DNA of 64,000 nucleotides from the NCBI RefSeq assembly GCF_019649055.1, contig NW_026570279.1, positions 372,001 to 436,000 on the forward strand. The letters run 5' to 3'. The translations under genes and the position numbers were made by a program. A model generated the notes under the pieces. That model did not search any database and was not told the DNA's origin. It saw only the letters and a program-made list of their open reading frames with translations. Position 1 is the stretch's first letter. Each line of letters begins with the position of its first letter. This DNA comes from Paramacrobiotus metropolitanus. Taxonomy: Eukaryota; Tardigrada; Eutardigrada; Parachela; Macrobiotidae. Shown piece by piece: positions 1-64,000 of this stretch.

Positions 1-611
1 ATATAAAATTGGTTTTGGTCAGTCTTTTCTGGTTTGCCGGCTCTGGTGTATCCCATTCGTTGCAATATAGATCTGAATCTTGATACTGATGATACGGTTT
101 GATACCAGCTTAGTGTGCAAAATTTTTAAAATACTTTGCACGCGCACTATTTTTTTACAGACGACTTAACGAGCGTAAGACAACAGAGGCCGTAAACCGC
201 TAAATTTGTGGAAAGCCGGTTGCGTGTTGCTGAGTAGTGTGTGCAGCAGTTTTTGTTTTGAACACTTAAAAATCGATTAATCACTGCAAATACACTTAAT
301 TCGATCACTTAACGGGTTGTTTTCAGCATTACGAAGAAATTCGCAGAACAGTATTGTACACAAGTTAAAAGCTGTTCAAAAGGCAGCTGTGGACAGCCGC
401 GGATTATACGTACCGCTGACAACATACTGTATGCGATTAACCAGAAAAATCACTAAACAGCAAGCAACCAATATCAAAATACAGTGTACCATCAGACACA
501 AACACATTCATTTCGTTCAGTATCTTTTTAAAATTTGAGTACAGTAGGCAGTGTGCGAGTCGTTACATCATTCATTTCGCTATGGTGTGAGAACAGTTGA
601 GCACAACCAAT
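1..611. other. Intergenic, nothing recognised
   Basis: AT-rich sequence. The short open frames here show no recognisable domain, and no tRNA-like fold or repeat was noticed. Confidence 0.5.
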
Positions 612-836
612 TCAACAAATGTTGATTGTCTTTCCCATGGCTTTAAAAGCTTTGAGTAAGCGGCTCGCCGTAACGTCCTGTCCGTTTTCCATTTTGCTGA
701 TTGTTGCCTGACTGACACCAATCCGGTTCGCTAGCTCCAGCTGGCTTATATGCATATCCTGCCGCAGTTGTTTCATCTCTCTGACCGCTTTCTGCGGGAT
801 AGCAAACTTTTTACGAATTTGCGCATTAAAATGCAT
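612..836 (-). CDS. Xre/HipB-like helix-turn-helix protein, bacterial type
   Basis: An intact, intronless ORF of 74 codons from ATG (836) to TGA (612-614). Residues about 18-70 read as a lambda-repressor-like (HTH_3/Xre) fold: a first helix around MKQLRQDM, then SQLELANRIGVSQATISKME, which has the classic spacing of HTH helices 2 and 3, then two more helices ending LLKAFKAMGKTINIC. The pattern, and especially the C-terminal helix plus short strand ending in Cys, resembles bacterial HipB-type antitoxin/autoregulator proteins more than the eukaryotic MBF1 HTH. Known role of the family: DNA binding and operon autorepression. Inference: a horizontally acquired gene or fragment. No partner kinase (HipA-like) ORF is adjacent, and neighbours are eukaryotic non-coding DNA and a MITE. 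The ORF is more GC-rich than its flanks. It could also be a decaying insertion that happens to stay open. Confidence 0.7.
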   Translation of the reverse strand: MHFNAQIRKKFAIPQKAVREMKQLRQDMHISQLELANRIGVSQATISKMENGQDVTASRLLKAFKAMGKTINIC

Positions 837-1726
837 AAATGTCGAGCTACTTTTTTCTTTACGATGTACTGGAAGGAATGCGAAAACTTGACATTTTTAC
901 TCATCATTAAGCAGCAAAAGATTTTTTAAAGAAATAGACATTCTGTATGCCACCGTTCAGAAGTTAGCTCTGGCACTGGCTGTAATTTGAGTCGATTTAG
1001 CGGCTGGAAAAAACTGGCCTGTAATTCATATAATTACACACATGTCATCATATTTATATGCATTAATATATAAAATTTTTAAAGCTGTTGCTTGCCTCCT
1101 TTGTCTCACATCGTTTTCCACCGGCGTCGACACAGGCATACTAGAAAAAATGCATTAAATTAAATTGGGTTGCGAACTATAGGACATCTGGATCGAAGAT
1201 CTTCCTATACCCATTGAACCAACGTTAATAGTATGTACGTAGTAAGTATTGTACTAGTAACATTACAGTAACAGTAGTATGTTGGTATAATATTATGTGC
1301 GTTCTCCTTCAGCCAGAAAATGCATTTTCCAGTCCCATTCTCTGCCCTTGGTACGCATAGACTTAATTGTGCAATTCGTTGCTGTCAAAATTAAGAAATG
1401 CAGTAGCCTATTTTTAAGCAGTATTGGCCTTGGATACAAAGACTTACCAGGGCACACGCTACTATTACCAACTGCAAAAACAAACGAAAAATATTCATTA
1501 TTACGGGGAATATCGGGAAGCTAAGAAAATTTGTCATCGGAAATTCAGCTGACAAATTTATAAAAACAATGTTGTAATAATTAAACCCGTAAGCTTTATA
1601 AGCCTACGGAGTTAGTATTTCGCCTAATATGCAATTAAAAAACCAGTACAGTGTACCGTTCTTAAAAGATCGCAGTATACTTCGAAGTACTGTTTTTAAA
1701 CTGATTACAGTACATGCAATGGGTTA
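837..1726. other. Intergenic, nothing recognised
   Basis: AT-rich non-coding sequence between the HTH ORF and a MITE. The 75-codon open frame at 1297-1524 has no recognisable domain and no coding-like composition. Confidence 0.5.
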
Positions 1727-1977
1727 GGCGACATCCATAAATTACGTCACGCGAAAATGGACAGTTTGACACCCCCCCTGTGTCACTAATGCCAGGAAAC
1801 CGAGATCCCCTCCCCTGAGCGTTACGTAACAAAATTAGAACCCCTCCATCGATATAGCATGTTGAAGTCATAATCGTAAAAAATTTTTAAAGCCCCCCTC
1901 CCCCTTGTAACAAACAGTAACGCTTTCAGGACCTCCCCCCTCCCCCTACTTGCGTGACGTAATTTATGGATGGCGCT
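1727..1977. mobile_element. MITE with about 25-bp terminal inverted repeats
   Basis: Left end 1727-1752 contains CATCCATAAATTACGTCACG. Right end about 1952-1976 is its reverse complement with one or two mismatches. TTA flanks both ends (1724-1726 and about 1977-1980), compatible with a 3-bp target duplication. The roughly 200-bp interior is rich in C-runs and has no ORF. It looks like a non-autonomous DNA transposon; the superfamily cannot be assigned by eye. Confidence 0.7.
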
Positions 1978-1979
1978 TT

Positions 1980-3849
1980 AGCGCTCAGTCGTACTTCGTA
2001 CTGTATGTGCACGGCTCGTGTACATATTGTACGTACAATAACTCAGTGAATCGGTGCCGAAAAATTCAAAAACCCCGCGGTTAACTTCCACCGGTTTTTA
2101 AATTTCAACATTACGAGTATTGTGCAACATGATTTATTTCCCTGTACAGTACTGATGTGTCTTTTTGTGGACAATAATTTACGATTTGTCGACAATAAAT
2201 TTTTTATAATTGTTTTTCCGGCAGTTATTGACTGGTGTTGTCATTTTGTCTTCTTGTTTTCTTTGCTAACGATCTCTTCGAGCATATTCGACAAGCAAAA
2301 AAGTTTTGTGGGAAGGTAAAGTGTTTGCCGGCAGAATTTTGTTTTTCTCTTTCTGGTAGTCTTTTTCTTACAGATGCGGAAATCCTTTCCAGATGAATGC
2401 ATTACATCCGTGCATTCGCTTTAAGTACCACTGCTGCAACAACGAAATCCAGGAGAACACATTAATATGCCAACGCTAACCAGTAACTTTACTCCAGAAA
2501 CTGAGATTTTGTACAGAAAAGTCGAAATAATGACGACAATAACATCAAAATAATGACGATATCTTAGTAACAGGAATAGTGATACATTTGGCATTTAATG
2601 TTTCTGTTTTAAAACTACTTTGGAAGCTAGTCCCAACCGCTCTGCAATCTCCTCTTGGGTCGGCTGCTATAATTAACAACAAAGGTGATTATGATAGTTA
2701 AGAGAGTAAAAGTGCACCACGTAACTGACGGGTAACTTTTTTCCCGAATAATACTGGCGGACAGTATTATATAGTCAGATATTACTTCTGCACATCCGTG
2801 AAAAGTTCTGGTCTAGATTCTTATAAGATATTGTATCAAAAGGGAATTAGTTGCGCATAGTTATACTTACTTTATTGTCTTTGGCATCGATATGGACAAA
2901 CTGCAACGAAGAGTGAACATTTTTACCAAGCTTTTTTCAAACCGGATATGGTCGTAACAGGGAGATATAAACGAGGCGAATTAATTATTCCAGTTAATAA
3001 CTTACCAGCGCCGAAGCTGTCGCAACCAACAGCAAGAACAACCGTAGAAAATTCATTGTTAACACTTCCGAGAGGATAAAACTGCACTCAGCATCGACAA
3101 TGAGAATACTAATCAGAAATAGAAATTCACAATGAATTCGTAGTCTGTGTTCAGGACTGTGATTAAAAATCAGTGCTGCTTCTAGTATTGTATATATACA
3201 AGAATAAATCGTACAAAACACACTGGAAAATAAACAACATGCGGAAGCCTTGTTTGCTACTGCTGTCAAAACATGCCGTTAAATTATTTTTCCTGTACGT
3301 GGCCGTTGGTGTTGTCGTTGTTGCGCAGTGTCTTCTCGGAATCGATGTACAAAAATATATGCAGAAAAGCCAACAAACGTAGTAACAATTAATTTTGTCA
3401 ATGCCAGTTCAGTGCACGCGACAACGGAAGCTTTGCGGCCAAACAACAAACAAACAACATGCTTGCAGTATAAGTCAGGAAGATAATTTTATGCGCTACC
3501 TTAAGCTGCAGCAAAAAATTAAACGCCAATTTATGCATACGATGAGCTTTATACGTATTACCTATTACGGCCCGCCACGCGTTTACGCTTTACTTGCGCT
3601 TGGCATGTCTGATGCGCGTCGAACCTGATAAAAATAACTTGAATTTTCTGATGGATGGGAGTTCAACAAAAGTAGGAATACATCGACGGGCATGTACTCG
3701 TATATGAGCAGCCAGCAGGAGTGTAGCTCCATGTCGTCATTAAGATTCCATTGAAATTCTATTAGGCTAGCACTGTTTTTTTTCTACCGTGACGTACAAT
3801 CTACTATTTATGACGACATTTATACGATGTCCAAACGTTCTTACATCTC
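1980..3849. other. Intergenic, nothing recognised
   Basis: AT-rich sequence with only short open frames lacking domains. No tandem repeat or RNA gene was recognised. Confidence 0.45.
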
Positions 3850-4085
3850 CTCATCGTGGCGATCTGCGATTTCGGTTTGGCAATACTCAGCATGATCGGC
3901 TTCATGAAGCCCGGTAAACCAGATGAACATCTGGTTTACCGTTCCCCAATGTCCTGCGCTAAATACAATAACTTTTTCAATACACGTACCCATACAATAA
4001 CTTTTTTAATACACATTTTCGTTGGTTTCGGGCCACTGTCGGCTATACGGTTGTATTGATAAGCCTGCATTGACTGATGTCGGTA
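3850..4085 (+). pseudogene. Relic of a class A GPCR (TM2-TM3 part)
   Basis: Translates to a TM2-like VAICDFGLAILSMIGF, which aligns with VSVCDLGLALFSMSGF of the intact receptor at 20678-21797. Further on, in another frame, TVGYTVVLISLH-stop-LMSV aligns with AIGYTVVLVSTDRLLSV (TM3 with the DR motif). The frame is broken by a stop in place of the DR pair and by a duplicated AATAAC(T)TTTTTCAAT-type segment. A perfect 14-bp palindrome (3912-3941) lies where ECL1 should be. No other part of the gene is present nearby, so this is a decayed fragment. Confidence 0.75.
3912..3941. repeat. Perfect inverted repeat, 14-bp arms, 2-nt loop
   Basis: CGGTAAACCAGATG at 3912-3925, AA, then its exact reverse complement at 3928-3941. 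It lies inside the GPCR relic and probably arose by a local inverted duplication. Confidence 0.9.
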
Positions 4086-4960
4086 TCCGGTTATGGACAT
4101 TAAGGTCGTACTGTTGGTAGTTACAGTGAGTCAAGGCAGTCGCTGCATGTTCGATGATCGATGCTCGAGGTACCTATTCATGTTCGAAGATTTTGCAGCG
4201 TTTGTACATCACAACATTTTCAGCACTGCTTGTGTAGTTGGTAGCGGTTTTATGTTTTCTTCTTAGGTATTAGAAACAGCAGATGCAGTTTGGCGTGATA
4301 ATTTTGAAATTCAATAATTGTCAGGGTGTGTATGAGATTTATTTGCATTCTGCCTGCATGTGTTCGTATTCCATTACACTACATTACCACCGAAAGGGCT
4401 TATCCGAGCAATACGAAGCATGTTGTTCTCAACTATGTTATATGTATACCAATGAATGAATGAATTTTCACACTCAGCACAATTGTGAATGTGTCTCTTG
4501 TCTGGACTTCCGTTCCGGCCGTATTTTAGCGCATTTAACGCTCGACACTAGTTATTAGTTTGTGATTTTAGTAAATGCTGCGCTGATTTTAGTAAATGCT
4601 AAAGGAGTAATAAGGAAGAATAATTTTATAAAATTATTGTCAGCTTCAGTGAATTCGGTAAATGAGATTCCAGTAATCCGGAAGGACAAACGAGCAAAAC
4701 TGAAAAGTTTGTCGCTATTGAAAGGCGTGTGTCTGCGTTTACATACATACATTTACCACTATTCAAAGGAAGCAGCAGACACAACAATGACAGACAGCAC
4801 GAATACAATGCACAATATAGACTTTCGGTAGTTTCTTTGACGGTAACTGCAATACGTCGGTTATTCCGATATACTGTATTTATTACATTATTTACTATTT
4901 AGTATATTTATTTACATAGGCACGTGCCGTTTTATTAAAATCCATCTCATCAAGCTGAAA
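4086..4960. other. Intergenic with a small tandem duplication
   Basis: No gene recognised. TGATTTTAGTAAATGCT occurs twice in tandem at about 4563-4600, which creates open frames on both strands that are not credible genes. Confidence 0.45.
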
Positions 4961-5288
4961 ACAGTACGAGGCAAGCGACAACTCTTTCCCATCGCTTTAG
5001 TAAATTTTATCACTTTCCCTGCTGCATCTTACCCGTGTGCAGGCGCTCACGTGATACTGATATCGTATCCACTGTAATCAGCGCTTACTGAGCCGGCGAT
5101 AAAATCTCGTCTGCCGTGCTCTTCTCTATTTTCTTTATCAGTTTGAACAATCAACTATAGCTGCAAACCGACGTGAAACGGCTGAAATCAAGTATCACGT
5201 GAGCGCCTGCAGACGGGTAAGACGCAGAAGGGAAAGTTATAAAATTTACTAAAGCGATGGAAAAGAGTTGTCGCTTGCCTCGTACACA
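4961..5288. mobile_element. Foldback element, about 97-bp inverted arms
   Basis: Arm 1 (about 4961-5058) and arm 2 (about 5191-5288) are reverse complements with a handful of mismatches. They are separated by about 132 bp of unrelated sequence. There is no ORF. It is consistent with a snap-back MITE; target duplication is not clear. Confidence 0.75.
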
Positions 5289-5985
5289 GGATTCTTATGT
5301 CAGCTGTCAGACCTTATTTCATGCTATTAGCATCCTGCTACTTCTCCGAAGCGCAAGGAAAATAACTTCCTGCGCTGTGAGTAGAACCGATAACTGTTTA
5401 ACGTTACCCACAAGGCCACAAGTAACAGCTAACATGCAATGCTGTTTCCGTACAGAGAAAAGCCAGGTTGCCGGGAATCTTACCAGCACAACTGGTACGG
5501 CAAACTCTTTCTCCATCCTCAGAACATGCAGCTCTTATCGAGACAACCGGAAAAAGAAATGCAATTGTTTTCTCAGTGTTTAAATTTTAACGGTGCAGCA
5601 GTGTCTCCGCGGATTCGCTTTTCGTTATTTTCATACCTATTGCCTATTATTTTTCCATGAATAACATCCTGTTACTCCTAATTACAACAAGCGAAGCGCA
5701 CAACATTAACACGCAATCACTTAGCCAACTCAGCTTTCAGCAGTCTATGTGTAGTTGTCGCAGTAAAATGATTTTTCATAAGAAAGCATACAGCGTAAAT
5801 AATGCAGAATGCCTTACAATTTTTTTGCGGTCTAACTACAGAAAAAAAGAAATTGCAAAAGCAGTTATTTCCATACAGGATACCAAATTTACGATTTACT
5901 TTTGTACTATGTATACAGCATAGGCTTGTCCGAGCACCGCGTTTCCGGATCTCTTATACTGCATTCGCAAAAATTTCAGGGATAG
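5289..5985. other. Intergenic, duplicated GPCR-flank sequence
   Basis: No gene. The stretch 5340-5530 resembles 23866-24010 (shared AAGGAAATAACTTCCTG and AGAGAAAAGCCA blocks). Stretch 5690-5930 resembles 31290-31520, upstream of the intact GPCR at 31800, and weakly 36690-36850, upstream of the GPCR relic at 37556. This fits duplication of receptor genes together with their 5' flanks. Confidence 0.5.
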
Positions 5986-6242
5986 TATCAGATGGCGCTG
6001 GCTAAGCGCGCATCCTCCATCGACAGCGGAACAAAAGCAAACCCGGATGGAGGCTTTAATGCAGAAATCTAACACACACCGCCGCGCTTTGCGCGCGAGC
6101 CAAAAACCAACTGCCAAGAAAACGGATCCTGCAGCCAGCACAGCTGTGCTGCAGGCCGTGAAAAAGCATGCAAATGCCCAGACAGGAAAAAACCCAAAAC
6201 CAACCAATGACAGAAGGGCTGAATCATAAGCCCGCCCTGACA
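5986..6242. repeat. Left terminal direct repeat of TRIM-like element
   Basis: 257 bp, TATCAG...CTGACA. It includes the self-complementary CAGCACAGCTGTGCTG. Confidence 0.85.
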
Positions 6243-6316
6243 TCCCTGTACGGTCTAACACTGAGCTCCTGCGAAGTGCAGGTAAATGGCGTGATTTGCC
6301 GTAAAAGAACAGTGGA

Positions 6317-6341
6317 TACAGGGACCGGTACGGTCCCTGTA
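6317..6341. repeat. Perfect hairpin inside TRIM-like element
   Basis: TACAGGGACCG at 6317-6327, loop GTA, then the exact reverse complement at 6331-6341. Confidence 0.85.
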
Positions 6342-7166
6342 CTATGTCTAATAGACTGTACTACCGGGTGGCTCGGTTCCAGTTCGGTCGGCTCACGTGG
6401 TCCGGTATCGGATCCAGTTCGGTCAGGTTTGGTCGGCTCGGTCCCGGTTTGGTCGGCTCGGATCTGGTTCGGTTTAGGAATGGTTCTGGGTCGGTTTGGC
6501 TCGGGTTCGGCCACGGGCGGTCCAGTGCTTGGGTCAACGCACTGTCGCGCCAGAATCCAGGGTCGGATGCGGAAATCGGTAGATTCCGCATTTTATCCGT
6601 CTGGGAAAAGGTCACCGTCTGGGGAAAATCGCGCAGGGGTTTGGGGCACAGGTACGGCCATGACCCTGCAAACACAAAAATACGCTGCTCCGGGTAGGGA
6701 AAATCAGCTGCTCCGCCGGGGGAAAGGTTGTTGTCCCAGGTAGGACGGGCATGGTTTTGGTGGGGGGGGGGGGAATTTCTCGGCGTGGTGATGGTGGTCG
6801 ATCCGGCCGTGGGGATCGGGGTTGGCATGGCTGTTGGTGGTGGTGAAGGGTCCGCAGGTTTCCTGCTGGTCCGGGTTGCGTCCACCGTCGGCCTTCGTCA
6901 TCGGTACGGTGTGGCTGTGGGTTTGTCCGTCCATCGCTGCACTTCTGGCTTGGCGACATCTCCATCCCTTTCTGGGAGAGGCAGTTTCTTCCGCGTTCTG
7001 CGGGAGTGACGGCACAGCTCCGGCGACTGACGGGAAATCCGGGTGAGCTCCGTACCCGGGGTTGGCACAGGGCGCGATCACGCGATCTGGTCCACAACTC
7101 AGAGGTGGCCCGTGAGCGGGGCAAGCCCGCTGTGCAACACACGAACGTCTCCGTGAGCTGCTACCA

Positions 7167-7421
7167 TATCAGATGGCGCTGGCTAAGCGCGCATCCTCCA
7201 TCGACAGCGGAACAAAAGCAAACCCGGATGGAGGCTTTAATGCAGAAATCTAACACACCGCCGCGCTTTGCGCGCGAGCCAAAAACCAACTGCCAAGAAA
7301 ACGGATCCTGCAGCCAGCACAGCTGTGCTGCAGGCCGTGAAAAAGCATGCAAATGCCCAGACAGGAAAAAACCCAAAACCAACCAATGACAGAAGGGCTG
7401 AATCATAAGCCCGCCCTGACA
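7167..7421. repeat. Right terminal direct repeat of TRIM-like element
   Basis: 255 bp, same as the left repeat apart from a 2-nt deletion in a CA run. Confidence 0.85.
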
Positions 7422-7604
7422 ATAGCGATTGCGACGGTGAGCACGTCTGCGTTGATCGGACGCACTACGATTCATGCGCAAATATTCCGCACGATACAGA
7501 CAACGGTCAAAATTTCCAGACGTTTCGGGATATTCGAAGTCTAATTTGCTGTTCCATAAAGCAGTTTATAAACAGCCAGGTTTGCGCAATTCCTGCCTTT
7601 TTGA

Positions 7605-8333
7605 TTGCAAGCGTTCTACTTACCTACAGCCAGTATCTCCACCTTTGTGAACTTTGCCCTTCGCCATAATGCGTCGAACCCTACCTTATACTATCAGCGA
7701 TTACGCGCTATTATAATTATTACTACCAGAGTATCTGTATGCCGCTTCCTTGGTTTTGGCCGTACTGGTATTGGGTTACTATGGGTATTATTGCTCACTG
7801 CACACTCCTTTCAACATTTACCTCGTACAAGTACTGTTGATACAGGCAACCTCTATGGCTCTGGCAATGCCGGGTGCGTTTCTCTTGGCTGTTGGGCGTT
7901 TTACCTATGAAACATTCTCCTTATGTGCCGTGCACGTAGTCCACGAATGGAGTATCCAGGGAATGACCTCCGTTGGACACGTCCTCATTGCATTCAGACG
8001 TATTTTGACGGTGGCCTGGCCAGGGTTATATACCATACGAGAAAAGTCGCTGTATTTATTTGTATGATAATCTGTATTTTGTTTATCGCGTTGCGCCTCC
8101 CGGGAACATTCTTGGGGCTGTCCAACTATACTGCTGCTGAATCGTACGATGACAATATGAAGGTGCTTATGCGCACACTGCCAGTGTATCTGTACTCGTC
8201 CGTGATGAGAAAGTTATTGGATCCGTGGATCTGGGTAATTCAGGCCAGCCTTCCATATGTTCTCTGGAAGACATGGCGGTAAAAAAAAAGATTGCAGATC
8301 GTGTCCGTCATTCGTTACCAAGCTATCAACCAC
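7605..8333 (+). pseudogene. GPCR pseudogene, first exon (N-terminus to TM5)
   Basis: Homologous to exon 1 of the intact receptor at 31800. Shared blocks include FVNFALRHNAS, SLHTPFNIYLVQVLLIQATS, YETFSLCAVHVVHEW, GMTSVGHVLIA, RLPGT and PYVLWKTWR. The start codon is lost. Frameshifts fall in TM1 (about 7725) and after TM3 (about 8030), and a stop in an A-run follows PYVLWKTWR (about 8280). A donor-like GTAATTCG remains near 8334. The remaining exon lies 11 kb downstream at 19340 because LTR element copy 1 is inserted in the intron. The TRIM-like element lies in the 5' flank. Confidence 0.85.
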
Positions 8334-8417
8334 GTAATTCGACCTACCTTTCAGAAATTTTTCCCAAGCTAAGTTCTAATTTAGTCCTATGTTTTAACGA
8401 TAAGTTTGTTTTTATAG

Positions 8418-8765
8418 TGTTCGGCCAGTCGCTATGGCAGCATACGAGTAGGCAGCCAGCGACAGTCCCGCTTCCGGTGTGCTGACTCACACCGAGTTCC
8501 ACTCGCTCTCGTACGCCGTATCAGCCTCGACTCTCTCGGCTACGCCTTACGACGCCTACGGCTATACGTCTCGGCCAGTCAGCGTTCGTTCGCTCGTGTT
8601 GGATCAGCCCAGTGCTAATAGGCATTTTCCATGTTACGGCTCATTCAGCCGCTCATTCCTGTTCAGTCATGATTTTGCTCACGCACAGAGCTGTACTTTA
8701 TTGCTGTCACACAATAAAGCCTAATTTTCCTCACTATCGTGAGCCTCTGCGCCGTGCTGCTGATA
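8418..8765 (+). repeat. 5' LTR of copy 1
   Basis: 348 bp, TGTTCGGCC... to ...GCTGCTGATA. AATAAA at 8713-8718 is a likely polyadenylation signal. The final CA expected of an LTR is TA here. Confidence 0.9.
8713..8718 (+). promoter_or_regulatory. Poly(A) signal AATAAA in 5' LTR
   Basis: AATAAA at the same LTR position in all four LTRs (19254-19259 in the 3' LTR of copy 1; reverse strand 41874-41879 and 56370-56375 in copy 2). Confidence 0.65.
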
Positions 8766-10402
8766 TGATAGAAGATCTCGGTTTTTCCTTCTGTGGAACC
8801 TTTTGAGAGACGGTGTAGAGCTACATCCGTAACGGCCGACGAGAAGAAAGGGGAGAACCGAATGGTTGCCATCCCTATCTGATCGCCGCCAGCCAAAACG
8901 GTCTGGTTTCTCTTGTCTCTTTTGCGGCGGAACGAAGCGCGCCCTCGGCGACCCTTGGGCGGAACGACTCGGAGCACCCTTCCCACCAGCGCGGACGGAA
9001 CGTTTCTTGCGCGGACGACCAGCAGAACCACTGGCGGAGCGATTTCGCCCGGGTAGATCGGCGGACGGAACGATCCTTGCGGATCCTCGGACGGAACGGA
9101 CGGAGCGGAACCCTCTCACCATCATCAATCGGGGTCGCCCTTGGCTTAAGTGGCACCCGCAACTTTAACGCGCGGGACTCACCGGACAACCAAGCGGTTT
9201 CACCCGGATTAAACCGGTAAACAGGGTCGACCGACCCTCGGTAAACCGTGTAGAGCCTCGGTAGACCCGATATAGCCGGGTAATTTTAACTGTCCACCGA
9301 CAAAAACTAGTTTCGGTCGGCTAAAAAACCTTTTTCACCCGGAGAAACGGGCCTAAAAACATCTTTTTTGGGTAGATTAGGGGTCAGCCAACTTTACCAG
9401 TTCGGACCCTCGAGCCTCGGTGAAGACCCTCCGAACCACGGTCCGAACCACCCTCTGAACCACCCTCGGAACCTTATCTTGAATTTAGAAAATTAAGGGA
9501 TTAATTTTCCCCCGGCCAAATCAATTTTTGGTCGGCTAAATTAATTTTTCTAAATTTTTCTGATTTTTCCGCAATTTTTCCATCGCGGAAATTAAATAAT
9601 TTAACTCAAAAATAATTGTGAAGTCACGACGGCCGGTTTTACATATTAAAATCTGACCAATCAAGATAGCGGGGAAATTCCCTATGCTATAGGCCCGTAG
9701 TGAGTCACCGATTTTTTGGAATTTTGCACGCGGCGCGTAAATCGTGACGTAGGCGGCAATTAACAAGATTAATTCGTGTGACGTCACAGCTGTCACTAGC
9801 AGTAGTATAGGAGGTACGTTAGTAACCGTACTGTACCGCAACCTGTACTGAGTCACAAGTAGTACAAGCACACCCACCACATCACCCTTCACCCCACCGA
9901 ACCTCTGCCCCCACCGGATTTCTGCCCCTCACTGGATCTGGGCCCCCCCGGACCTTTGGAGGCTTTGATCCCAAACAAGTTTTTCGATTCAACCGGAAGT
10001 CCCGAATGGGGATATTCGGTTGATTCAACGGAGGCTGGGACTCGACTTAGCGGAGGTTCGACTGCACCAGAGGTCCCCAATAGGGATATCTGGTCAACCC
10101 GGCTGAGGCGAAAACCGCTCAAGCCCCCCACCTTCGGCGGTAACCGGATACTGCTGGACGCACGTCCCCAATTAGGGACTCTGACCGACTTCTGCAGATC
10201 GCCAGAACCAATGTACCCGGACATACCGCAACCGGACCTTCAAAACCGGACATATCGAAGCCTTGACCCTCGAAGCCAGACGTACCGAGGTTGATCAACC
10301 TGAACCCGTTGGCATCACACTGTCCCCAAATAGGGATAGTCTGTACGTCCCGGCCCAGGTATCACATCTCCATTCCCAGGGTTACCGAAGCTGAGGGTCA
10401 GA
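8766..10402 (+). other. Untranslated leader of LTR element copy 1
   Basis: No coding sequence. The first half contains CGGACGGAACG-type repeats (about 8930-9110) and ACCCTCGG-type motifs. An AT-rich part (9480-9700) contains CTAAATTTTTCTGATTTTTCC-like runs. At 10073-10087 is the first CAATA-loop hairpin, with relatives bearing altered loops at about 9998, 10164 and 10322. The same region in copy 2 is 54850-56322. Confidence 0.6.
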
Positions 10403-12876
10403 ATGAGCGCTCAGACCCGTAATTACCAGACTCCACCGGAACCGACGAAGACCGGGGGCTACGACCCTCATCATGTTAGTCCAGCTGGCCGCAACGTACC
10501 ATCCACTTAGGCTAGTGGAGGTACAGGCGACCCCTTCACCCGGACAGAACGTCCCTTATATCGGCCTCGGGGCTTCACCTCAGTCGGACCCTCGGTACGG
10601 AACCCCGGTGGACTGCAAACTTAACCCATCAGAAGGGCGCGAACAGAACTCGCCACTTCTCCAGCAGACCCTAGGGCAACTGCAAGCGAATTCGGCGCAG
10701 AGCTTCGGCACCTTGCAGCATAACCAGACGGAGACCTTGCAAGCCGTCGGTGCCCTCAAAACGGAAACTCGACAAGCGCTCGGTAACCTACGGCAAAACC
10801 AAGCGCAGACTCTGCAGGCTGTCGGCATACTCCAGAGGGAGCACCAAGAAACCCGGCATGCCCTTGGCACCTTACAAAAGGACACTCGGCAGGCTATCGA
10901 CGCCCTACACCGGCGGATCTCCGACTTGGAGCAGCAGTCTGCATCGGAGCCAACAACGCCACAACCTCAACACCCAAGAATCCACCGGCCCGCACCTCAG
11001 AATGAGGTGACTGGACCTCACCCTGTGTACACCAGCCTCCGATGATGCTTTTAGAGCAGCACCCGAGGCATCCGACCCTCAATATGACCCAATTAGGTCT
11101 AATTGAGGATCCCAACCGGCCATTAGACATTACCAAGTGTCATCAGCCGCCAGCCCGGCCCCCGGAGACCCGTCTGGGGCTTATCGTCGACTACAGAATC
11201 AGCCAACTCGGGCGGATCCTGACCCCCGCCTGCAAATTGCCGGACGGATGCCGCATAATGCGGCGGCCCCAGAACATCTGAGACCGTTGGCACCGGGAGA
11301 TCGACTCAACTCGGTCGACCCGCTTGGTTTACAGACATGCGGGGCAACCATCCGGCTCCATACCCGTGTCAGCCCCGGCTCAACATCAAGTTCAATTACA
11401 GCCGGCTCAACCCCTGCTGATCCCGGTGGCCCAACAAAGCTTCCACGTAGCTCAACCGCTCCCCTTCCCGGTGGCCCAACCAGGCTACCCAGCAGCGCAA
11501 CCGCTGCTCGTCCCGGTGGTTCAACAAGGCTACATGGCAGCCCAACCGCAGCCGACCGTAGCAGCATTAAGGAATGCCCGGGATTGTGAAGAGAGATTGC
11601 GTCGGGCGATCGACCGTAGCAACCGGCCCCAGTTACCAAAGTTTGACGGGGTCTGCGGAAGCCTGGATAGATGGGTTAAAACCATGCGACGGATCTATGG
11701 ACCGGACGGTGACCTGAATGAACGGGACGTGAAATTCACGACCGCGTTGGAAAATGATCTCTCCGGCCCGGCTCTCGAATGGTTTGAAAACCAATCGACC
11801 TTCGAGCCCGAAGAAGGATGGACCGTCGGTGAATGGCTGGATAAGTTCACCGACCGGTTTGCGGAGGGTGACAAGCAGGCCAACGCCATAGCGGAGATCA
11901 ACCGACGGACGTACCGCTTCGGGCAAGAAACACAGGAGCAGTACTACGATGCCATGATGAATATTAATGCACGTGGTGGTCTTTCGGAAAAGCTGGCCCT
12001 CACCTACTTACGCAAGAACGTAACCGAATCAGAGTTACGCCTGGCCCTGGACATCAGGATGCCGGAAACCACCGATGACTTTTTGGCATATATCCGGAAG
12101 TTCACCGCCGGAAAAGCGGAGTACAAGGCGCCGATGGAAGAAAATCATGTTCGAAACGTGATTTTGGCCCCAGAACGCCAACACGCGGTGCACCTTGCGT
12201 CCCCAATAGGGATGTTCACCGTGCAGCCCCGGGCTCCGCTGCCATCTTACGGTGGAATCGGCCAGTACCCAGGAATCGGATTTGCTGACCAGGATCGAGG
12301 CTATAACGGAGAGTGCGGAAACGGATTCTGGCAGGGTAACCATGATCAGGCGAGAAGCCTCGGCCAGAATGGTAAAAACCACGGGCCCAATCAGAGCTAG
12401 CGGACCCTGGATGCCTACGTGAATAGGCAAGAGGGCTTGCTCCAGCAGTGGACATTTGAGAACGGCATTACTTGCGGTAACTGCATGTGGGCAATCACCA
12501 CAGCAATACCTACGCGTACGCCAACGTCGACCCGGCGTTCAACCCGAACCTCCGCTGGTATATGGATTGGCGTCAAAAGTATGCTGCCGGTGGCCTATTA
12601 GGCGCGGCAAACCCGAACCGTGCGGCCTTGGCAACCCCGCGCCCAATAGTTGCAGGGAGACCGAGGAAAAGGGCCAACCGGAACCAGCCTCCCGACAGAA
12701 GGAATCGAGTGGCCGGCGGAAACCAGCCGGACGGAGGTGGAAATTACCTCGGACCTGGCGGATATCAGAATCCCGCTGGGCAGATGCAACAGTCGGTATC
12801 CCCGGTGCCATATTCCCCCCATAACGGCGGTGGATCGGCCTCGGTGCACTTGACGGGAAACGAGTACGGTCAGTAA
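10403..12876 (+). pseudogene. gag-like gene of LTR element copy 1 (decayed)
   Basis: Starts ATG 10403 (MSAQT, as in copy 2) but stops at 10508 because of a short deletion. It continues in other frames at 10473-11045 (heptad-like TLQAVG/TRQAL repeats, coiled coil), 11042-11281, 11137-11330 and 11324-12400. The last segment holds a glutamine/proline-rich linker and a retrotransposon gag core: KFDGVCGSLDRWVK, then LSGPALEWF, then RFAEGDKQA, then QEQYYDAMMNI and LRKNVTES. A TAG at 12398-12400 and a 1-nt deletion in a G-run near 12490 break the CCHC knuckle. The frame ends with LTGNEYGQ-stop at 12876. The gag core matches the family seen in Ty3-like elements. Dead in this copy. Confidence 0.85.
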
Positions 12877-12887
12877 GCACCGGTGGC

Positions 12888-14412
12888 TTGGCTGACCGCT
12901 TACCACCAACTGATCAACCGGATAAAAATAATCCCGGAGGATCCACTATAGGCGCCCAAAGTCGCGCCAAGGGGTCCCCGTCTGATGAGAGAACCTTCGT
13001 CGGACAACCTGGTATCCAGAAAGGAGCCGGAAAAATACCAATAACGAGGATCACTGCAGGCGCCAATAGCTGCCGCGGTAAACCCTGACCTAACAAGAGA
13101 ACCTTGGAGGCTCCGAATGGTATCCAGAACGGAACCCTTTTATCCGGAAGCAACAACGTTGCCGGACCTTCCGGAGCGACTGATACCCTTAGGCCGACTG
13201 GCGACAATATCGCCGTCGGCTCTCCTAGAATATGGTCGGTGACCACCCGGGACAAGTTTGGCATCCCGGATGAACCGAGTCAACCGACCCGAGGATCCAC
13301 CATGGCGTCCAAATTAGGCTCCTGTGGCTCTCAGCCTCTGCAGAAGACCCTTAAAGGACGACATGGTTCCCAAAAAGGAATAGTGTCGTCCGGTAGCACC
13401 AATGCTGCCGGGTCGTCTGGCGCCCATAACGTCGCCAGACCAGCCGGCGCCATCAACGGCGCCGTGCCCCTTGGACCCTCCGGTAACATTAACGGCACTT
13501 CGTCCACCAAAACGTCGGACGTCAAAAACGTCGCCAGACCGATGGGTGCCAAGAACGGCTCCTTACCCACCGCATCGGATGGCGCCACTAAAGTCCCACG
13601 GCAACCGGACCTTGAGCCTCGGTGAAAGACTGTAACACGACCCCCTAGGATGCGAGAAGGCCTCCTGGACCCTCCACCGCATCCGCAGCGTATGGAATGC
13701 CCGTCAAAAGGACGGAAGGATCCTCCGGTAAAACTTTGGCTGGATCGTCTGCCAAAACTGCAGACACGGTTACCTCCCACGGGCCCAGGGATGGAACCTC
13801 AGCGAAGGCAAGCAATGTCGCCGAATACAAGGAGACTTACGCTCGGGCGCAAGGTGACGGAGTAGCTACCCGTTCAACTGCATCCGGCGCAAGTCAATCC
13901 ACACCGTCAGTTACCAGCATAGGGGAGTTGCTGCAAAGGAACCTCCGGTCGAGATGCGAAGTCTTAACGGACCCTTCGGTTGATCGGACACCCAACCGCC
14001 TAACCCTGCGGTAATGCCTATCCCGATACCAGAGGCATCGGGCAGTGTGGATACACGGGTAAACCGGAATGTGTGCGCCGGTGAAATTCTTATCCCCTGC
14101 CAGGATAGAGCTGGCAACGGACAGAAGATCGTCGCAGTAATGCAAGCGCGGAGGGAGGATGCACCCCTAACGAGTCAAACTGGCAACGGAAAGAAGATCA
14201 CCGTGGCTAAGGAAGCCCGGAAGGATGATGTAGCCCAGCTAATAAACGGGACGGTAAAGTCTATCCCGATACAAGAGGCATCGGGCACTGAGCGGCAGAC
14301 AGAAGAGCCGTTAATGCCCTCTTCGAGCCAGGCCGAATTTGCAGCCATGACTGCCAAAGTAGAAGCACTCTGGGGCGATAAGAAGGGCTTACTGGACTGG
14401 TACCTTAAATAG
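12888..14412 (+). pseudogene. ORF2 of LTR element copy 1 (frameshifted)
   Basis: Corresponds to the intact 509-codon ORF2 of copy 2. Pieces are open at 12888-13088, 13104-13625, 13697-14014 and 14014-14412, with frame changes between them. They share SPSDERTF, DNIAVGSPR, VTSHGPRDGTS, IGELLQRNLR and the terminal EVEALWGDKK-type/WYLK block. The repeat IPIPEASGSVD occurs at about 14016, and a weaker IPIQEASGTE at about 14260. Low-complexity, Gly/Ser/Ala/Pro-rich. It occupies the place where pol would normally follow gag. No known domain. Confidence 0.7.
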
Positions 14413-15673
14413 CTGCCAACATGCGCGACCTCTGCTGAATGCCGGAGGATACCGCTTGAGAACCAACGGTCCAATAACTAACTTACCCGATTAATGCCCT
14501 GGATATCTGAAGAATGGCCGGGATAGAACTTCTCGGGAGCCATCCTCAACCGAATTCAAGGTCCCATCTTGCCCGAATGGCGAGAAAACGCTGGACTTCG
14601 GGGCTTAGGTCGGTTAGGAGCGCCCAATAGGTGCCCTACTAACCGAAAATTTTTATAAGTTTGAAGCCTCAGACCCAGGCAAAGTGCACCCAATAGGTGC
14701 CATGCCGACCATTTCCGCGATTGAAGAAGGAATGTACCCGGCACTGATAATTGCCGCGGTGTCATCAAACCTCGATGACCCGGTGTTACCCCAATAGGGT
14801 GACATGGTTGCTGGAATAGATCCATAATTAATCTGACGGACTTTTAACCGAGTCAGAGAGTGACTCACAAGGCGTCTTCACCGGTTGAAATCCTGCGATT
14901 TCTGACTCAGAGCCTCAACTCACCTGAAGGCAATCTAGTCTCTCCGGATAGAACCGAGAATCGGCCTCACCGGACTAGAAGCGACCTTCGGTGACCCCAA
15001 AGGCGTCACCCCCTGACCTGATTTTTCGGACATGAGCCACGAGATGAATCTCTGACCTCAATTTCACCGAGTAGAATGGCCGGAAACTTGTCTGGCCCGG
15101 GCAAAATTGCCATTTTTCCGGCGAAAACTCCAACCTTTGTCGGTTAAAAGTGAGATACCACCGACAATCGGATTATAGCCAGACATCATGGGTAGGAACT
15201 GCCGAATCGCCACTGAATGGAGTAATTAACCTGGATGGCTGGACTGAAACCGAGGCAAGGCCAGATGAGCCCGAGCCAATTGAAGGGTACGGTATCACCG
15301 AAGCGGGGGTGACCCACAAAGCGTGTTCACCGAGTAAGTCCCCACCGACCCTGGCTCCAAGCCTTAAACTAACGGGCAACAACCCTAAATCCTCGGACAA
15401 CAGTCGGAAATCGACGTCGCCGGACCGGAAACGACCCATCGGGACTCCAAAGGCGACCACCCCAGACAATTAGGTAGGACGAAGCCTGCAAAAGCCTTGG
15501 ATACCGACGCTAACCGACTTTCAGGTACCAAAGCTAATCGACCCTCGGATACCGACGCTCGGACCTCTAACACCGGGGTCCGGACCCCGGTGTTATAGTA
15601 TAGAACAGTATAGAACCATAGAATAGAACCATAGAACCAGTTATAGTATAGAACCATAGAATTTGGTGTCATA
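14413..15673 (+). other. Inter-ORF region of copy 1, ORF3 missing
   Basis: Non-coding. It holds CAATA-loop hairpins at 14620-14634, 14686-14700 and 14784-14804 (8-bp stem with one G.U). A block at 15147-15240 matches copy 2 at 50140-50250. It ends with ACCCTCGG motifs, a 28-bp perfect palindrome (15568-15595) and an AT-rich TATAGAACCATAGAA tandem patch (15594-15665). Copy 2 has the 2.6-kb ORF3 in this interval, so copy 1 has lost it or copy 2 has gained it. Confidence 0.7.
15568..15595. repeat. 28-bp perfect palindrome
   Basis: TAACACCGGGGTCC followed directly by its exact reverse complement, with no spacer. It is immediately followed by short TATAGAACCATAGAA repeats and sits at the place where ORF3 is absent relative to copy 2. 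Confidence 0.9.
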
Positions 15674-16414
15674 ATGATCTCCGAGGCTAACAAAAACCCT
15701 TCAGTGCTCTACTCGCAGAACCGGACAGAAGTCTATGACCCGGAATGCAGACGTTGCGGCGCGATTAACCGCAATTATGGTTCCCGGCACGCTTGCGCAG
15801 AATGCATTCTTACCCGGCTGGATAAACAGTCTTCGGACGGAAGAGCTCACCGTGTCGATCAAGCCAACACCCTATTCCTTGAAGTTGTGGCTGGAAACCT
15901 GAGCGCGTACCTGTATCTGGTTGGTCACCAACAAGCGATAGACCAGTTGCATGGAGAGCCTCTGTTGCATCTTTGGGACCTGCACCGTTACCGTCAACGT
16001 ACTCATGAACCAGGCTGGGAACATACCCCACCACCCCCGCAGAACCCGAAGTTGGTTAACGCCCGAGAACAACGTCGCGAGGAATTCCGCGAGGACGAAC
16101 GGCGGAGGACCGTAAAAGCAAATATTCGGCAACCATCGCTCAATGCGGAACCCAATAGGTTCCCGAATGAGCAGTTAGCGCCGACTCATCCGCCGACGAC
16201 GGTCATACCGACCGGACCGGACGGAGCTCAGTACGTTGCCCAGCTTACAAGGATCAAAGCCCCGGTGTCAACACCACCAGTCAGCTTACCGGTCAACAGG
16301 GCACCTCAGCCTATCAGCCTTCAGCCGAATATCGTACCGAGACAACCCCCGGTACAACCTCCGATGGTGGTAGTGACCCCAGAAAAGCTCAACCGGCCCC
16401 GGACCATCGTCTGA
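15674..16414 (+). CDS. ORF4 of LTR element copy 1, Cys4-type protein
   Basis: 246-codon intact ORF starting MISEANKN. Residues about 25-45 contain CRRC, then HACAEC, a C-x2-C...C-x2-C arrangement with a nearby His, suggesting a zinc-binding module. Next comes a helical, charged middle (HRVDQANTLF, YLVGHQQAI, LHRYRQRTHEPGWEH, REQRREEFREDERRR) and a Pro/Thr-rich tail. Copy 2 has the same ORF at about 46390-46945 (-). It stays open here although gag and ORF2 are broken. A CAATA hairpin (16147-16163) lies within the coding sequence (AEPNRFP). I do not recognise the family; an accessory or nucleic-acid-binding protein is a guess. Confidence 0.65.
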   Translation: MISEANKNPSVLYSQNRTEVYDPECRRCGAINRNYGSRHACAECILTRLDKQSSDGRAHRVDQANTLFLEVVAGNLSAYLYLVGHQQAIDQLHGEPLLHLWDLHRYRQRTHEPGWEHTPPPPQNPKLVNAREQRREEFREDERRRTVKANIRQPSLNAEPNRFPNEQLAPTHPPTTVIPTGPDGAQYVAQLTRIKAPVSTPPVSLPVNRAPQPISLQPNIVPRQPPVQPPMVVVTPEKLNRPRTIV

Positions 16415-18956
16415 AAAATCGCGCCGACGGACGGAAGCTGGCCACCGAAGCACGCCGGAAGCCCAGCATAGGTCCGATAGACATCGGACAGCAAAAGAGC
16501 CTCGGTGAACTGGAACTTAATGGTAGCCGGACCCCAATAGGGTTAAGCTCACCATAAAACTAGCTGAAAATAGTCACGACGATGTCCCCAATAGGGACCT
16601 TGCCACCGCGGATTATCGGCACCCACCTCGTTCCTGCTACTAGCCGGACCCGCAATAAGGGACACGACAGTAGAACCCCCGCAAATCGCGTTCTAACTGC
16701 ATCTTCTACCATACGGACCCTCAATAAGAGAAGCAGTGGTAGAATGGACCGGAAGCGCAGATCGTATTAACCACGTTCTGCTACCCAACTGGACTCTCAA
16801 TAAGGGATACGGTATTTGAACCTCAACCCTCTTCGAAAATTCCAAGTCCAGTCTGACCCTTGGTGGGGTGGCCTAAAGTTCAACTGCACCCTCTGAGGGT
16901 TTATTTTCCGAATCCAAAGAAACGGACTCCCCGGATGGACCCGGTAAACATGAGTGCGGCCGTCAGAATTTCAGAGCTCGCACCGTACCGGCGCGTTATT
17001 CGCGGTTTCCTCCGGACAGCATCCGTCAGAATGTTCGGATCCTCCAGTGCTCAATACCCATTGGCACAGATCGTGTCATTAACCACATCTGCTACCAGCC
17101 CTGCAAACCTCGACCTTCAACCACGATTGGCCCAAAAAGGGGCCTTCACCCGAACTAACGCTATTTGTCTGCAGTTCGCGGCTTACCACGTTCTGCTACC
17201 GAAGAAAAGCAACCCGGACACGGAAGCTGTCCCGGGTAGCGACTTTATCTTACCGGTGAAACCCTCGGTAGAGTTGCCCAATAGGCGACTTACACCGATA
17301 ACAAGGGTTTTGCCGGGATGAAGCGACCATCAGACCGTCAACAGCGACCTGCCAGCCAACCGAGGCTAATCGACCCTCGGATACCGAGGCTAACCGACCC
17401 TCAGATACCAAAGCTAATCGACCCTCGGATACCAAGGCTAATCGACCCTCGGATACCGAGGCTAATCGACTCTCGGATACCGAGGCTAATCGACCCTCGG
17501 ATACCGAAGCTAATCGACCCTCGGATACCGAGGCTAATTGACCTTGGGATACCCACCCTCTACAAGTTACTCAATAGGTGACAGGAGACAAATTTGAGAC
17601 TTCTGACCGGACAGAACATTCAGCACATCGCGCAATCACGACCTGCCAGCACAGCCGAGGGTGAATCGGGACTTAACTCGAGTACCTAGGCTGCTTTGAC
17701 CCTTCAAGCCCGGCGAATATCCTCTCCGAGTTACCTAATAGGTGACAGGAGACGAACTTAGGATTTTCAGCCGGACGGGACATCAGTATTCCTCAATGCC
17801 AGTGCAGCCGAGGGCACAACCCGGACTCTAACTCGAGTACCGAAGCTGCCAAAAGACTTAGACTCAGCAACCGAGGCTGAGCACGGATTTAGACTCAGCG
17901 ACCGAGGCTGAGCATGGACTCTGATTCTGCAACCGGAGCTGGCCTGACCCTCGGTCACCGAGGGTCGGACTTCAAAACTCTGAAGCCAACCGGATGAGGG
18001 GTCGGACTCCCGCACTGAGGCCATAACATCGTTCGGACCAGAACGTGGTTCACACTGCACGGTGCAGTGCGAGCCACGTCCACCAGCCACTCAACCTGTG
18101 GAAACCAGGCATCAACCGGTCCTTGTTACCCAATAGGTGTAAGGACACGGCATCACGGTTATGCCCAGATAGAACCTCGGTTCACCGGACGATCCACCGA
18201 TTAAAAGACCCAATAGGTCTTATCCTGCATCCAGAGAGGGTACCTTACGGTATTCGCAAACTGCGACAGTGCCTCCCCCATCAGCTAACCCTATGAGCCC
18301 CGGCTGGATGAAGTCCAAGCCCGTCTTACAAGGCTACGGAGGTTCCAGTCAACTTTAACCGGAGGATCCCGGTCGGAAAGTGAGTTTCAAGCCCGTTTCT
18401 CCCCCGGCCACGGAGATCCACACCTTACCCAAAGTCAACCGGTCAGATGTAAGTTTCGCGCCCGTTTCTTACCCGACCCTCGGCGAAGTTTAAACCGGTA
18501 ACATCGGGTATCCCAAGAACCGACGCCTCGGACCTGGATAACCGGACACCTTGAGGACAGGAGACCCCGGGAACGGGCGTCTTACTTGTCGGAATGAGCA
18601 CCCGGACCAAAGACTTTGATTTTGTTTTACTGTTTGCTAATTCTGAAATGATGTTTAATTAGAAGTTAACTAGAGAGAGACAGAGATAAATGCTATATTT
18701 TTACTTTCATGTTTGCCGTTACGGATGTTCATCAACGGAAGCCTAAACCGGTCCAGCAAGAAACCCGACCGACCTTCGGATTTCTGCCGTGACTTGTATC
18801 GCCACCACAGGTCCGGAGGAGAACGCGGCACCGAGAGACCTTCATCGGACACCACCGAGGCGCAGCCACCGACCCCAATAGGGTCGTGTGCGGAGCGGGC
18901 ACTGGAGCGGTATGAGGCCGGTCCTTCGCAGGGGGTCGGACTCCCGCCCAGAGGCA
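16415..18956 (+). other. 3' non-coding repeat domain of copy 1
   Basis: No credible ORF. Dense ACCCTCGG/CCGAGG motifs and CAATA-loop hairpins at 16530-16544, 16584-16598, 17272-17290, 17566-17582, 18125-18141, 18205-18221 and 18870-18886. Also an 8-unit 24-bp array (17361-17552), a CCCTCGG...CCGAGGG hairpin at 17946-17966, and an imperfect 18-bp-arm hairpin at about 18037-18072. Copy 2 carries a longer version (42179-46380). Confidence 0.7.
17361..17552 (+). repeat. 24-bp tandem repeat array, 8 units
   Basis: The unit is CGAGGCTAATCGACCCTCGG plus ATAC, with a few substitutions per unit. Each unit boundary forms CCTCGG-ATA-CCGAGG, a perfect 6-bp stem with a 3-nt loop. The array makes an open frame of RIPRLIDP repeats that is a by-product. 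Copy 2 has about one unit at the matching place (about 43890). Confidence 0.85.
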
Positions 18957-19306
18957 TGTTGGGCCAGTCGCCATGGCAGCCTACGAGTAGGCAGCCAGCG
19001 ACAGTCCCGCTTCCGGTGTGCTGACTCACACCGAGTCTCACTCGCTCTCGTACGCCGTATCAGCCTCGACTCTGGCTCGGCTACGCCTTACCACGCATAC
19101 GGCTATACGTCTCGGCCAATCAGCGTTCGTTCGCTCGTGTTGGATCAGCCCAGTGCTAATAGGCATTTTCCATGTTACGGCTCATTCAGCCGCTCATTCC
19201 TGTTCAGTCATGATTTTGCTCACGCACAGTGCTGTACTTTATTGCTATCACACAATAAAGTCTCATTTTCCTCACTATTGTGAGCCTCTGCGCCGTGCTG
19301 CTGATA
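18957..19306 (+). repeat. 3' LTR of copy 1
   Basis: 350 bp, TGTTGGGCC... to ...GCTGCTGATA, followed by target duplication ATAG (19307-19310). AATAAA at 19254-19259. The sequence just upstream (CTCCCGCCCAGAGGCA) is only weakly purine-rich as a polypurine tract. Confidence 0.9.
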
Positions 19307-19339
19307 ATAGCTGGCCGGGGAGATCGGTATTGCCCGGTT

Positions 19340-19576
19340 TTGTAAAAGCGGGCAACAGCGAATAAATCAAGAAAATTCCTAGTGTTCTTCTTTATGGTGC
19401 TCACTGTTCTGCTGACGTGGATGCCAATTACCAAGTGCAATCTAAAACTACTTCTTCGAACCCTTGGGAACTATTATACATAATATGATCTTTTTTTCGT
19501 CATGTATATTGACCCCACAAAGTTTTTCTTCATGGCCAATCCTGTCCAAGCAAGCCAAACTAGAAACCGCTGATCT
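19340..19576 (+). pseudogene. GPCR pseudogene, second exon (TM6-TM7)
   Basis: Continuation of the pseudogene at 7605-8333, split by LTR copy 1. AGAAAATTCCTAGTGTTC onward encodes KFLVFFFMVLTVLLTWMP (TM6, TWMP motif), nearly identical to exon 2 of the gene at 31800. An insertion then shifts the frame before TM7. YIDPTKFFFMA (DPxxF in TM7) is recognisable further on. Confidence 0.8.
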
Positions 19577-20677
19577 CATATGGCTAGTTACACAAAGAGA
19601 AAAGTTGGGCAAACCTGCGCCGTGTCTGAAGCCTTGGATTTAGCCAATGATTACGTAAACTGGTGAGTTTTTCACTGCGCATCTCAAATTCGCAGTGTGG
19701 GAATATCGTGCGAATGCAGCAAAGCCCCGTTTTCGAGCCGAACATAACTATGTGCAGCTCTTTTAGTCACCCTCTTTGAGCCGCTGTAGCCGAATGAGCA
19801 CATTAATTAATGACCTTTTTTAGAACGCATCAGAGTGCAGCAATGTTTTCACTATGCAGAGAAGCATCGTTTTGTGCGCAGTATGACTGCTTGTTACTCA
19901 TCTACCGCCTCGCCTTTTTGTAATAGCTGTGGCTTACTTTCTCGTTCTCTTATTAACGTTGTTTTTATGTTGGTAGTCAAGTCTTCGGAAATTTCTCCTT
20001 AGATCAGATGACTGAAGGAAGCGCAAAAAAATAACTGTGCATGTTGATGTACAATCGATTGTGATGAATTCAGCGGTTATTTGCTTGGCGTCACTCCGTC
20101 AGCCAAGTACTTCGTCATAATCCACACTTGGAAGAACTTTTGCATCTGGTATCATACGAAGATAAGCAAGTCATGCAAACAACGGAGGCATTAATACGGA
20201 TCGCTATACAAGCGAATATCATTGAAAACGGGAACTGAATGGACCCTGCGCTCTTAATTGCCTCGCTTAGCCTCATAGGTCCATGCCCTACTTCCGCTTA
20301 TTACGGAGATTGTGCGTACTGCAATAATGTCGCGTCCCGTCCGATAATAGCAAACCAGTTATTAGGACTGGTCATAAATGCGTAATCGCGACGAAGCACT
20401 GCTAATATGACCTGGATGTGCATAAACTTAAGTTTCTCTTGTGACTAACTCGTTGAGCTTTAAGTCCAGCACTGAACTGCAGAAACAGAACGTATATATA
20501 TATAATTATGTGTTCTCGAGGACAGACGACGTGAAGATTAATTTGTTGTACTGAAAATACTAAAATCACAAATTGATACACAGAAGCGTGTCCAGGTGGT
20601 AGGCATAGCCAAAAGCCACCGCCGCACGAATTATCTTCAGTAGTTCTGCATATAAACGCTATCGGGCATTATATGCA
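19577..20677. other. Intergenic, nothing recognised
   Basis: Non-coding AT-rich sequence between the GPCR relic and the minus-strand GPCR. A short TATATATATA run occurs near 20496. Confidence 0.45.
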
Positions 20678-21797
20678 TTAACAACGGAATAAGTTCTTTA
20701 TGGCTTTTTGTAGGCTGGGCAAACTGGAGTGGTAAATGATGGGATTAAACATGCAACTCAGATACTGCAGACAAGTAGCTGCTACATAAAGGTTATCGTT
20801 CCAGTAATCAAAAAATTCTACGGACCAATAGTAGATCGTAGGCGGCACGAAGCAGACGAGATCGCAAATGGCCAGCAGCGTGAATAATTTATATTTCTTA
20901 GCTTCTTCCGCCATTCGCCTGTTACGTCGTTTATCTGGTACGCCGATACTGGACTGGGTTGATCCCGTTGCTCCGGATTCCATCGCATCTGTCGGTAGTG
21001 CACCTGAACACCAAAAAAAATGTGTAGTAGTAAGAATTAATGTATCTCGCATCAGTTTCGAATTTACCGACTCTCGTTTTACGTGGCCTTCGTGACAGCT
21101 TGGTGAAGATGGCAATGTAGCTGCACAAGACAAATAACAGCGGAAAATCAAAGCCAACAAATTCCATGACAAGTGTATACTTTGGTTGTGCTTCGTAATT
21201 GATAAAGCACGGCAACGTCATCGTATTGTACCAGAGATTGTCCATGACGGCCATGGGCGTCACCAGCCCAATCACAAAGATCCACATACCAACGCAGATG
21301 ATCGATGACGACCGCAGAGAACGATTGTGTTTGTAGTACACGGGAGCAAACACAGACAGAAGTCGATCTGTGCTAACCAGCACCACTGTGTAGCCGATTG
21401 CCACCAGTAAATGTTGATTGAAGAAGTTGTAATAGGGACAGTAACTCGGGCTAGACGCAGGAAAAGCAGTGAACCAGATAAAGCCCGACATACTGAACAA
21501 CGCCAGACCGAGATCACAAACCGACACATTGATAATGAAGCACGTGAAGGGCGTGCGAACTTTCGGAAACTGGAGAAATGCTGTTATGAACAGAAGATTG
21601 TAGGTGACCGTAACAATAAAAATGGTACTTACAGTAGCCGTTAAGGCGTGCGACAATGAGGCAGCTGTCGTGATGGCGCTAGTAAAGTTACTACAGTTAC
21701 TGCACGTTAAATTTTCGGACAGTAAGGTATTCATTTTACAGGCTCGCAGTTTTAACAGTTTACCATGTTTTCTTGCACATTGATATTCTGTAGACAT
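20678..21797 (-). CDS. Class A (rhodopsin-like) GPCR, two exons
   Basis: Exons 21068-21797 and 20678-21003, with a 64-bp GT-AG intron (21004-21067; donor GTAAATTCG, acceptor TTCAG). The splice joins ...KTRV and ...GALPTD in frame, giving 351 aa. The N-terminus carries N-glycosylation sequons (NLT, NFT). TM2 is VSVCDLGLALFSM. TM3 is TVVLVSTDRLLSVFAPVYY, retaining the DR of DRY. An ECL2 Cys lies in LPCFINYEAQP. TM5 is DFPLLFVLCSYIAIFTK, TM6 is ICDLVCFVPPTIYY, and TM7 is MFNPIIYH (NPxxY). The ligand is unknown; Gq/Gi coupling cannot be judged. An alternative start is Met22 (21734), closer to the sequons. Relics of the same subfamily lie at 3850 and 35620. Confidence 0.9.
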
Positions 21798-24747
21798 TAA
21801 ACAGGGTCTGTAACAATTTGTCGTTACTTTTATAGTTGTTATAACCAGCTGCTGCAGTCAGCCGTGATAGTGTAATTTAAAGATTACAGGGGTGTATACT
21901 AGAATTAAATTTCACAATAACTATGTGCGTCTTCTGTTACGTCTCATTACCGATTGGGTGGGTTTGACAAAGCAGTGCGACGAATGTTGTTGCTCAATTT
22001 AACAGCCAATGAATACGTCTCTTGTCTGGAATACTGAACCGGTAATATTCAAGCAAAGGTGACATTCAAGGCAAATTAACTGCCGTCTATAGTAAAAGCT
22101 AAGGAACAGGCGGAAAATTCAAGAATAACAGTTGGCTGGCTGCGATGGCTAAGCCGCCTGCGATAACTGTTCGCATGCCAAATATCATGCGCATGTCGAT
22201 GACAGATAAAAGTCGACGTTCTTCACTAATGACTAACCCGTCCATATACCCGTCAACTGCATGTGCAGTTTGTATTTCATGCAATGATAGACTGTAGCAT
22301 CATTAATAAATAAGTCTCTAACCTAATTAGTCACAGATACTCACGTCTCACTAATATTTCAAATAAAAGGCTTCATTAATATATAAAAAAATTACCTGAG
22401 TCCTCTGTACTGAGTTCTGTTGCAGTTCATTTCCACATTTTGAACTAGACACGGTTTCTTTCGGTAACTGCTGTACAGGTCCTCAATTCTGCACTGCAGG
22501 GCAGTCTACGATAGTGCGCGGTGTCAGTACCAAAAACACGAGTACACATTCTGGTCAAACAGTAGTACGAATCGTTTAAACGAACGTCACTGTTAAAAGG
22601 AAACGATCAGACACTGCGCCCTCCATCGCTTCACTTGGTCTTTACAGGTTTGTTTCCCTGGTTATTTACATATTGTTTCCTCCAGTTTTGCAAATTGTGC
22701 TTCCTGTAATTAGTTTCATGTTGCATCCGGTAATTCGAAGTATATTAGCAATCATCCTGTTTGTCAGAAAAGCGTCGTCATGGCGGAACACTGCGAAGAA
22801 CGGAGCTCGACAATATTTTCAAAAAAAACTTGGTTAGGTTTCGAGTGGGAGATTCTATCATCTCGGTCTGCATTGTATGAGAAAAATTGTGCTGATATAG
22901 ATTCAGGAGTAAGCTGCATTCTTTTCAAAAAATTGCCGCGCATAAAGATGGGAAATAACAATACTATTTTAATCATTGTGGCTGGGTGCACGGGTGACCT
23001 TTTGAAGTCCGCACGGGTGTTGACTGAAGGCACATGATCCCTGCACGAACGTTAGCTGTGCTCGCGGCTGATTTGTTTTCGCGAATTTTTTGAATGATAA
23101 AGCGCCTCATTTCCTCAAATATTTTTAAATTTCTTTTTAAACTCAATGTTTTGACACTTAAATATTATGAAAACCTCAAGCTACCTAAAATTACTTTTTT
23201 TAAGACGATGTTTCTTAAGAGGAAGGAGTTTTTTAATTTGTTTTATTTTATTTTTAGGATGATTTGTTTTCAAGTGCTATTAATGTTGTATGTTCCATCA
23301 AAATTACACCATTCTTCCTTCTAACCACATTTTCGCTGCTGATAAAATTGAGCTGAAAGAGTGGCAATTTCTGAGTCCCGTCAAGATTCAGTTCCTAAAG
23401 GACCTATTCCCAACTCCCAATAAAATTGTCCATCCAATTCGTAAAGAAAAATTTACCGGCACTTGCACACGTTGTAAGGTGACACTCAAATGCTGATATT
23501 TACTACACGTGCAATTCAACAAAAGCTGTGGAGAGTGCAATCTTCCGGTTTGATACGATAAAAGTTTGGCACAGTGCCCCTAATTTCAGCGAAGGTAATA
23601 TGTAGTTTGGTTTATTGCTTTAGCCTTCAGGTAGAGCAAAAATGTTAAAGATCAATATAATATTATTAAGCTTTATTCAAAATTTTCTCGAGTCCGGCTT
23701 GTGTGACTGAAACGGTAAATTTGTTGTGACTGAAACGGTAACGACTGTTGTTTGCTCTATTTCATTGCGGCTTTTCATCCCGAGTTACTGATGTAGTTAA
23801 CTGGGCCGTTTTGGCGTCAGCATCAAGGTCATTTTCTTTACCAGTATCCTTTTACTTCCCATAACGCAAGGAAATAACTTCCTGTTATGAGCAATACGCG
23901 ACTAATGAATAATGGGCATGGTTTTAACGGTAAAGAGAAAAGCCATGTAACCAGAGATTTCAACCCCGCAAGTGTCAAGTGGTACCGCTAACGTTTCTTC
24001 CATCTTGAGATCATCCGCCATATAAAGAGATGACCAGAAGAGACCAGACAGCATGACGTCGTTGCCCGTTCTGAAAAATTCTATTTGTCAACATTAGACC
24101 AGGCATCATGGTACCCGCTAGAAATGCGCTGCCAGGACGTCACAGAGTGCCCTTTTTTCCTGCAGCTTTGGCAACAAAGGGAGCGGGAGCGAACACGCGC
24201 AGCGCCGTGTTCTGGGCCATATTAGCGGAATCGTCGCTAGCTGCCACTCAAGAATCCGGTCGCCGGAATGGTTCTTCTGGTTTATCCTTCGGATGTAAAG
24301 TTATACTTCACCGACCTCTGTGGTCGGTTTCGACATTCGAATCTGAGATTAAGCGTGTGGGTAGTGGGAATTCGTTCGTTCGCTCCCGCTATATACACAA
24401 AGGTATAATTGGGCAAAGAAGAAGTTATAATGCAAAAGGCATACGTATCCTGATCCACATAATCATCTAAACTGTTTTCGGAAAGGTGAACTGCTAACAG
24501 TTTAGGTGGAGAATGGAACCTCCAGCTGTGATCTAAATAACTTAGACAACAACTGCAAGTAAATCAAGCGTTAAATTTAAAATGCAACGATTTAATAATT
24601 ACACAACTACGCCTGTATTAGCTATCATATTCATCGGATGTGCTTATACATAAAAATAAGTACATTCAGAAAATCACTTTAATAATACGCTACTTCAACC
24701 ACGCAAGCTGCATAGACAGTTTGCCGACTCATGTAAATACCGCCTGT
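21798..24747. other. Intergenic, no confident gene
   Basis: AT-rich. Open frames at 22780-23037 (+) and 23290-23496 (+, ending CTRCKVTLKC) have some coding-like composition but no recognised domain or splice pairing. 23866-24010 is a paralogue of 5340-5530. The 120-codon frame at 24108-24470 is not recognised. Confidence 0.4.
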
Positions 24748-25137
24748 GGCACGTTTCGTACCAAAGAAAAAAAGTGAATCGTTTTTTCTCTTCTTGTAAT
24801 CACGGTAGACATCTGTATACAGGCTGTAGACACCCTGTAGTCCTATCGGTAGTCGCTAGGTTTTTTAGGATGTATACAGGCTGTCTACAGGGTGTCTACG
24901 GGTTGTCTACGGATGTCTACCACTGTATACAGGCAGCCCTTCTTAAGTTCAGCTCGATGTTCTGCTTATATACACCGGTAGTCATATGTAGACACCACTG
25001 TAGACATACTGTAGCCACCTGGTTTCTTAAGTTTCCTTAGGATGTGTACAGGCTGTCTACAGGTTGTCTACGGATGACTACAGTGACTACAAGACGGAAA
25101 AAAACGTTCCGATTTTTTTCTTTGGTACGAAACGTTC
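24748..25137. mobile_element. DNA-transposon-like element with about 38-bp TIRs
   Basis: Left end ACGTTTCGTACCAAAGAAAA at 24751 onward and right end TTTTTCTTTGGTACGAAACG up to 25135 are inverted copies (about 26 bp near-perfect, similarity continuing to about 38 bp). The interior is made of degenerate direct and inverted TGTCTAC/GTAGACA and TGTATACAGGCTGT repeats, each copy 40-70 bp. There is no transposase; it is a non-autonomous element. Confidence 0.75.
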
Positions 25138-25145
25138 CATATATA

Positions 25146-25280
25146 CAAGCTGAGAGTTAACTGGGACATTCTGACAGCACAAGAACGATTTATGCGCTGC
25201 ATCCCACACAGGTGCATTTAATATATATGCATAAATCGTTCTTGTGCTGTCAGAATGCCCCAGTTAACTCTCAGCTTGCG
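25146..25280. mobile_element. Foldback element with about 49-bp arms
   Basis: AAGCTGAGAGTTAACTGGG... (from about 25147) and its near-perfect reverse complement ending ...AACTCTCAGCTTGC (about 25278). The arms are separated by about 35 bp. It follows the TIR element directly. No ORF. Confidence 0.8.
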
Positions 25281-27450
25281 TCGTGTTTCTTCCTTCTGCA
25301 TCACCTGCTTTGTTGCCGCTCATAAATATTATTTCTAAGTTCATCCGCTCATCGGATGCTGAAAGCTGTCTTCCTCGCTATCTCCTGCTGCATTCGGATA
25401 ATTGCGAATGTGTTTCGGTTTTGTGTCAGGGTGAAACTGTCTTGCCTGTTGTGCTGTGTGCCTGTCGCATTCTAATCTAATATCTCCGGTAAAAATCAAA
25501 AGGGCCTTCGCATCACAGTCAGTAAAACAGATTACAAGTGCAGAAGAACTGCCCCTTATTCTAATTGTCGCTTTGAGCAAAGGCTGCAAGAAGCGGTCTT
25601 TCAGGAAGCGTGTTGGTACATATACGCGTATATAGACTAGAATTATGCGTATACAGACTAGAATTTTTGCTTTCGCGCCTTCGAACTTCGAAGCCTTTTT
25701 TTGGTATTTAGTTGTATCACATTTTGTGCCTCGTAACCAAATAAATCAGTTTTCCTTTACAGGCGTGAAAACGGTTTTTGCGCTCGGTTCTGAATGACAT
25801 AACATTCAAAAATGTTCAAACAAGTGTTCCAAAAGTGTCATTACAAACTGATTCTCTTCCACTTTGATACACATTTACTGTGTATGCATTCCGTTTATAC
25901 TGAGGTACGGATAAATATATATCTCTTTTATAGCGGACTGCATTTCTAGTTCCGCTACCTTTTCGAAACTCGGATTTTATATTTTAGTTTATGGTTGGTG
26001 TAGTTCATATTGAAAATCAAAACAAAACAGTTAGAACGGTAGAAAGACGATCTTCCCATTTACATTTTCATGCGCAAACTCTGATCGATCAACATCAAGA
26101 TTTTTGGATTTTTCGTGACCCGATCCTGGCGTTTCGCGACGGGCATCGATGTCATGCCGCCTGATTCTTTTTTGTTGCTGCACAGCCTAGGGCGTCGCAG
26201 TACGCGGAGTCTATGCCGTACCACGTGCGCAAGCGATATCATACATAATCTGTCTGTTCTCTTTTATGAATTATTCACGCTCGTCGTTCGTTACAAGTGC
26301 GCACCGATCAAAACAGGAAATTATTTCTTTGTCTTTATGCGAAGTAACAGGAACCTAACTGCAGGAAGGAAGTAAGGCTTAGCTGCTGATGCAAAAATGA
26401 TCGTGTTAACAAAATCTGGAGCAACAAATACAGATACTGCAGTAATAAACCGGCGCACTTATGCGGTACTTCTGCCGTACATGATGATGAATCATTGCAG
26501 TCTGGCCAGTGGAATTCCAGTTAAGCAGATAAACCTTAACCGAATTTAGAAGGGAACGATATGCTGCTTTCATATCAGAGACGCTTTCGCTTTGTGACCT
26601 CGGAAAATAAATGTCCGCCAATGCCGCCATACAAAACTCATCACCCGAGAAAAAAATAAGCCTGTTACGTACACAGACATGGATCTCAAAAGTTATTTCC
26701 GGTACTATTGGTATGTGTCCCTTTTCGGCATGTGACCATAGTGTCGCCACACAACAGAGCTCAAAATGTTAAAATGATTATAAAATTTGAAAAACGGATA
26801 CGAGTTATTATGGAAATTTGTAAAAGGATGCAAAAACAGCAAGGATGTAAAAACAGTCAATGTAGCAAGCTCGAATACCATAAAGGGAGCGATGGCTTTA
26901 CTGGCTTAAATGTTCTTTAGTAGGTACGCCTATACAGCAAAAATATTGTAAAGTGTGAATCCTTTGCGCATTGTATTCCGGTATTCCTGATATGAGGCAA
27001 TACTTTTTAATCGGTATACGTTTCAAATGCGCTGCAACGCCGGCAAATATTAAAGTTCGTCAAGTTGTGGATTTTGCTATTACAACCGTATCTGGAATGC
27101 CCTGCTTTGCGCGGTTGTTCGTAGCTGAGTTTATCACAATGCATCGTGAAAATATTGCATCTTGTTTTGTTTTGTTTTGCGTTGCCGTTCGATTTCTAGG
27201 TCTGCAATTACCAAAAGTTGTTGAAGAATGTTTTATTTCAACATAAATGAAATGAACTTAAAAGCGAAAATCAGCGCAGTGGGGAAATAAACAACATCTA
27301 CAGTACTCTACCACAGATAATCAATCGAGGTGAATAGAATAGCAACGCGAGAACGGTCTCTTTTGAAGCAGAATGGTTTTCCTGCACTGAGAGGCTGACC
27401 ATGAGTAGACAAGATCATTGATCAACGCTATGATTCGGTTAAAGCGGCGG
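25281..27450. other. Intergenic, no confident gene
   Basis: A 114-codon minus-strand frame (26406-26750) and a 91-codon plus-strand frame (26971-27246) are open but unrecognised. The segment 26290-26400 shares blocks with 33490-33600 (CAAAACAGGAAA, GCTGCTGA.GTAAAAATG-like), a dispersed duplicate. Confidence 0.4.
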
Positions 27451-28576
27451 CTACGGACACGGCAGGAAGTTCCCAACTGTTCTGTTTGCTACGACACCCA
27501 ATTGAGACGGACGGTTTCTCGTTCTGCTTACAGAAACGGGGCGGGCCGTAAAGAAAAACGCAATGGGGTCAATTACACAAGACAAAAAAAAGAGCATATT
27601 TAGCATCATAGTTGCCAATGCTGTGCGCTGAAAGAACCAGTTATACAAAGCACCAGGCACCCAAGTCAGAAGGATGGTAAGTACCATAAAGAAGTACACC
27701 ATAAATTTACTTCGTTGATGTCTGCCTTCACGAAATCCGCAGCACAAGTTACCTCGTGCAGCTGCAAGAATAACACATTTATCTTTAGAAAACAAATGGC
27801 TAACTGTAAGGCCTTCTTACCAAACGGTTAAATTAAAGATAAATCAAATTACCTGGTAAGGTATTGTGTAACGATTGACTGACAAGACCGACTGTCTGCT
27901 TCTTTGATCGCCATATTTTCCACAGAACATACGGAAAACTAGCCAGAATTAGCCAAACCCAAGGATATAACAGGCTTCTTACCACGGAAGAGTAAATGGG
28001 CAGAACGCGTCCTAGGACTCTCATATTGTCATCGCACGATTCAGCACCTGTGTAACTGGAGAGCCCCACGACTGTTCCCGGAATGCGTAACACGATAAAC
28101 AAAGCGTTGGCCACCGTACAGATAGCTACAGCTATCTTTTTGTTATGGTGCTGTCTGTAAAACCTTGGCCATGTCACAGCCCAGATACGATTGATGGCGA
28201 TGAGTGCGTGTCCAACGGAGGTCATCGTCTGGATGTTCCATTCTTGTATTACGTGGATCGCGCACCAGGTAAATGTTTCGTAGGAAGAACGCCCAACAGC
28301 CAAAAGAAACGTACCCGGTATTGCCAGGGCCATGGAAGTTGCCTGTATTAACAGCACCTGCACGAGGTAAATGTTGAAGGGAGTGTGCAGGGAGCGGTGA
28401 TATCCGAAGTATCCCAGCACAAATACCGACAAAACAAAGGAAGCGGAGTACTCGGGTAGTAATATAATTGCACGTAATCGTTGACTGTCCAAGGTCGGAT
28501 TTGACACATTGTCTCGAAGGGTAAAGCCCAGGAAGGCGGTGTTGTTGACTGTGGTGTTTACTGTCGGGTACGCCAT
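27451..28576 (-). CDS. Class A GPCR, two exons (MAYP subfamily)
   Basis: Exon 1 is 27853-28576, ending in phase 1 at CCAG|GTAATTTG. Exon 2 is 27451-27761 (acceptor TTCTTGCAG), giving 344 aa. A second AG 9 nt further gives 341 aa. Intron 91 bp. The N-terminus has sequons NTT, NNT and NVS. TM1 begins near LLPEYSASFVLSVFVLGYFGY. TM2 follows SLHTPFNIYLVQVLL. ECL1/TM3 has the conserved Cys in FTWCAIH. TM3 ends AINRIWAVTWPRFYRQHH, with NR replacing DR. TM5 is WVWLILASFPYVLWK, TM6 contains LTWVPGALYNW, and TM7 contains CVIDPIAFFF (DPxxF). Same architecture and intron position as 31800-32941, so a recent paralogue. Ligand unknown. Confidence 0.9.
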
Positions 28577-30144
28577 AGATCGTTTATCAAAAGCAAGGTA
28601 ATATTATAGTCGTCGAAAGTGCGGAATCTAGACAATTATTCAGTGCCTGAAAGACTTAAAAAAAATTCTAAGGCACACTGTCAATAGCAAGAAACAGCAA
28701 GTTAGTTGTTAGTTTAGAGTGCAAAACCTTGGGTGAGAATGGTTGTCCGCAACACGTATAATCATGATCTGGTACGTGGGGACAAGTCATTCAAGATAGT
28801 TCATCATGAAGAACAGTATAAGCACCATAATGACTGCTCAGCTATAACGCAGAATAACCGAAGACGTTTATCAGAAAGTTGCGTTCTACTGCCGGAAGCT
28901 CCGAGCAACGATCTGCCCACGTTGGAAATAACATGACGTTTAATTAAAAATTTAATATCCGGTATGAAGTTAATAACGTCAGGGAATTCTGTAACCACCT
29001 GCCGTAAACTTAATTACATGGTGCCTTGCATCATTTATACTGTTTTTGAGATTGTAAAGTGTTCTATTTGGTTGCGGCGACTTTAAAGACATCTACGAAT
29101 ATTGCGACATTCAGTATATCTCGTTGCACTAAGCCGTGCAGACACGGCGTGTTGCTTTGGGCTTTCGCTTCAGTCATAAATCAGTGCCACGGAAGTATAC
29201 AATAGTGCAGGAGAGTCATGACCACTAAACCTTGTCGTCCCGGTGCGAAGAGCCTGTGGTAAGTCAAGTGTGGAAGAAGCATGCCAGGTCTCAAAGTGTC
29301 AGTAATAATCAGAAGTTCAGAACACTTTATTGCCTTTGGTATCTTTTTGCAAGCGTTTTGGCCACAAGCGTTGAAATCATTAAATATGATGGGATTAGCG
29401 TTGTTCTGTTAAAGCGGCAGAAGGTTTTCTACGAATACGTTCGCTAATAATTTATCATACGTTTAATCCATTCACCGATTTGCTTCTTCTGTGACTGCCA
29501 TAAGACCCAACTATACCCTGGCAATATAGCTACAAAAACAAACAATGAAAGTATCATGGAGGTGACAATCCATGACTGATTCGCACGTTCTGTGTACCCG
29601 TACTTTCACTGCACAAGTAAGGTTGTTTTTCTTCTTGTCAATTACAATTATAGGAACAGTCGAAATTCATCGTAATGCCAGCAAGCACGCATAATCGTTG
29701 AAGCTGTAAATGAGCTTCTTTTGCTTCCATATAGTAGAAAATGCGGTAAACGGTTGCGTTAGGACACAGTGAATTCGCGCCTCTCTAAAAAATACTATTA
29801 ATTCGGCGCTTAAGCATTGACGGCAAAAAAGAACAACGAGTCTGTGAAACAACACTGTGAGCGACTATGGAGCAAAGAAACAAATGATTTGCTCATTTAC
29901 TTTGTTTGTGGAGGTGGCCAAAGCCGTAAAGAATCGATAGGGACACTTAATCTACAATAGCCTTACAGATAAGAAGATCCGCAATGTTACAGAAATGATG
30001 ATGAGCAGTTCGTTGGTGTTGCAACACTCTTTTCATTACTAATCGACACTGTAAGAAAAATAAAAAGTGATAGTATTCACAGCAGAAAAACTTCATTTTA
30101 ACTATCCACTCCGCCAATCGTGCCAAAGATGGTTGCCGAATGTC
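28577..30144. other. Intergenic, nothing recognised
   Basis: 5' flank of the minus-strand GPCR and further AT-rich DNA. No domain-bearing frame. Confidence 0.45.
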
Positions 30145-30193
30145 CAGCGTGCATAAGATTCTGCGTCGTCGACGCAGAATCTTATGCAATCGA
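30145..30193. repeat. Long perfect hairpin, 19-bp arms, 1-nt spacer
   Basis: TGCATAAGATTCTGCGTCG at 30150-30168, T, then its exact reverse complement at 30170-30188. A further CAGCG/CGCTG pair outside a small bulge extends the stem. Not inside a recognised gene. Confidence 0.9.
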
Positions 30194-30351
30194 CGCTGTA
30201 ACAAAATATTTTCGACGAGTGCCAATATATTTTCGAAGAAAGCAGCGTTTAATGCATCATATTCAACCATTTCCACGCCCGAGCCGGATCGTAAGCTAAC
30301 CAAAAACTTTTACCTGTTCTGATTACTAACATATTGTGACCTCATGTCATA

Positions 30352-30467
30352 TGCTACAGTGCTAGTAACCCGTGGTATACCCGTAATATTTTTGATAATA
30401 ATATAATATTATTGTCAGAAATATTACGAGTATACCACGGGTGACCAGCATTGCAGCACTATTATTA
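30352..30467. mobile_element. Snap-back MITE-like inverted repeat
   Basis: About 50-bp arms with scattered mismatches (left includes ACCCGTGGTATACCCGTAAT, right is its complement with GTATACTCG), with almost no loop around AATAATATAATATTATT. No ORF. Confidence 0.75.
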
Positions 30468-31799
30468 ACATATACCCTTAATATTTCAACCGTCATGGGA
30501 TGCGCCATTGTATTTTCGAAGAATACGCCAATCTCGAGCGGAAATTCACGCTGTCAAAAAGCTCAGTACAGCTGCACAAGTGCTGTGCGTCCAGTCCGCT
30601 GATTTACCAATGCAATTGCTCCGTTCGTATGGAGCGATGTTATGCCCTGGTACATCGTCGCCTTATTTTAATCGTTATGACCGAATTCCTATTAATGAAA
30701 CATGAATTTGGTGCTGTTCTGTTGTCCGCTAATATCTCTCCCCATGACACTTATATTTCGCTTATATATCAATAAATTATACCCCAATGACACAATGTGA
30801 AGCGTCATATTGTCCGACTGCAAGTTGCAACCATCCAGCTATACTTCGATAGATTACGTATTCCGGCTCGCCTTCAACTTGGTATAGCATCAGTATGTAC
30901 ACGATTTAACTCAGGACCAATAGAAAAATTTGAAGAGCAGTTGGATCGAGTGCACTTCATAATCGTGCAGTCTGCAAACCAGGGTGGTTGTTCGTAATGC
31001 ATTTTCAACTAGCCGGGAGGCTGAATAATATTATGGGATCGAAATTAGAAGAGGAGCCGAATTATGGAATTTTGTCGAAGTTACGACGAAGTATGCAGTA
31101 GCCTAAGTATGTACTGGTATGCTTATGAGTCAGAGTTAGTAGATTTCTTGTGCTACGGTAGATTTACAGCGAAAGTGTTTCTAATAATTAATAATAATTT
31201 TTTACACATGATTACGCTTCTTTCTTTAGCATTAACAATTTAATATGTAAGGAACAATTCGTCGGCTGCCCATAGGAAGTTAATAAATTATATCATAATT
31301 ACAACAAACGAAGCGCAAAATTGTGTTGTAACATGCAAGCACTTTGACAAACAACCGCTGCAGCCTTTAAGGACTCCAAAATCAAACAGATCAACGTTCA
31401 GTCCCGAAAAAGCGTAAATAATGCAAGATGAAATAAATTAAATTGACGACGAGCTGATTGCGTAATTTCGTGCTTCAATTAACTCCATACAGGATATTGA
31501 GTTTCCTATTAATTTTATTATCGTATCGTTTACAACTGGGAAATTCAGCGCTTACTGCTCAGCGCATCCGGCACTAGGAAGCAAAATGTCGATATGGTTC
31601 ACTCATTATTATGTCTTGTCAGTCGCATTAAATTTGCTCTTTACACTTTCCTGACTTTTCTGAGATACTTCTCCCGACGACCAGAAATTAACGATGACCT
31701 TGCGCACAGCTTAACATTTTACAATACCCAGTTTTCAAAACGTAATTCATAGTAAACTGCATCGGCGGCGTTTTTGCACCCTTTTTTCCCAGCCGATTT
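30468..31799. other. Intergenic, 5' flank of GPCR at 31800
   Basis: No confident gene. 31290-31580 resembles 5690-5960, upstream of the GPCR relic at 7605, and in part 36690-36850, upstream of the relic at 37556. This implies duplicated promoter-proximal DNA. Confidence 0.45.
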
Positions 31800-32941
31800 A
31801 TGGCTTACCCGATAATAGTACGCACAACAGCCAATACCACCGCCTTTGTGAACTTCACCCTTCGCAATAATGCATCATATCCGACCGTGGAGTACCAGCG
31901 ATTGCGCGCACTTATACTTTTACCAGAATACGCCGCTACCCTTGTTTTATCGTTACTTGTGCTGGGATACTACGGATATCACCGCTCTCTTCATACGCCT
32001 TTCAACATTTACATCATCCAGCTACTGTTAATACAAGCAACCTCTATGGTTCTCGCAATTCCGAGCGCACTTATGTTGGCTACTGGACATTCCACATATG
32101 AAACCTTTTCCCTTTGCGTGGTACACGTTACACACGAATGGAATTTTCAGGGAATGACCTCCGTTGGACACGTGCTCATCGCGATAAACCGTATTTGGGC
32201 GGTCACCTGGCCAAGGTTTTATAGGCTGCACCATAGCAGAAAGGTCGCTGTAATTCTTTGTACGGTAACAAACATTCTGTATATTGCGCTGCGCATCCCG
32301 GGAACTGTCGTGGGGCTATCCAGCTACACTGGTGCTGAATCGTGCGATGATAGTATGAGAGTGCTAGCGCGAAATCTGCCCCTGTACTCGTCCGTTATGA
32401 GATATTTGGTAACCCCGTGGACTTGGGTGATTTTGGCCAGTTTTCCGTATGTTCTCTGGAAAACATGGCGGTCCAAAAAACAGACGGTGAATGGTGTCAG
32501 TCAATCGTTACCCAATACACTACCTGGTAATCTGATTTATCTTTTCTTGATTCCTCAGTAAAGAGGCATTTTTGAGTTCATGTTCGTTTTGACGATAAAC
32601 CAAATTTTTGTTTTTTTGATCCAGGAAATAGGTTTTGTGGATTTTACAGACGAGGACAACAGCGAAGACAATCAAGAAAATTTCTGGTTTTCTTCTTTAT
32701 GGTACTCACCGTTCTTCTGACGTGGATGCCAAGTGCATTCTACAACTATTTCTTTAAACGCACCCCTATGGGAACTATTATGCTTAATATGATTTTCTTT
32801 TTGTCTTGCATAATTGACCCCATTACGTTTTTCTTCACGGCTAGTCCTGCTGCAGCAAGCAGAGCTGGAAACCGCGAGTTGCAAATGGCTCGCGGGACTG
32901 AAAGACATGTTGGTCATACTCTGTCATATAGAATTACGTAG
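31800..32941 (+). CDS. Class A GPCR, two exons (MAYP subfamily)
   Basis: Exon 1 is 31800-32526 and exon 2 is 32625-32941, with a 98-bp intron (CCTG|GTAATCTG ... TGATCCAG|GAAATAGG), phase 1, giving 347 aa. Sequons at N12, N18 and N24 fit an extracellular N-terminus. TM1 is about residues 38-60 and TM2 about 68-92 (NIYIIQLLLIQATSM). The Cys in FSLCVVH and the ECL2 Cys in GAESCDD can form the usual disulfide. TM3 ends AINRIWAVTWPRFYRLHH (NR in place of DR). TM4 is VAVILCTVTNILYIALRIPG, TM5 WVILASFPYVLWKTW, TM6 LTVLLTWMPSAFYNYF, and TM7 SCIIDPITFFF. The start is chosen because MAYP is shared by paralogues. Ligand and coupling unknown. Confidence 0.92.
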
Positions 32942-34315
32942 CCTTCGGGTGATCATCTGAACTGATAACCTTGTCTACTACGCACGGCAATATTACAGGA
33001 TTATTAATGGCTTACAGAAGCATATTTCGCGCGCAGTATGATCGTGTATTGATCTTTTATCACCTCATTTTTTTTCTGTGGCAGTTGTTGTTTAGTTTTC
33101 CACTTCACGCTAGTTTTTCTTCGATGATATCACGATCGTCGTTTGTACAAACGAAAAACATAAACCCGTAGGTCAAAAGTTTGACTACTCTCCACTGTCA
33201 TTAACATTTGCCATCAGCCAATTTATCTACGGAAAACCGATCGGGAGGAGTATATCGCCTGCTTGTAATCTGCTTCTTTACCGACAATACGGTGGCAGAA
33301 TGTAAAATATGGCGTGGCAACTGTAGTTTTTAACCCCGTATTATAGTGGCAAACCCCAAAGTCTCGCCATCTGGTCTCTTTCGCTGTCTATGTAATGGCT
33401 GGCCGACCGAACATGGGGAAAGCCGTGTTGCTCGTCCACGTGCAAGTGGCCTGACTTTTCGCGTTACTGACTGAACTGGTGCTTCGTCGTTGCAGTCACG
33501 CAGTGACCAAAACAGGAAACTATGTCCATGCACTTAGAAGCAGCAACCCGATACTACTAGAGGAAGTAGGTGCTGGCTGCTGACGTAAAAATGGCGTTAT
33601 CAAAGAAGCCTGTCGAGCGGACCGAATCAGAGCCAATGAAGCACTGCAGAAAGCCGGCTGTACATGCCGGTTCTATTCGCAAGTCTGGCAATCTGTGTTG
33701 CCTGTCAGTTTCAGTTGATAGTGTAACGAATATTTATATCGAAGGAGCTACCTGAAAACACTTCATTGTTTTTTGCATTAAAAACGCCTTTTGTCTCATA
33801 CTACTGCACAAAAGAAACTGGAGCTTTTGTTGTTACACATATCTGAAATTCGTCCAAAATCTTATATCGCACGCTTCCAGCGGATGAAACTGTGGACCCA
33901 CCGTTACAACAAATCTACTCTACTAAATCTAAAAATAAAGAATTTTGATAAGGTGAGACCTCCAACTACCGAAAGGTTTATTTGACGGGCAGCTGCTTTG
34001 AATGACTGCAAACAGAATACAGCTACAATCTTGGCACTGCTGCAATGCGGATTAGTGTTTGCACCGGTCACAACAGAAATGAAGCGAACCAACCGAAAGG
34101 TCGACCGACCAACCGACTTTTGGCAGAGGTACAGACAGACGACTCAGTCACTTTTCTGCTCAACTTAACTGAAAGGTGCTTCATAAAATAACCTGGATTG
34201 CCTTAAAACCATGCTGCTTATATTACAGAGATTTTTTAAACGATTTCATTTAAATATCCAACCGTTAATTTTCGTGATAGTAATCACCACTTTATTACCT
34301 TTATGAATTTAATAT
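32942..34315. other. Intergenic, nothing confident
   Basis: Short unrecognised frames. 33480-33610 shares blocks with 26280-26400. 33985-34140 contains repeated CAACCGAAAGG/CCAACCGAC motifs. Confidence 0.4.
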
Positions 34316-35166
34316 TCATGTTTTCCAATAAACCAGCCATCGATGCACTCTATCCATAGTATCAATATCTACAGTAGGCTGCGTTTCTCTTTGTCCCACG
34401 TAATCGAACACGACGCGGTATTTAAGTGCAACAAATGTGACTGTGAAGTTACTGTAAAATTTTAGTTTCTCTTGCAGCTGCATAGTAATAAATTTCACCT
34501 ACTTTTGCTACAAACCAAAGATTCCAGTGCTAGCCAAAACGCTTCCATAACCGGTAATCTGAATAATTTCGTTTATTTTTTTAAACGCCCGCAATATTTT
34601 TCCGATTGAAACGCATTAAAAGATCCTCAGCTGTTCTATTCAAAATCAAGTATGCGGTTTTCCCATTATTTACCACAATGTTATGACCCCAAAACGATAA
34701 TTCCTATAAATACTGCGTAACGCCAAAAGCATACCATATCGACTACGAGTCGTGCTGTAAGTATCTTGAATGACGACGGACGCAGTTATTATTTTATCTT
34801 TATTTAATGTTAAGTTGTTGTTGACTACTTTCCCATGTATCTTTGGTTCTGGGAATACTACAAATCGAACGTAAATTCCATTGCCATGTGCGTTCACGGA
34901 TGGGTGGCATATGACAACGAGCTGGCCACACGGTGCTAGTGTGCTAAGTGTACCTCGTTTGGCGGAGGCTTCCCTGTTGACTGGATTCAGTGCTGCCGAT
35001 TGGGATACTTGCAGTTCAGAAAAATAAATTATTGTTATTGAATGTTCCCGCAGATATCTAGGACAAACGCCGGTATTGTCTCTTATTTTATACCATAAAG
35101 CGAGATAGTTTACACCTATGGCACGGTTACAGATTAAACTTTCCGGACACGTGTTTTGTCTTATAT
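34316..35166 (-). pseudogene. Unrecognised paralogous gene remnant (AALNPVN block)
   Basis: The minus strand holds an open stretch with QSAALNPVN and later HGKVVN, then an acceptor-like ACTTACAG followed by a second stretch. It is collinear with 39400-40215 (-), where the exon edges are better kept. Here the donor after GKVV is lost and the second exon runs into a stop (VLGS-stop), so it is probably dead. Its apparent N-terminus runs into a MITE (35167-35459). Domain not recognised. Confidence 0.4.
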
Positions 35167-35459
35167 CCACAGCATCCCACCGTATCCCACGGGCCACAGT
35201 AACCAAGAGAAACTATATATCTTTCCGTCACCCTCCAAATGCACTGTTTTTTTATTACTGCCGTATCCCATCGTATCTCTGCTATATCCTTTATGTATTA
35301 CGAAAGTATTTTACTTCAACCGCGAAACCAAAGGGATACTTGATGAGATGCAATAAAGAAACGTTAAGATACATTGGGATACTGCAGTTACTGAAAACCC
35401 CAAAAGCTGTATTTAGCACGACACATGAAAGATACTGTGGGATACGTTGGGTACTGTGG
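35167..35459. mobile_element. MITE-like element with GTATCCCA-rich TIRs
   Basis: Left end CCACAGCATCCCACCGTATC and right end GATACGTTGGGTACTGTGG form inverted ends with a few mismatches. GTATCCCA/TGGGATAC motifs recur inside and just downstream (to about 35570). No ORF and no clear target duplication. Confidence 0.6.
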
Positions 35460-35619
35460 CTTTCGCAGGTGACGCGCATCCAAGTAGGCGAAAATTGGAA
35501 ATACTGTAAATGTAGTCATTCTTTTTAACTAGGGTATCCCACACTCAACGTATACTTACGGTATCCTTCGTTTATCATGTTAATTTTCTAATGTTTCTTA
35601 TGTTTTCTTATATTTTCTC
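35460..35619. other. Short spacer
   Basis: AT-rich sequence with two further GTATCC motifs; no gene. Confidence 0.4.
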
Positions 35620-36180
35620 AGGATTTGTTTCAACGCTGCCGTGTTTCATGAACTACGATGCGCAGCCGAAGTATACATTCGTCATGGAATTTATGGGCTT
35701 TGATTTCCCGCTGTTATTTGTTATACCCAGCTATCTGGCTATTTTCACCAAGCGGTCGCAGAGATTGAGGGAGGAAAGCGGGAGCCGACAAACTAATACT
35801 CATGCGAATGATACTCACGCTTTCGCCAATCGTGCTACAATATTTTGAAATTATGCTCAGGTGGAACTCAGTCAACAAGTACGATGGAATCTGGAGCAAC
35901 GGAAATTAGTATGTCCAGCGTTGGCATGCCAGGCAATCAACCTAGCCAGCTAACGGTAGAAGAAGCTAAAAAATAGCAATTGTTCACGCTGCTGGCCATT
36001 TGTGACCCCGTTTGCTTCGTCTCGTCGACGATCTATTAGCTGTCCGTAGAATTTGATGATTTTTGGAACGATAATCTGAAGTATCTGGGCTGCATGTTTA
36101 ACCCTATCATCTACCACGCAAGTTTACCTAACCTGCAAACAGCTAACAAAATTATTTTGGTTTTAACCAGTGCAGTTGTT
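35620..36180 (+). pseudogene. GPCR pseudogene, ECL2 to TM7
   Basis: Homologous to the 3' half of the receptor at 20678-21797. LPCFMNYDAQPKYTFVMEF, DFPLLFVIPSYLAIFTK (TM5), a retained intron region ending TATGCTCAG, then EAKK-stop-QLFTLLAICDPVCFV (TM6) and CMFNPIIYHASLPNLQ (TM7). Two in-frame stops (about 35975 and 36037). Exon sequence for TM1-TM4 is absent upstream. Confidence 0.85.
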
Positions 36181-37555
36181 ACCAACATGTTCATTGCATC
36201 GCGGTTTTAAAAGACGACGGTTATTTGATGGCTTGAATGAACCACTTCACTTCTACACAAAAATAATCTAAATAGTGCTTTTGTTCACTATGGAAATAAG
36301 GAAACGATGCCATTCTCAAATTACTGACACCAAACGCAAACAATTTAAAAGAACCTGATGGTCACCAAAAATCGTGACTGTTATCTGCGTAACAGTTAGC
36401 TGTCGAACAGGAATTGTCAACAAGTTTGACTTTAATTTTTCAAAAAGTTTATCAAATGCTGTTTACTTTTCAGAGAAACACCTCTTTCACCATTTACCGT
36501 ATTAAATAGACCACGTATTTGTTTTCAAATATCTACTTTAATTCTAGAGTATTCCCTGCTGGGAGCTCGATAAATGCATCATAATTATGCCGATCGAAAC
36601 GTAAAATTTTAAAATGCCACCAAATTACTACGTAACTGCAGCCTTCCTGACAATTGCCACATTATATGGTACATCTAGAGTCCAAAAACAACGCAAATAA
36701 TGGAACACGATGCAATCAATTTACGGCTGGCGAGCAACAAAATTTCTTGACGTAATTAACTCATCCAGGATATTAGATATTCTATTAAATACCGTGTTAT
36801 TTACAGCATGGGCAAATTTGTGTAGAGCGCATCCGGCTCTGGAAAGTGCCGTTCCAAAGGAGATCTCTTATTACGCTGCCTTGTCACTTGTCACTCGGCA
36901 GAGATAACGGTAATTTCATTTGTCTGAATTTCGAAGTGCACACTTTTCTCCATACACAGAACTGGATCTGAAAGTTGATCATGCGCGCAAACGATCAGCG
37001 CAAACATCAGTACTTATTTCAGCACCGTGCAAGTTGCAGCAAGGTCTGACTTACTGTTCATAGCATTAGTGATTCTCGCCGTGATTACAGACTGGCAGTG
37101 TGTCATTTTGACGTCACCAACGGACAGGGATTTTACTGTGCGCCAACAGGAGAACTACGCATGCGCTCTGTTTTTGTTCGTGTGCTGTCATATGGGCGGT
37201 AGTGTAATACCGTGGTCATAGCACTGGCGCTTAATTTGAGAACACTGTAAACTTTTTATCACAAATTTTTTCCCTGTTTGCAGAGAATGGTTTTCTGCGA
37301 ATTTTTATGTATCCGCCCAATTAAAAAACAGCGTAGTTTGCGAACGCGCGCTGTTTAAAGAGTGCCGGGATAAGCACTTGTTGTTATGGGCCTATGATGA
37401 CTTCCCGGCGCACCTTAGGCGCACGGCTGCCAACCGCCGCAGGATGCCATCCTGGCAAAAATCGTCAATTGGAAGTCTATTCCGAAGTTTACTAAGTCAA
37501 ACGGCGAGGTGTAGTGGTGCACCTCGACTAATATCTTTCTATACACAGCCGCTCT
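36181..37555. other. Intergenic, 5' flank of GPCR relic
   Basis: AT-rich; no recognised gene. 36690-36850 resembles the flanks of other MAYP-type receptor genes. Confidence 0.4.
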
Positions 37556-38130
37556 ATGGCTCACCCGACAAAAAATATTACAGCCAACATCACCGCTCCT
37601 CTAAATCTTACTGCACGCCATAATATATCATATTCTGTCTTGGACTTTCAGAGATTACGCGCCTCTTTACTAATACCAGCGTATACTATCTCTCTGGTTT
37701 TCTCAGTACTCGTTCTTGGATATTTCGGCTATCACCGCTCTTTGGCTTCCTTTGACGTGTATATCATACAGATACGATTTATACAAGCAGTCTCCATGAT
37801 TCTAGCAATCCCAGGTGCATTTCTGTTAAATGTTGGGCGTTCTAACTACGAGACGTTTTCCCTATGTGCCGTGCACGTGGTCCACGAATAGAATCTACAA
37901 GGAATGACCTCCATTGGACACGTCCCCATTGCCGTTTACCGTATTTTGGAGGTCACATGGCCAAGATTTTACAGACAGCACCATAATCGAAAGGTGGCTG
38001 TGATTATTTGTGCTGTTACAAAGCTTCTGTTTACTGCATTACGCCTTCCGGGAATAATCGTGGGTCTATCCAACGACAGTGATGATGAATCGTACGATGA
38101 CAATATGCAAGTGCTTAAGCGCACCTTGAG
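37556..38130 (+). pseudogene. GPCR pseudogene (MAYP subfamily), truncated
   Basis: Starts MAHPTKN with sequons NIT, NLT and NIS, then matches the 31800 gene through TM1-TM4 and into ECL2 (DDNMQVLKRTL). One in-frame TAG (37889-37891) replaces the Trp of the conserved HEWN. Reading continues in the same frame afterwards. Homology ends abruptly near 38130, before TM5, and unrelated sequence follows. No TM6-TM7 exon was found downstream. Confidence 0.85.
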
Positions 38131-38442
38131 TAAAGGCGTATACACTTGTATAAGTAGTGTAGCATGTTCAGTCATTGACAAAGACGCTTCCGTAAACACT
38201 CGTCTGATGCTATGAGACAGCCACGCATTAGCGGAGGTTCTCATGGTGCGTTGCAGACTTACACAGCAGTTAATCTCTTTACAAAAGAAGCATTCACCGT
38301 GCTAAGCATCATTGAAGGATGTATGGCCGCCGCGGTTAATAGCTGTCAGAATGAAACCCCTTGTTTGGTACGGTCATTTTCCTCTGGTGGATTCAACGTG
38401 CAGACTTCTTGCAGCATTCTCTTTAATGACTAATACAGCTTA
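38131..38442. other. Unrecognised sequence following truncated GPCR
   Basis: No gene recognised. It replaces the expected TM5-TM7 part of the receptor. Confidence 0.4.
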
Positions 38443-38604
38443 GGACAAAATGGTCGCATACCCGATATCTCCACATCCAGTACGAATGCAGCCCAGTGCA
38501 CTGTACGACTGAGCTCAAAATATACGTTTCGTACAAGTACACTGCACCGCTTGCGTACAGAATGCTGGGTATGGGGCTATGCGACCATTTAGTCCCACAT
38601 TGTA
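38443..38604. mobile_element. Snap-back MITE-like element, about 160 bp
   Basis: Left GGACAAAATGGTCGCATAC and right GCTATGCGACCATTTAGTCC are inverted copies. The similarity continues inward (CAGTGCACTGTAC versus GTACACTGCACC). The middle folds on itself; no ORF. Confidence 0.7.
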
Positions 38605-38893
38605 CGACCAAACAAAAAACTAAATTGCGCTGAGTCAAATAGAATTTCCTTTCATGAGATCGCTATTCTGTCCTCTTCTTGTTAGAAAACGGCAAACGAT
38701 TTCTCTCAGAAGCATATTCAAAAGCCTACTAAATAATGCCATTCTAAATAAACGATCGCGTTAAAAAAAACGCCATTTATATCATTCTCACCGGATCTTT
38801 TACCTTGAACGACATGTTACAAAGGACTAGACGGACATTATAGCATTTTATAAACTGTCAAGCATATATTTTTAGTATTCTTTCTTGTGTAGT

Positions 38894-39331
38894 ATGCGAC
38901 ACGGCAACCCGTTATTTCTTTTTGCCGGTCAATTATGCTGCTGTTTCTGCATTACATCCGCCACGATCCGTTATGATGGAAGTTACATAACTTATGGAAC
39001 GGTATGGTGTTACAAACTTACGGATCATCACAATCGCACTATAGCGCCCTTCTCAGCGATCGAACTGGCAAAGTTTAAAATATGAGTTTTGACTTTCATT
39101 TCCTTCTTTATTATTGTACAGGGCGACACCATAGTCTCCACATCTCACAATCACCGCGGCACCCGTGAGCCGCATCGGAAATGGAATGTCGAATGCCTTG
39201 ACGGAGAAGCCATGGTGGGTAAGCACTGCAGTTGTCAATGGCATGAAATTAATCGTTTCAAAAGCATGACCTCGTTGCGTAATGGCAAACTAACTGCAGC
39301 GCTGCTGGTTTTTGTTTCAGGAATACAGTAA
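38894..39331 (+). CDS. Putative small secreted Cys-containing protein, two exons
   Basis: ATG 38894 begins a signal-peptide-like segment (NPLFLFAGQLCCCFCITSA). A donor at 39002 (ACG|GTATGG) and an acceptor at 39121 (TTATTGTACAG) join exons 38894-39001 and 39122-39331 in frame, giving 105 aa. Exon 2 contains VECLDGEAMVGKHCSCQWHE. Exon choice is mine and untested, and no family is recognised. Without splicing, each part is a short open frame that could be chance. Confidence 0.3.
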
Positions 39332-39888
39332 GTTAAGAAAATCGGGTATTGAAAAGCCTTTAAGTCTTGGTGGAATTACCCAGTTGTCCGTATTTCAGAG
39401 ATTTCTACAACGATTTCATAGTAAGTACCAAGTATCCAGCCGTTGTTTTATATGTTGACAGTCGCCGTTGTATCACTTCCGTAAAATTTTCTTTTCGAAA
39501 AGAGGCTCGTCAACGTATGGTGCAAATTCATGTTCCCATATAAACCAGCCACCAATGGACACTACCCATATTATCCACAGTAGGTTGTGCAACAAGATGG
39601 TGCGCGTAATCGACAATGGTATAGATTGCGTGTGTAAATTAAGGCAGCCGTTAACTATTGGATATTTGTCTTCTTACTGCAGCTGCTTAATAAGAAATTT
39701 TACCACCGCCTATCATTGCTACGATCCCAGAGAGCCTGGTGTTAGCCAAAACACTTTTATTACCGGTAACTAAAATTTCCTTACAATAAACCATTTTATA
39801 ATACCAACAGTGCTGTATCCACATGATAGACGTTTAAAAATCCAGAAATTTTTTCCAAATTCAGGTTTTTGGTCGTCCCATTACTCAC

Positions 39889-40215
39889 CTTACATTGGAC
39901 CCCCAAACGATAATTTCGTCAAATGCTGCCTGACACCCAGGGGATACTATATCGATTACGCGTCGTGCTGTGAGTTATTGTTACTGAAGACTACGAAATC
40001 GACTGTTACTACAGTACTTCGCCGGATAATTTCAAGTTCTTACAGACTATTTTCCCACGCATGATCAGTATTGGGAGTATTACGACTCCCTCTTCAATTT
40101 CATCGTCATGTGCTCTCAGGGATACGTGGCAACGGGACTGGCCTGCAAACTGGACCCTATTGGTGGAGACTACCATATTGACTGGATTCAGTGCTGCCGA
40201 TTGGGGTATTTATGT
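39889..40215 (-). CDS. Putative two-exon segment of an unrecognised gene
   Basis: On the minus strand, an exon beginning after CCAATCGGCAG (about 40202 downwards) reads LNPVNMVV... to GKIV and ends at TCT|GTAAGAAC. The next exon, 39889-39967, follows ACTCACAG and ends AAG|GTGAGT, a consensus donor. Phases agree (1 to 1), joining to VIDIVSPGCQAAFDEIIVWG. The paralogous block at 34316-35166 keeps the same order but is degraded. No start, no further exons and no domain identified. Confidence 0.35.
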
Positions 40216-40520
40216 AGTATTTTGTGTAGATGAATTATTGCCAATCCAGTAAAAACAGACAAAAAAAATAGGACCAATGCAGTTCCACATTGAGTTCTAT
40301 AATGACGGATTCTGCTGAAACTGCTTACTTTTTTTCGTATAAAGTGTGCAAAGTGAACGGCCCATTGTACTGCTTCACAATAAAAACCAGCCCTTTGGCT
40401 CGTTAGGCAGTTAGCCATAACATTTATGAAATATTACCACCAATGGTCGATCAAACTGTCGTAAATTGTAACCAGGTGCCATTGCGTTTTTATAATTAAC
40501 ACTTTTACAAATACTGCAGG

Positions 40521-40790
40521 TATGGTGCGCCTTCGGCTGCTTCGCCTCCGTTGGTCAGCAGTTACAGTGGACATCCCGTCTATGTTGCCCGTGAGCCACA
40601 TCAGCCTCTTCCCATCCCGGACAATTACCACGCTCAATACAAAATCACCTCGGGTGATGGTGATTTTTATTCCGATGCAAAAAATCCGGCGTCTGCCCGT
40701 GGCCTCGTACGACAATGGTTTCGTAATCTGCCCGCTTTGAACGATTCGTTGGAAAATGTGCAACACACAAAAAGACCGAGGTTGGCCTGA
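40521..40790 (+). CDS. Putative last exon of an unrecognised gene
   Basis: After an acceptor-like ACAAATACTGCAG (ending about 40520) an open frame runs to TGA at 40788-40790. It reads YGAPSAASPP, then PIPDNYHAQYKITSGDGDF and ends TKRPRLA. The residue composition and GC-richer third positions look coding, unlike the AT-rich flanks. No upstream exon was identified and no domain recognised. Competing minus-strand frames over the same bases look less natural. Confidence 0.35.
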   Translation, partial: YGAPSAASPPLVSSYSGHPVYVAREPHQPLPIPDNYHAQYKITSGDGDFYSDAKNPASARGLVRQWFRNLPALNDSLENVQHTKRPRLA

Positions 40791-41822
40791 TTGCCCTTAT
40801 TACTGGAATCATAACCTCACTGTGTAGCATGGTGTTTTATGGTTATCGTTAGCCACTCGGATGCCGTTTGCGCTGATACGCTTGAAGTTAGTTTTTTTCT
40901 GTTAGTGGCATCTCTAATGTATCGCGCAGTATCCGGCAGATCAGATGTGGAAATTAGAATGGATAACAAGATTGAAAGCACTGATAAAGGCGCATTGAGT
41001 AACATGGTTGATTAGTGCTTCACCCAGGTGATGCTTTGGAACTTCGCTACCGTTCGGATAAGGAATTGCTGCACACCGAACTTTCGAATTTACGCAAAAG
41101 TCGCTGTTCCAAGCAGTCTTGGAGTAATCATATCTAAACAGAGAAGTTTCGATCTTTTTTTAGGTTTTTCATATCAGTTGCAAACATTTAGCGTGGGCAG
41201 GGCATAGCTACTAAGGGATACGGCACTCAAAACATTCAGTCCCCTGGAAACTGAATTTTTAACCATGAACGCATTCTTCGATATTTAACCCTTTCTTGTT
41301 CTACGAACTGCACTTTTGCCCGGCCAGTTTCTAGCCTGGAGCCCAGATAATAATGTGACCATATTGTATAGTGAACCCACTAATGTATACTATTTTTCAT
41401 AGGATAACTTTTATTTCTCCCAACCCTCTAGGGATTTATGCATGGTTTTCGCCATGTAGTCGGATTGCTAGAAAATAAAAAGCGAAAGTTTTCGTTCATG
41501 TACACGAATTTGGTACAGGAGGCACCGGGTCACCTATCTTAACTGTCACCGCAAGTTAGAGTTCTGCATGCCGGACAAAACATTTTCTGCACTCAGACAA
41601 TGAGTTACTGAACGCTAGGCCTACCTGAAAACTTTAAGGTAATAATTCGCAGCGATAATTTTAACTAGAAGAAATTTCCTTGTTATTATCATTTTTGGTC
41701 GATGTTTAGCTCCGTGTAGAATTTTTATTTTGCCATTCTTGCGAAAGAATATATCTCTTGGGAAAATGGGGCAGGTGAAGCGGTGGGCATGGCAGGATAT
41801 CTGGAGAAACATTTCAACCGGC
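40791..41822. other. Intergenic, nothing recognised
   Basis: AT-rich non-coding flank of LTR element copy 2. Confidence 0.45.
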
Positions 41823-41826
41823 CAAA

Positions 41827-42178
41827 TGTGACAGCTGGCGAACAGAGGCTCACGATAGTGAGGAAGATGAGGCTTTATTGTGTGATAGCAATAAAGTACA
41901 GCACAGTGCGTGAGCAAAATCATGACTGACAAGAATGATCGGCTGAATGAGCCGTAACATGGAAAATGCCTATCTGCGGCACTGGGCTGATCCAACACGA
42001 GCGAACGAACGCTGACTGGCCGAGACGTAAAGCCGTAGGCGTGGTAAGGCGTAGCCGAGCCAGAGTCGAGGCCGATACGGCGTACGAGAGCGAGTGCGAC
42101 TCGGTGTGAGTCAGCACACCGGAAGCGGGACTGTCGCTGGCTGCCTACTCGTAGGCTGCCATGGCGACTGGCCCAACA
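41827..42178 (-). repeat. 3' LTR of copy 2
   Basis: 352 bp; reverse strand begins TGTTGGGCC and ends GCTGTCACA. AATAAA (sense) at 41879-41874. Confidence 0.95.
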
Positions 42179-45100
42179 TGCCTCTGGGCGGGAGTCCGAG
42201 CCCCTGCGAAGGACCGGCCTAATACCGCTCCAGTGCTCGCTCCGCACACGACCCTATTGGGGTCGGTGGCTGCGCCTCGGAAGTGTCCGATGAAGGTCTC
42301 TCGGTGCCGCGTTCTCCTCCGGACCCGTGGTGGCGATACAACTCACGGCAGAAATCCGAAGGTCGGTCGGGTTTCTTGTTGGACCGGTGTAGGCTTCTGT
42401 TGATGAACATCCGTAACGGCAATAAAATGAAAGTAAAAATGAACACCAATCTCTCTCTCTCTTAATCAAACATTATTTCATAGTTAGAAAAACAGAAAAC
42501 CAAAATCAAAGTCTTTGGTCCGGGCCTTTGATCCGGGGCTCATTCCGACATTATGACGTCCGTTATCGGGGTCTCCTGTCCACAAGGTGTCCGGTCATCC
42601 AGGTCCGAGGCATCGGTTCTTTGGATACCCGATGGTACCGGTTCATGCTTCATCGAGGGTCGGGTAAGAAACGGGCACGAAACTTACATCCGACCAATTG
42701 ACTTTGGGTAAAATGTAGATCTCCGTGGTCGGGTGAGAAACGGGCTTGAAACTCACTTTCCGACCGGGGATCTTCCGGTTAAAGTGACTGGAACCCCATA
42801 GCCAGGTAAGACGGGCTTAGACTTACATCCAGCCGGGGTTCATAGGGTGAGCTGACGGGGGAGGCACTGTCGCTGTTTGCGAAAGCCGTAAGGCATCCTC
42901 CTTGGGTAAGGAATAAGACCTATTGGGTCCCTTGGTGGGGAATCGTCCGGTAAAATGCCGGAGTTCCGAAGTCTCGTCCTGACAAAAACCGTTATTTCGC
43001 GTCCTGTCGCTTATTGGGCAACGTGGACCGGTTGATTTCGGGCTCCGATGGGTTGAATCCGGGGTAGCCATGCTTTGTAGGAGGCAGCCTCGGGTACTGA
43101 TTCTAAGTCCCGAGTCAACCTCGCTTACACTGGCAGATCGCTGTTTTAGCGGTCTGGTGGGAGTTCCGGGTTCATAAGGTGAGTTGATGGGAGAGGCACT
43201 GTCGTCTTTTGCGAATACCGTAAGGTACCCTCTCCAAGTGCGGGATAAGACCTATTGGGTCTTTTAATCGGTGAATCGTCCGGTGATCCGAGGTTCTATC
43301 CTGGCATAGCCGTGATGTCGTGTCCTGTCACCTATTGGGTAACAAGGACCGGTTAATGCCTGGTCTCTATTCCGGTCCGAATGATGGTATGGTCTCTGTG
43401 CGGGGGTCCGAGCCCTCATTCGGTTGGCTTCAGAGTTTTAAAGTCCGATGGTAGCCTCGGTGACCGAGGGTCAGGCCAGCTCCGGTTGCAGAATCAGAGT
43501 CCATGCTCAGCCTCGGTCGCTGAGTCTAAATCCGTGCTCAGCCTCGGTTGCTGAGTCTAAGTCTTTTGGCAGCTTCGGTACTCAAGTTAAAGTCCGGGTT
43601 ATACCCTCGGCTGCACTGGCAAATGGGTACACTGATGTTCCGCTCGGCTGAAATTCCCAAGTTCGTCTCCTGTCACCTATTGGGTAACTCGGAGAGGATA
43701 TTCGCCGGGGTTCGAAGGGTCAAGGCAGCCTCAGTACTCGAGGTAAAGTCCCGATGTACCCTCGGCTGTGATAATAGATCGCGGTCACGCGATGTGCTGG
43801 ATGTTCTGTCCGGCCAAGATCCCAAATCCGTCTCTTGTTGCCTATTGGGCAACTCGGAATTTGGACTTTGAAGACTCAAGTCCGAGGGTCGGTTAGCCTC
43901 GGTATCCGAGGGTGCGAGCCCGAGGGTCGAAGATTCCGATGGTCGGCATCCAAGGGTCCGAGCCTCGGTCACTGGCGGTTGACAGTCCGATGGTCGTTCC
44001 ATCTCAGCAAAACCCTTATTCACGATGTAGGTCGCCTATTGGGCAACTCTACCGAGGGTCTTACGGATAAGATGAAGTCGCTATCCGGGGCAGCCTCCGT
44101 GTCCGGGGTAGCCTCGGTGGTAAGGTAGAGATCGTGGTTATACGCGATCTGCGGAGGTTTGCATCCTCCGAGGGTCCTTCTGCCGGAGTTATGAGTTGAA
44201 TCCGACCGCAGCCTTGGTTGCTAAGGTAAAGTCCAAGTCTGAGACCCTGCAGTCGGTCAGCTTTTTAAGTTTCGAATTCTTTCGTCCGGGCAAACCCGTC
44301 AATTCCGTGTCCAGTCGCCTATTGGGCAACGTAGACCGGATAAGGCTGGGCTTCGAGGGTTCAACCCGAGGGTTGCCAGGGGGTTGCTGAGTTAAAGTCC
44401 GAATGCAGCCTTGTAGCCCCGGCTGCCGAGTTAAAGTCCACTGGCAGCCCTGAAGCTTCGGCTGGCAGGTTGAAGTCTGTAAGAGGCCCTGCCTTCAGAT
44501 CGTGGTTAGTCGCGACCTACGTTGGCGAGGGTGAAGGCTCCGTTCTGGGCCGAACTGGTGACAAGTCGTGGTTACAGACCGCAATCTGCGGTGATTGGGT
44601 TGTTGATGCCGGAGGCTCCGCGCGTCTGGCGGATGCTGTCCGGGGGAAACCGCGGAAGACGTTCCGGTACGGTGCAAGCACTGAAATTCTGACGGCTGCA
44701 CCCGTAATTGCCGGGTCAATCCGGGGGATCCATTCGTGTCCGTGGTTGGGCATTCTGCCGGGTCGGATTTCCGATGTTTCATCCATGCGAATCCCTTAAT
44801 TTCGTCTCCCGTCGCCTGTTGGGCAACATAGAGAGGGTTGTCGCTGGACTTGGAAGTCTCGATCGGGTTATCCTCCATGTCCAAGAAAAGCTCGGTGACC
44901 GGGTTAGCCTCAGTCTGGCCTTTGGCAAAGCTGAATCCTCGGTATTTTGCCGCGCAAAACCCTTAATTTTGTCTCCAGTCGCCTATTGGGCAACATGGAG
45001 AGGGGTATCACCGGCCTTCCGAGGTTAGATGAGGGTAACCTCGGTGTTTGAGGTTAAGGCTCTAGGCTGGAGTCCGATTCCGGCTCCGATGAATTTTTGC

Positions 45101-46389
45101 CTTCTGGTCGGGACGGAGGCTCCTATTGGGAGCCCTCCTGTCACCTCCAATGGGGTTCTTTTTCGGTGTTCGATGCTTACTGACCTAGAGTTGATAGGGC
45201 TTTGATGTTCGTTCAAGGGTGGATTGGGACTTAGAAATTTCTACGAGGGTTGAGTTGGACCTATTGGGCCTCAAACTCCGGAAACTTTAAGGTCCGGGCG
45301 GTTATTAGCGATCCATCCGTTTATTGGCTTAGTATGGTTGAAGACTGCGACGTAGCAGTTCGTGGTTAAACGAAGCGATCTGCGGATGGGATATGGTCGC
45401 GGAGGTCTCCACGGACGGCCGTACTTGTGGCGGTCCTTTGTTGCTTTTCTTCGGTAGCAGAACTTGGTTAGCCGCGAACTGCAGGTCAGACATCGTTGGC
45501 TCGGCAAAGGCTCCGTTCTGGGCCGGTGATGGTAGCCAAACGTGGTTGAGGACACGATCTGTGTCATGAAGGTTGTTGGTGCCGGAGGATCCGAACGTTC
45601 TGCCGAATGCTGTCCGGGGGAAACCGCGGAAGACGTTCCGGTACGGTGCGAGCACCGAAATTCTGACGGCTGCACTCGTGTTTACCGGGTCGATCCGGGG
45701 GATCCATTTCTTCGGATTCAAAAAGTTAACCCTCGGAGGGTGGAGTGGGACTTAGGCTTCTCCACCGAGGGTCAGATTGGACTTAGAATTTTTGAGGAGG
45801 GTTCAACCACCGTATCCCTTATTGAATGTCCGGTTGGGTAGCAGAGGCTGGTTGATACGATCTGCGCTTCTGGTCCATTCTACCACCGTATCCCTTATTG
45901 AGGGTCCGTATGGTAAAGATGCGGTTATGACGCAATATACGGGGGTTCTACTGCCGTGTCCCGTATTGAGGGTCCGGCTAGTAGCAGGAACAAGGTGAAT
46001 GCCGCGATCTGCGGTGGCGAGGTTCGGGAACAATTGTCAACGTCCCTATTGGGGACGTCGTCGCGACCATTTCCAGCTAGTTTTATGGCAAGCTTAACCC
46101 TATTGGGGTCCGGCTACCATCAAGTTCCAGTTCACCGAGGCTCCTTTGCTGTCCGATGTCTATCGGACTTATGTTGAGCTTCCGGTTTGCTTCGGTGGCC
46201 AGCTTCCGTCCGTCGGCGCGATTCTTCAGACGATGGTTCGGGGCCGGTTGAGCTTTTCTGGGTTGATGGGGTCGACCCTGTTGGGGTCACTACCACCACC
46301 GAAGTTTGTACCGGGGATTGTCTCGGTACGATATTCGGTTGGAGGCTGGTAGGCTGAGGCGCCCTGTTGACCACTAAGCTGACTGGCGG
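42179..46389 (-). other. 3' non-coding repeat domain of copy 2
   Basis: About 4.2 kb without a credible ORF, made of diverged CCGAGGGTC, GCCTCGGTTGCTGAG and similar units. CAATA-loop hairpins (TATTG on the plus strand) are at 42249-42265, 42917-42929, 43006-43022, 43247-43263, 43327-43343, 43672-43688, 43837-43853, 44031-44047, 44314-44330, 44978-44994, 45118-45134, 46040-46058 and 46096-46110. TGTTG-loop variants are at 44811-44827 and 46274-46288. It is longer than the copy 1 counterpart (16415-18956). Repeated blocks such as GGGGGAAACCGCGGAAGACG (44645 and 45617) show internal duplication. Confidence 0.7.
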
Positions 46390-46945
46390 TTATGTCACCG
46401 GGGCTTTGATCCGTGTAAGCTGGGCTACGTACTGAGCTCCGTCCGGTCCGGTCAGTATGGCCGTCGTCGGCAGATGAGTCGGCGCTAAGTGCTCATTCGG
46501 GAACCTATTGGGTTCCGCATTGAGCGATGGTTGCCGAACATTTGCTTCTGCGGTTCTCCGCCGTTCGTCCTCGCGAAATTCTTCGCGACGTTGTTCCCGG
46601 GCATTAACCAACCTCGGGTTCTCCGGGGGTGGTGGGGTATGTTCCCAGCCTGGTTCATGAGTGCGTTGACGGTAGCGGTGCAGGTCCGAAAGGTGCAGCA
46701 AAGGCTCTCCCTGCAACTGGTCCATCACTTGTTGGTGACCAACCAGGTACAGGTACGCGCTCAGGTTCCCAGCCACAGCCTGAAGGTACAGGGTGTTAGC
46801 TTGATCGACGCGGTGAGCTCTCCCGTCCAGGGACTGTCTATCCTGCCGGGCGAGAATGCATTCTGCACAAGCATGCCGGGGACCATAATTGTGGTTACTC
46901 GCACGGCAGCGTCTGCATCCAGGATCATAGGCTTCTGTCTGGTTC
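46390..46945 (-). CDS. ORF4 of LTR element copy 2, Cys4-type protein
   Basis: Open from an upstream TAG near 46947 to its stop near 46390. It includes YDPGCRRC and HACAECILARQ, the C-x2-C...C-x2-C block also in copy 1. Then come DQANTLYLQAVAGNLSAYL, LHRYRQRTHEPGWEH, REQRREEFREDERRR and LNAEPNRFPNE. The ATG used in copy 1 is not present in frame, so it may be translated by readthrough or a non-ATG start, or be dead. The high similarity to copy 1 suggests the reading frame was maintained until recently. Function unknown; zinc binding is inferred from the Cys spacing. Confidence 0.55.
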
Positions 46946-47124
46946 TATAGACAGAGCACTGAATTGTCAGGTTAAGGTACAATCCACAGTCTATAATTCT
47001 ACCAAGTTCTATGGCTCCCTATAAATTACGTCCTATGGCTACTACGGTCGGGTACGGCCGGTTCTCGCTCGTGTCCGCCATGGGGGAGGTCGATTCTGAG
47101 ATCCCCTGACGCATTCGGCGTCAA

Positions 47125-49722
47125 TCATACATTTGGTGGAATTTTGCGGGCAAGAATCTTGATAGGATCCTCAGATCGTGTCCGGGTGGTTCCTTTAGAC
47201 TTCTGCTTCGGAGTAGGGGCTGACATTGGTTTACCGTGGGTCGAAGTTGAAGCGGCCGACAGCTTCATGTCGTGTCGAGTGCGGTGGCGTGGGGCATTAT
47301 CCGAGTTCTCCAGTTTCGAATGTCGGTTAGCCACTATTGGTGGCTGTCCAACATTGTCATCCCCATCAGACTCCTCCGACCCTCCAGATGGTTGATGGCC
47401 GTTCTTGTCGTCATCCTCCTCCGATTCTTCTTCCTCCGAGGAATAGCTGCGTCCCGTCGGCTTCCTGGATTTCTTATTCTTTTCCTTCCCTCCCGACCGA
47501 ACCTTAATTGAGGTACCAGATCGGGAGGTACCCGGACTACTGAGTGGAGCTCGTTGGGATGTCGACGGTCGGGGTTGTTGGGCTGCAGGCGGCCCAGATG
47601 GCGTGTTCTTAACAAACCTCCCTGCCGAGTCTCGGACAGAGTGCAAGGTTCGCTTCGTAACAGAATGCCGGTTTGACGACGGTCCTTCTTTAACCGAGGG
47701 TCTTGGCTCGCCGGGGGCTCTAGGTCGGGTCGACGGCAACCAGGAGTATGAGGCTGCTGCCGTTGATCGGGCCAGTTTCAACCATACCCTAGCCTGTTCG
47801 GCCGGTTCTTCCGTTGGTTCTAGCCGTACCTCAGACCCTTCGGGTTGGAATTTCTCCTCCTGGATGTAGGATATCCGGAGCCTCTGACCCTCCCGGTGCT
47901 CTTGAGTATAAAGTCCGGTACGGTATACCGCAGATGTTGTCCTCGTTCCGCATTAGTAGTCTGAAGTTCACGGTGAGCTACCGTTTCCTTGATTGTAGGC
48001 TCTATCCGGAGGGTGATGTCATCGATCTCAGCTCCACCTTTGGGCGTGCTTCCGAATTTATACATGACATTCTGAAATCGTGCGATCTGGAGGACTGTCG
48101 ATCCTCTTGGGTTCCGGTAGTAGCCAATAGCTCGGACTACTCTCTCTGCTTCCGATTCGGATTGCCTCAACTTCGTCGGGGCCTTTGGAGCGATCATCTC
48201 GCCCATCGTTTACCATGCTCGATGTACTATGAGTGCCTTTCCTTCGTCTTGGGTCCAGGCTACGATCCTTCGCATCATTTCCGAAGTCAGCCAGTTTTGT
48301 TGGCCTTCGAGGTGGTACGCTTGCGATAGCTCCCGGACCAATTCTTGGTAGACGTCCCGACCCTGGAGCTCCGCCACTTGGATGATGCGGGTGATTTCTT
48401 CGGTAAGCTCTTTCCTAGGGAACTGGGCTTCGGCTTCCTCGGGCTTTCTTTCCGGCAGTTCGTCTCGTTCATCGTCAGGTGCAGGGAGTTCTGACTGGTC
48501 TGTATCAGGTTCATGATACCAGACATTGATCCAATCATTATGTTCGCCAGGCTGGTTTTGGCTGGGACTCTTGTTGGTGGGAGGCTCGGACCGTCCCGGT
48601 TGGGTGTCTGAGTCACTATCCGAGGATGACTGTTCGGGTCGGAACCTTCGTCTGTTCTTCTTATATCGGTGTTCAACACCGGGGTAGGTGAGGCAGATGG
48701 GCCCGTACTTGGGGGACCCATCCGTCCTGTCCGAGGTGTCCCTGTCTGCTCTGCGGAAGTCAACCCAAAGGAGGTAGACCGAGGTGTTGCTGGTTGAGGT
48801 GGAACCGTTTTGCGGCTCACTTCCTCAAGTTCCACCTCAAGTCTCGGACTTGCGTCAAAGCAATCCTTTGCTGATCCTGTAATGCCTCTTTGAGCTTTTT
48901 CTGAGCCGGAGTTCGATCGTCGAATCGGGCGATTTGAATGGCTAAGTCTTCAGCTAACCTCCCGGTCCCGGCTATCTCGTTCTGGATAGCCTCAATATCG
49001 GCTCCGGGTTCTTGCTGTCGTGTTTCCGTGGACAGCGTCGGAAACAATAGTGTTCCTTCCGGGCGGATCGCTATCGTTGAGGAGGTTGACGGGTTCACCG
49101 GGTATCCGACTCCTTGTGTCGGTCCCAACGGTGGGTTGTACCCCGTCAACTGCATCTGGCTTGCTTGTAGCTGATTCCTGGTCATTTGGTTATACCATTG
49201 AGAAAACAGCGTGAACATCTGGTCTGGATGGAGACCTATCCCAGGTTGAGTAACCCACGGTCCTGTTGGGACCTGTTGGTTAACCGGAATTGTCGGGCAT
49301 GTCGGGTTTGCCGCAACAAATGACATCGAAGGTGTTCCGGTTACACAGGGTGGTGGGACCAGGCTGGGTCCCGGTAAACGTGGCGAGTTAATCTGACCTA
49401 TTGGGTCGATCGATGCTGCCGAGGTATTTTGCGCCGCGCCTACGTTTACCAATAATCCGGTTCCATCAAGCGTCATACCAAGGGGTAAGTTCCATTGAGT
49501 GGTTGTCGAGGGCTGGAGTGCCGTTCTGGACCCGACCGTTAGCCCTGCTAAGACGTCGGCGGTGAGATTCGCCTGTACATTCTGTACCTGTGGCATTGAC
49601 GTCCGGGTTGTCGAGCGTGGGTCAGCTCGGAAGCTTGTCCGATCGTAGGGGTGCGATCGTCGGGTATCCCTCCGGCTGCTCCCAGATCCGCTTGATGATG
49701 GATCCCTCCGCCGTTCTGACAT
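47125..49722 (-). pseudogene. ORF3 of LTR element copy 2 (frameshifted)
   Basis: Sense order. 49722-48817: 301 codons from MSERRRDPSSSG, with a Pro/Thr/Gln-rich region and a coiled-coil-like end (EAIQNEIAGTGRLAEDLAIQ, KKLKEALQDQQRIAL). A frame change follows into 48835-48287 (PPQPATPRSTS..., IMIGSMSGIMNLIQTSQNS). Another change goes to a helical stretch at about 48440-48200 (RKELTEEITRIIQVAELQG, NWLTSEMMRRIVAWTQDEG) ending HRAW-stop. The same frame continues at 48206-47900 (VVRAIGYYRNPRGSTVLQIA), then a final frame to 47125 with EEPAEQARVWLKLAR, an SSEEEESEEDDD acidic run and a basic tail. Together this would be one protein of roughly 860 residues. No known domain; absent from copy 1. Confidence 0.6.
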
Positions 49723-50830
49723 GGTGAAACTGTTGGAATAAAAGAAATAAGGCCAGTTAACATTCTGAGATGGCCAAAGGGGTTCAACCGAAGGATTCCA
49801 TGGTCAACTGAAGAGGTTTCATTCCGACACCAAAGGTCCATTCTTAACCTAACTAATTCCTAGCTAAGTCCTAACTAATTCTGAGTCAGCTATGGCCCTA
49901 TTAATGAGGTGTTTTGTGGTGTTTCCTTCGCTGGTCCGGTTGACTTGGCTTGGGCAAGGCGGGACCATTAAAAGGGGGTTATCCCTTGGATGTCAACCTC
50001 GGTTCGGTCGCCTCCCGCGCTTCTGTCCGGTTAATTACTCCGTCCAAGAGCGAGCTGGGGGTTTCCGCTCCGTGGTGTTCAGCCATGTCCTGGGTTGGTT
50101 GCCTCCTACGCTTCTGTCCGGTTAATTACTCCGTTCAGTGGCGATTCGGCTGTTCCTACCCATGATGTCTGGCTATAATCCGAGGGTCGATGGTATACCT
50201 CCTCTAGCCGACGAAGTTGGAGTTTTCGCCGGGGAAATGGCATTTTTGCCCGGGCCAAACAAGCTTTCCAGCCATATTGCTCGGTAAAGGTAGGGTCCGA
50301 ATCCTTATTTGAGGGTTCCACCGTCATTTGGGAGGGTCCGAGGTTCGTCCTTCGGGGGTGCGTTTGGGGTCCCCAAACGTCTTTCTCGGTCCGGCAAGGC
50401 GGATTCTCGGTCCTTTTCCGGATAACTAGGGTTGCTTCTCGGTGGTTTGAGGCTCCAAGTCGGGAACGTCAAAATTCCACCCGGTGAACTCGCCTTGTGA
50501 GTCAACTTCCGTGTCGGGAAAGAAGTCCCTTGGATCCAATCCGGATACATTCTAGTAACCGTGTCGCCTCATTGGGGTAACACCGGGTCATCGAGGTTTT
50601 GATGACACCGCGGCAACAGTTAGTGCCGGGTACGAGCCTTCGTTGATTGGAGGAATGGTTGGCATGGCACCTATTGGGCGCTCAAAGCCAACCTGAGCCT
50701 CCGGGTTCACAGTATTCTCGCCTATTGGGCAAGTCGGAACCTCGGATCCAATTTTAGGATGGCTCTCGGGAAGTTCTATCCCGATAATTCTCCAGGTATC
50801 TTTTAGCGTTCAGCAGTGGTCGCCCGCCAA
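49723..50830 (-). other. Inter-ORF region of copy 2
   Basis: Non-coding region between ORF2 and ORF3. It contains CAATA-loop hairpins at 50667-50681 and 50717-50733. TCTGTCCGGTTAATTACTCC occurs twice (50023 and 50113), a local duplication. It matches copy 1 at 14413-15250. Confidence 0.6.
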
Positions 50831-52360
50831 TCACTTGAGGTACCACTCCATCAGGAGCTTTTTATCGCCCCAGAGTGCTTCTACCTCGGCTTGCATGGCT
50901 GCTAGCTCAGCCTGGCTCGAAGGAGACATTAGCGGCTCTTTTATCTGCCACTCAGTGCCCGATGCCTCTGGTATCGGGATTGACTTCACTGTCTCATCCT
51001 CCCTTCCGGGTTGGTCCACCTTCGGAGCTTCTTCTTCCGGGGCAATCGTCTGTCGCTCGCCGGTACAATCCTGGCCGAGGGTGCGGTTTTCGAGGGTATC
51101 AGCCTTCTGTTGTACCTTTTTATCCGCACTGCCCGATGCCTCTGGTATCGGGATTGACTTCACTTTCCCGTTTACCTTGCGGGCTTTCTGGTCCTGTTTT
51201 GCTGCCGGAACCTTCTGTCCTTCGCCAATCTGATCCTGGCAGGGGATACGGTTTTCACCGGCGTCGCCTTTCCGGTTTTCCCGTATATCCACACTGCCCG
51301 ATGCCTCTGGTATCGGGATTGGTTTTACTTCCGGGTTAAGCAGTTGAGGTGTCCGGTCAGCCGGAGGGTCCGTCGGGACTCTGCTTGTCAACCGGAGGTT
51401 CCTTTGCAGCAACTCCCCTATGCTCACCGGCGGATTCGCCTGGCTTGTGCCGAGCGCAGTGGAACAGGTAGCGACCCCGTTACCATGCGTCCGAGCGTAA
51501 GCCTCCTTGTATCCGGCGACATTACTTGCAGTTGCCGAGGTTCCGTCCCGGGGCCCGTGGGAGGTAACCTTGTCCGCAACTTCAGCGGACGATCCACCCG
51601 GAGCTTTACCGGCGGATCCCTTCTTGTTTTTGGTGGGCTTTCCAACAGCTCCCCATGCGGTAGAGGGTCCAAGAGGCCGTCTCGCATGCTGAGGGGTCAA
51701 GCCACAGCCATTCTTTGTGGCCTGAAGTCCGGTTGCCGTGGCAGCGTTAATGGCCAAATCCGGTCCGGCAGGCAAGGCGTCAATAACGGCATCCGCTGGT
51801 CTGGCGATGTCGTTGGCGCCAGGCGACCCGGCAGCATGGATGCTGCCGGACGACACTATTCCTTTTTGGGAACCATATCGTTCTTTAAGGGTCTTTTGGG
51901 GAAGCTGAGACCCACTGGAGGCTGAGGAGGCTTCCGTGGTAGATCCCAGGGTCGGTTGACTCAGTTCAACCGAACGTCCGGATTTACCCTGAGTCGTCGG
52001 CGGCCGTGTCCGTGGTGGGCTGACGGCGATATTGTCGCCAGTCGGCATAACGGCATGAGTCGCTGTTGAGAATCCGGCAACGTCGTCATTTCGGTTTAGG
52101 ATGGTTCCGGTTCGGATACCATCCGGGCCGTCCAAGGTTCTCTTGTCGGGCACGGGCCGACCGCGGCAGGTATTGGCGCCTGCGGTGGCCCCTTTCTTCG
52201 GTAACTTCCCGGGTTTTAAAGTTTTAGCCTTTTTCTTACAGATCTTGGGAGGTCCGGCGAAGATTCTCTCGTCGGACGGGGACCCACCGGCGCGATTATG
52301 GGCGCCTGCAGTGGATCCTCCAAATGGGTTGTCTTTGTCCGGTGGCTCGGTTGGTGGCAA
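50831..52360 (-). CDS. ORF2 of LTR element copy 2, low-complexity protein
   Basis: 509-codon intact ORF beginning MPPTEPPDKDNPFGG, starting 23 nt after the gag stop and in another frame. It is rich in Gly, Ser, Ala, Pro and Lys. SPSDERIF, VTSHGPRDGTS and IGELLQRNLR are shared with copy 1. The C-terminal third holds three copies of VK(P/S)IPIPEASG(S/T), spaced about 55 residues apart, and it ends EVEALWGDKKLLMEWYLK. It sits where pol would be, but there is no D-T/S-G protease motif, no YxDD and no integrase zinc finger. Probably disordered; the function is unknown. Confidence 0.65.
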   Translation of the reverse strand: MPPTEPPDKDNPFGGSTAGAHNRAGGSPSDERIFAGPPKICKKKAKTLKPGKLPKKGATAGANTCRGRPVPDKRTLDGPDGIRTGTILNRNDDVAGFSTATHAVMPTGDNIAVSPPRTRPPTTQGKSGRSVELSQPTLGSTTEASSASSGSQLPQKTLKERYGSQKGIVSSGSIHAAGSPGANDIARPADAVIDALPAGPDLAINAATATGLQATKNGCGLTPQHARRPLGPSTAWGAVGKPTKNKKGSAGKAPGGSSAEVADKVTSHGPRDGTSATASNVAGYKEAYARTHGNGVATCSTALGTSQANPPVSIGELLQRNLRLTSRVPTDPPADRTPQLLNPEVKPIPIPEASGSVDIRENRKGDAGENRIPCQDQIGEGQKVPAAKQDQKARKVNGKVKSIPIPEASGSADKKVQQKADTLENRTLGQDCTGERQTIAPEEEAPKVDQPGREDETVKSIPIPEASGTEWQIKEPLMSPSSQAELAAMQAEVEALWGDKKLLMEWYLK

Positions 52361-52383
52361 GCGGTCAGCTAAGGCACCGTTTC

Positions 52384-54848
52384 TTACTGACCATACTCGT
52401 TTCCCGTCAGGTATACCGGGGCTGGTCCACCGCCATTATTGGGGGGATAAGGTGCCGACCCTGAGGGCTGCGGAGCTATTGGCTCCTGCATCCGTCCGGC
52501 GGGATACTGGTATCCATTGGGTTCGGAGTAGTATCCCCCTTCATCTGGCTGGCCTCCAGCATTAACTCTTCCATCGGGGGGCTGGTTCCGGTTGACCCTT
52601 CTCCTCGGTCTCCCTGCACCTATTGGGCGCAAAGGAACCAAGGCCGCGCGGTTTGGGTTTGCCGCACCTATTGGGCCACCGTCATCATACCTCTGACGCC
52701 AGTCCTTGTACCAGCGCAGGTTCGGGTTGAACGTCGGGTCAACGTTCGCGTACGCGCAGGCATTGCTGTGGTGATTGCCCCACATGCAGTTGCCGCAGGT
52801 GATCCCATTCTCGAATGTCCATTGCCAGAACAGGCCCTCCTGTCTGTCCACGTAGGCATCCAGGGTCCGCTGGCGCTGATTAGGCCCGAGGTTTTGACCA
52901 TACTGGCCGAGGCTTCTCCCCTGACCATAGTTTCCCTGCCAGAGTCCGTTTCCGCTATTGCACTCTCCGTTGTAGCCTCCATTCTGACCGGCGAACCTAC
53001 TTCCTGGGTATTGGCCGGGGCCGCCGTAAAAAGGCAACGGGGCCCGGGGCTGCACGGTCGGCATCCCTATTGGGGACGCAAAGTGCACTGCTCGTTGGGG
53101 TTCTGGTGCCAAAATCACGTTCCGGACGTTGGAGTCCTCGAGCGGGATCTTATATTCCGGTTTTCCAGCGGTAAACTTCCGGATATACGCCAAGAAATCG
53201 TCGGTGGTTTCCGGCATCCTAATGTCCAAGGCCCGGCGTAACTCTGATTCGGTTACGTTCTTCCGTAAGTAGGTGAGGGCCAGCCTTTCCGAAAGACCAC
53301 CCCGTGCCTTAATATTCATCATGGCATCGTAGTACTGCTCCGGTGCCTCTAGACCAAAGCGGTATGTCCGTTGGCTGATCTCCGCTATAGCGTTGGCCTG
53401 CTTGTTGCTCTCCGCAAACCGGTCGATGAATTTATTCAGCCATTCATTGACGGTCCAGCCTTCCTCAGGCTCGAAGGTCGACTGGTTTTCAAACCGTTCG
53501 AGGGCCGGGCCGGAGAGGATAGTTTCCAGTGCGGTCGTGAAGTACACATCCGGTTCATCCAGGTCGCCGTCCGGTCCGTAGATCCGTCGGATGGATTTCA
53601 CCCATCTGTCCAAGTTGTACAGACTCCGTCAAATTTCGGTAACTGGGGTCGATTGCCGCGGTCAATCCTCCGAAGCAATCTCTCTTCGCGATCCCGGGCA
53701 TGCCGTAAGGCTGCCATGACACGTTCTGCGTCGGGACCATGTTGAGGGGCCGGGTAGCCTTGTTGGGCCACCGGGATGGGCTGTGGTTGAGCCGGCTGTA
53801 ATTGAGCCGGGGGTTGAGCCAGGTATGGTACCGGAGGTTGAACCGGTAGACCAGGCGGGTCGACCAAGTTAGGTCGATCGCCCGGTGCCAAGGGTCTCGG
53901 ATGCTCTGGCGCAGCCGCATTCTGCGGCATCCGTCCGGCAATTTGCAGGCGGACGTCAGCATCTGCCCCAGTCGGCTGATTCTGCAGTCGATGGTAAGCC
54001 CCAGTCGGGTCTCCGGGGGTCGGGCTGGATGAAGATGACTCCGAGTAATGGTCCAGTACCTGGTCACAACCCTCAATTAGACCTATTTGGGTCATATTTA
54101 GGGTCTCTTGTGGCAGAACGTGCCCCGGTTGCTGGTCTAGCAGCACCCTCGAGGGTCTGTCCCGGCTGGGATCCGTAGGGAAGGGTCCGGTAACCTCATT
54201 CTGAGGTGCGGACACGCTGATTACCGGGTATTGAGGCTGTGGCATTGCCGGCTCCGGCACAGGCCGCCGCTGCTCCAAGTTGGTGATCCGCTGGTGTAGG
54301 GCGTCGATAGCCTGCTGGGTGTCCCCTTGTAGGGCGCCGAGGGCCTGCCGAGTTTCCCTATGCTCCCTTTGGAGTGTGCCGACAGCCTGCAGGGTCTCCG
54401 TCCGCAAGGTGCCGAGGTTCTGCTGCATGGTGCCGAGATTCTGCTGCATGGTGCCGATATTCTGCTGCAATGCACCGACGGAATGTAGGGTCTCCGTTTG
54501 ATCCCTCTGCAAAGTGCCGACAGCTTGCAAGGTAACCGTTGAATTCGTTTGCAGTTGCCCCAGGAGTCCAGCGATCTGCTGCAAAAGCGGCGGGTTTTGT
54601 TCGCGCTCCTCCAAAGGGTTAAGTCTGCAGTCCACCGGGGTTCCGTACCGAGGGTCCGACTGAGGTGAAGCCCCGAGGCCGATATAAGGGACATTCTGTC
54701 CTGGTAAAGGGGTTGCCTGTGCCCCCACTAGCCTAATTGGGCCCGTGGAAGGTACACTACGGCCGGCAGGACTAATATGGTGAAAGTCATAGCCCCCGGC
54801 CTTTATCGGTTCCGGTGGGGTCTGGTGATTGCCGGTCTGAGCGCTCAT
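52384..54848 (-). CDS. gag-like gene of LTR element copy 2 (one frameshift)
   Basis: Two overlapping frames. 54848-53598 (416 codons, MSAQTGNHQ) carries a coiled-coil segment with TLQAVGTLQR and NIGTMQQNLG repeats, then a Pro/Gln-rich linker. 53613-52384 (409 codons) carries the gag core: RWVKSIRRIYG, ALERFENQ, NEWLNKFIDRFAE, QYYDAMMNIKARGG, LRKNVTESELRRAL. It then has a Gly/Gln/Asn-rich spacer and a CCHC knuckle CGNCMWGNHHSNAC (52756-52797), spaced C-x2-C-x4-H-x4-C. The break is a 1-nt loss near 53608 (copy 1 lacks it). It could be a true -1/+1 frameshift site, a recent mutation or a sequencing error. Gag forms the particle and binds RNA in this class of element. Confidence 0.85.
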
Positions 54849-56322
54849 TCTGGCGCAACGGTTTGATGTTTCAGAACCTCTGCCGAGACGTACAGACTAT
54901 CCCTATTTGGGGACCGTCTGATGGTGACAGGTTGAGCTGGTTCAGCCTCGGTACGTCCGGCTTCGAGGGTCCGGTAATCTGCGCAAGTCGATCGGACTCC
55001 CTAATTGGGTATGTCCGTCCAACAATGTCCAATTAAGGCGGAAGGTGGAGGCTTAAGCGGTTTTCGCTTCAGCCGGGTCGACAAGATATCCCTATTGGGG
55101 ACTTCTTGGTCGAGTCAAACCTCCGCTAAGTCGAACCCGAGCCTCCGTTGAGACAACCAAATATCCCTATTGGGGACTTCCTGTTGAGTCGGATTTCTTT
55201 GGGTTGAAGAGCCTCCGAGGGTCCGTGGGGGGGCACAGGTCCGGTGAGGGGGGGGGGGCAGAGGTCCGGTGGGATGAGGGGGTGATGTGGTAGGTGTGCT
55301 TGTACTACTTGTGACTCAGTACAGGTTACAGTACAGTACGGTTATTGCGTACGTCCTATACTACGGTCGTTAAGTACTGTGACGTCACACAAAATAATCT
55401 TGCTAATTGCTGCCTACGTCACAAGTTTAGTGCCGGGCGCAAAAATTTGTAAACAAGTATGACTCACTACGGGCGCTTAGCATAGGGAATTTCCCCGCTG
55501 CGCTGATTGGCTGCCGTATAGTACTATAAATCGGCTACCGTGACGTCACAAGGAAATTCGGATTGTAAAATTGAATTAAAATTTACAGAAAGATCAGGAA
55601 AAATCGGAAAAAATTCTATTTTTCGATTTTTAACCGACCAAAAATTATTTCAGCCGGGGGAAAATTTATCCTCTGATTTTCTGAAATTCTAGGAAGAAGT
55701 TAACCGAGGCTCGAAGGGTCTTAGCCGAGGTTCAGAGGCTCGGTAGGCTAAGGTAAGATTACCCAGAAAAAGATGTTTTTAAGCCCGTTTATCCGCGTAA
55801 AAATTACTTTTAGCCGTCCAAAACCACTTTTCAACCGACGAAAATGAAAATAACCCGGCTATATTGGGTCTACGAGGGTGTACTCGGCCGTTACGACCGT
55901 TTTACCGCGTGATCCGAGGCTTCGCACCGTTCTTCCGGGTCGTCCGCGCGCTTGATCCGCTAGTCCGCGTTGGTAAGGTTGCGGGTGCGACTTAACGCAA
56001 AGGTGACCCCGTATGATTAATCCGTCGCGCTGCAGGTTCTCGTAACGAACCCGTATCCGGAACGTTCTGTCCAGAAGGTCCGTGAGATCCGCACTGCTGG
56101 TCGTCCGCGCAAGGATCGTTCCGTCCGCGCAAGAGAGAAGCGTCCGCAGGTCGTTCTGCCCACGTCCACAAGAGAGAAGAACACCGTTCTGGCTGGCAAC
56201 GTTCGGGTGGGGATGGGAACTGGGTTTCAGCTCTCCCCTGCCTGTTCGTTGGCCGTTACGGATGTAGGTCTACACAATCTCTCAAAAGGTTCCACAGAAG
56301 GAAAAACTGAGATCTGCTATCA
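54849..56322 (-). other. Untranslated leader of LTR element copy 2
   Basis: No ORF. CAATA-loop hairpins at 55088-55102 and 55163-55177, with CAAATA-loop variants near 54893 and 54080. G-run near 55248. An AT-rich patch lies at 55550-55680. Sense sequence after the LTR is TGATAGCAGATCTCAG, not an obvious tRNA primer site. Confidence 0.6.
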
Positions 56323-56674
56323 TGTGACAGCTGGCGAACAGAGGCTCACAATAGTGAGGAAGATGAGGCTTTATTGTGTGATAGCAATAAAGTACAGCAC
56401 AGTGCGTGAGCAAAATCATGACTGACAAGAATGATCGGCTGAATGAGCCGTAACATGGAAAATGCCTATCTGCGGCACTGGGCTGATCCAACACGAGCGA
56501 ACGAACGCTGATTGGCCGAGACGTAAAGCCGTAGGCGTGGTAAGGCGTAGCCGAGCCAGAGTCGAGGCCGATACGGCGTACGAGAGCGAGTGCGACTCGG
56601 TGTGAGTCAGCACACCGGAAGCGGGACTGTCGCTGGCTGCCTACTCGTAGGCTGCCATGGCGACTGGCCCAACA
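56323..56674 (-). repeat. 5' LTR of copy 2
   Basis: 352 bp; differs from the 3' LTR at two positions by eye (CAATAG/CGATAG near 56350 and GATTGG/GACTGG near 56511). AATAAA (sense) at 56375-56370. Confidence 0.95.
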
Positions 56675-56678
56675 CAAA

Positions 56679-58774
56679 GTCGCAAATTTGGAAAATCTGA
56701 GGAATAGCGTCCATCAGCCGAATTACGACGGAAGTTCTTTTAAGCCGGCGAATAACTGCGCTCCATTTTGGGGTTAATCAGTATAACGTCCATAGACGAT
56801 AACGCCATTCGTGCGGGTGGGTCTGCCTTTACTTCAGTTTTAAGCCCGCTCAGCTGTAGGTACAGGCTTACTATTTTAGTGTTGTTACCCATTTGACTTA
56901 AAATCATTAAGAGTTTACAGATTGCAGTTCACGGAGAATTTTGTACTGTAGAGAAGGCTGCGTGTTAAAATAAAAATTTACAGCTTTTGGCATACCGTAT
57001 TATTTTGGCCGTTGCAGTACACCCATTCAATGCATGCTAAGGGCAAATTAATTTTATCATCACCTTACCTTTTCAGCTGTAAGTTTTTCAGTTTCAGTAC
57101 CTTGCACATTGTGTAGTTTTATCGTGGTGGTTTCTTGTAATATTAGGATTACAACTTATATATGAATCCTGGTGCAGGAAAATTACGTGGGGCAGACTAC
57201 CTTCCGCTACTTTCTACCAGGTTAGAGCAGATTCATCAAGCTGAAAAACAGGACGCACATCATTAGCTCATCAAGTATCTGACCGGTAAATCTGCAAATT
57301 ATGTTTTCAGTGCTTTAATTGCGAGGGACTTGTTTACCCTAAGGAGCTGTAGGACAACCAACCTTATTCTCAGAATTTGGTTGTTTACCAAAAATCTGCT
57401 TCCGTCGCGCATTAATAGCTTCCGCCGCAGCATGATATTTCCTCCTGCCAACTACGGGTAACAATGAGTGGAAACTGAACACTCCCTGAATTACTCAGCA
57501 AATTTTCTAAGCAGATACCACCCATGTTCAGTTAACGGATTTCACCGTTCATTGAACATGAACCGGCTCGCCGACGTTTCACGCTTCCACAAAAATATGT
57601 GACGCAGAACATGTCACATCAGCACGGGATCACATGCGTCTGCAACTGTAATTATAAATCTTTGATTGCCTGTATCAGCAGATATTTATCTTACATAATC
57701 GAAGGATGTTGTAATGAGGTTTACGAAGCGAAGCCTTAACTACGTAACTATGCACTAGTTTCTTTTTTTCGCAGTGCATCAGAAACGAGCGATATGCTTG
57801 TTAATAGATTCTGGCGCATTCCGTTAGAGACAAAGAATTACTGCGGAAAATAACATAAAAGTACCAGTGGTGCCCTATACGCAGGAATTTGGTGGATATA
57901 TTGTAACATAATTAGTATTGTAACATATATTGTAGTATAAGATTATGTAACACAGTAACAGCAGCCGGTTTGACTGCTCTTCTAGTGGGTTGGTTAATCC
58001 ACCTTACCACGATCTGTCGGTTGTTAATGTGAGAAAGGCTGGCACGATCAACAGCGATGCTGACCGGAAGCTGACTATCGTTTAGAGGGTGACAATGATG
58101 GGAGATGCACGATCATCCTATGGCGATTACGCAACATAGCACAAATCATCGCAGGTGTTTATTAGCAAGTGCAACGTAACAAGATTCAGCGAGCAAAGCA
58201 AGCAGAGAGGCAAGAACGCATAAGCGTGGGGCAAGAAGCGCGGAAGGCGCGTAGCAAGAAGTGCATAAGCACAGGGGCAAGAAGCGCGGATGACGCGGGA
58301 CAAGACTGGGAGCAAGCTGCAGCAAGACTAATTTCACGATGTTTCTGACCGTGAGATGCGGTCGGTAAAAGCAGGAAAAATAAGGATTTTGATCTTCATA
58401 ACACAGCAACCAATAAACAGTACAGAAAAGGAACTATGACTGCTACTGGCGGCACATCTAATTTCTATCGCTGCAATATACAAGTCGCAGTTGATAATAG
58501 CGTGCGCTCACTTGTGTTTTACATTCAGGTCGATTTAGTGACAAGGGAGTGCTGAAGAAAGCACGCGGATTTCTATAATGAACAGTAAGCTGTTTTTTCT
58601 ATCACACATCTGTTTTTTTCTAGCACAAACCGTCTGCGTCACATAAAATCAAAACAGAAGAAAAATGTGTCCGTGTTTGCGTTAAAAGAAGCAGTAACTG
58701 GAGCACAGTAATTACAGCGAAAATTGTTACACACAAAAACTTTGCAGTAAATACTACTAAACAGATAATACGGT
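56679..58774. other. Intergenic with a short tandem duplication
   Basis: No recognised gene. 58209-58305 is two diverged copies of an approximately 48-bp unit containing GGGGCAAGAAGCGCGGA. It creates hydrophobic-looking minus-strand frames that I do not accept as genes. Confidence 0.45.
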
Positions 58775-60265
58775 TCAACAGTTAGGTCGCCAGATAATTA
58801 TTTGACGAAGATCCGGCAACGCCAGGGTGAATATTAGGGGATCCACTATGGGCTGTGCTCGATTTAATGTGAACATCCAGAACAGGACCCTGTGATCGTG
58901 TACAACCGCTGTCATAGGTAAGAAGATAACGACAGGTGTCCAGCAAATGAAAATACTGGCAGTCAACATAGTTAGCAGTAAAAACGCGTTGCTTTCCGAC
59001 ATGGCTTGTTGGTTACTAGATGTTGTTGAAAAAGCGTCAACCGTGGGCACTTGTTTTTCTGAAATTGTCAACACTGTAGAATCTGAATATAGGTGCAGAG
59101 GGTATTCATGTCACATTGAGCTACAGATGAAAATAAAATAATTCCTGTTTATTTTCTGTTTCAAAATCAATAACCATCTAATACCATTCTATCTATTATC
59201 GGGAAATTGTCTCAACCGCTTTACGTTCATAGGAAAGATTTTTAAGCGAAGACAATTTTACGAACCGGTGTAGGAAAAGAATAGCCGTAATTATCACTTG
59301 GAATATATTTTTCAGCTACTCATCGATTTCATAGATTTTTGAGCATACGAAATCCGCCGTTTGTCACAATGTTCGGTGGGCAATGAAGTTATCATAGCAG
59401 AACCAGCGAAAGAAAAAAGATGCCTACTGTTTGCTGTCACATAAGTAGTGGCAATGTCAATTTTAATCAATGTACAAAAAGTTTCGTACCGATACAGCGC
59501 TGGTTGGAATACCGAATTCGCCGAAGTTTTTGTGAACGCTTCCGACGTAGGCGCTCCCGACGAATGCCCAAGACAACAGGATATTGAGCTAGCACGATAA
59601 ATATGTACAAGAAGGATTATCAGAGTTTCATCGAAATAAAGCCAATAGCGCTGGTTGGATGCCGTTTTGAAGTTAAGCACGCAGCCTGCTATCTTTTCCG
59701 GTAGCCTGTAAAGCAGCGCATCAATAACGACTCCCGGTACGATAGTAACGTGAGCGGCTATAAGGCAGACACCGCTTAGTGCCATTGCTATACGGGTGTT
59801 GTGGTGTTGTCGATAGTGCAACGGAAATATCACCGCCCAACAGCGGCTAACTGCGACAACAGTGTGAGAGAAAAACTGGCACATCGGTATGGCATTCGCG
59901 AGATAAATGCGAACTGTACACCAATTCGACCCCCAACACCACTTAGGGTATAAGTGGTTGACCATTTCCAGGGGTCCAAAAAAAAGAGCATACAAAAAAT
60001 TGTAGCTCAGAAGCACAAACACATAGACATGAAAATCCTTAAGCAGACGAATTTTAATGAGATAATTTGCCAGTACAACTCCATTTAGCGCAAAGGTCAG
60101 GAAAACAATACATAATAGTGATATGTTGTCGGATGTCCATGTAAGTCGATTGTCCGGTGCGCACCCCAATCGACTGACTTCGACGGTCGCCAATACTACA
60201 GTTGTATTTCCTGAAACTGAGCTGTTGTTCGTCATTCCACTAATGCTATGAAACCGAAATGACAC
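58775..60265 (-). CDS. Class A GPCR with a TM5 frameshift (tandem duplicate)
   Basis: Exon 1 is 59490-60265 and exon 2 is 58775-59058, with a 430-bp intron (donor ATCG|GTACGAAAC, acceptor ACAATTTCAG). It is closely similar to the receptor at 61638-62753. N-terminal sequons (NNSS, NTT). TM1 SLLCIVFLTFALNGVVLANY, TM2 VYVFVLLSYNFLYALFFGP, TM3 end VVAVSRCWAVIFPLHYRQHH (SR replaces DR), TM6 FICWTPVVIF, TM7 RAQPIVDPLIF. In TM5 the bases CATA are extra relative to the paralogue (near 59605), shifting the frame by one net base after TLIILLV. The original frame is open again from the shift to the donor. So it is a very young pseudogene, or an assembly error. Confidence 0.8.
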
Positions 60266-61637
60266 ACCATTTGGCAGTCGTGCAGTGGGAAGCTAAGTCA
60301 GCAAAACTGGAACTTCATCGCTGTCTGAAGAGTGCAGACGGTATCATGGAACAACGAATGAGCGGATAAATTAACGATACAATGTTTCTTTCTCTGTGCT
60401 CTTAAATCCAAATATTGTTGTGATGGCAGTTAAAACCCACAATTCTCATCTTGGACGCAGTGCAACGCTTCCAAAATAAAACAATGCCAATTAGATTATA
60501 AAATCCAATCAGGATTTACGCATGCACACACCCTAGCTAAATCGCTGTGGTGACCTTTCGGTCAATATTTCATATTATTTTGTCTATGCTACACGTTAAC
60601 GGCAGGATCCAAAAGGTAAAGCTAAGTATTCCCTACTGAGATGCGGTGCGCGCCAGATGTTGGATGCTCAATGAAAAGCCACAAAGTGCAGTATACACAG
60701 CCCTGCATCTGGAAAGAAGAGAGTTATTAACTACAAATTGAAATTGAAGACCTTATCTCACAATGTAACTGCTTTTCACGTCACCGTTCAGGCGACGATT
60801 GGATCATCAGATTCGACTGCTTTTCACGTCAACAATCAAGCGATGATGAAACATGCGATGTAACAATAACATAAAATGTACATGCTGTCGTTTCTATTCA
60901 GTACCCGGTTTGACCGAAATTATCGAATTACGTCGGTGGTTTTGAATGCTTCTGCACTGTTGTTCAACTTTATGCTGGTCAAATAGAAACCATGCCATTT
61001 ATTATGGAGGCGCTTCTTTGTTTTGTTGATTTGAAATCCCGGTTTATTCACATTTTGTGAGTACATATCAATAAAGGGTTTACACAACCGGCTATACGAA
61101 CTATGCGCTTAATTTTTTACGTTGCCATCGAATTTTGATAGCATCAGATAGCATCTTATCTTAAGGAACCGGTTTTGATAAAAGCGCTGGTATTATATGA
61201 TTGTTTTAAACGTCTGCATATTAATTACACCAGTCACATAAATTTTCAACAGCACAGAAACCAGTTAAGAATTTAGCACCATTCTTCATGTTTGGATTAC
61301 CTAATTTTCACCCGGTCCAATGCAGCGTTGCTGTGCTTTCAGAACAAATATTCTAGGCGGTCCGGAACTCGTATAATTGTAGGAAATCACGAATACCTAA
61401 CGGATACAATGCTACATGAAACCACTTGCGTCACAGTTCTACGGTAATTATCCTTTGATAGCCGGCATTAGCTGCAGTCTATCTCACCGCTCACGTGTTC
61501 CTCGGATGTTACGAGGTCATGAGCGAAAGTAAACAAATGAAAAATGTGTCCATTCTCGCGTTAGAAAAAAACAGTATTTAAGTTACTATAGCAAAAATTC
61601 AGTAACAGAAACATTAGCAGCAAACAAACATTATGGT
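60266..61637. other. Intergenic, duplicated flank
   Basis: No gene. 60905-61090 resembles 63135-63370 (TTGACCGAAATTATCGAATT, ...CCATGCCATTT..., ...CCCGGTTTATT...). The duplication that made the two receptors therefore included about 1 kb of 5' flank. Confidence 0.55.
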
Positions 61638-62753
61638 TCAACAGTGAGGTCGCCAAAAAATTAATCGACGAAGTTCCGGCAACGCCAAGGCGAATATTAT
61701 GGGATCTACTATGGGCTGCATTCTGTTCAATGTGAACATCCAGAACAGGATCGCCTGATCATGTACAACTGCTGTCAGTGGAACGAAAATAATGACTGGT
61801 GTCCAGCAAACAAAAATACTAGCGGTCAATATGGTTAGCAGTAAGAAGGCCGACTTCGCTTGGTGATCAGTTGATGGTGTCGACGATGCGTTAAGCTGTG
61901 ATACGTTAACACCTGCAAACGTAAGCACTGTAGTTACTACTAAACACTCGTATTAACTACGGTACTACTCAAAAGAAATTGCAAAACAAATTGGACTGCT
62001 TGTCAGAGATATGTTTTTACCCCTATTTCGCGTGTTGGAATGTTGAATTCGCCTTTGTGTTTTTGAACGCTTTCGTCGAATGTATAAAAAAACTGGATAC
62101 TGAGTTATAACAATAAATACTAGAACGATTATCAGGGCTTCGTCGAAATAAAGCCAAGCGCGCTGTGTCGACGACGTTTTGAAGTTCAACACGCAGCGTG
62201 CTATCGTTTCCGGTTGTCTGTAGAGCAGCGCATCAAATATAACCCCAGGTACGATAGTCAAATGAGCAACTGAAAAGCAGAGCACGCTTAATGCAATGGC
62301 GACCCGTGTGTTGTGGTGTTGCCGATATTGCAACGGAAATATTACCGCGCAAAAGCGGCTAACAGCAACAACTGTGTGCGAAAAAAAATGGCACATTGGC
62401 AGGACATTCCCGAGATAAATGCGAACTGTGCACAAATCCGATCCCCAGCACCACTTGGGATATAAGTGGTTGACCATTTCCAGTGGTCCAAAAAACAGAG
62501 CATACAAAAAGTTGTAGCCAAGGAGCACAAAAATATAGACATGAAAATCCTTAAGCAGACGAATTTTATTGAAGTAATTGACCAGTACAACTCCATTCAG
62601 CGCAAAGGTTAGGAAAAAAATACATAATAACGACATATTGTCGGATGTCCATGTTAGCCGATTGGCAACTGCGCCGCAGATTTCAGTATTATTTTTTGAA
62701 ACAGAGCTGTTGTTCGTCATCCCACTCATGATGAAGGAACAGAAGTGCCACAC
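61638..62753 (-). CDS. Class A GPCR, two exons
   Basis: Exon 1 is 62021-62753 and exon 2 is 61638-61912, with a 108-bp intron (AGGG|GTAAAAAC ... GTTTGCAG|GTGTT), phase 1, giving 335 aa. Alternative starts are Met9 and Met12 (MTNNSS), which put the sequon nearer the N-terminus. TM1 LLCIFFLTFALNGVVLVNY, TM2 VYIFVLLGYNFLYALFFG. ECL1 WCWGSDLC and ECL2 ARCVLNFK supply disulfide Cys. TM3 end VAVSRFCAVIFPLQYRQHH (SR instead of DR), TM5 ALIIVLVFIVITQYPVFLY, ICL3 basic RRKRSKTQRR, TM6 FVCWTPVIIFVPL (CWxP), TM7 RMQPIVDPIIFAL. Ligand unknown. Intact. Confidence 0.92.
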
Positions 62754-63879
62754 CGATTGTGCAGTGGAAAGCTACAACCATCAATTCGTCAGAAAAATTT
62801 GGAACTTGAGCGCTCTCTTAGGAGTGCAGACGAGAACATTAACAGGACAACAAACGAATCGATTAAATGCGATAACGTGGTTCTTTCCCTATGCTCTTAA
62901 CCCAAATTTTTTCCTGATGGTCGTTAGGTCACAAAATTCTCATCATCGACGCAATGCAGCGCCTGTAATTTAAATAACCAATCAGCAGCAACTGTTATTC
63001 ACGCTACATTGGAAACATAGGATCACGAGCTGCGACTATGTTTCACGTCAACAAACAGGCGATGATCGAAACATGAGAGATGGCAATGATATCAGATGGT
63101 GAAAATCCTGTGATAATGATACATGGTATCATTTCTTGACCGAAATTATCGAATTACTTCGGTGTATTTAGATTATCGAAAATAATTGATTTACTTGGGT
63201 GAAATTATCGAATTACTTGTACTTTGGTAGCGTGTGAGTTGCTATTCAACTTGATACTGGATTAAAAGAAATCATGCCATTTGTTACGCAAGCACTGCTT
63301 TGTTGCCTTGATACTGGATTCCCGGTTTATTGTCATTTTCGATAATACATGTCAATAAGTGGTTAGCGAAACTGGACGTACGGAATATGCGATCAATTTT
63401 TGCTCGTCCCCTTGTAATTTTGATGCAGAAGGCATACCCTCCTCAGAAACGGGTGACGGCTGGGATGATATAAGGACTGCTGAGATCTATATTTTTACAA
63501 CCACATAATACGTATTCACGCCATTCTTCATGTTCTCGCTCTCCAAACTGACCCAGACTCTTTTCATTATGAAGGAGGGAATAGTACGATAGAATAATAT
63601 TGTGCTGTCACCATTCCTTTTCTTCTTGATTTGTCATAAAAAATGACTTTTTTTAAATGTTTTTAATAAAAAATTTAAAATTAAAATTACCATAAAATAC
63701 CCCAAATTACCATAAAATACGAGAGAAATTTTTGTTTTATTGAGATACGGAGCAGGTAGCGCGAATACTTAAAATGTATTTTCATTGGCAATGGTCAGGT
63801 GGGCGCGGCCGAACACCAATTTGGGGTACGCGCTCTACGCAGCTATCGTACGCATGATTTACTGAATCATACGGTGTCC
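62754..63879. other. Intergenic, duplicated flank of receptor pair
   Basis: No gene. GAAATTATCGAATTACTT occurs twice (63147 and 63198), and AAATTACCATAAAATACC is a short tandem pair (about 63684-63721). 63135-63370 is the counterpart of 60905-61090. Confidence 0.5.
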
Positions 63880-63945
63880 ATTCATTTTGGCCACCGCTCA
63901 TTTTGGCCACCATACATTTTGGCCACCATTCATTTTGGCCACCCG
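63880..63945. repeat. 16-bp minisatellite, about 4 units
   Basis: The unit is CATTTTGGCCACCATT with variation in the last three bases. The TTGGCCA core is itself palindromic. Confidence 0.85.
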
Positions 63946-64000
63946 TATCCAGTAATTATGTACTCAGTATACCAATATTAACTCGTCAATAGGTGTATGC

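What the first reader, a model, noticed from the sequence alone, without database searches (positions are those of the whole stretch)
8418..56674. Family of dispersed hairpins with an invariant CAATA pentaloop and variable stems in both LTR elements
On the sense strand of both elements, CAATA is repeatedly flanked by short inverted arms that pair exactly or with G.U, but the arm sequences differ from site to site. Examples: AAGACC/GGTCTT (18205-18221), GGAACC/GGTTCC (16147-16163), CGACCC/GGGTCG (18870-18886), GGCTCC/GGAGCC (45118-45134), ACGTCCC/GGGACGT (46040-46058), AGCCAC/GTGGCT (47329-47345), GTTGCC/GGCAAC (43837-43853). I count about 13 in copy 1 and about 25 in copy 2. They lie in leader, coding and 3' regions and none was noticed outside the elements. 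A fixed loop with varied yet complementary stems is the signature of a structural recognition element. Possible roles are a multi-site packaging or Gag-binding signal, or recognition by a trans-acting partner. I know of no described retroelement with this feature.
Basis: partly seen in the sequence, partly recalled or inferred. Interest (0 to 1): 0.88.

Follow-up and report, generated by a model that had tools for sequence, protein, structure and literature searches.

The report
Loop-coded RNA hairpins in large retrotransposons
A group of large retrotransposons in this genome carries dozens of small RNA hairpins that show the same five-letter loop on ever-changing but still matching stems, which is what one expects of a tag read by a protein, perhaps to pick the element's own RNA for copying.

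Summary
On the sense strand of both LTR elements CAATA closes a stem of 5 or more pairs 13 and 22 times; dinucleotide shuffles give 0.02 and 0.04. No other pentaloop exceeds 5; the element antisense strands have 0 of 13. Sites chosen only because pairs 1-2 match pair at positions 3-6 in 68 of 76 cells, against 33.6 when arms are permuted. The 169.8-Mb genome holds many more copies. At one orthologous site three stem positions show compensatory changes, two with G.U intermediates; over the clade there are 36 distinct 5-bp arm pairs. Rarer loops of the set are CAACA, CAGTA and six-base CAANNA. A 25-kb stretch with the same hairpins encodes protease, RT, RNase H and integrase in Ty3/gypsy order; 39 ORF pieces of the window copies show no pol domain. 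Fourteen loci of distant gag relatives have none, nor do three loci at 55%. Best explanation: a multi-site sense-RNA recognition signal kept by selection, probably bound by Gag for packaging. The RNA-level part is well supported; the partner is inferred. Dispersed signals are known in RNA viruses; my searches found none in LTR retrotransposons.

The parts
8418..19306 (+). Copy 1: LTR element, LTRs 8418-8765 and 18957-19306, flanked on both sides by ATAG (target-site duplication)
   Evidence: repeats; end sequences; LTR alignment 339 identical, 13 mismatches, 4 gap columns
41827..56674 (-). Copy 2: LTR element, LTRs 56323-56674 and 41827-42178, flanked on both sides by TTTG (target-site duplication); young, 2 LTR mismatches in 353 columns
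10073..10087 (+). hairpin GTCCC-CAATA-GGGAT, lower helix ACCAGA/TCTGGT after a 1x1 mismatch
12197..12215 (+). hairpin GCGTCCC-CAATA-GGGATGT, inside the gag reading frame 11282-12400
13199..13215 (+). hairpin TGGCGA-CAATA-TCGCCG (A-U closing pair); also readable as GGCGA/TCGCC with a bulged T and a 7-bp lower helix
14620..14634 (+). hairpin GCGCC-CAATA-GGTGC
14686..14700 (+). hairpin GCACC-CAATA-GGTGC
14783..14805 (+). hairpin GTGTTACCC-CAATA-GGGTGACAT
16147..16163 (+). hairpin GGAACC-CAATA-GGTTCC
16530..16544 (+). hairpin GACCC-CAATA-GGGTT
16584..16598 (+). hairpin GTCCC-CAATA-GGGAC, ortholog of 46038-46060
17271..17291 (+). hairpin GAGTTGCC-CAATA-GGCGACTT
17566..17582 (+). hairpin GTTACT-CAATA-GGTGAC; pair 3 is A-U here and G-C in its homolog 43837-43853
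18205..18221 (+). hairpin AAGACC-CAATA-GGTCTT
18870..18886 (+). hairpin CGACCC-CAATA-GGGTCG
55163..55177 (-). hairpin GTCCC-CAATA-GGGAT, leader
55088..55102 (-). hairpin GTCCC-CAATA-GGGAT, leader
53061..53079 (-). hairpin GCGTCCC-CAATA-GGGATGC, in gag frame
52612..52634 (-). hairpin CTTTGCGCC-CAATA-GGTGCAGGG with 8-bp lower helix, in gag frame
52472..52486 (-). hairpin GGAGC-CAATA-GCTCC
52024..52040 (-). hairpin TGGCGA-CAATA-TCGCCG (A-U closing pair)
50717..50733 (-). hairpin CTTGCC-CAATA-GGCGAG; copy 1 ortholog at 14568 keeps the stem with loop CGAAT
50667..50681 (-). hairpin GCGCC-CAATA-GGTGC
47329..47345 (-). hairpin AGCCAC-CAATA-GTGGCT; copies L068 and L072 have AGCCGC/GCGGCT
46500..46516 (-). 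hairpin GGAACC-CAATA-GGTTCC, inside the conserved ORF 46390-46944
46096..46110 (-). hairpin GACCC-CAATA-GGGTT
46038..46060 (-). hairpin CGACGTCCC-CAATA-GGGACGTTG; site with three compensatory pairs across genomic copies
45117..45135 (-). hairpin GGGCTCC-CAATA-GGAGCCT
44978..44994 (-). hairpin GTTGCC-CAATA-GGCGAC with lower helix TCTCCA/TGGAGA
44314..44330 (-). hairpin GTTGCC-CAATA-GGCGAC with lower helix GTCTA/TGGAC
44031..44047 (-). hairpin GTTGCC-CAATA-GGCGAC
43837..43853 (-). hairpin GTTGCC-CAATA-GGCAAC
43672..43688 (-). hairpin GTTACC-CAATA-GGTGAC with lower helix TCTCC/GGAGA
43324..43346 (-). hairpin CTTGTTACC-CAATA-GGTGACAGG
43247..43263 (-). hairpin AAGACC-CAATA-GGTCTT; copy L026 has AAGGCC/GGCCTT
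42915..42931 (-). hairpin GGGACC-CAATA-GGTCTT (predicted closing probability only 0.17)
42249..42265 (-). hairpin CGACCC-CAATA-GGGTCG; same arms and loop in the pol-bearing stretch (L099:2612)
49259..49273 (-). loop variant GGTCC-CAACA-GGACC
46273..46289 (-). loop variant TGACCC-CAACA-GGGTCG
44810..44828 (-). loop variant TGTTGCC-CAACA-GGCGACG
10319..10340 (+). six-base loop variant ACTGTCCC-CAAATA-GGGATAGT
17730..17746 (+). loop variant GTTACC-TAATA-GGTGAC, ortholog of 43672-43688
52384..53628 (-). Gag reading frame piece with CCHC knuckle CGNCMWGNHHSNAC; dN/dS about 0.23 against copy 1 (mid part)
46390..46944 (-). second conserved ORF with a CX2CX12CX2C motif, dN/dS about 0.30; no Pfam match

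Best explanation
The hairpins are a repeated sense-RNA recognition signal of a clade of Ty3/gypsy-type LTR retrotransposons. Each is a 5-6 bp (up to 9 bp) stem mostly closed by C-G pairs and carrying the loop CAAUA, less often CAACA, CAGUA or a six-base CAANNA loop, often on a second helix beyond a small bulge. A trans-acting protein reads the loop and the helix shape but not the stem sequence, so stems drift while keeping their pairing. Shown by sequence analysis: sense-strand pairing potential, fixed loop, covarying stems, presence in many copies and absence from the distant gag relatives sampled.
For: Enrichment over shuffles and over all other loops, sense only. Pairing at positions not used to choose the sites: 68 of 76 cells vs 33.6 permuted for 19 non-homologous sites; 79 of 90 vs 42.2 for 30 distinct sites, with 14 of 39 vs 14.9 in control DNA; clade-wide 260 of 324 vs 138, 36 distinct 5-bp arm pairs, some differing only by a G.U. 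Compensation at one orthologous site: pair 2 C-G/U-A (9 of 26 rows, plus U.G 2), pair 5 G-C/A-U (3, plus G.U 1), pair 4 U-A/G-C (1); 91.7% of cells paired vs 31-54% for slid partners. A.C cells, which a selected antisense strand would tolerate, are depleted in the stems while G.U is not, or less so: 29 G.U and 6 A.C against 25.4 and 13.1 permuted; clade-wide 31 and 18 against 37.2 and 36.7. A covariance model (32 of the sites in its training set) finds 46 places in the window, all sense and inside the two elements. In copies outside the window, 95 of 231 distinct CAATA sites are hairpins on the sense strand, 0 of 18 antisense. For Gag: hairpins lie between the LTRs; 14 loci of gag relatives at 39-44% identity have 0 of 66, and their knuckle is C[SN]HCLWGNHx[TI]xGC or CR[YH]CMFNNHDG[AS]RC, whereas most hairpin carriers have CGNCMWGNHHSNAC or close to it; window copies keep gag-like frames under purifying constraint and the hairpins, but 39 ORF pieces show no pol domain; a pol-bearing stretch also has the hairpins.
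Against: No binding or packaging data. CCHC knuckles are generally described as preferring exposed G (recalled), and the loop has none. Presence does not follow Gag identity simply: L040-L042, 55% identical over the whole piece and with a knuckle (CGHCMWGNHHS[ND]AC) like that of the carriers, have 0 of 10 CAATA pentaloop hairpins each in 4.25 kb, while the C4 stretch, 52% identical over part of gag, has them. The difference in knuckle sequence is confounded with descent. The hairpins are densest near the 3' end and sparse in the pol region of the C4 stretch (1 CAATA hairpin and 5 or 3 six-base ones in each of two 6.5-6.8 kb pieces), whereas HIV-1 signals are described only at the 5' end (PMC8472981, passage). 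Many copies carry broken stems (25 of 41 changed cells), though many may be dead copies.
Confidence: 0.42

Rival explanations
1. Same RNA hairpins, but the reader is a host RNA-binding protein or another element-encoded protein (for example the CX2CX12CX2C protein of 46390-46944) acting in nuclear export, stability, localisation or translation of the long RNA.
For: Loop lacks G; hairpins are densest in the 3' region and present in leader and 3' pieces of the C4 stretch, as for export or stability signals; the second ORF is conserved; presence does not follow Gag identity simply.
Against: Absent from the sampled distant gag relatives in the same host, which a general host factor does not explain; no hairpin array in the host DNA of this window (no random-genome control was run).
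Confidence: 0.35
2. Decoy: the many hairpins titrate a host factor (for example a silencing or decay protein), as CsrB RNA titrates CsrA with repeated loop motifs.
For: High copy number per RNA and fixed loop, the architecture of CsrB (PMC7652899, passages).
Against: No known target set; hairpins also sit inside conserved reading frames, where a decoy has no need to be.
Confidence: 0.1
3. RNA-RNA pairing: the loop pairs with UAUUG in a trans RNA or in the same RNA.
For: A five-base invariant loop could be a pairing seed; TATTG on the sense strand of copy 2 is slightly above shuffles (10 against 6.3, 22 of 200 shuffles as high).
Against: CAAUA is not self-complementary; TATTG in copy 1 is not enriched (3 against 4.9); loop variants CAACA, CAGTA and CAANNA are not what a fixed pairing seed predicts.
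Confidence: 0.07
4. DNA-level feature (cruciform, integration or recombination site, or spread of one palindromic unit) or a by-product of duplication and composition.
For: Part of the 3' sites derive from duplicated units; the elements have strong A over T skew; G.U is not in excess of permutation clade-wide.
Against: Sense-only occurrence, A.C depleted more than G.U, 36 distinct arm pairs, compensation with G.U intermediates, shuffles with the same dinucleotides, control loops such as C[CGT]..A flat.
Confidence: 0.04

Closest known systems
Dispersed RNA packaging signals of RNA viruses (MS2, satellite tobacco necrosis virus, hepatitis B virus, human parechovirus, enterovirus E)
   Same: Several stem-loops along one RNA contacted by the coat or core protein, in hepatitis B with the loop motif RGAG (search listing and abstract openings; abstract of PMC5431903; passages of PMC8472981). 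That their stems vary is recalled
   Different: Different loop; host is an LTR retrotransposon; the binding protein is not shown here; the evidence here is from sequence alone
Alphavirus multiple capsid binding sites (PMC7499256, abstract seen)
   Same: Several sites on the genomic RNA act together in selective packaging
   Different: Found by crosslinking; the abstract names no fixed loop with covarying stems
Retroviral 5' packaging signals (HIV-1; MMTV in a search listing only)
   Same: Gag-read RNA structures in genomic RNA of reverse-transcribing elements
Ty1/Ty3 cis-acting packaging regions (PMC4974528, passages)
   Same: LTR retrotransposons; the review says the sequences are not clearly defined and that scattered sites may contribute
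   Different: Ty3 nt 429-4979 were reported dispensable when proteins are supplied in trans; no repeated loop motif in the passages I read
CsrB/RsmZ regulatory RNAs
   Same: Repeated loop motif on many hairpins gathering one protein (PMC7652899, passages)
   Different: GGA motif, bacterial, non-coding RNA
Smaug recognition element, iron-responsive element, phage boxB (recalled)
   Same: Loop-specific, stem-tolerant hairpins
   Different: Loops CNGG, CAGUGN with C bulge, and GNRNA-like; none fits CAAUA. Rfam gives no match in the window at gathering scores
Giant Gypsy-like elements Burro and Ogre (PMC6431247, passages)
   Same: Very long Ty3/gypsy-type elements with extra ORFs, like the stretch on contig C4
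   Different: No hairpin family in the passages I read; sequence relation not tested

Membership tests
Ty3/gypsy LTR retrotransposon | Paired LTRs with short target-site duplication | tested here: met
   LTRs of about 350 bp, flanks ATAG/ATAG and TTTG/TTTG
Ty3/gypsy LTR retrotransposon | Gag with CCHC knuckle | tested here: met
Ty3/gypsy LTR retrotransposon | pol in order PR-RT-RNaseH-IN | tested here: inconclusive
   No pol domain in 39 sense ORF pieces of the window elements (16 of copy 1, 23 of copy 2); pieces under 100 aa and a few others were not given. Present in that order in L096 of the C4 stretch. The window copies are taken as non-autonomous relatives
Dispersed packaging signals | Many hairpins with a conserved loop and variable stems along the genomic RNA | tested here: met
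Dispersed packaging signals | Stems conserved as pairs, not as sequence | tested here: met
Dispersed packaging signals | Specific binding by the capsid or Gag protein and loss of packaging when the loop is changed | not testable with these tools
   needs experiment
Iron-responsive element | CAGUGN loop with C bulge 5 bp below | tested here: not met
   loop is CAAUA; no Rfam match in the window; definition recalled
Smaug recognition element | CNGG loop | tested here: not met
   loop is CAAUA; definition recalled
Csr/Rsm sponge RNA | GGA in the loops | tested here: not met
   definition from PMC7652899 passages

The most novel reading that the evidence does not exclude
The loop is a lineage-specific identity code: each RNA of this clade displays dozens of copies of one loop word read by the clade's own Gag, so that Gag gathers long RNAs of its own kind, copies without pol included, and ignores those of other Gag lineages in the same genome. 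Sister lineages would have other loop words; the 55%-identical lineage already shows CAATAACG in ten-base loops, though inside what looks like a coding tandem repeat.
Probability: 0.2. Interest if true: 0.93.

Novelty: new variant of a known kind. Interest (0 to 1): 0.8.

Why it matters
How LTR retrotransposons choose their own RNA is poorly defined; a 2016 review says the cis sequences and structures are not clearly defined and that scattered sites may contribute (PMC4974528, passages). Here a clear candidate can be read from sequence: a fixed loop on dozens of covarying stems per RNA, with gag-related elements in the same genome that lack it as natural controls. It would bring the dispersed packaging-signal idea, argued mostly for RNA viruses, to LTR retrotransposons; and if the partner is a host protein it would point to a strong loop-specific RNA binder in this host.

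Tried and rejected
Chance and composition: rejected by shuffles, the loop census and control loops. A fixed protein motif as the cause: hairpins lie in and out of frames and, inside frames of copy 2, in two phases, with different peptides by eye. Cis kissing loops: TATTG is not enriched in copy 1 and at most slightly in copy 2. The L040-L042 lineage (55% Gag) first looked like a second clear loop family (CAATAACG in ten-base loops, 35 of 40 cells paired vs 27.1 permuted), but the sites are spaced like a coding tandem repeat, so I treat it as confounded. The post hoc loop classes recur in copies outside the window (CAANNA with 5 or more pairs 23 of 471 sense vs 3 of 165 antisense; [AC]GAAT before G with 4 or more pairs 22 of 91 vs 0 of 23), but these copies are homologous to the window elements, and the hairpin-free relatives are not wholly clean ([AC]GAAT before G 1 of 18 sense and 2 of 14 antisense; CAACA 3 of 155 sense). 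CAA[AG]A (4 of 200 sense, 4 of 90 antisense) and seven-base CAANNNA loops (2 of 448, 5 of 149) are not enriched. Protein homology: three database searches gave nothing; gag and second-ORF searches of viral and prokaryote contigs gave nothing. A DNA pattern gave 24 single matches in viral contigs; the model adds three, two of them in L007 (E 0.011 and 0.34). Structure models of Gag and of the second ORF were low-confidence (pLDDT 42 and 47) and the fold searches indecisive. One search was an alignment with shifted coordinates and was replaced.

Counts against or limiting the reading: two of five measures did not beat the shuffles (pairs with a change on both sides 86 of 500, further pair types 310 of 500). 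Its 37 rows stand for 34 places (L071 is copy 1, L038 and L070, L064 and L067 are the same places; identical rows are counted once); L066 (copy 2) and L081 (stem intact, loop CAGTG) were left out, L032, L082 and the window rows were added by hand, and the search for rows asked for a loop CAA[TC]A, so loop constancy there is by construction. One search used 32 of the 40 sites of 4 or more pairs, chosen because they pair, so its percentage is circular; searches are the fairer tests. The 19 sites were picked by hand as non-homologous from the clusters. One search compared only pairs in which both copies have CAATA. One search's count of 3 hairpins in 'hairpin-free' loci came from wrongly including L052 and was redone without it, and without L063. 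The 14 hairpin-free loci are 13 of the 30 gag loci delivered plus one downstream piece (L065) of one of them; most of the 162 gag matches were not looked at. Many genome loci overlap each other or the window (L033 and L066 are copy 2, L039 and L071 copy 1; others on C12, C17, C32, C105 and C142), so the totals 531/329/251 and 96 of 216 are inflated; distinct-arm counts are not.

Full report
What was checked. The window holds two LTR elements in opposite orientation: copy 1 at 8418-19306 (+) and copy 2 at 41827-56674 (-), with LTRs of about 350 bp and 4-bp flanking repeats ATAG and TTTG. Copy 2 is young (2 mismatches in 353 LTR columns); copy 1 is older (13 mismatches and 4 gap columns). Each carries a gag-like reading frame split into pieces; the copy-2 piece 52384-53628 has a CCHC knuckle, and aligned pieces have dN/dS of 0.23-0.43 for gag and 0.30 for a second ORF at 46390-46944. 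Pfam found no pol domain in the 39 sense ORF pieces scanned, 16 of copy 1 and 23 of copy 2.

The hairpins are there and far above chance. On the sense strand 13 (copy 1) and 22 (copy 2) CAATA loops close stems of at least 5 pairs, against shuffled means of 0.017 and 0.043. Of 182 sense pentaloops with such stems 35 are CAATA; the next loop has 5. Element antisense strands have 0 of 13, DNA outside 1 of 122. In 205-nt context the closing pair is predicted with median probability 0.98 (40 sites), against 0.03 for 147 other pentaloop stems of 5 or more pairs. A covariance model built from 32 sites finds 46 places in the window, both strands searched, all sense and inside the elements, at E up to 1.

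Anatomy. The upper stem is 5 or 6 bp in 28 of 40 sites; many sites have a lower helix beyond a small bulge or internal loop, most often one unpaired base on the 5' side (10 of 40), and lower stems of 4 or more pairs occur at 18 of 40 sites against 6.6 with shuffled flanks. An unguided ranking of six-base loops with two free positions put CAA..A first; stems of 4 or more pairs occur for CAANNA at 17 of 142 sense sites against 6 of 489 outside and 1 of 60 antisense. A weaker class has [AC]GAAT before G (8 of 33; 0 of 59 outside, 0 of 10 antisense). At two places copy 1 has GAATG or CGAAT where copy 2 has CAATA, with the stem intact.

Covariation. Sites chosen only because pairs 1 and 2 are Watson-Crick were tested at the outer pairs: 68 of 76 cells paired in 19 non-homologous sites, against 33.6 when arms are dealt out anew, none of 20,000 permutations as high; 79 of 90 against 42.2 for 30 distinct sites, while control DNA gives 14 of 39 against 14.9. 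In the 42 window sites with pairs 1-2 matched, positions 3-6 hold 29 G.U and 6 A.C cells, against 25.4 and 13.1 permuted; over the clade, positions 3-5 hold 31 G.U and 18 A.C against 37.2 and 36.7. A.C is thus depleted more than G.U, which favours the sense RNA as the selected strand, though not strongly. Between copies 1 and 2, 14 of 18 alignable copy-2 hairpins keep the loop, against 41% of background five-column windows (binomial P 0.002; 13 of 17, P 0.003, if one doubly counted site is dropped); three of the other four keep the stem with another loop and one is deleted.

The genome. After many busy replies genome search answered: the window lies on contig C59 of a 169.8-Mb genome. The gag piece has 162 listed or counted matches, a lower bound, from 100% down to about 36% identity, many in long frames. 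The loci at 81-100% identity and the 63% locus L043 carry 2 to 5 CAATA hairpins each on the sense strand and none on the other. For 23 loci, including 3' loci found by pattern, 96 of 216 sense and 0 of 16 antisense CAATA are hairpins (overlapping loci and the window copies included). Eighteen further 3' copies have 72 CAATA on the sense strand and 1 on the other; 65 of the 72 have stems of 4 or more pairs. Fourteen loci of gag relatives at 39-44% identity have 0 of 66 CAATA in such stems, both strands. Three loci at 55% (L040-L042) have 10 sense CAATA each, none in a pentaloop hairpin.

One site in many copies. The site at 46051 was aligned in 37 rows, 26 distinct. Pair 2 is C-G in 14, U-A in 9, U.G in 2; pair 5 is G-C in 22, A-U in 3, G.U in 1; pair 4 is U-A in 23 and G-C in 1. 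91.7% of cells pair, against 31-54% when the partner is slid by 1-3 columns. Two of five measures did not beat the shuffles. Over 22 copy-2 sites compared with orthologs, 41 cells changed: 2 two-sided and still paired, 13 one-sided and still paired, 25 lose the pair and 1 was unpaired in both, so many copies are decaying. Over the clade there are 36 distinct 5-bp arm pairs around CAATA, and pairs 3-5 are formed in 260 of 324 cells against 138.

Carriers. CCCAATAGG occurs 1,360 times in the genome, the same pattern read backwards 710 times; among the first 100 places listed, many cluster on one strand over 22-25 kb, as at C1:1297052-1318867 and C4:169681-194109. The C4 stretch holds gag matches (52% over residues 6-174), a 1,221-aa frame with an aspartic protease, a frame of at least 1,071 aa with RT, RNase H, H2C2 and integrase core in Ty3/gypsy order, and two further long frames without Pfam match. 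That it is one element is inferred; its LTRs were not sought. Its 3.6-kb leader piece carries 6 CAATA and 1 CAANNA hairpins of 4 or more pairs (antisense 1 and 0), its 3.1-kb 3' piece 7 CAATA and 2 CAAAA ones (antisense 0), two of them with the arms of window sites 46051 (U-A version) and 42259; two pol and downstream pieces carry one CAATA hairpin each and 5 and 3 six-base ones. So the hairpins belong to a clade of large Ty3/gypsy-type elements, and the window elements are relatives in which I found no pol.

How it works. A fixed loop, free but paired stems, sense strand only, many copies per RNA, location between the LTRs: this is the signature of a multi-site RNA mark read by a protein. Gag is the most likely reader because the mark is limited to a part of a Gag family, because copies without pol domains keep it together with gag-like frames, and because dispersed hairpins serve coat proteins in RNA viruses (PMC5431903 abstract; PMC8472981 passages; listing). 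Against it stand the absence of G in the loop, the presence of a CCHC knuckle in relatives without hairpins, and the 55% lineage, which has a carrier-like knuckle (CGHCMWGNHHS[ND]AC) but no pentaloop hairpins while the 52% C4 stretch has them. Knuckles are CGNCMWGNHHSNAC or close in 6 of 6 hairpin-carrying loci besides the window's L033 in which one was found, none was found in L035 and L039, and C[SN]HCLWGNHx[TI]xGC or CR[YH]CMFNNHDG[AS]RC in the 13 hairpin-free loci. I give about 0.9 to an RNA-level signal kept by selection, and 0.42 to the whole statement with Gag and packaging.

Novelty. Searches combining retrotransposon, packaging, stem-loop, hairpin and conserved-loop terms listed no paper that describes such a family in an LTR retrotransposon (listings only, open-licence PMC papers). 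The Ty1/Ty3 review states that cis-acting packaging structures are not clearly defined and that scattered sites may contribute (PMC4974528, passages).

Noticed in passing
8696-8719 (and LTR counterparts near 19253, 56376, 41880): Each LTR has an 8-bp hairpin whose 3' arm CAATAAAG contains AATAAA, so the likely poly(A) signal sits in a stem, reminiscent of the HIV poly(A) hairpin (recalled).
   Followed up: partly
46390-46944 (-) and 15647-16414 (+): A second conserved ORF with CX2CX12CX2C and a charged predicted helix, dN/dS about 0.30, no Pfam match and no homolog in the protein search; candidate alternative RNA binder.
   Followed up: partly
G000:C4:169681-194109 (L098, L096, L097, L099): Ty3/gypsy-type stretch of about 25 kb with PR-RT-RNaseH-IN and two extra long frames (at least 1,411 and 898 aa) without Pfam match; similar one-strand clusters at three places on C1.
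   Followed up: partly
L040-L042 (55% Gag relatives): CAATAACG in ten-base loops with variable stems, 8 sense and 0 antisense in L040, apparently in a coding tandem repeat; may be another loop word or only a repeat.
   Followed up: partly
17359-17553: Eight copies of a 24-nt tandem repeat in the 3' region of copy 1, in which GATAC pentaloops form.
   Followed up: no
7738-8176, 20931-21797, 31800-32561, 37679-38124, 59312-60265, 61965-62753: Frames and repeated segments that look like a cluster of related multi-pass receptors, read by eye; the one searched (61965-62753) had no homolog in the protein database. Copy 1 lies just beside one repeated segment.
   Followed up: no
52384-54896 and 10407-12876: The gag region is split between frames in both window copies; neither looks intact.
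   Followed up: no
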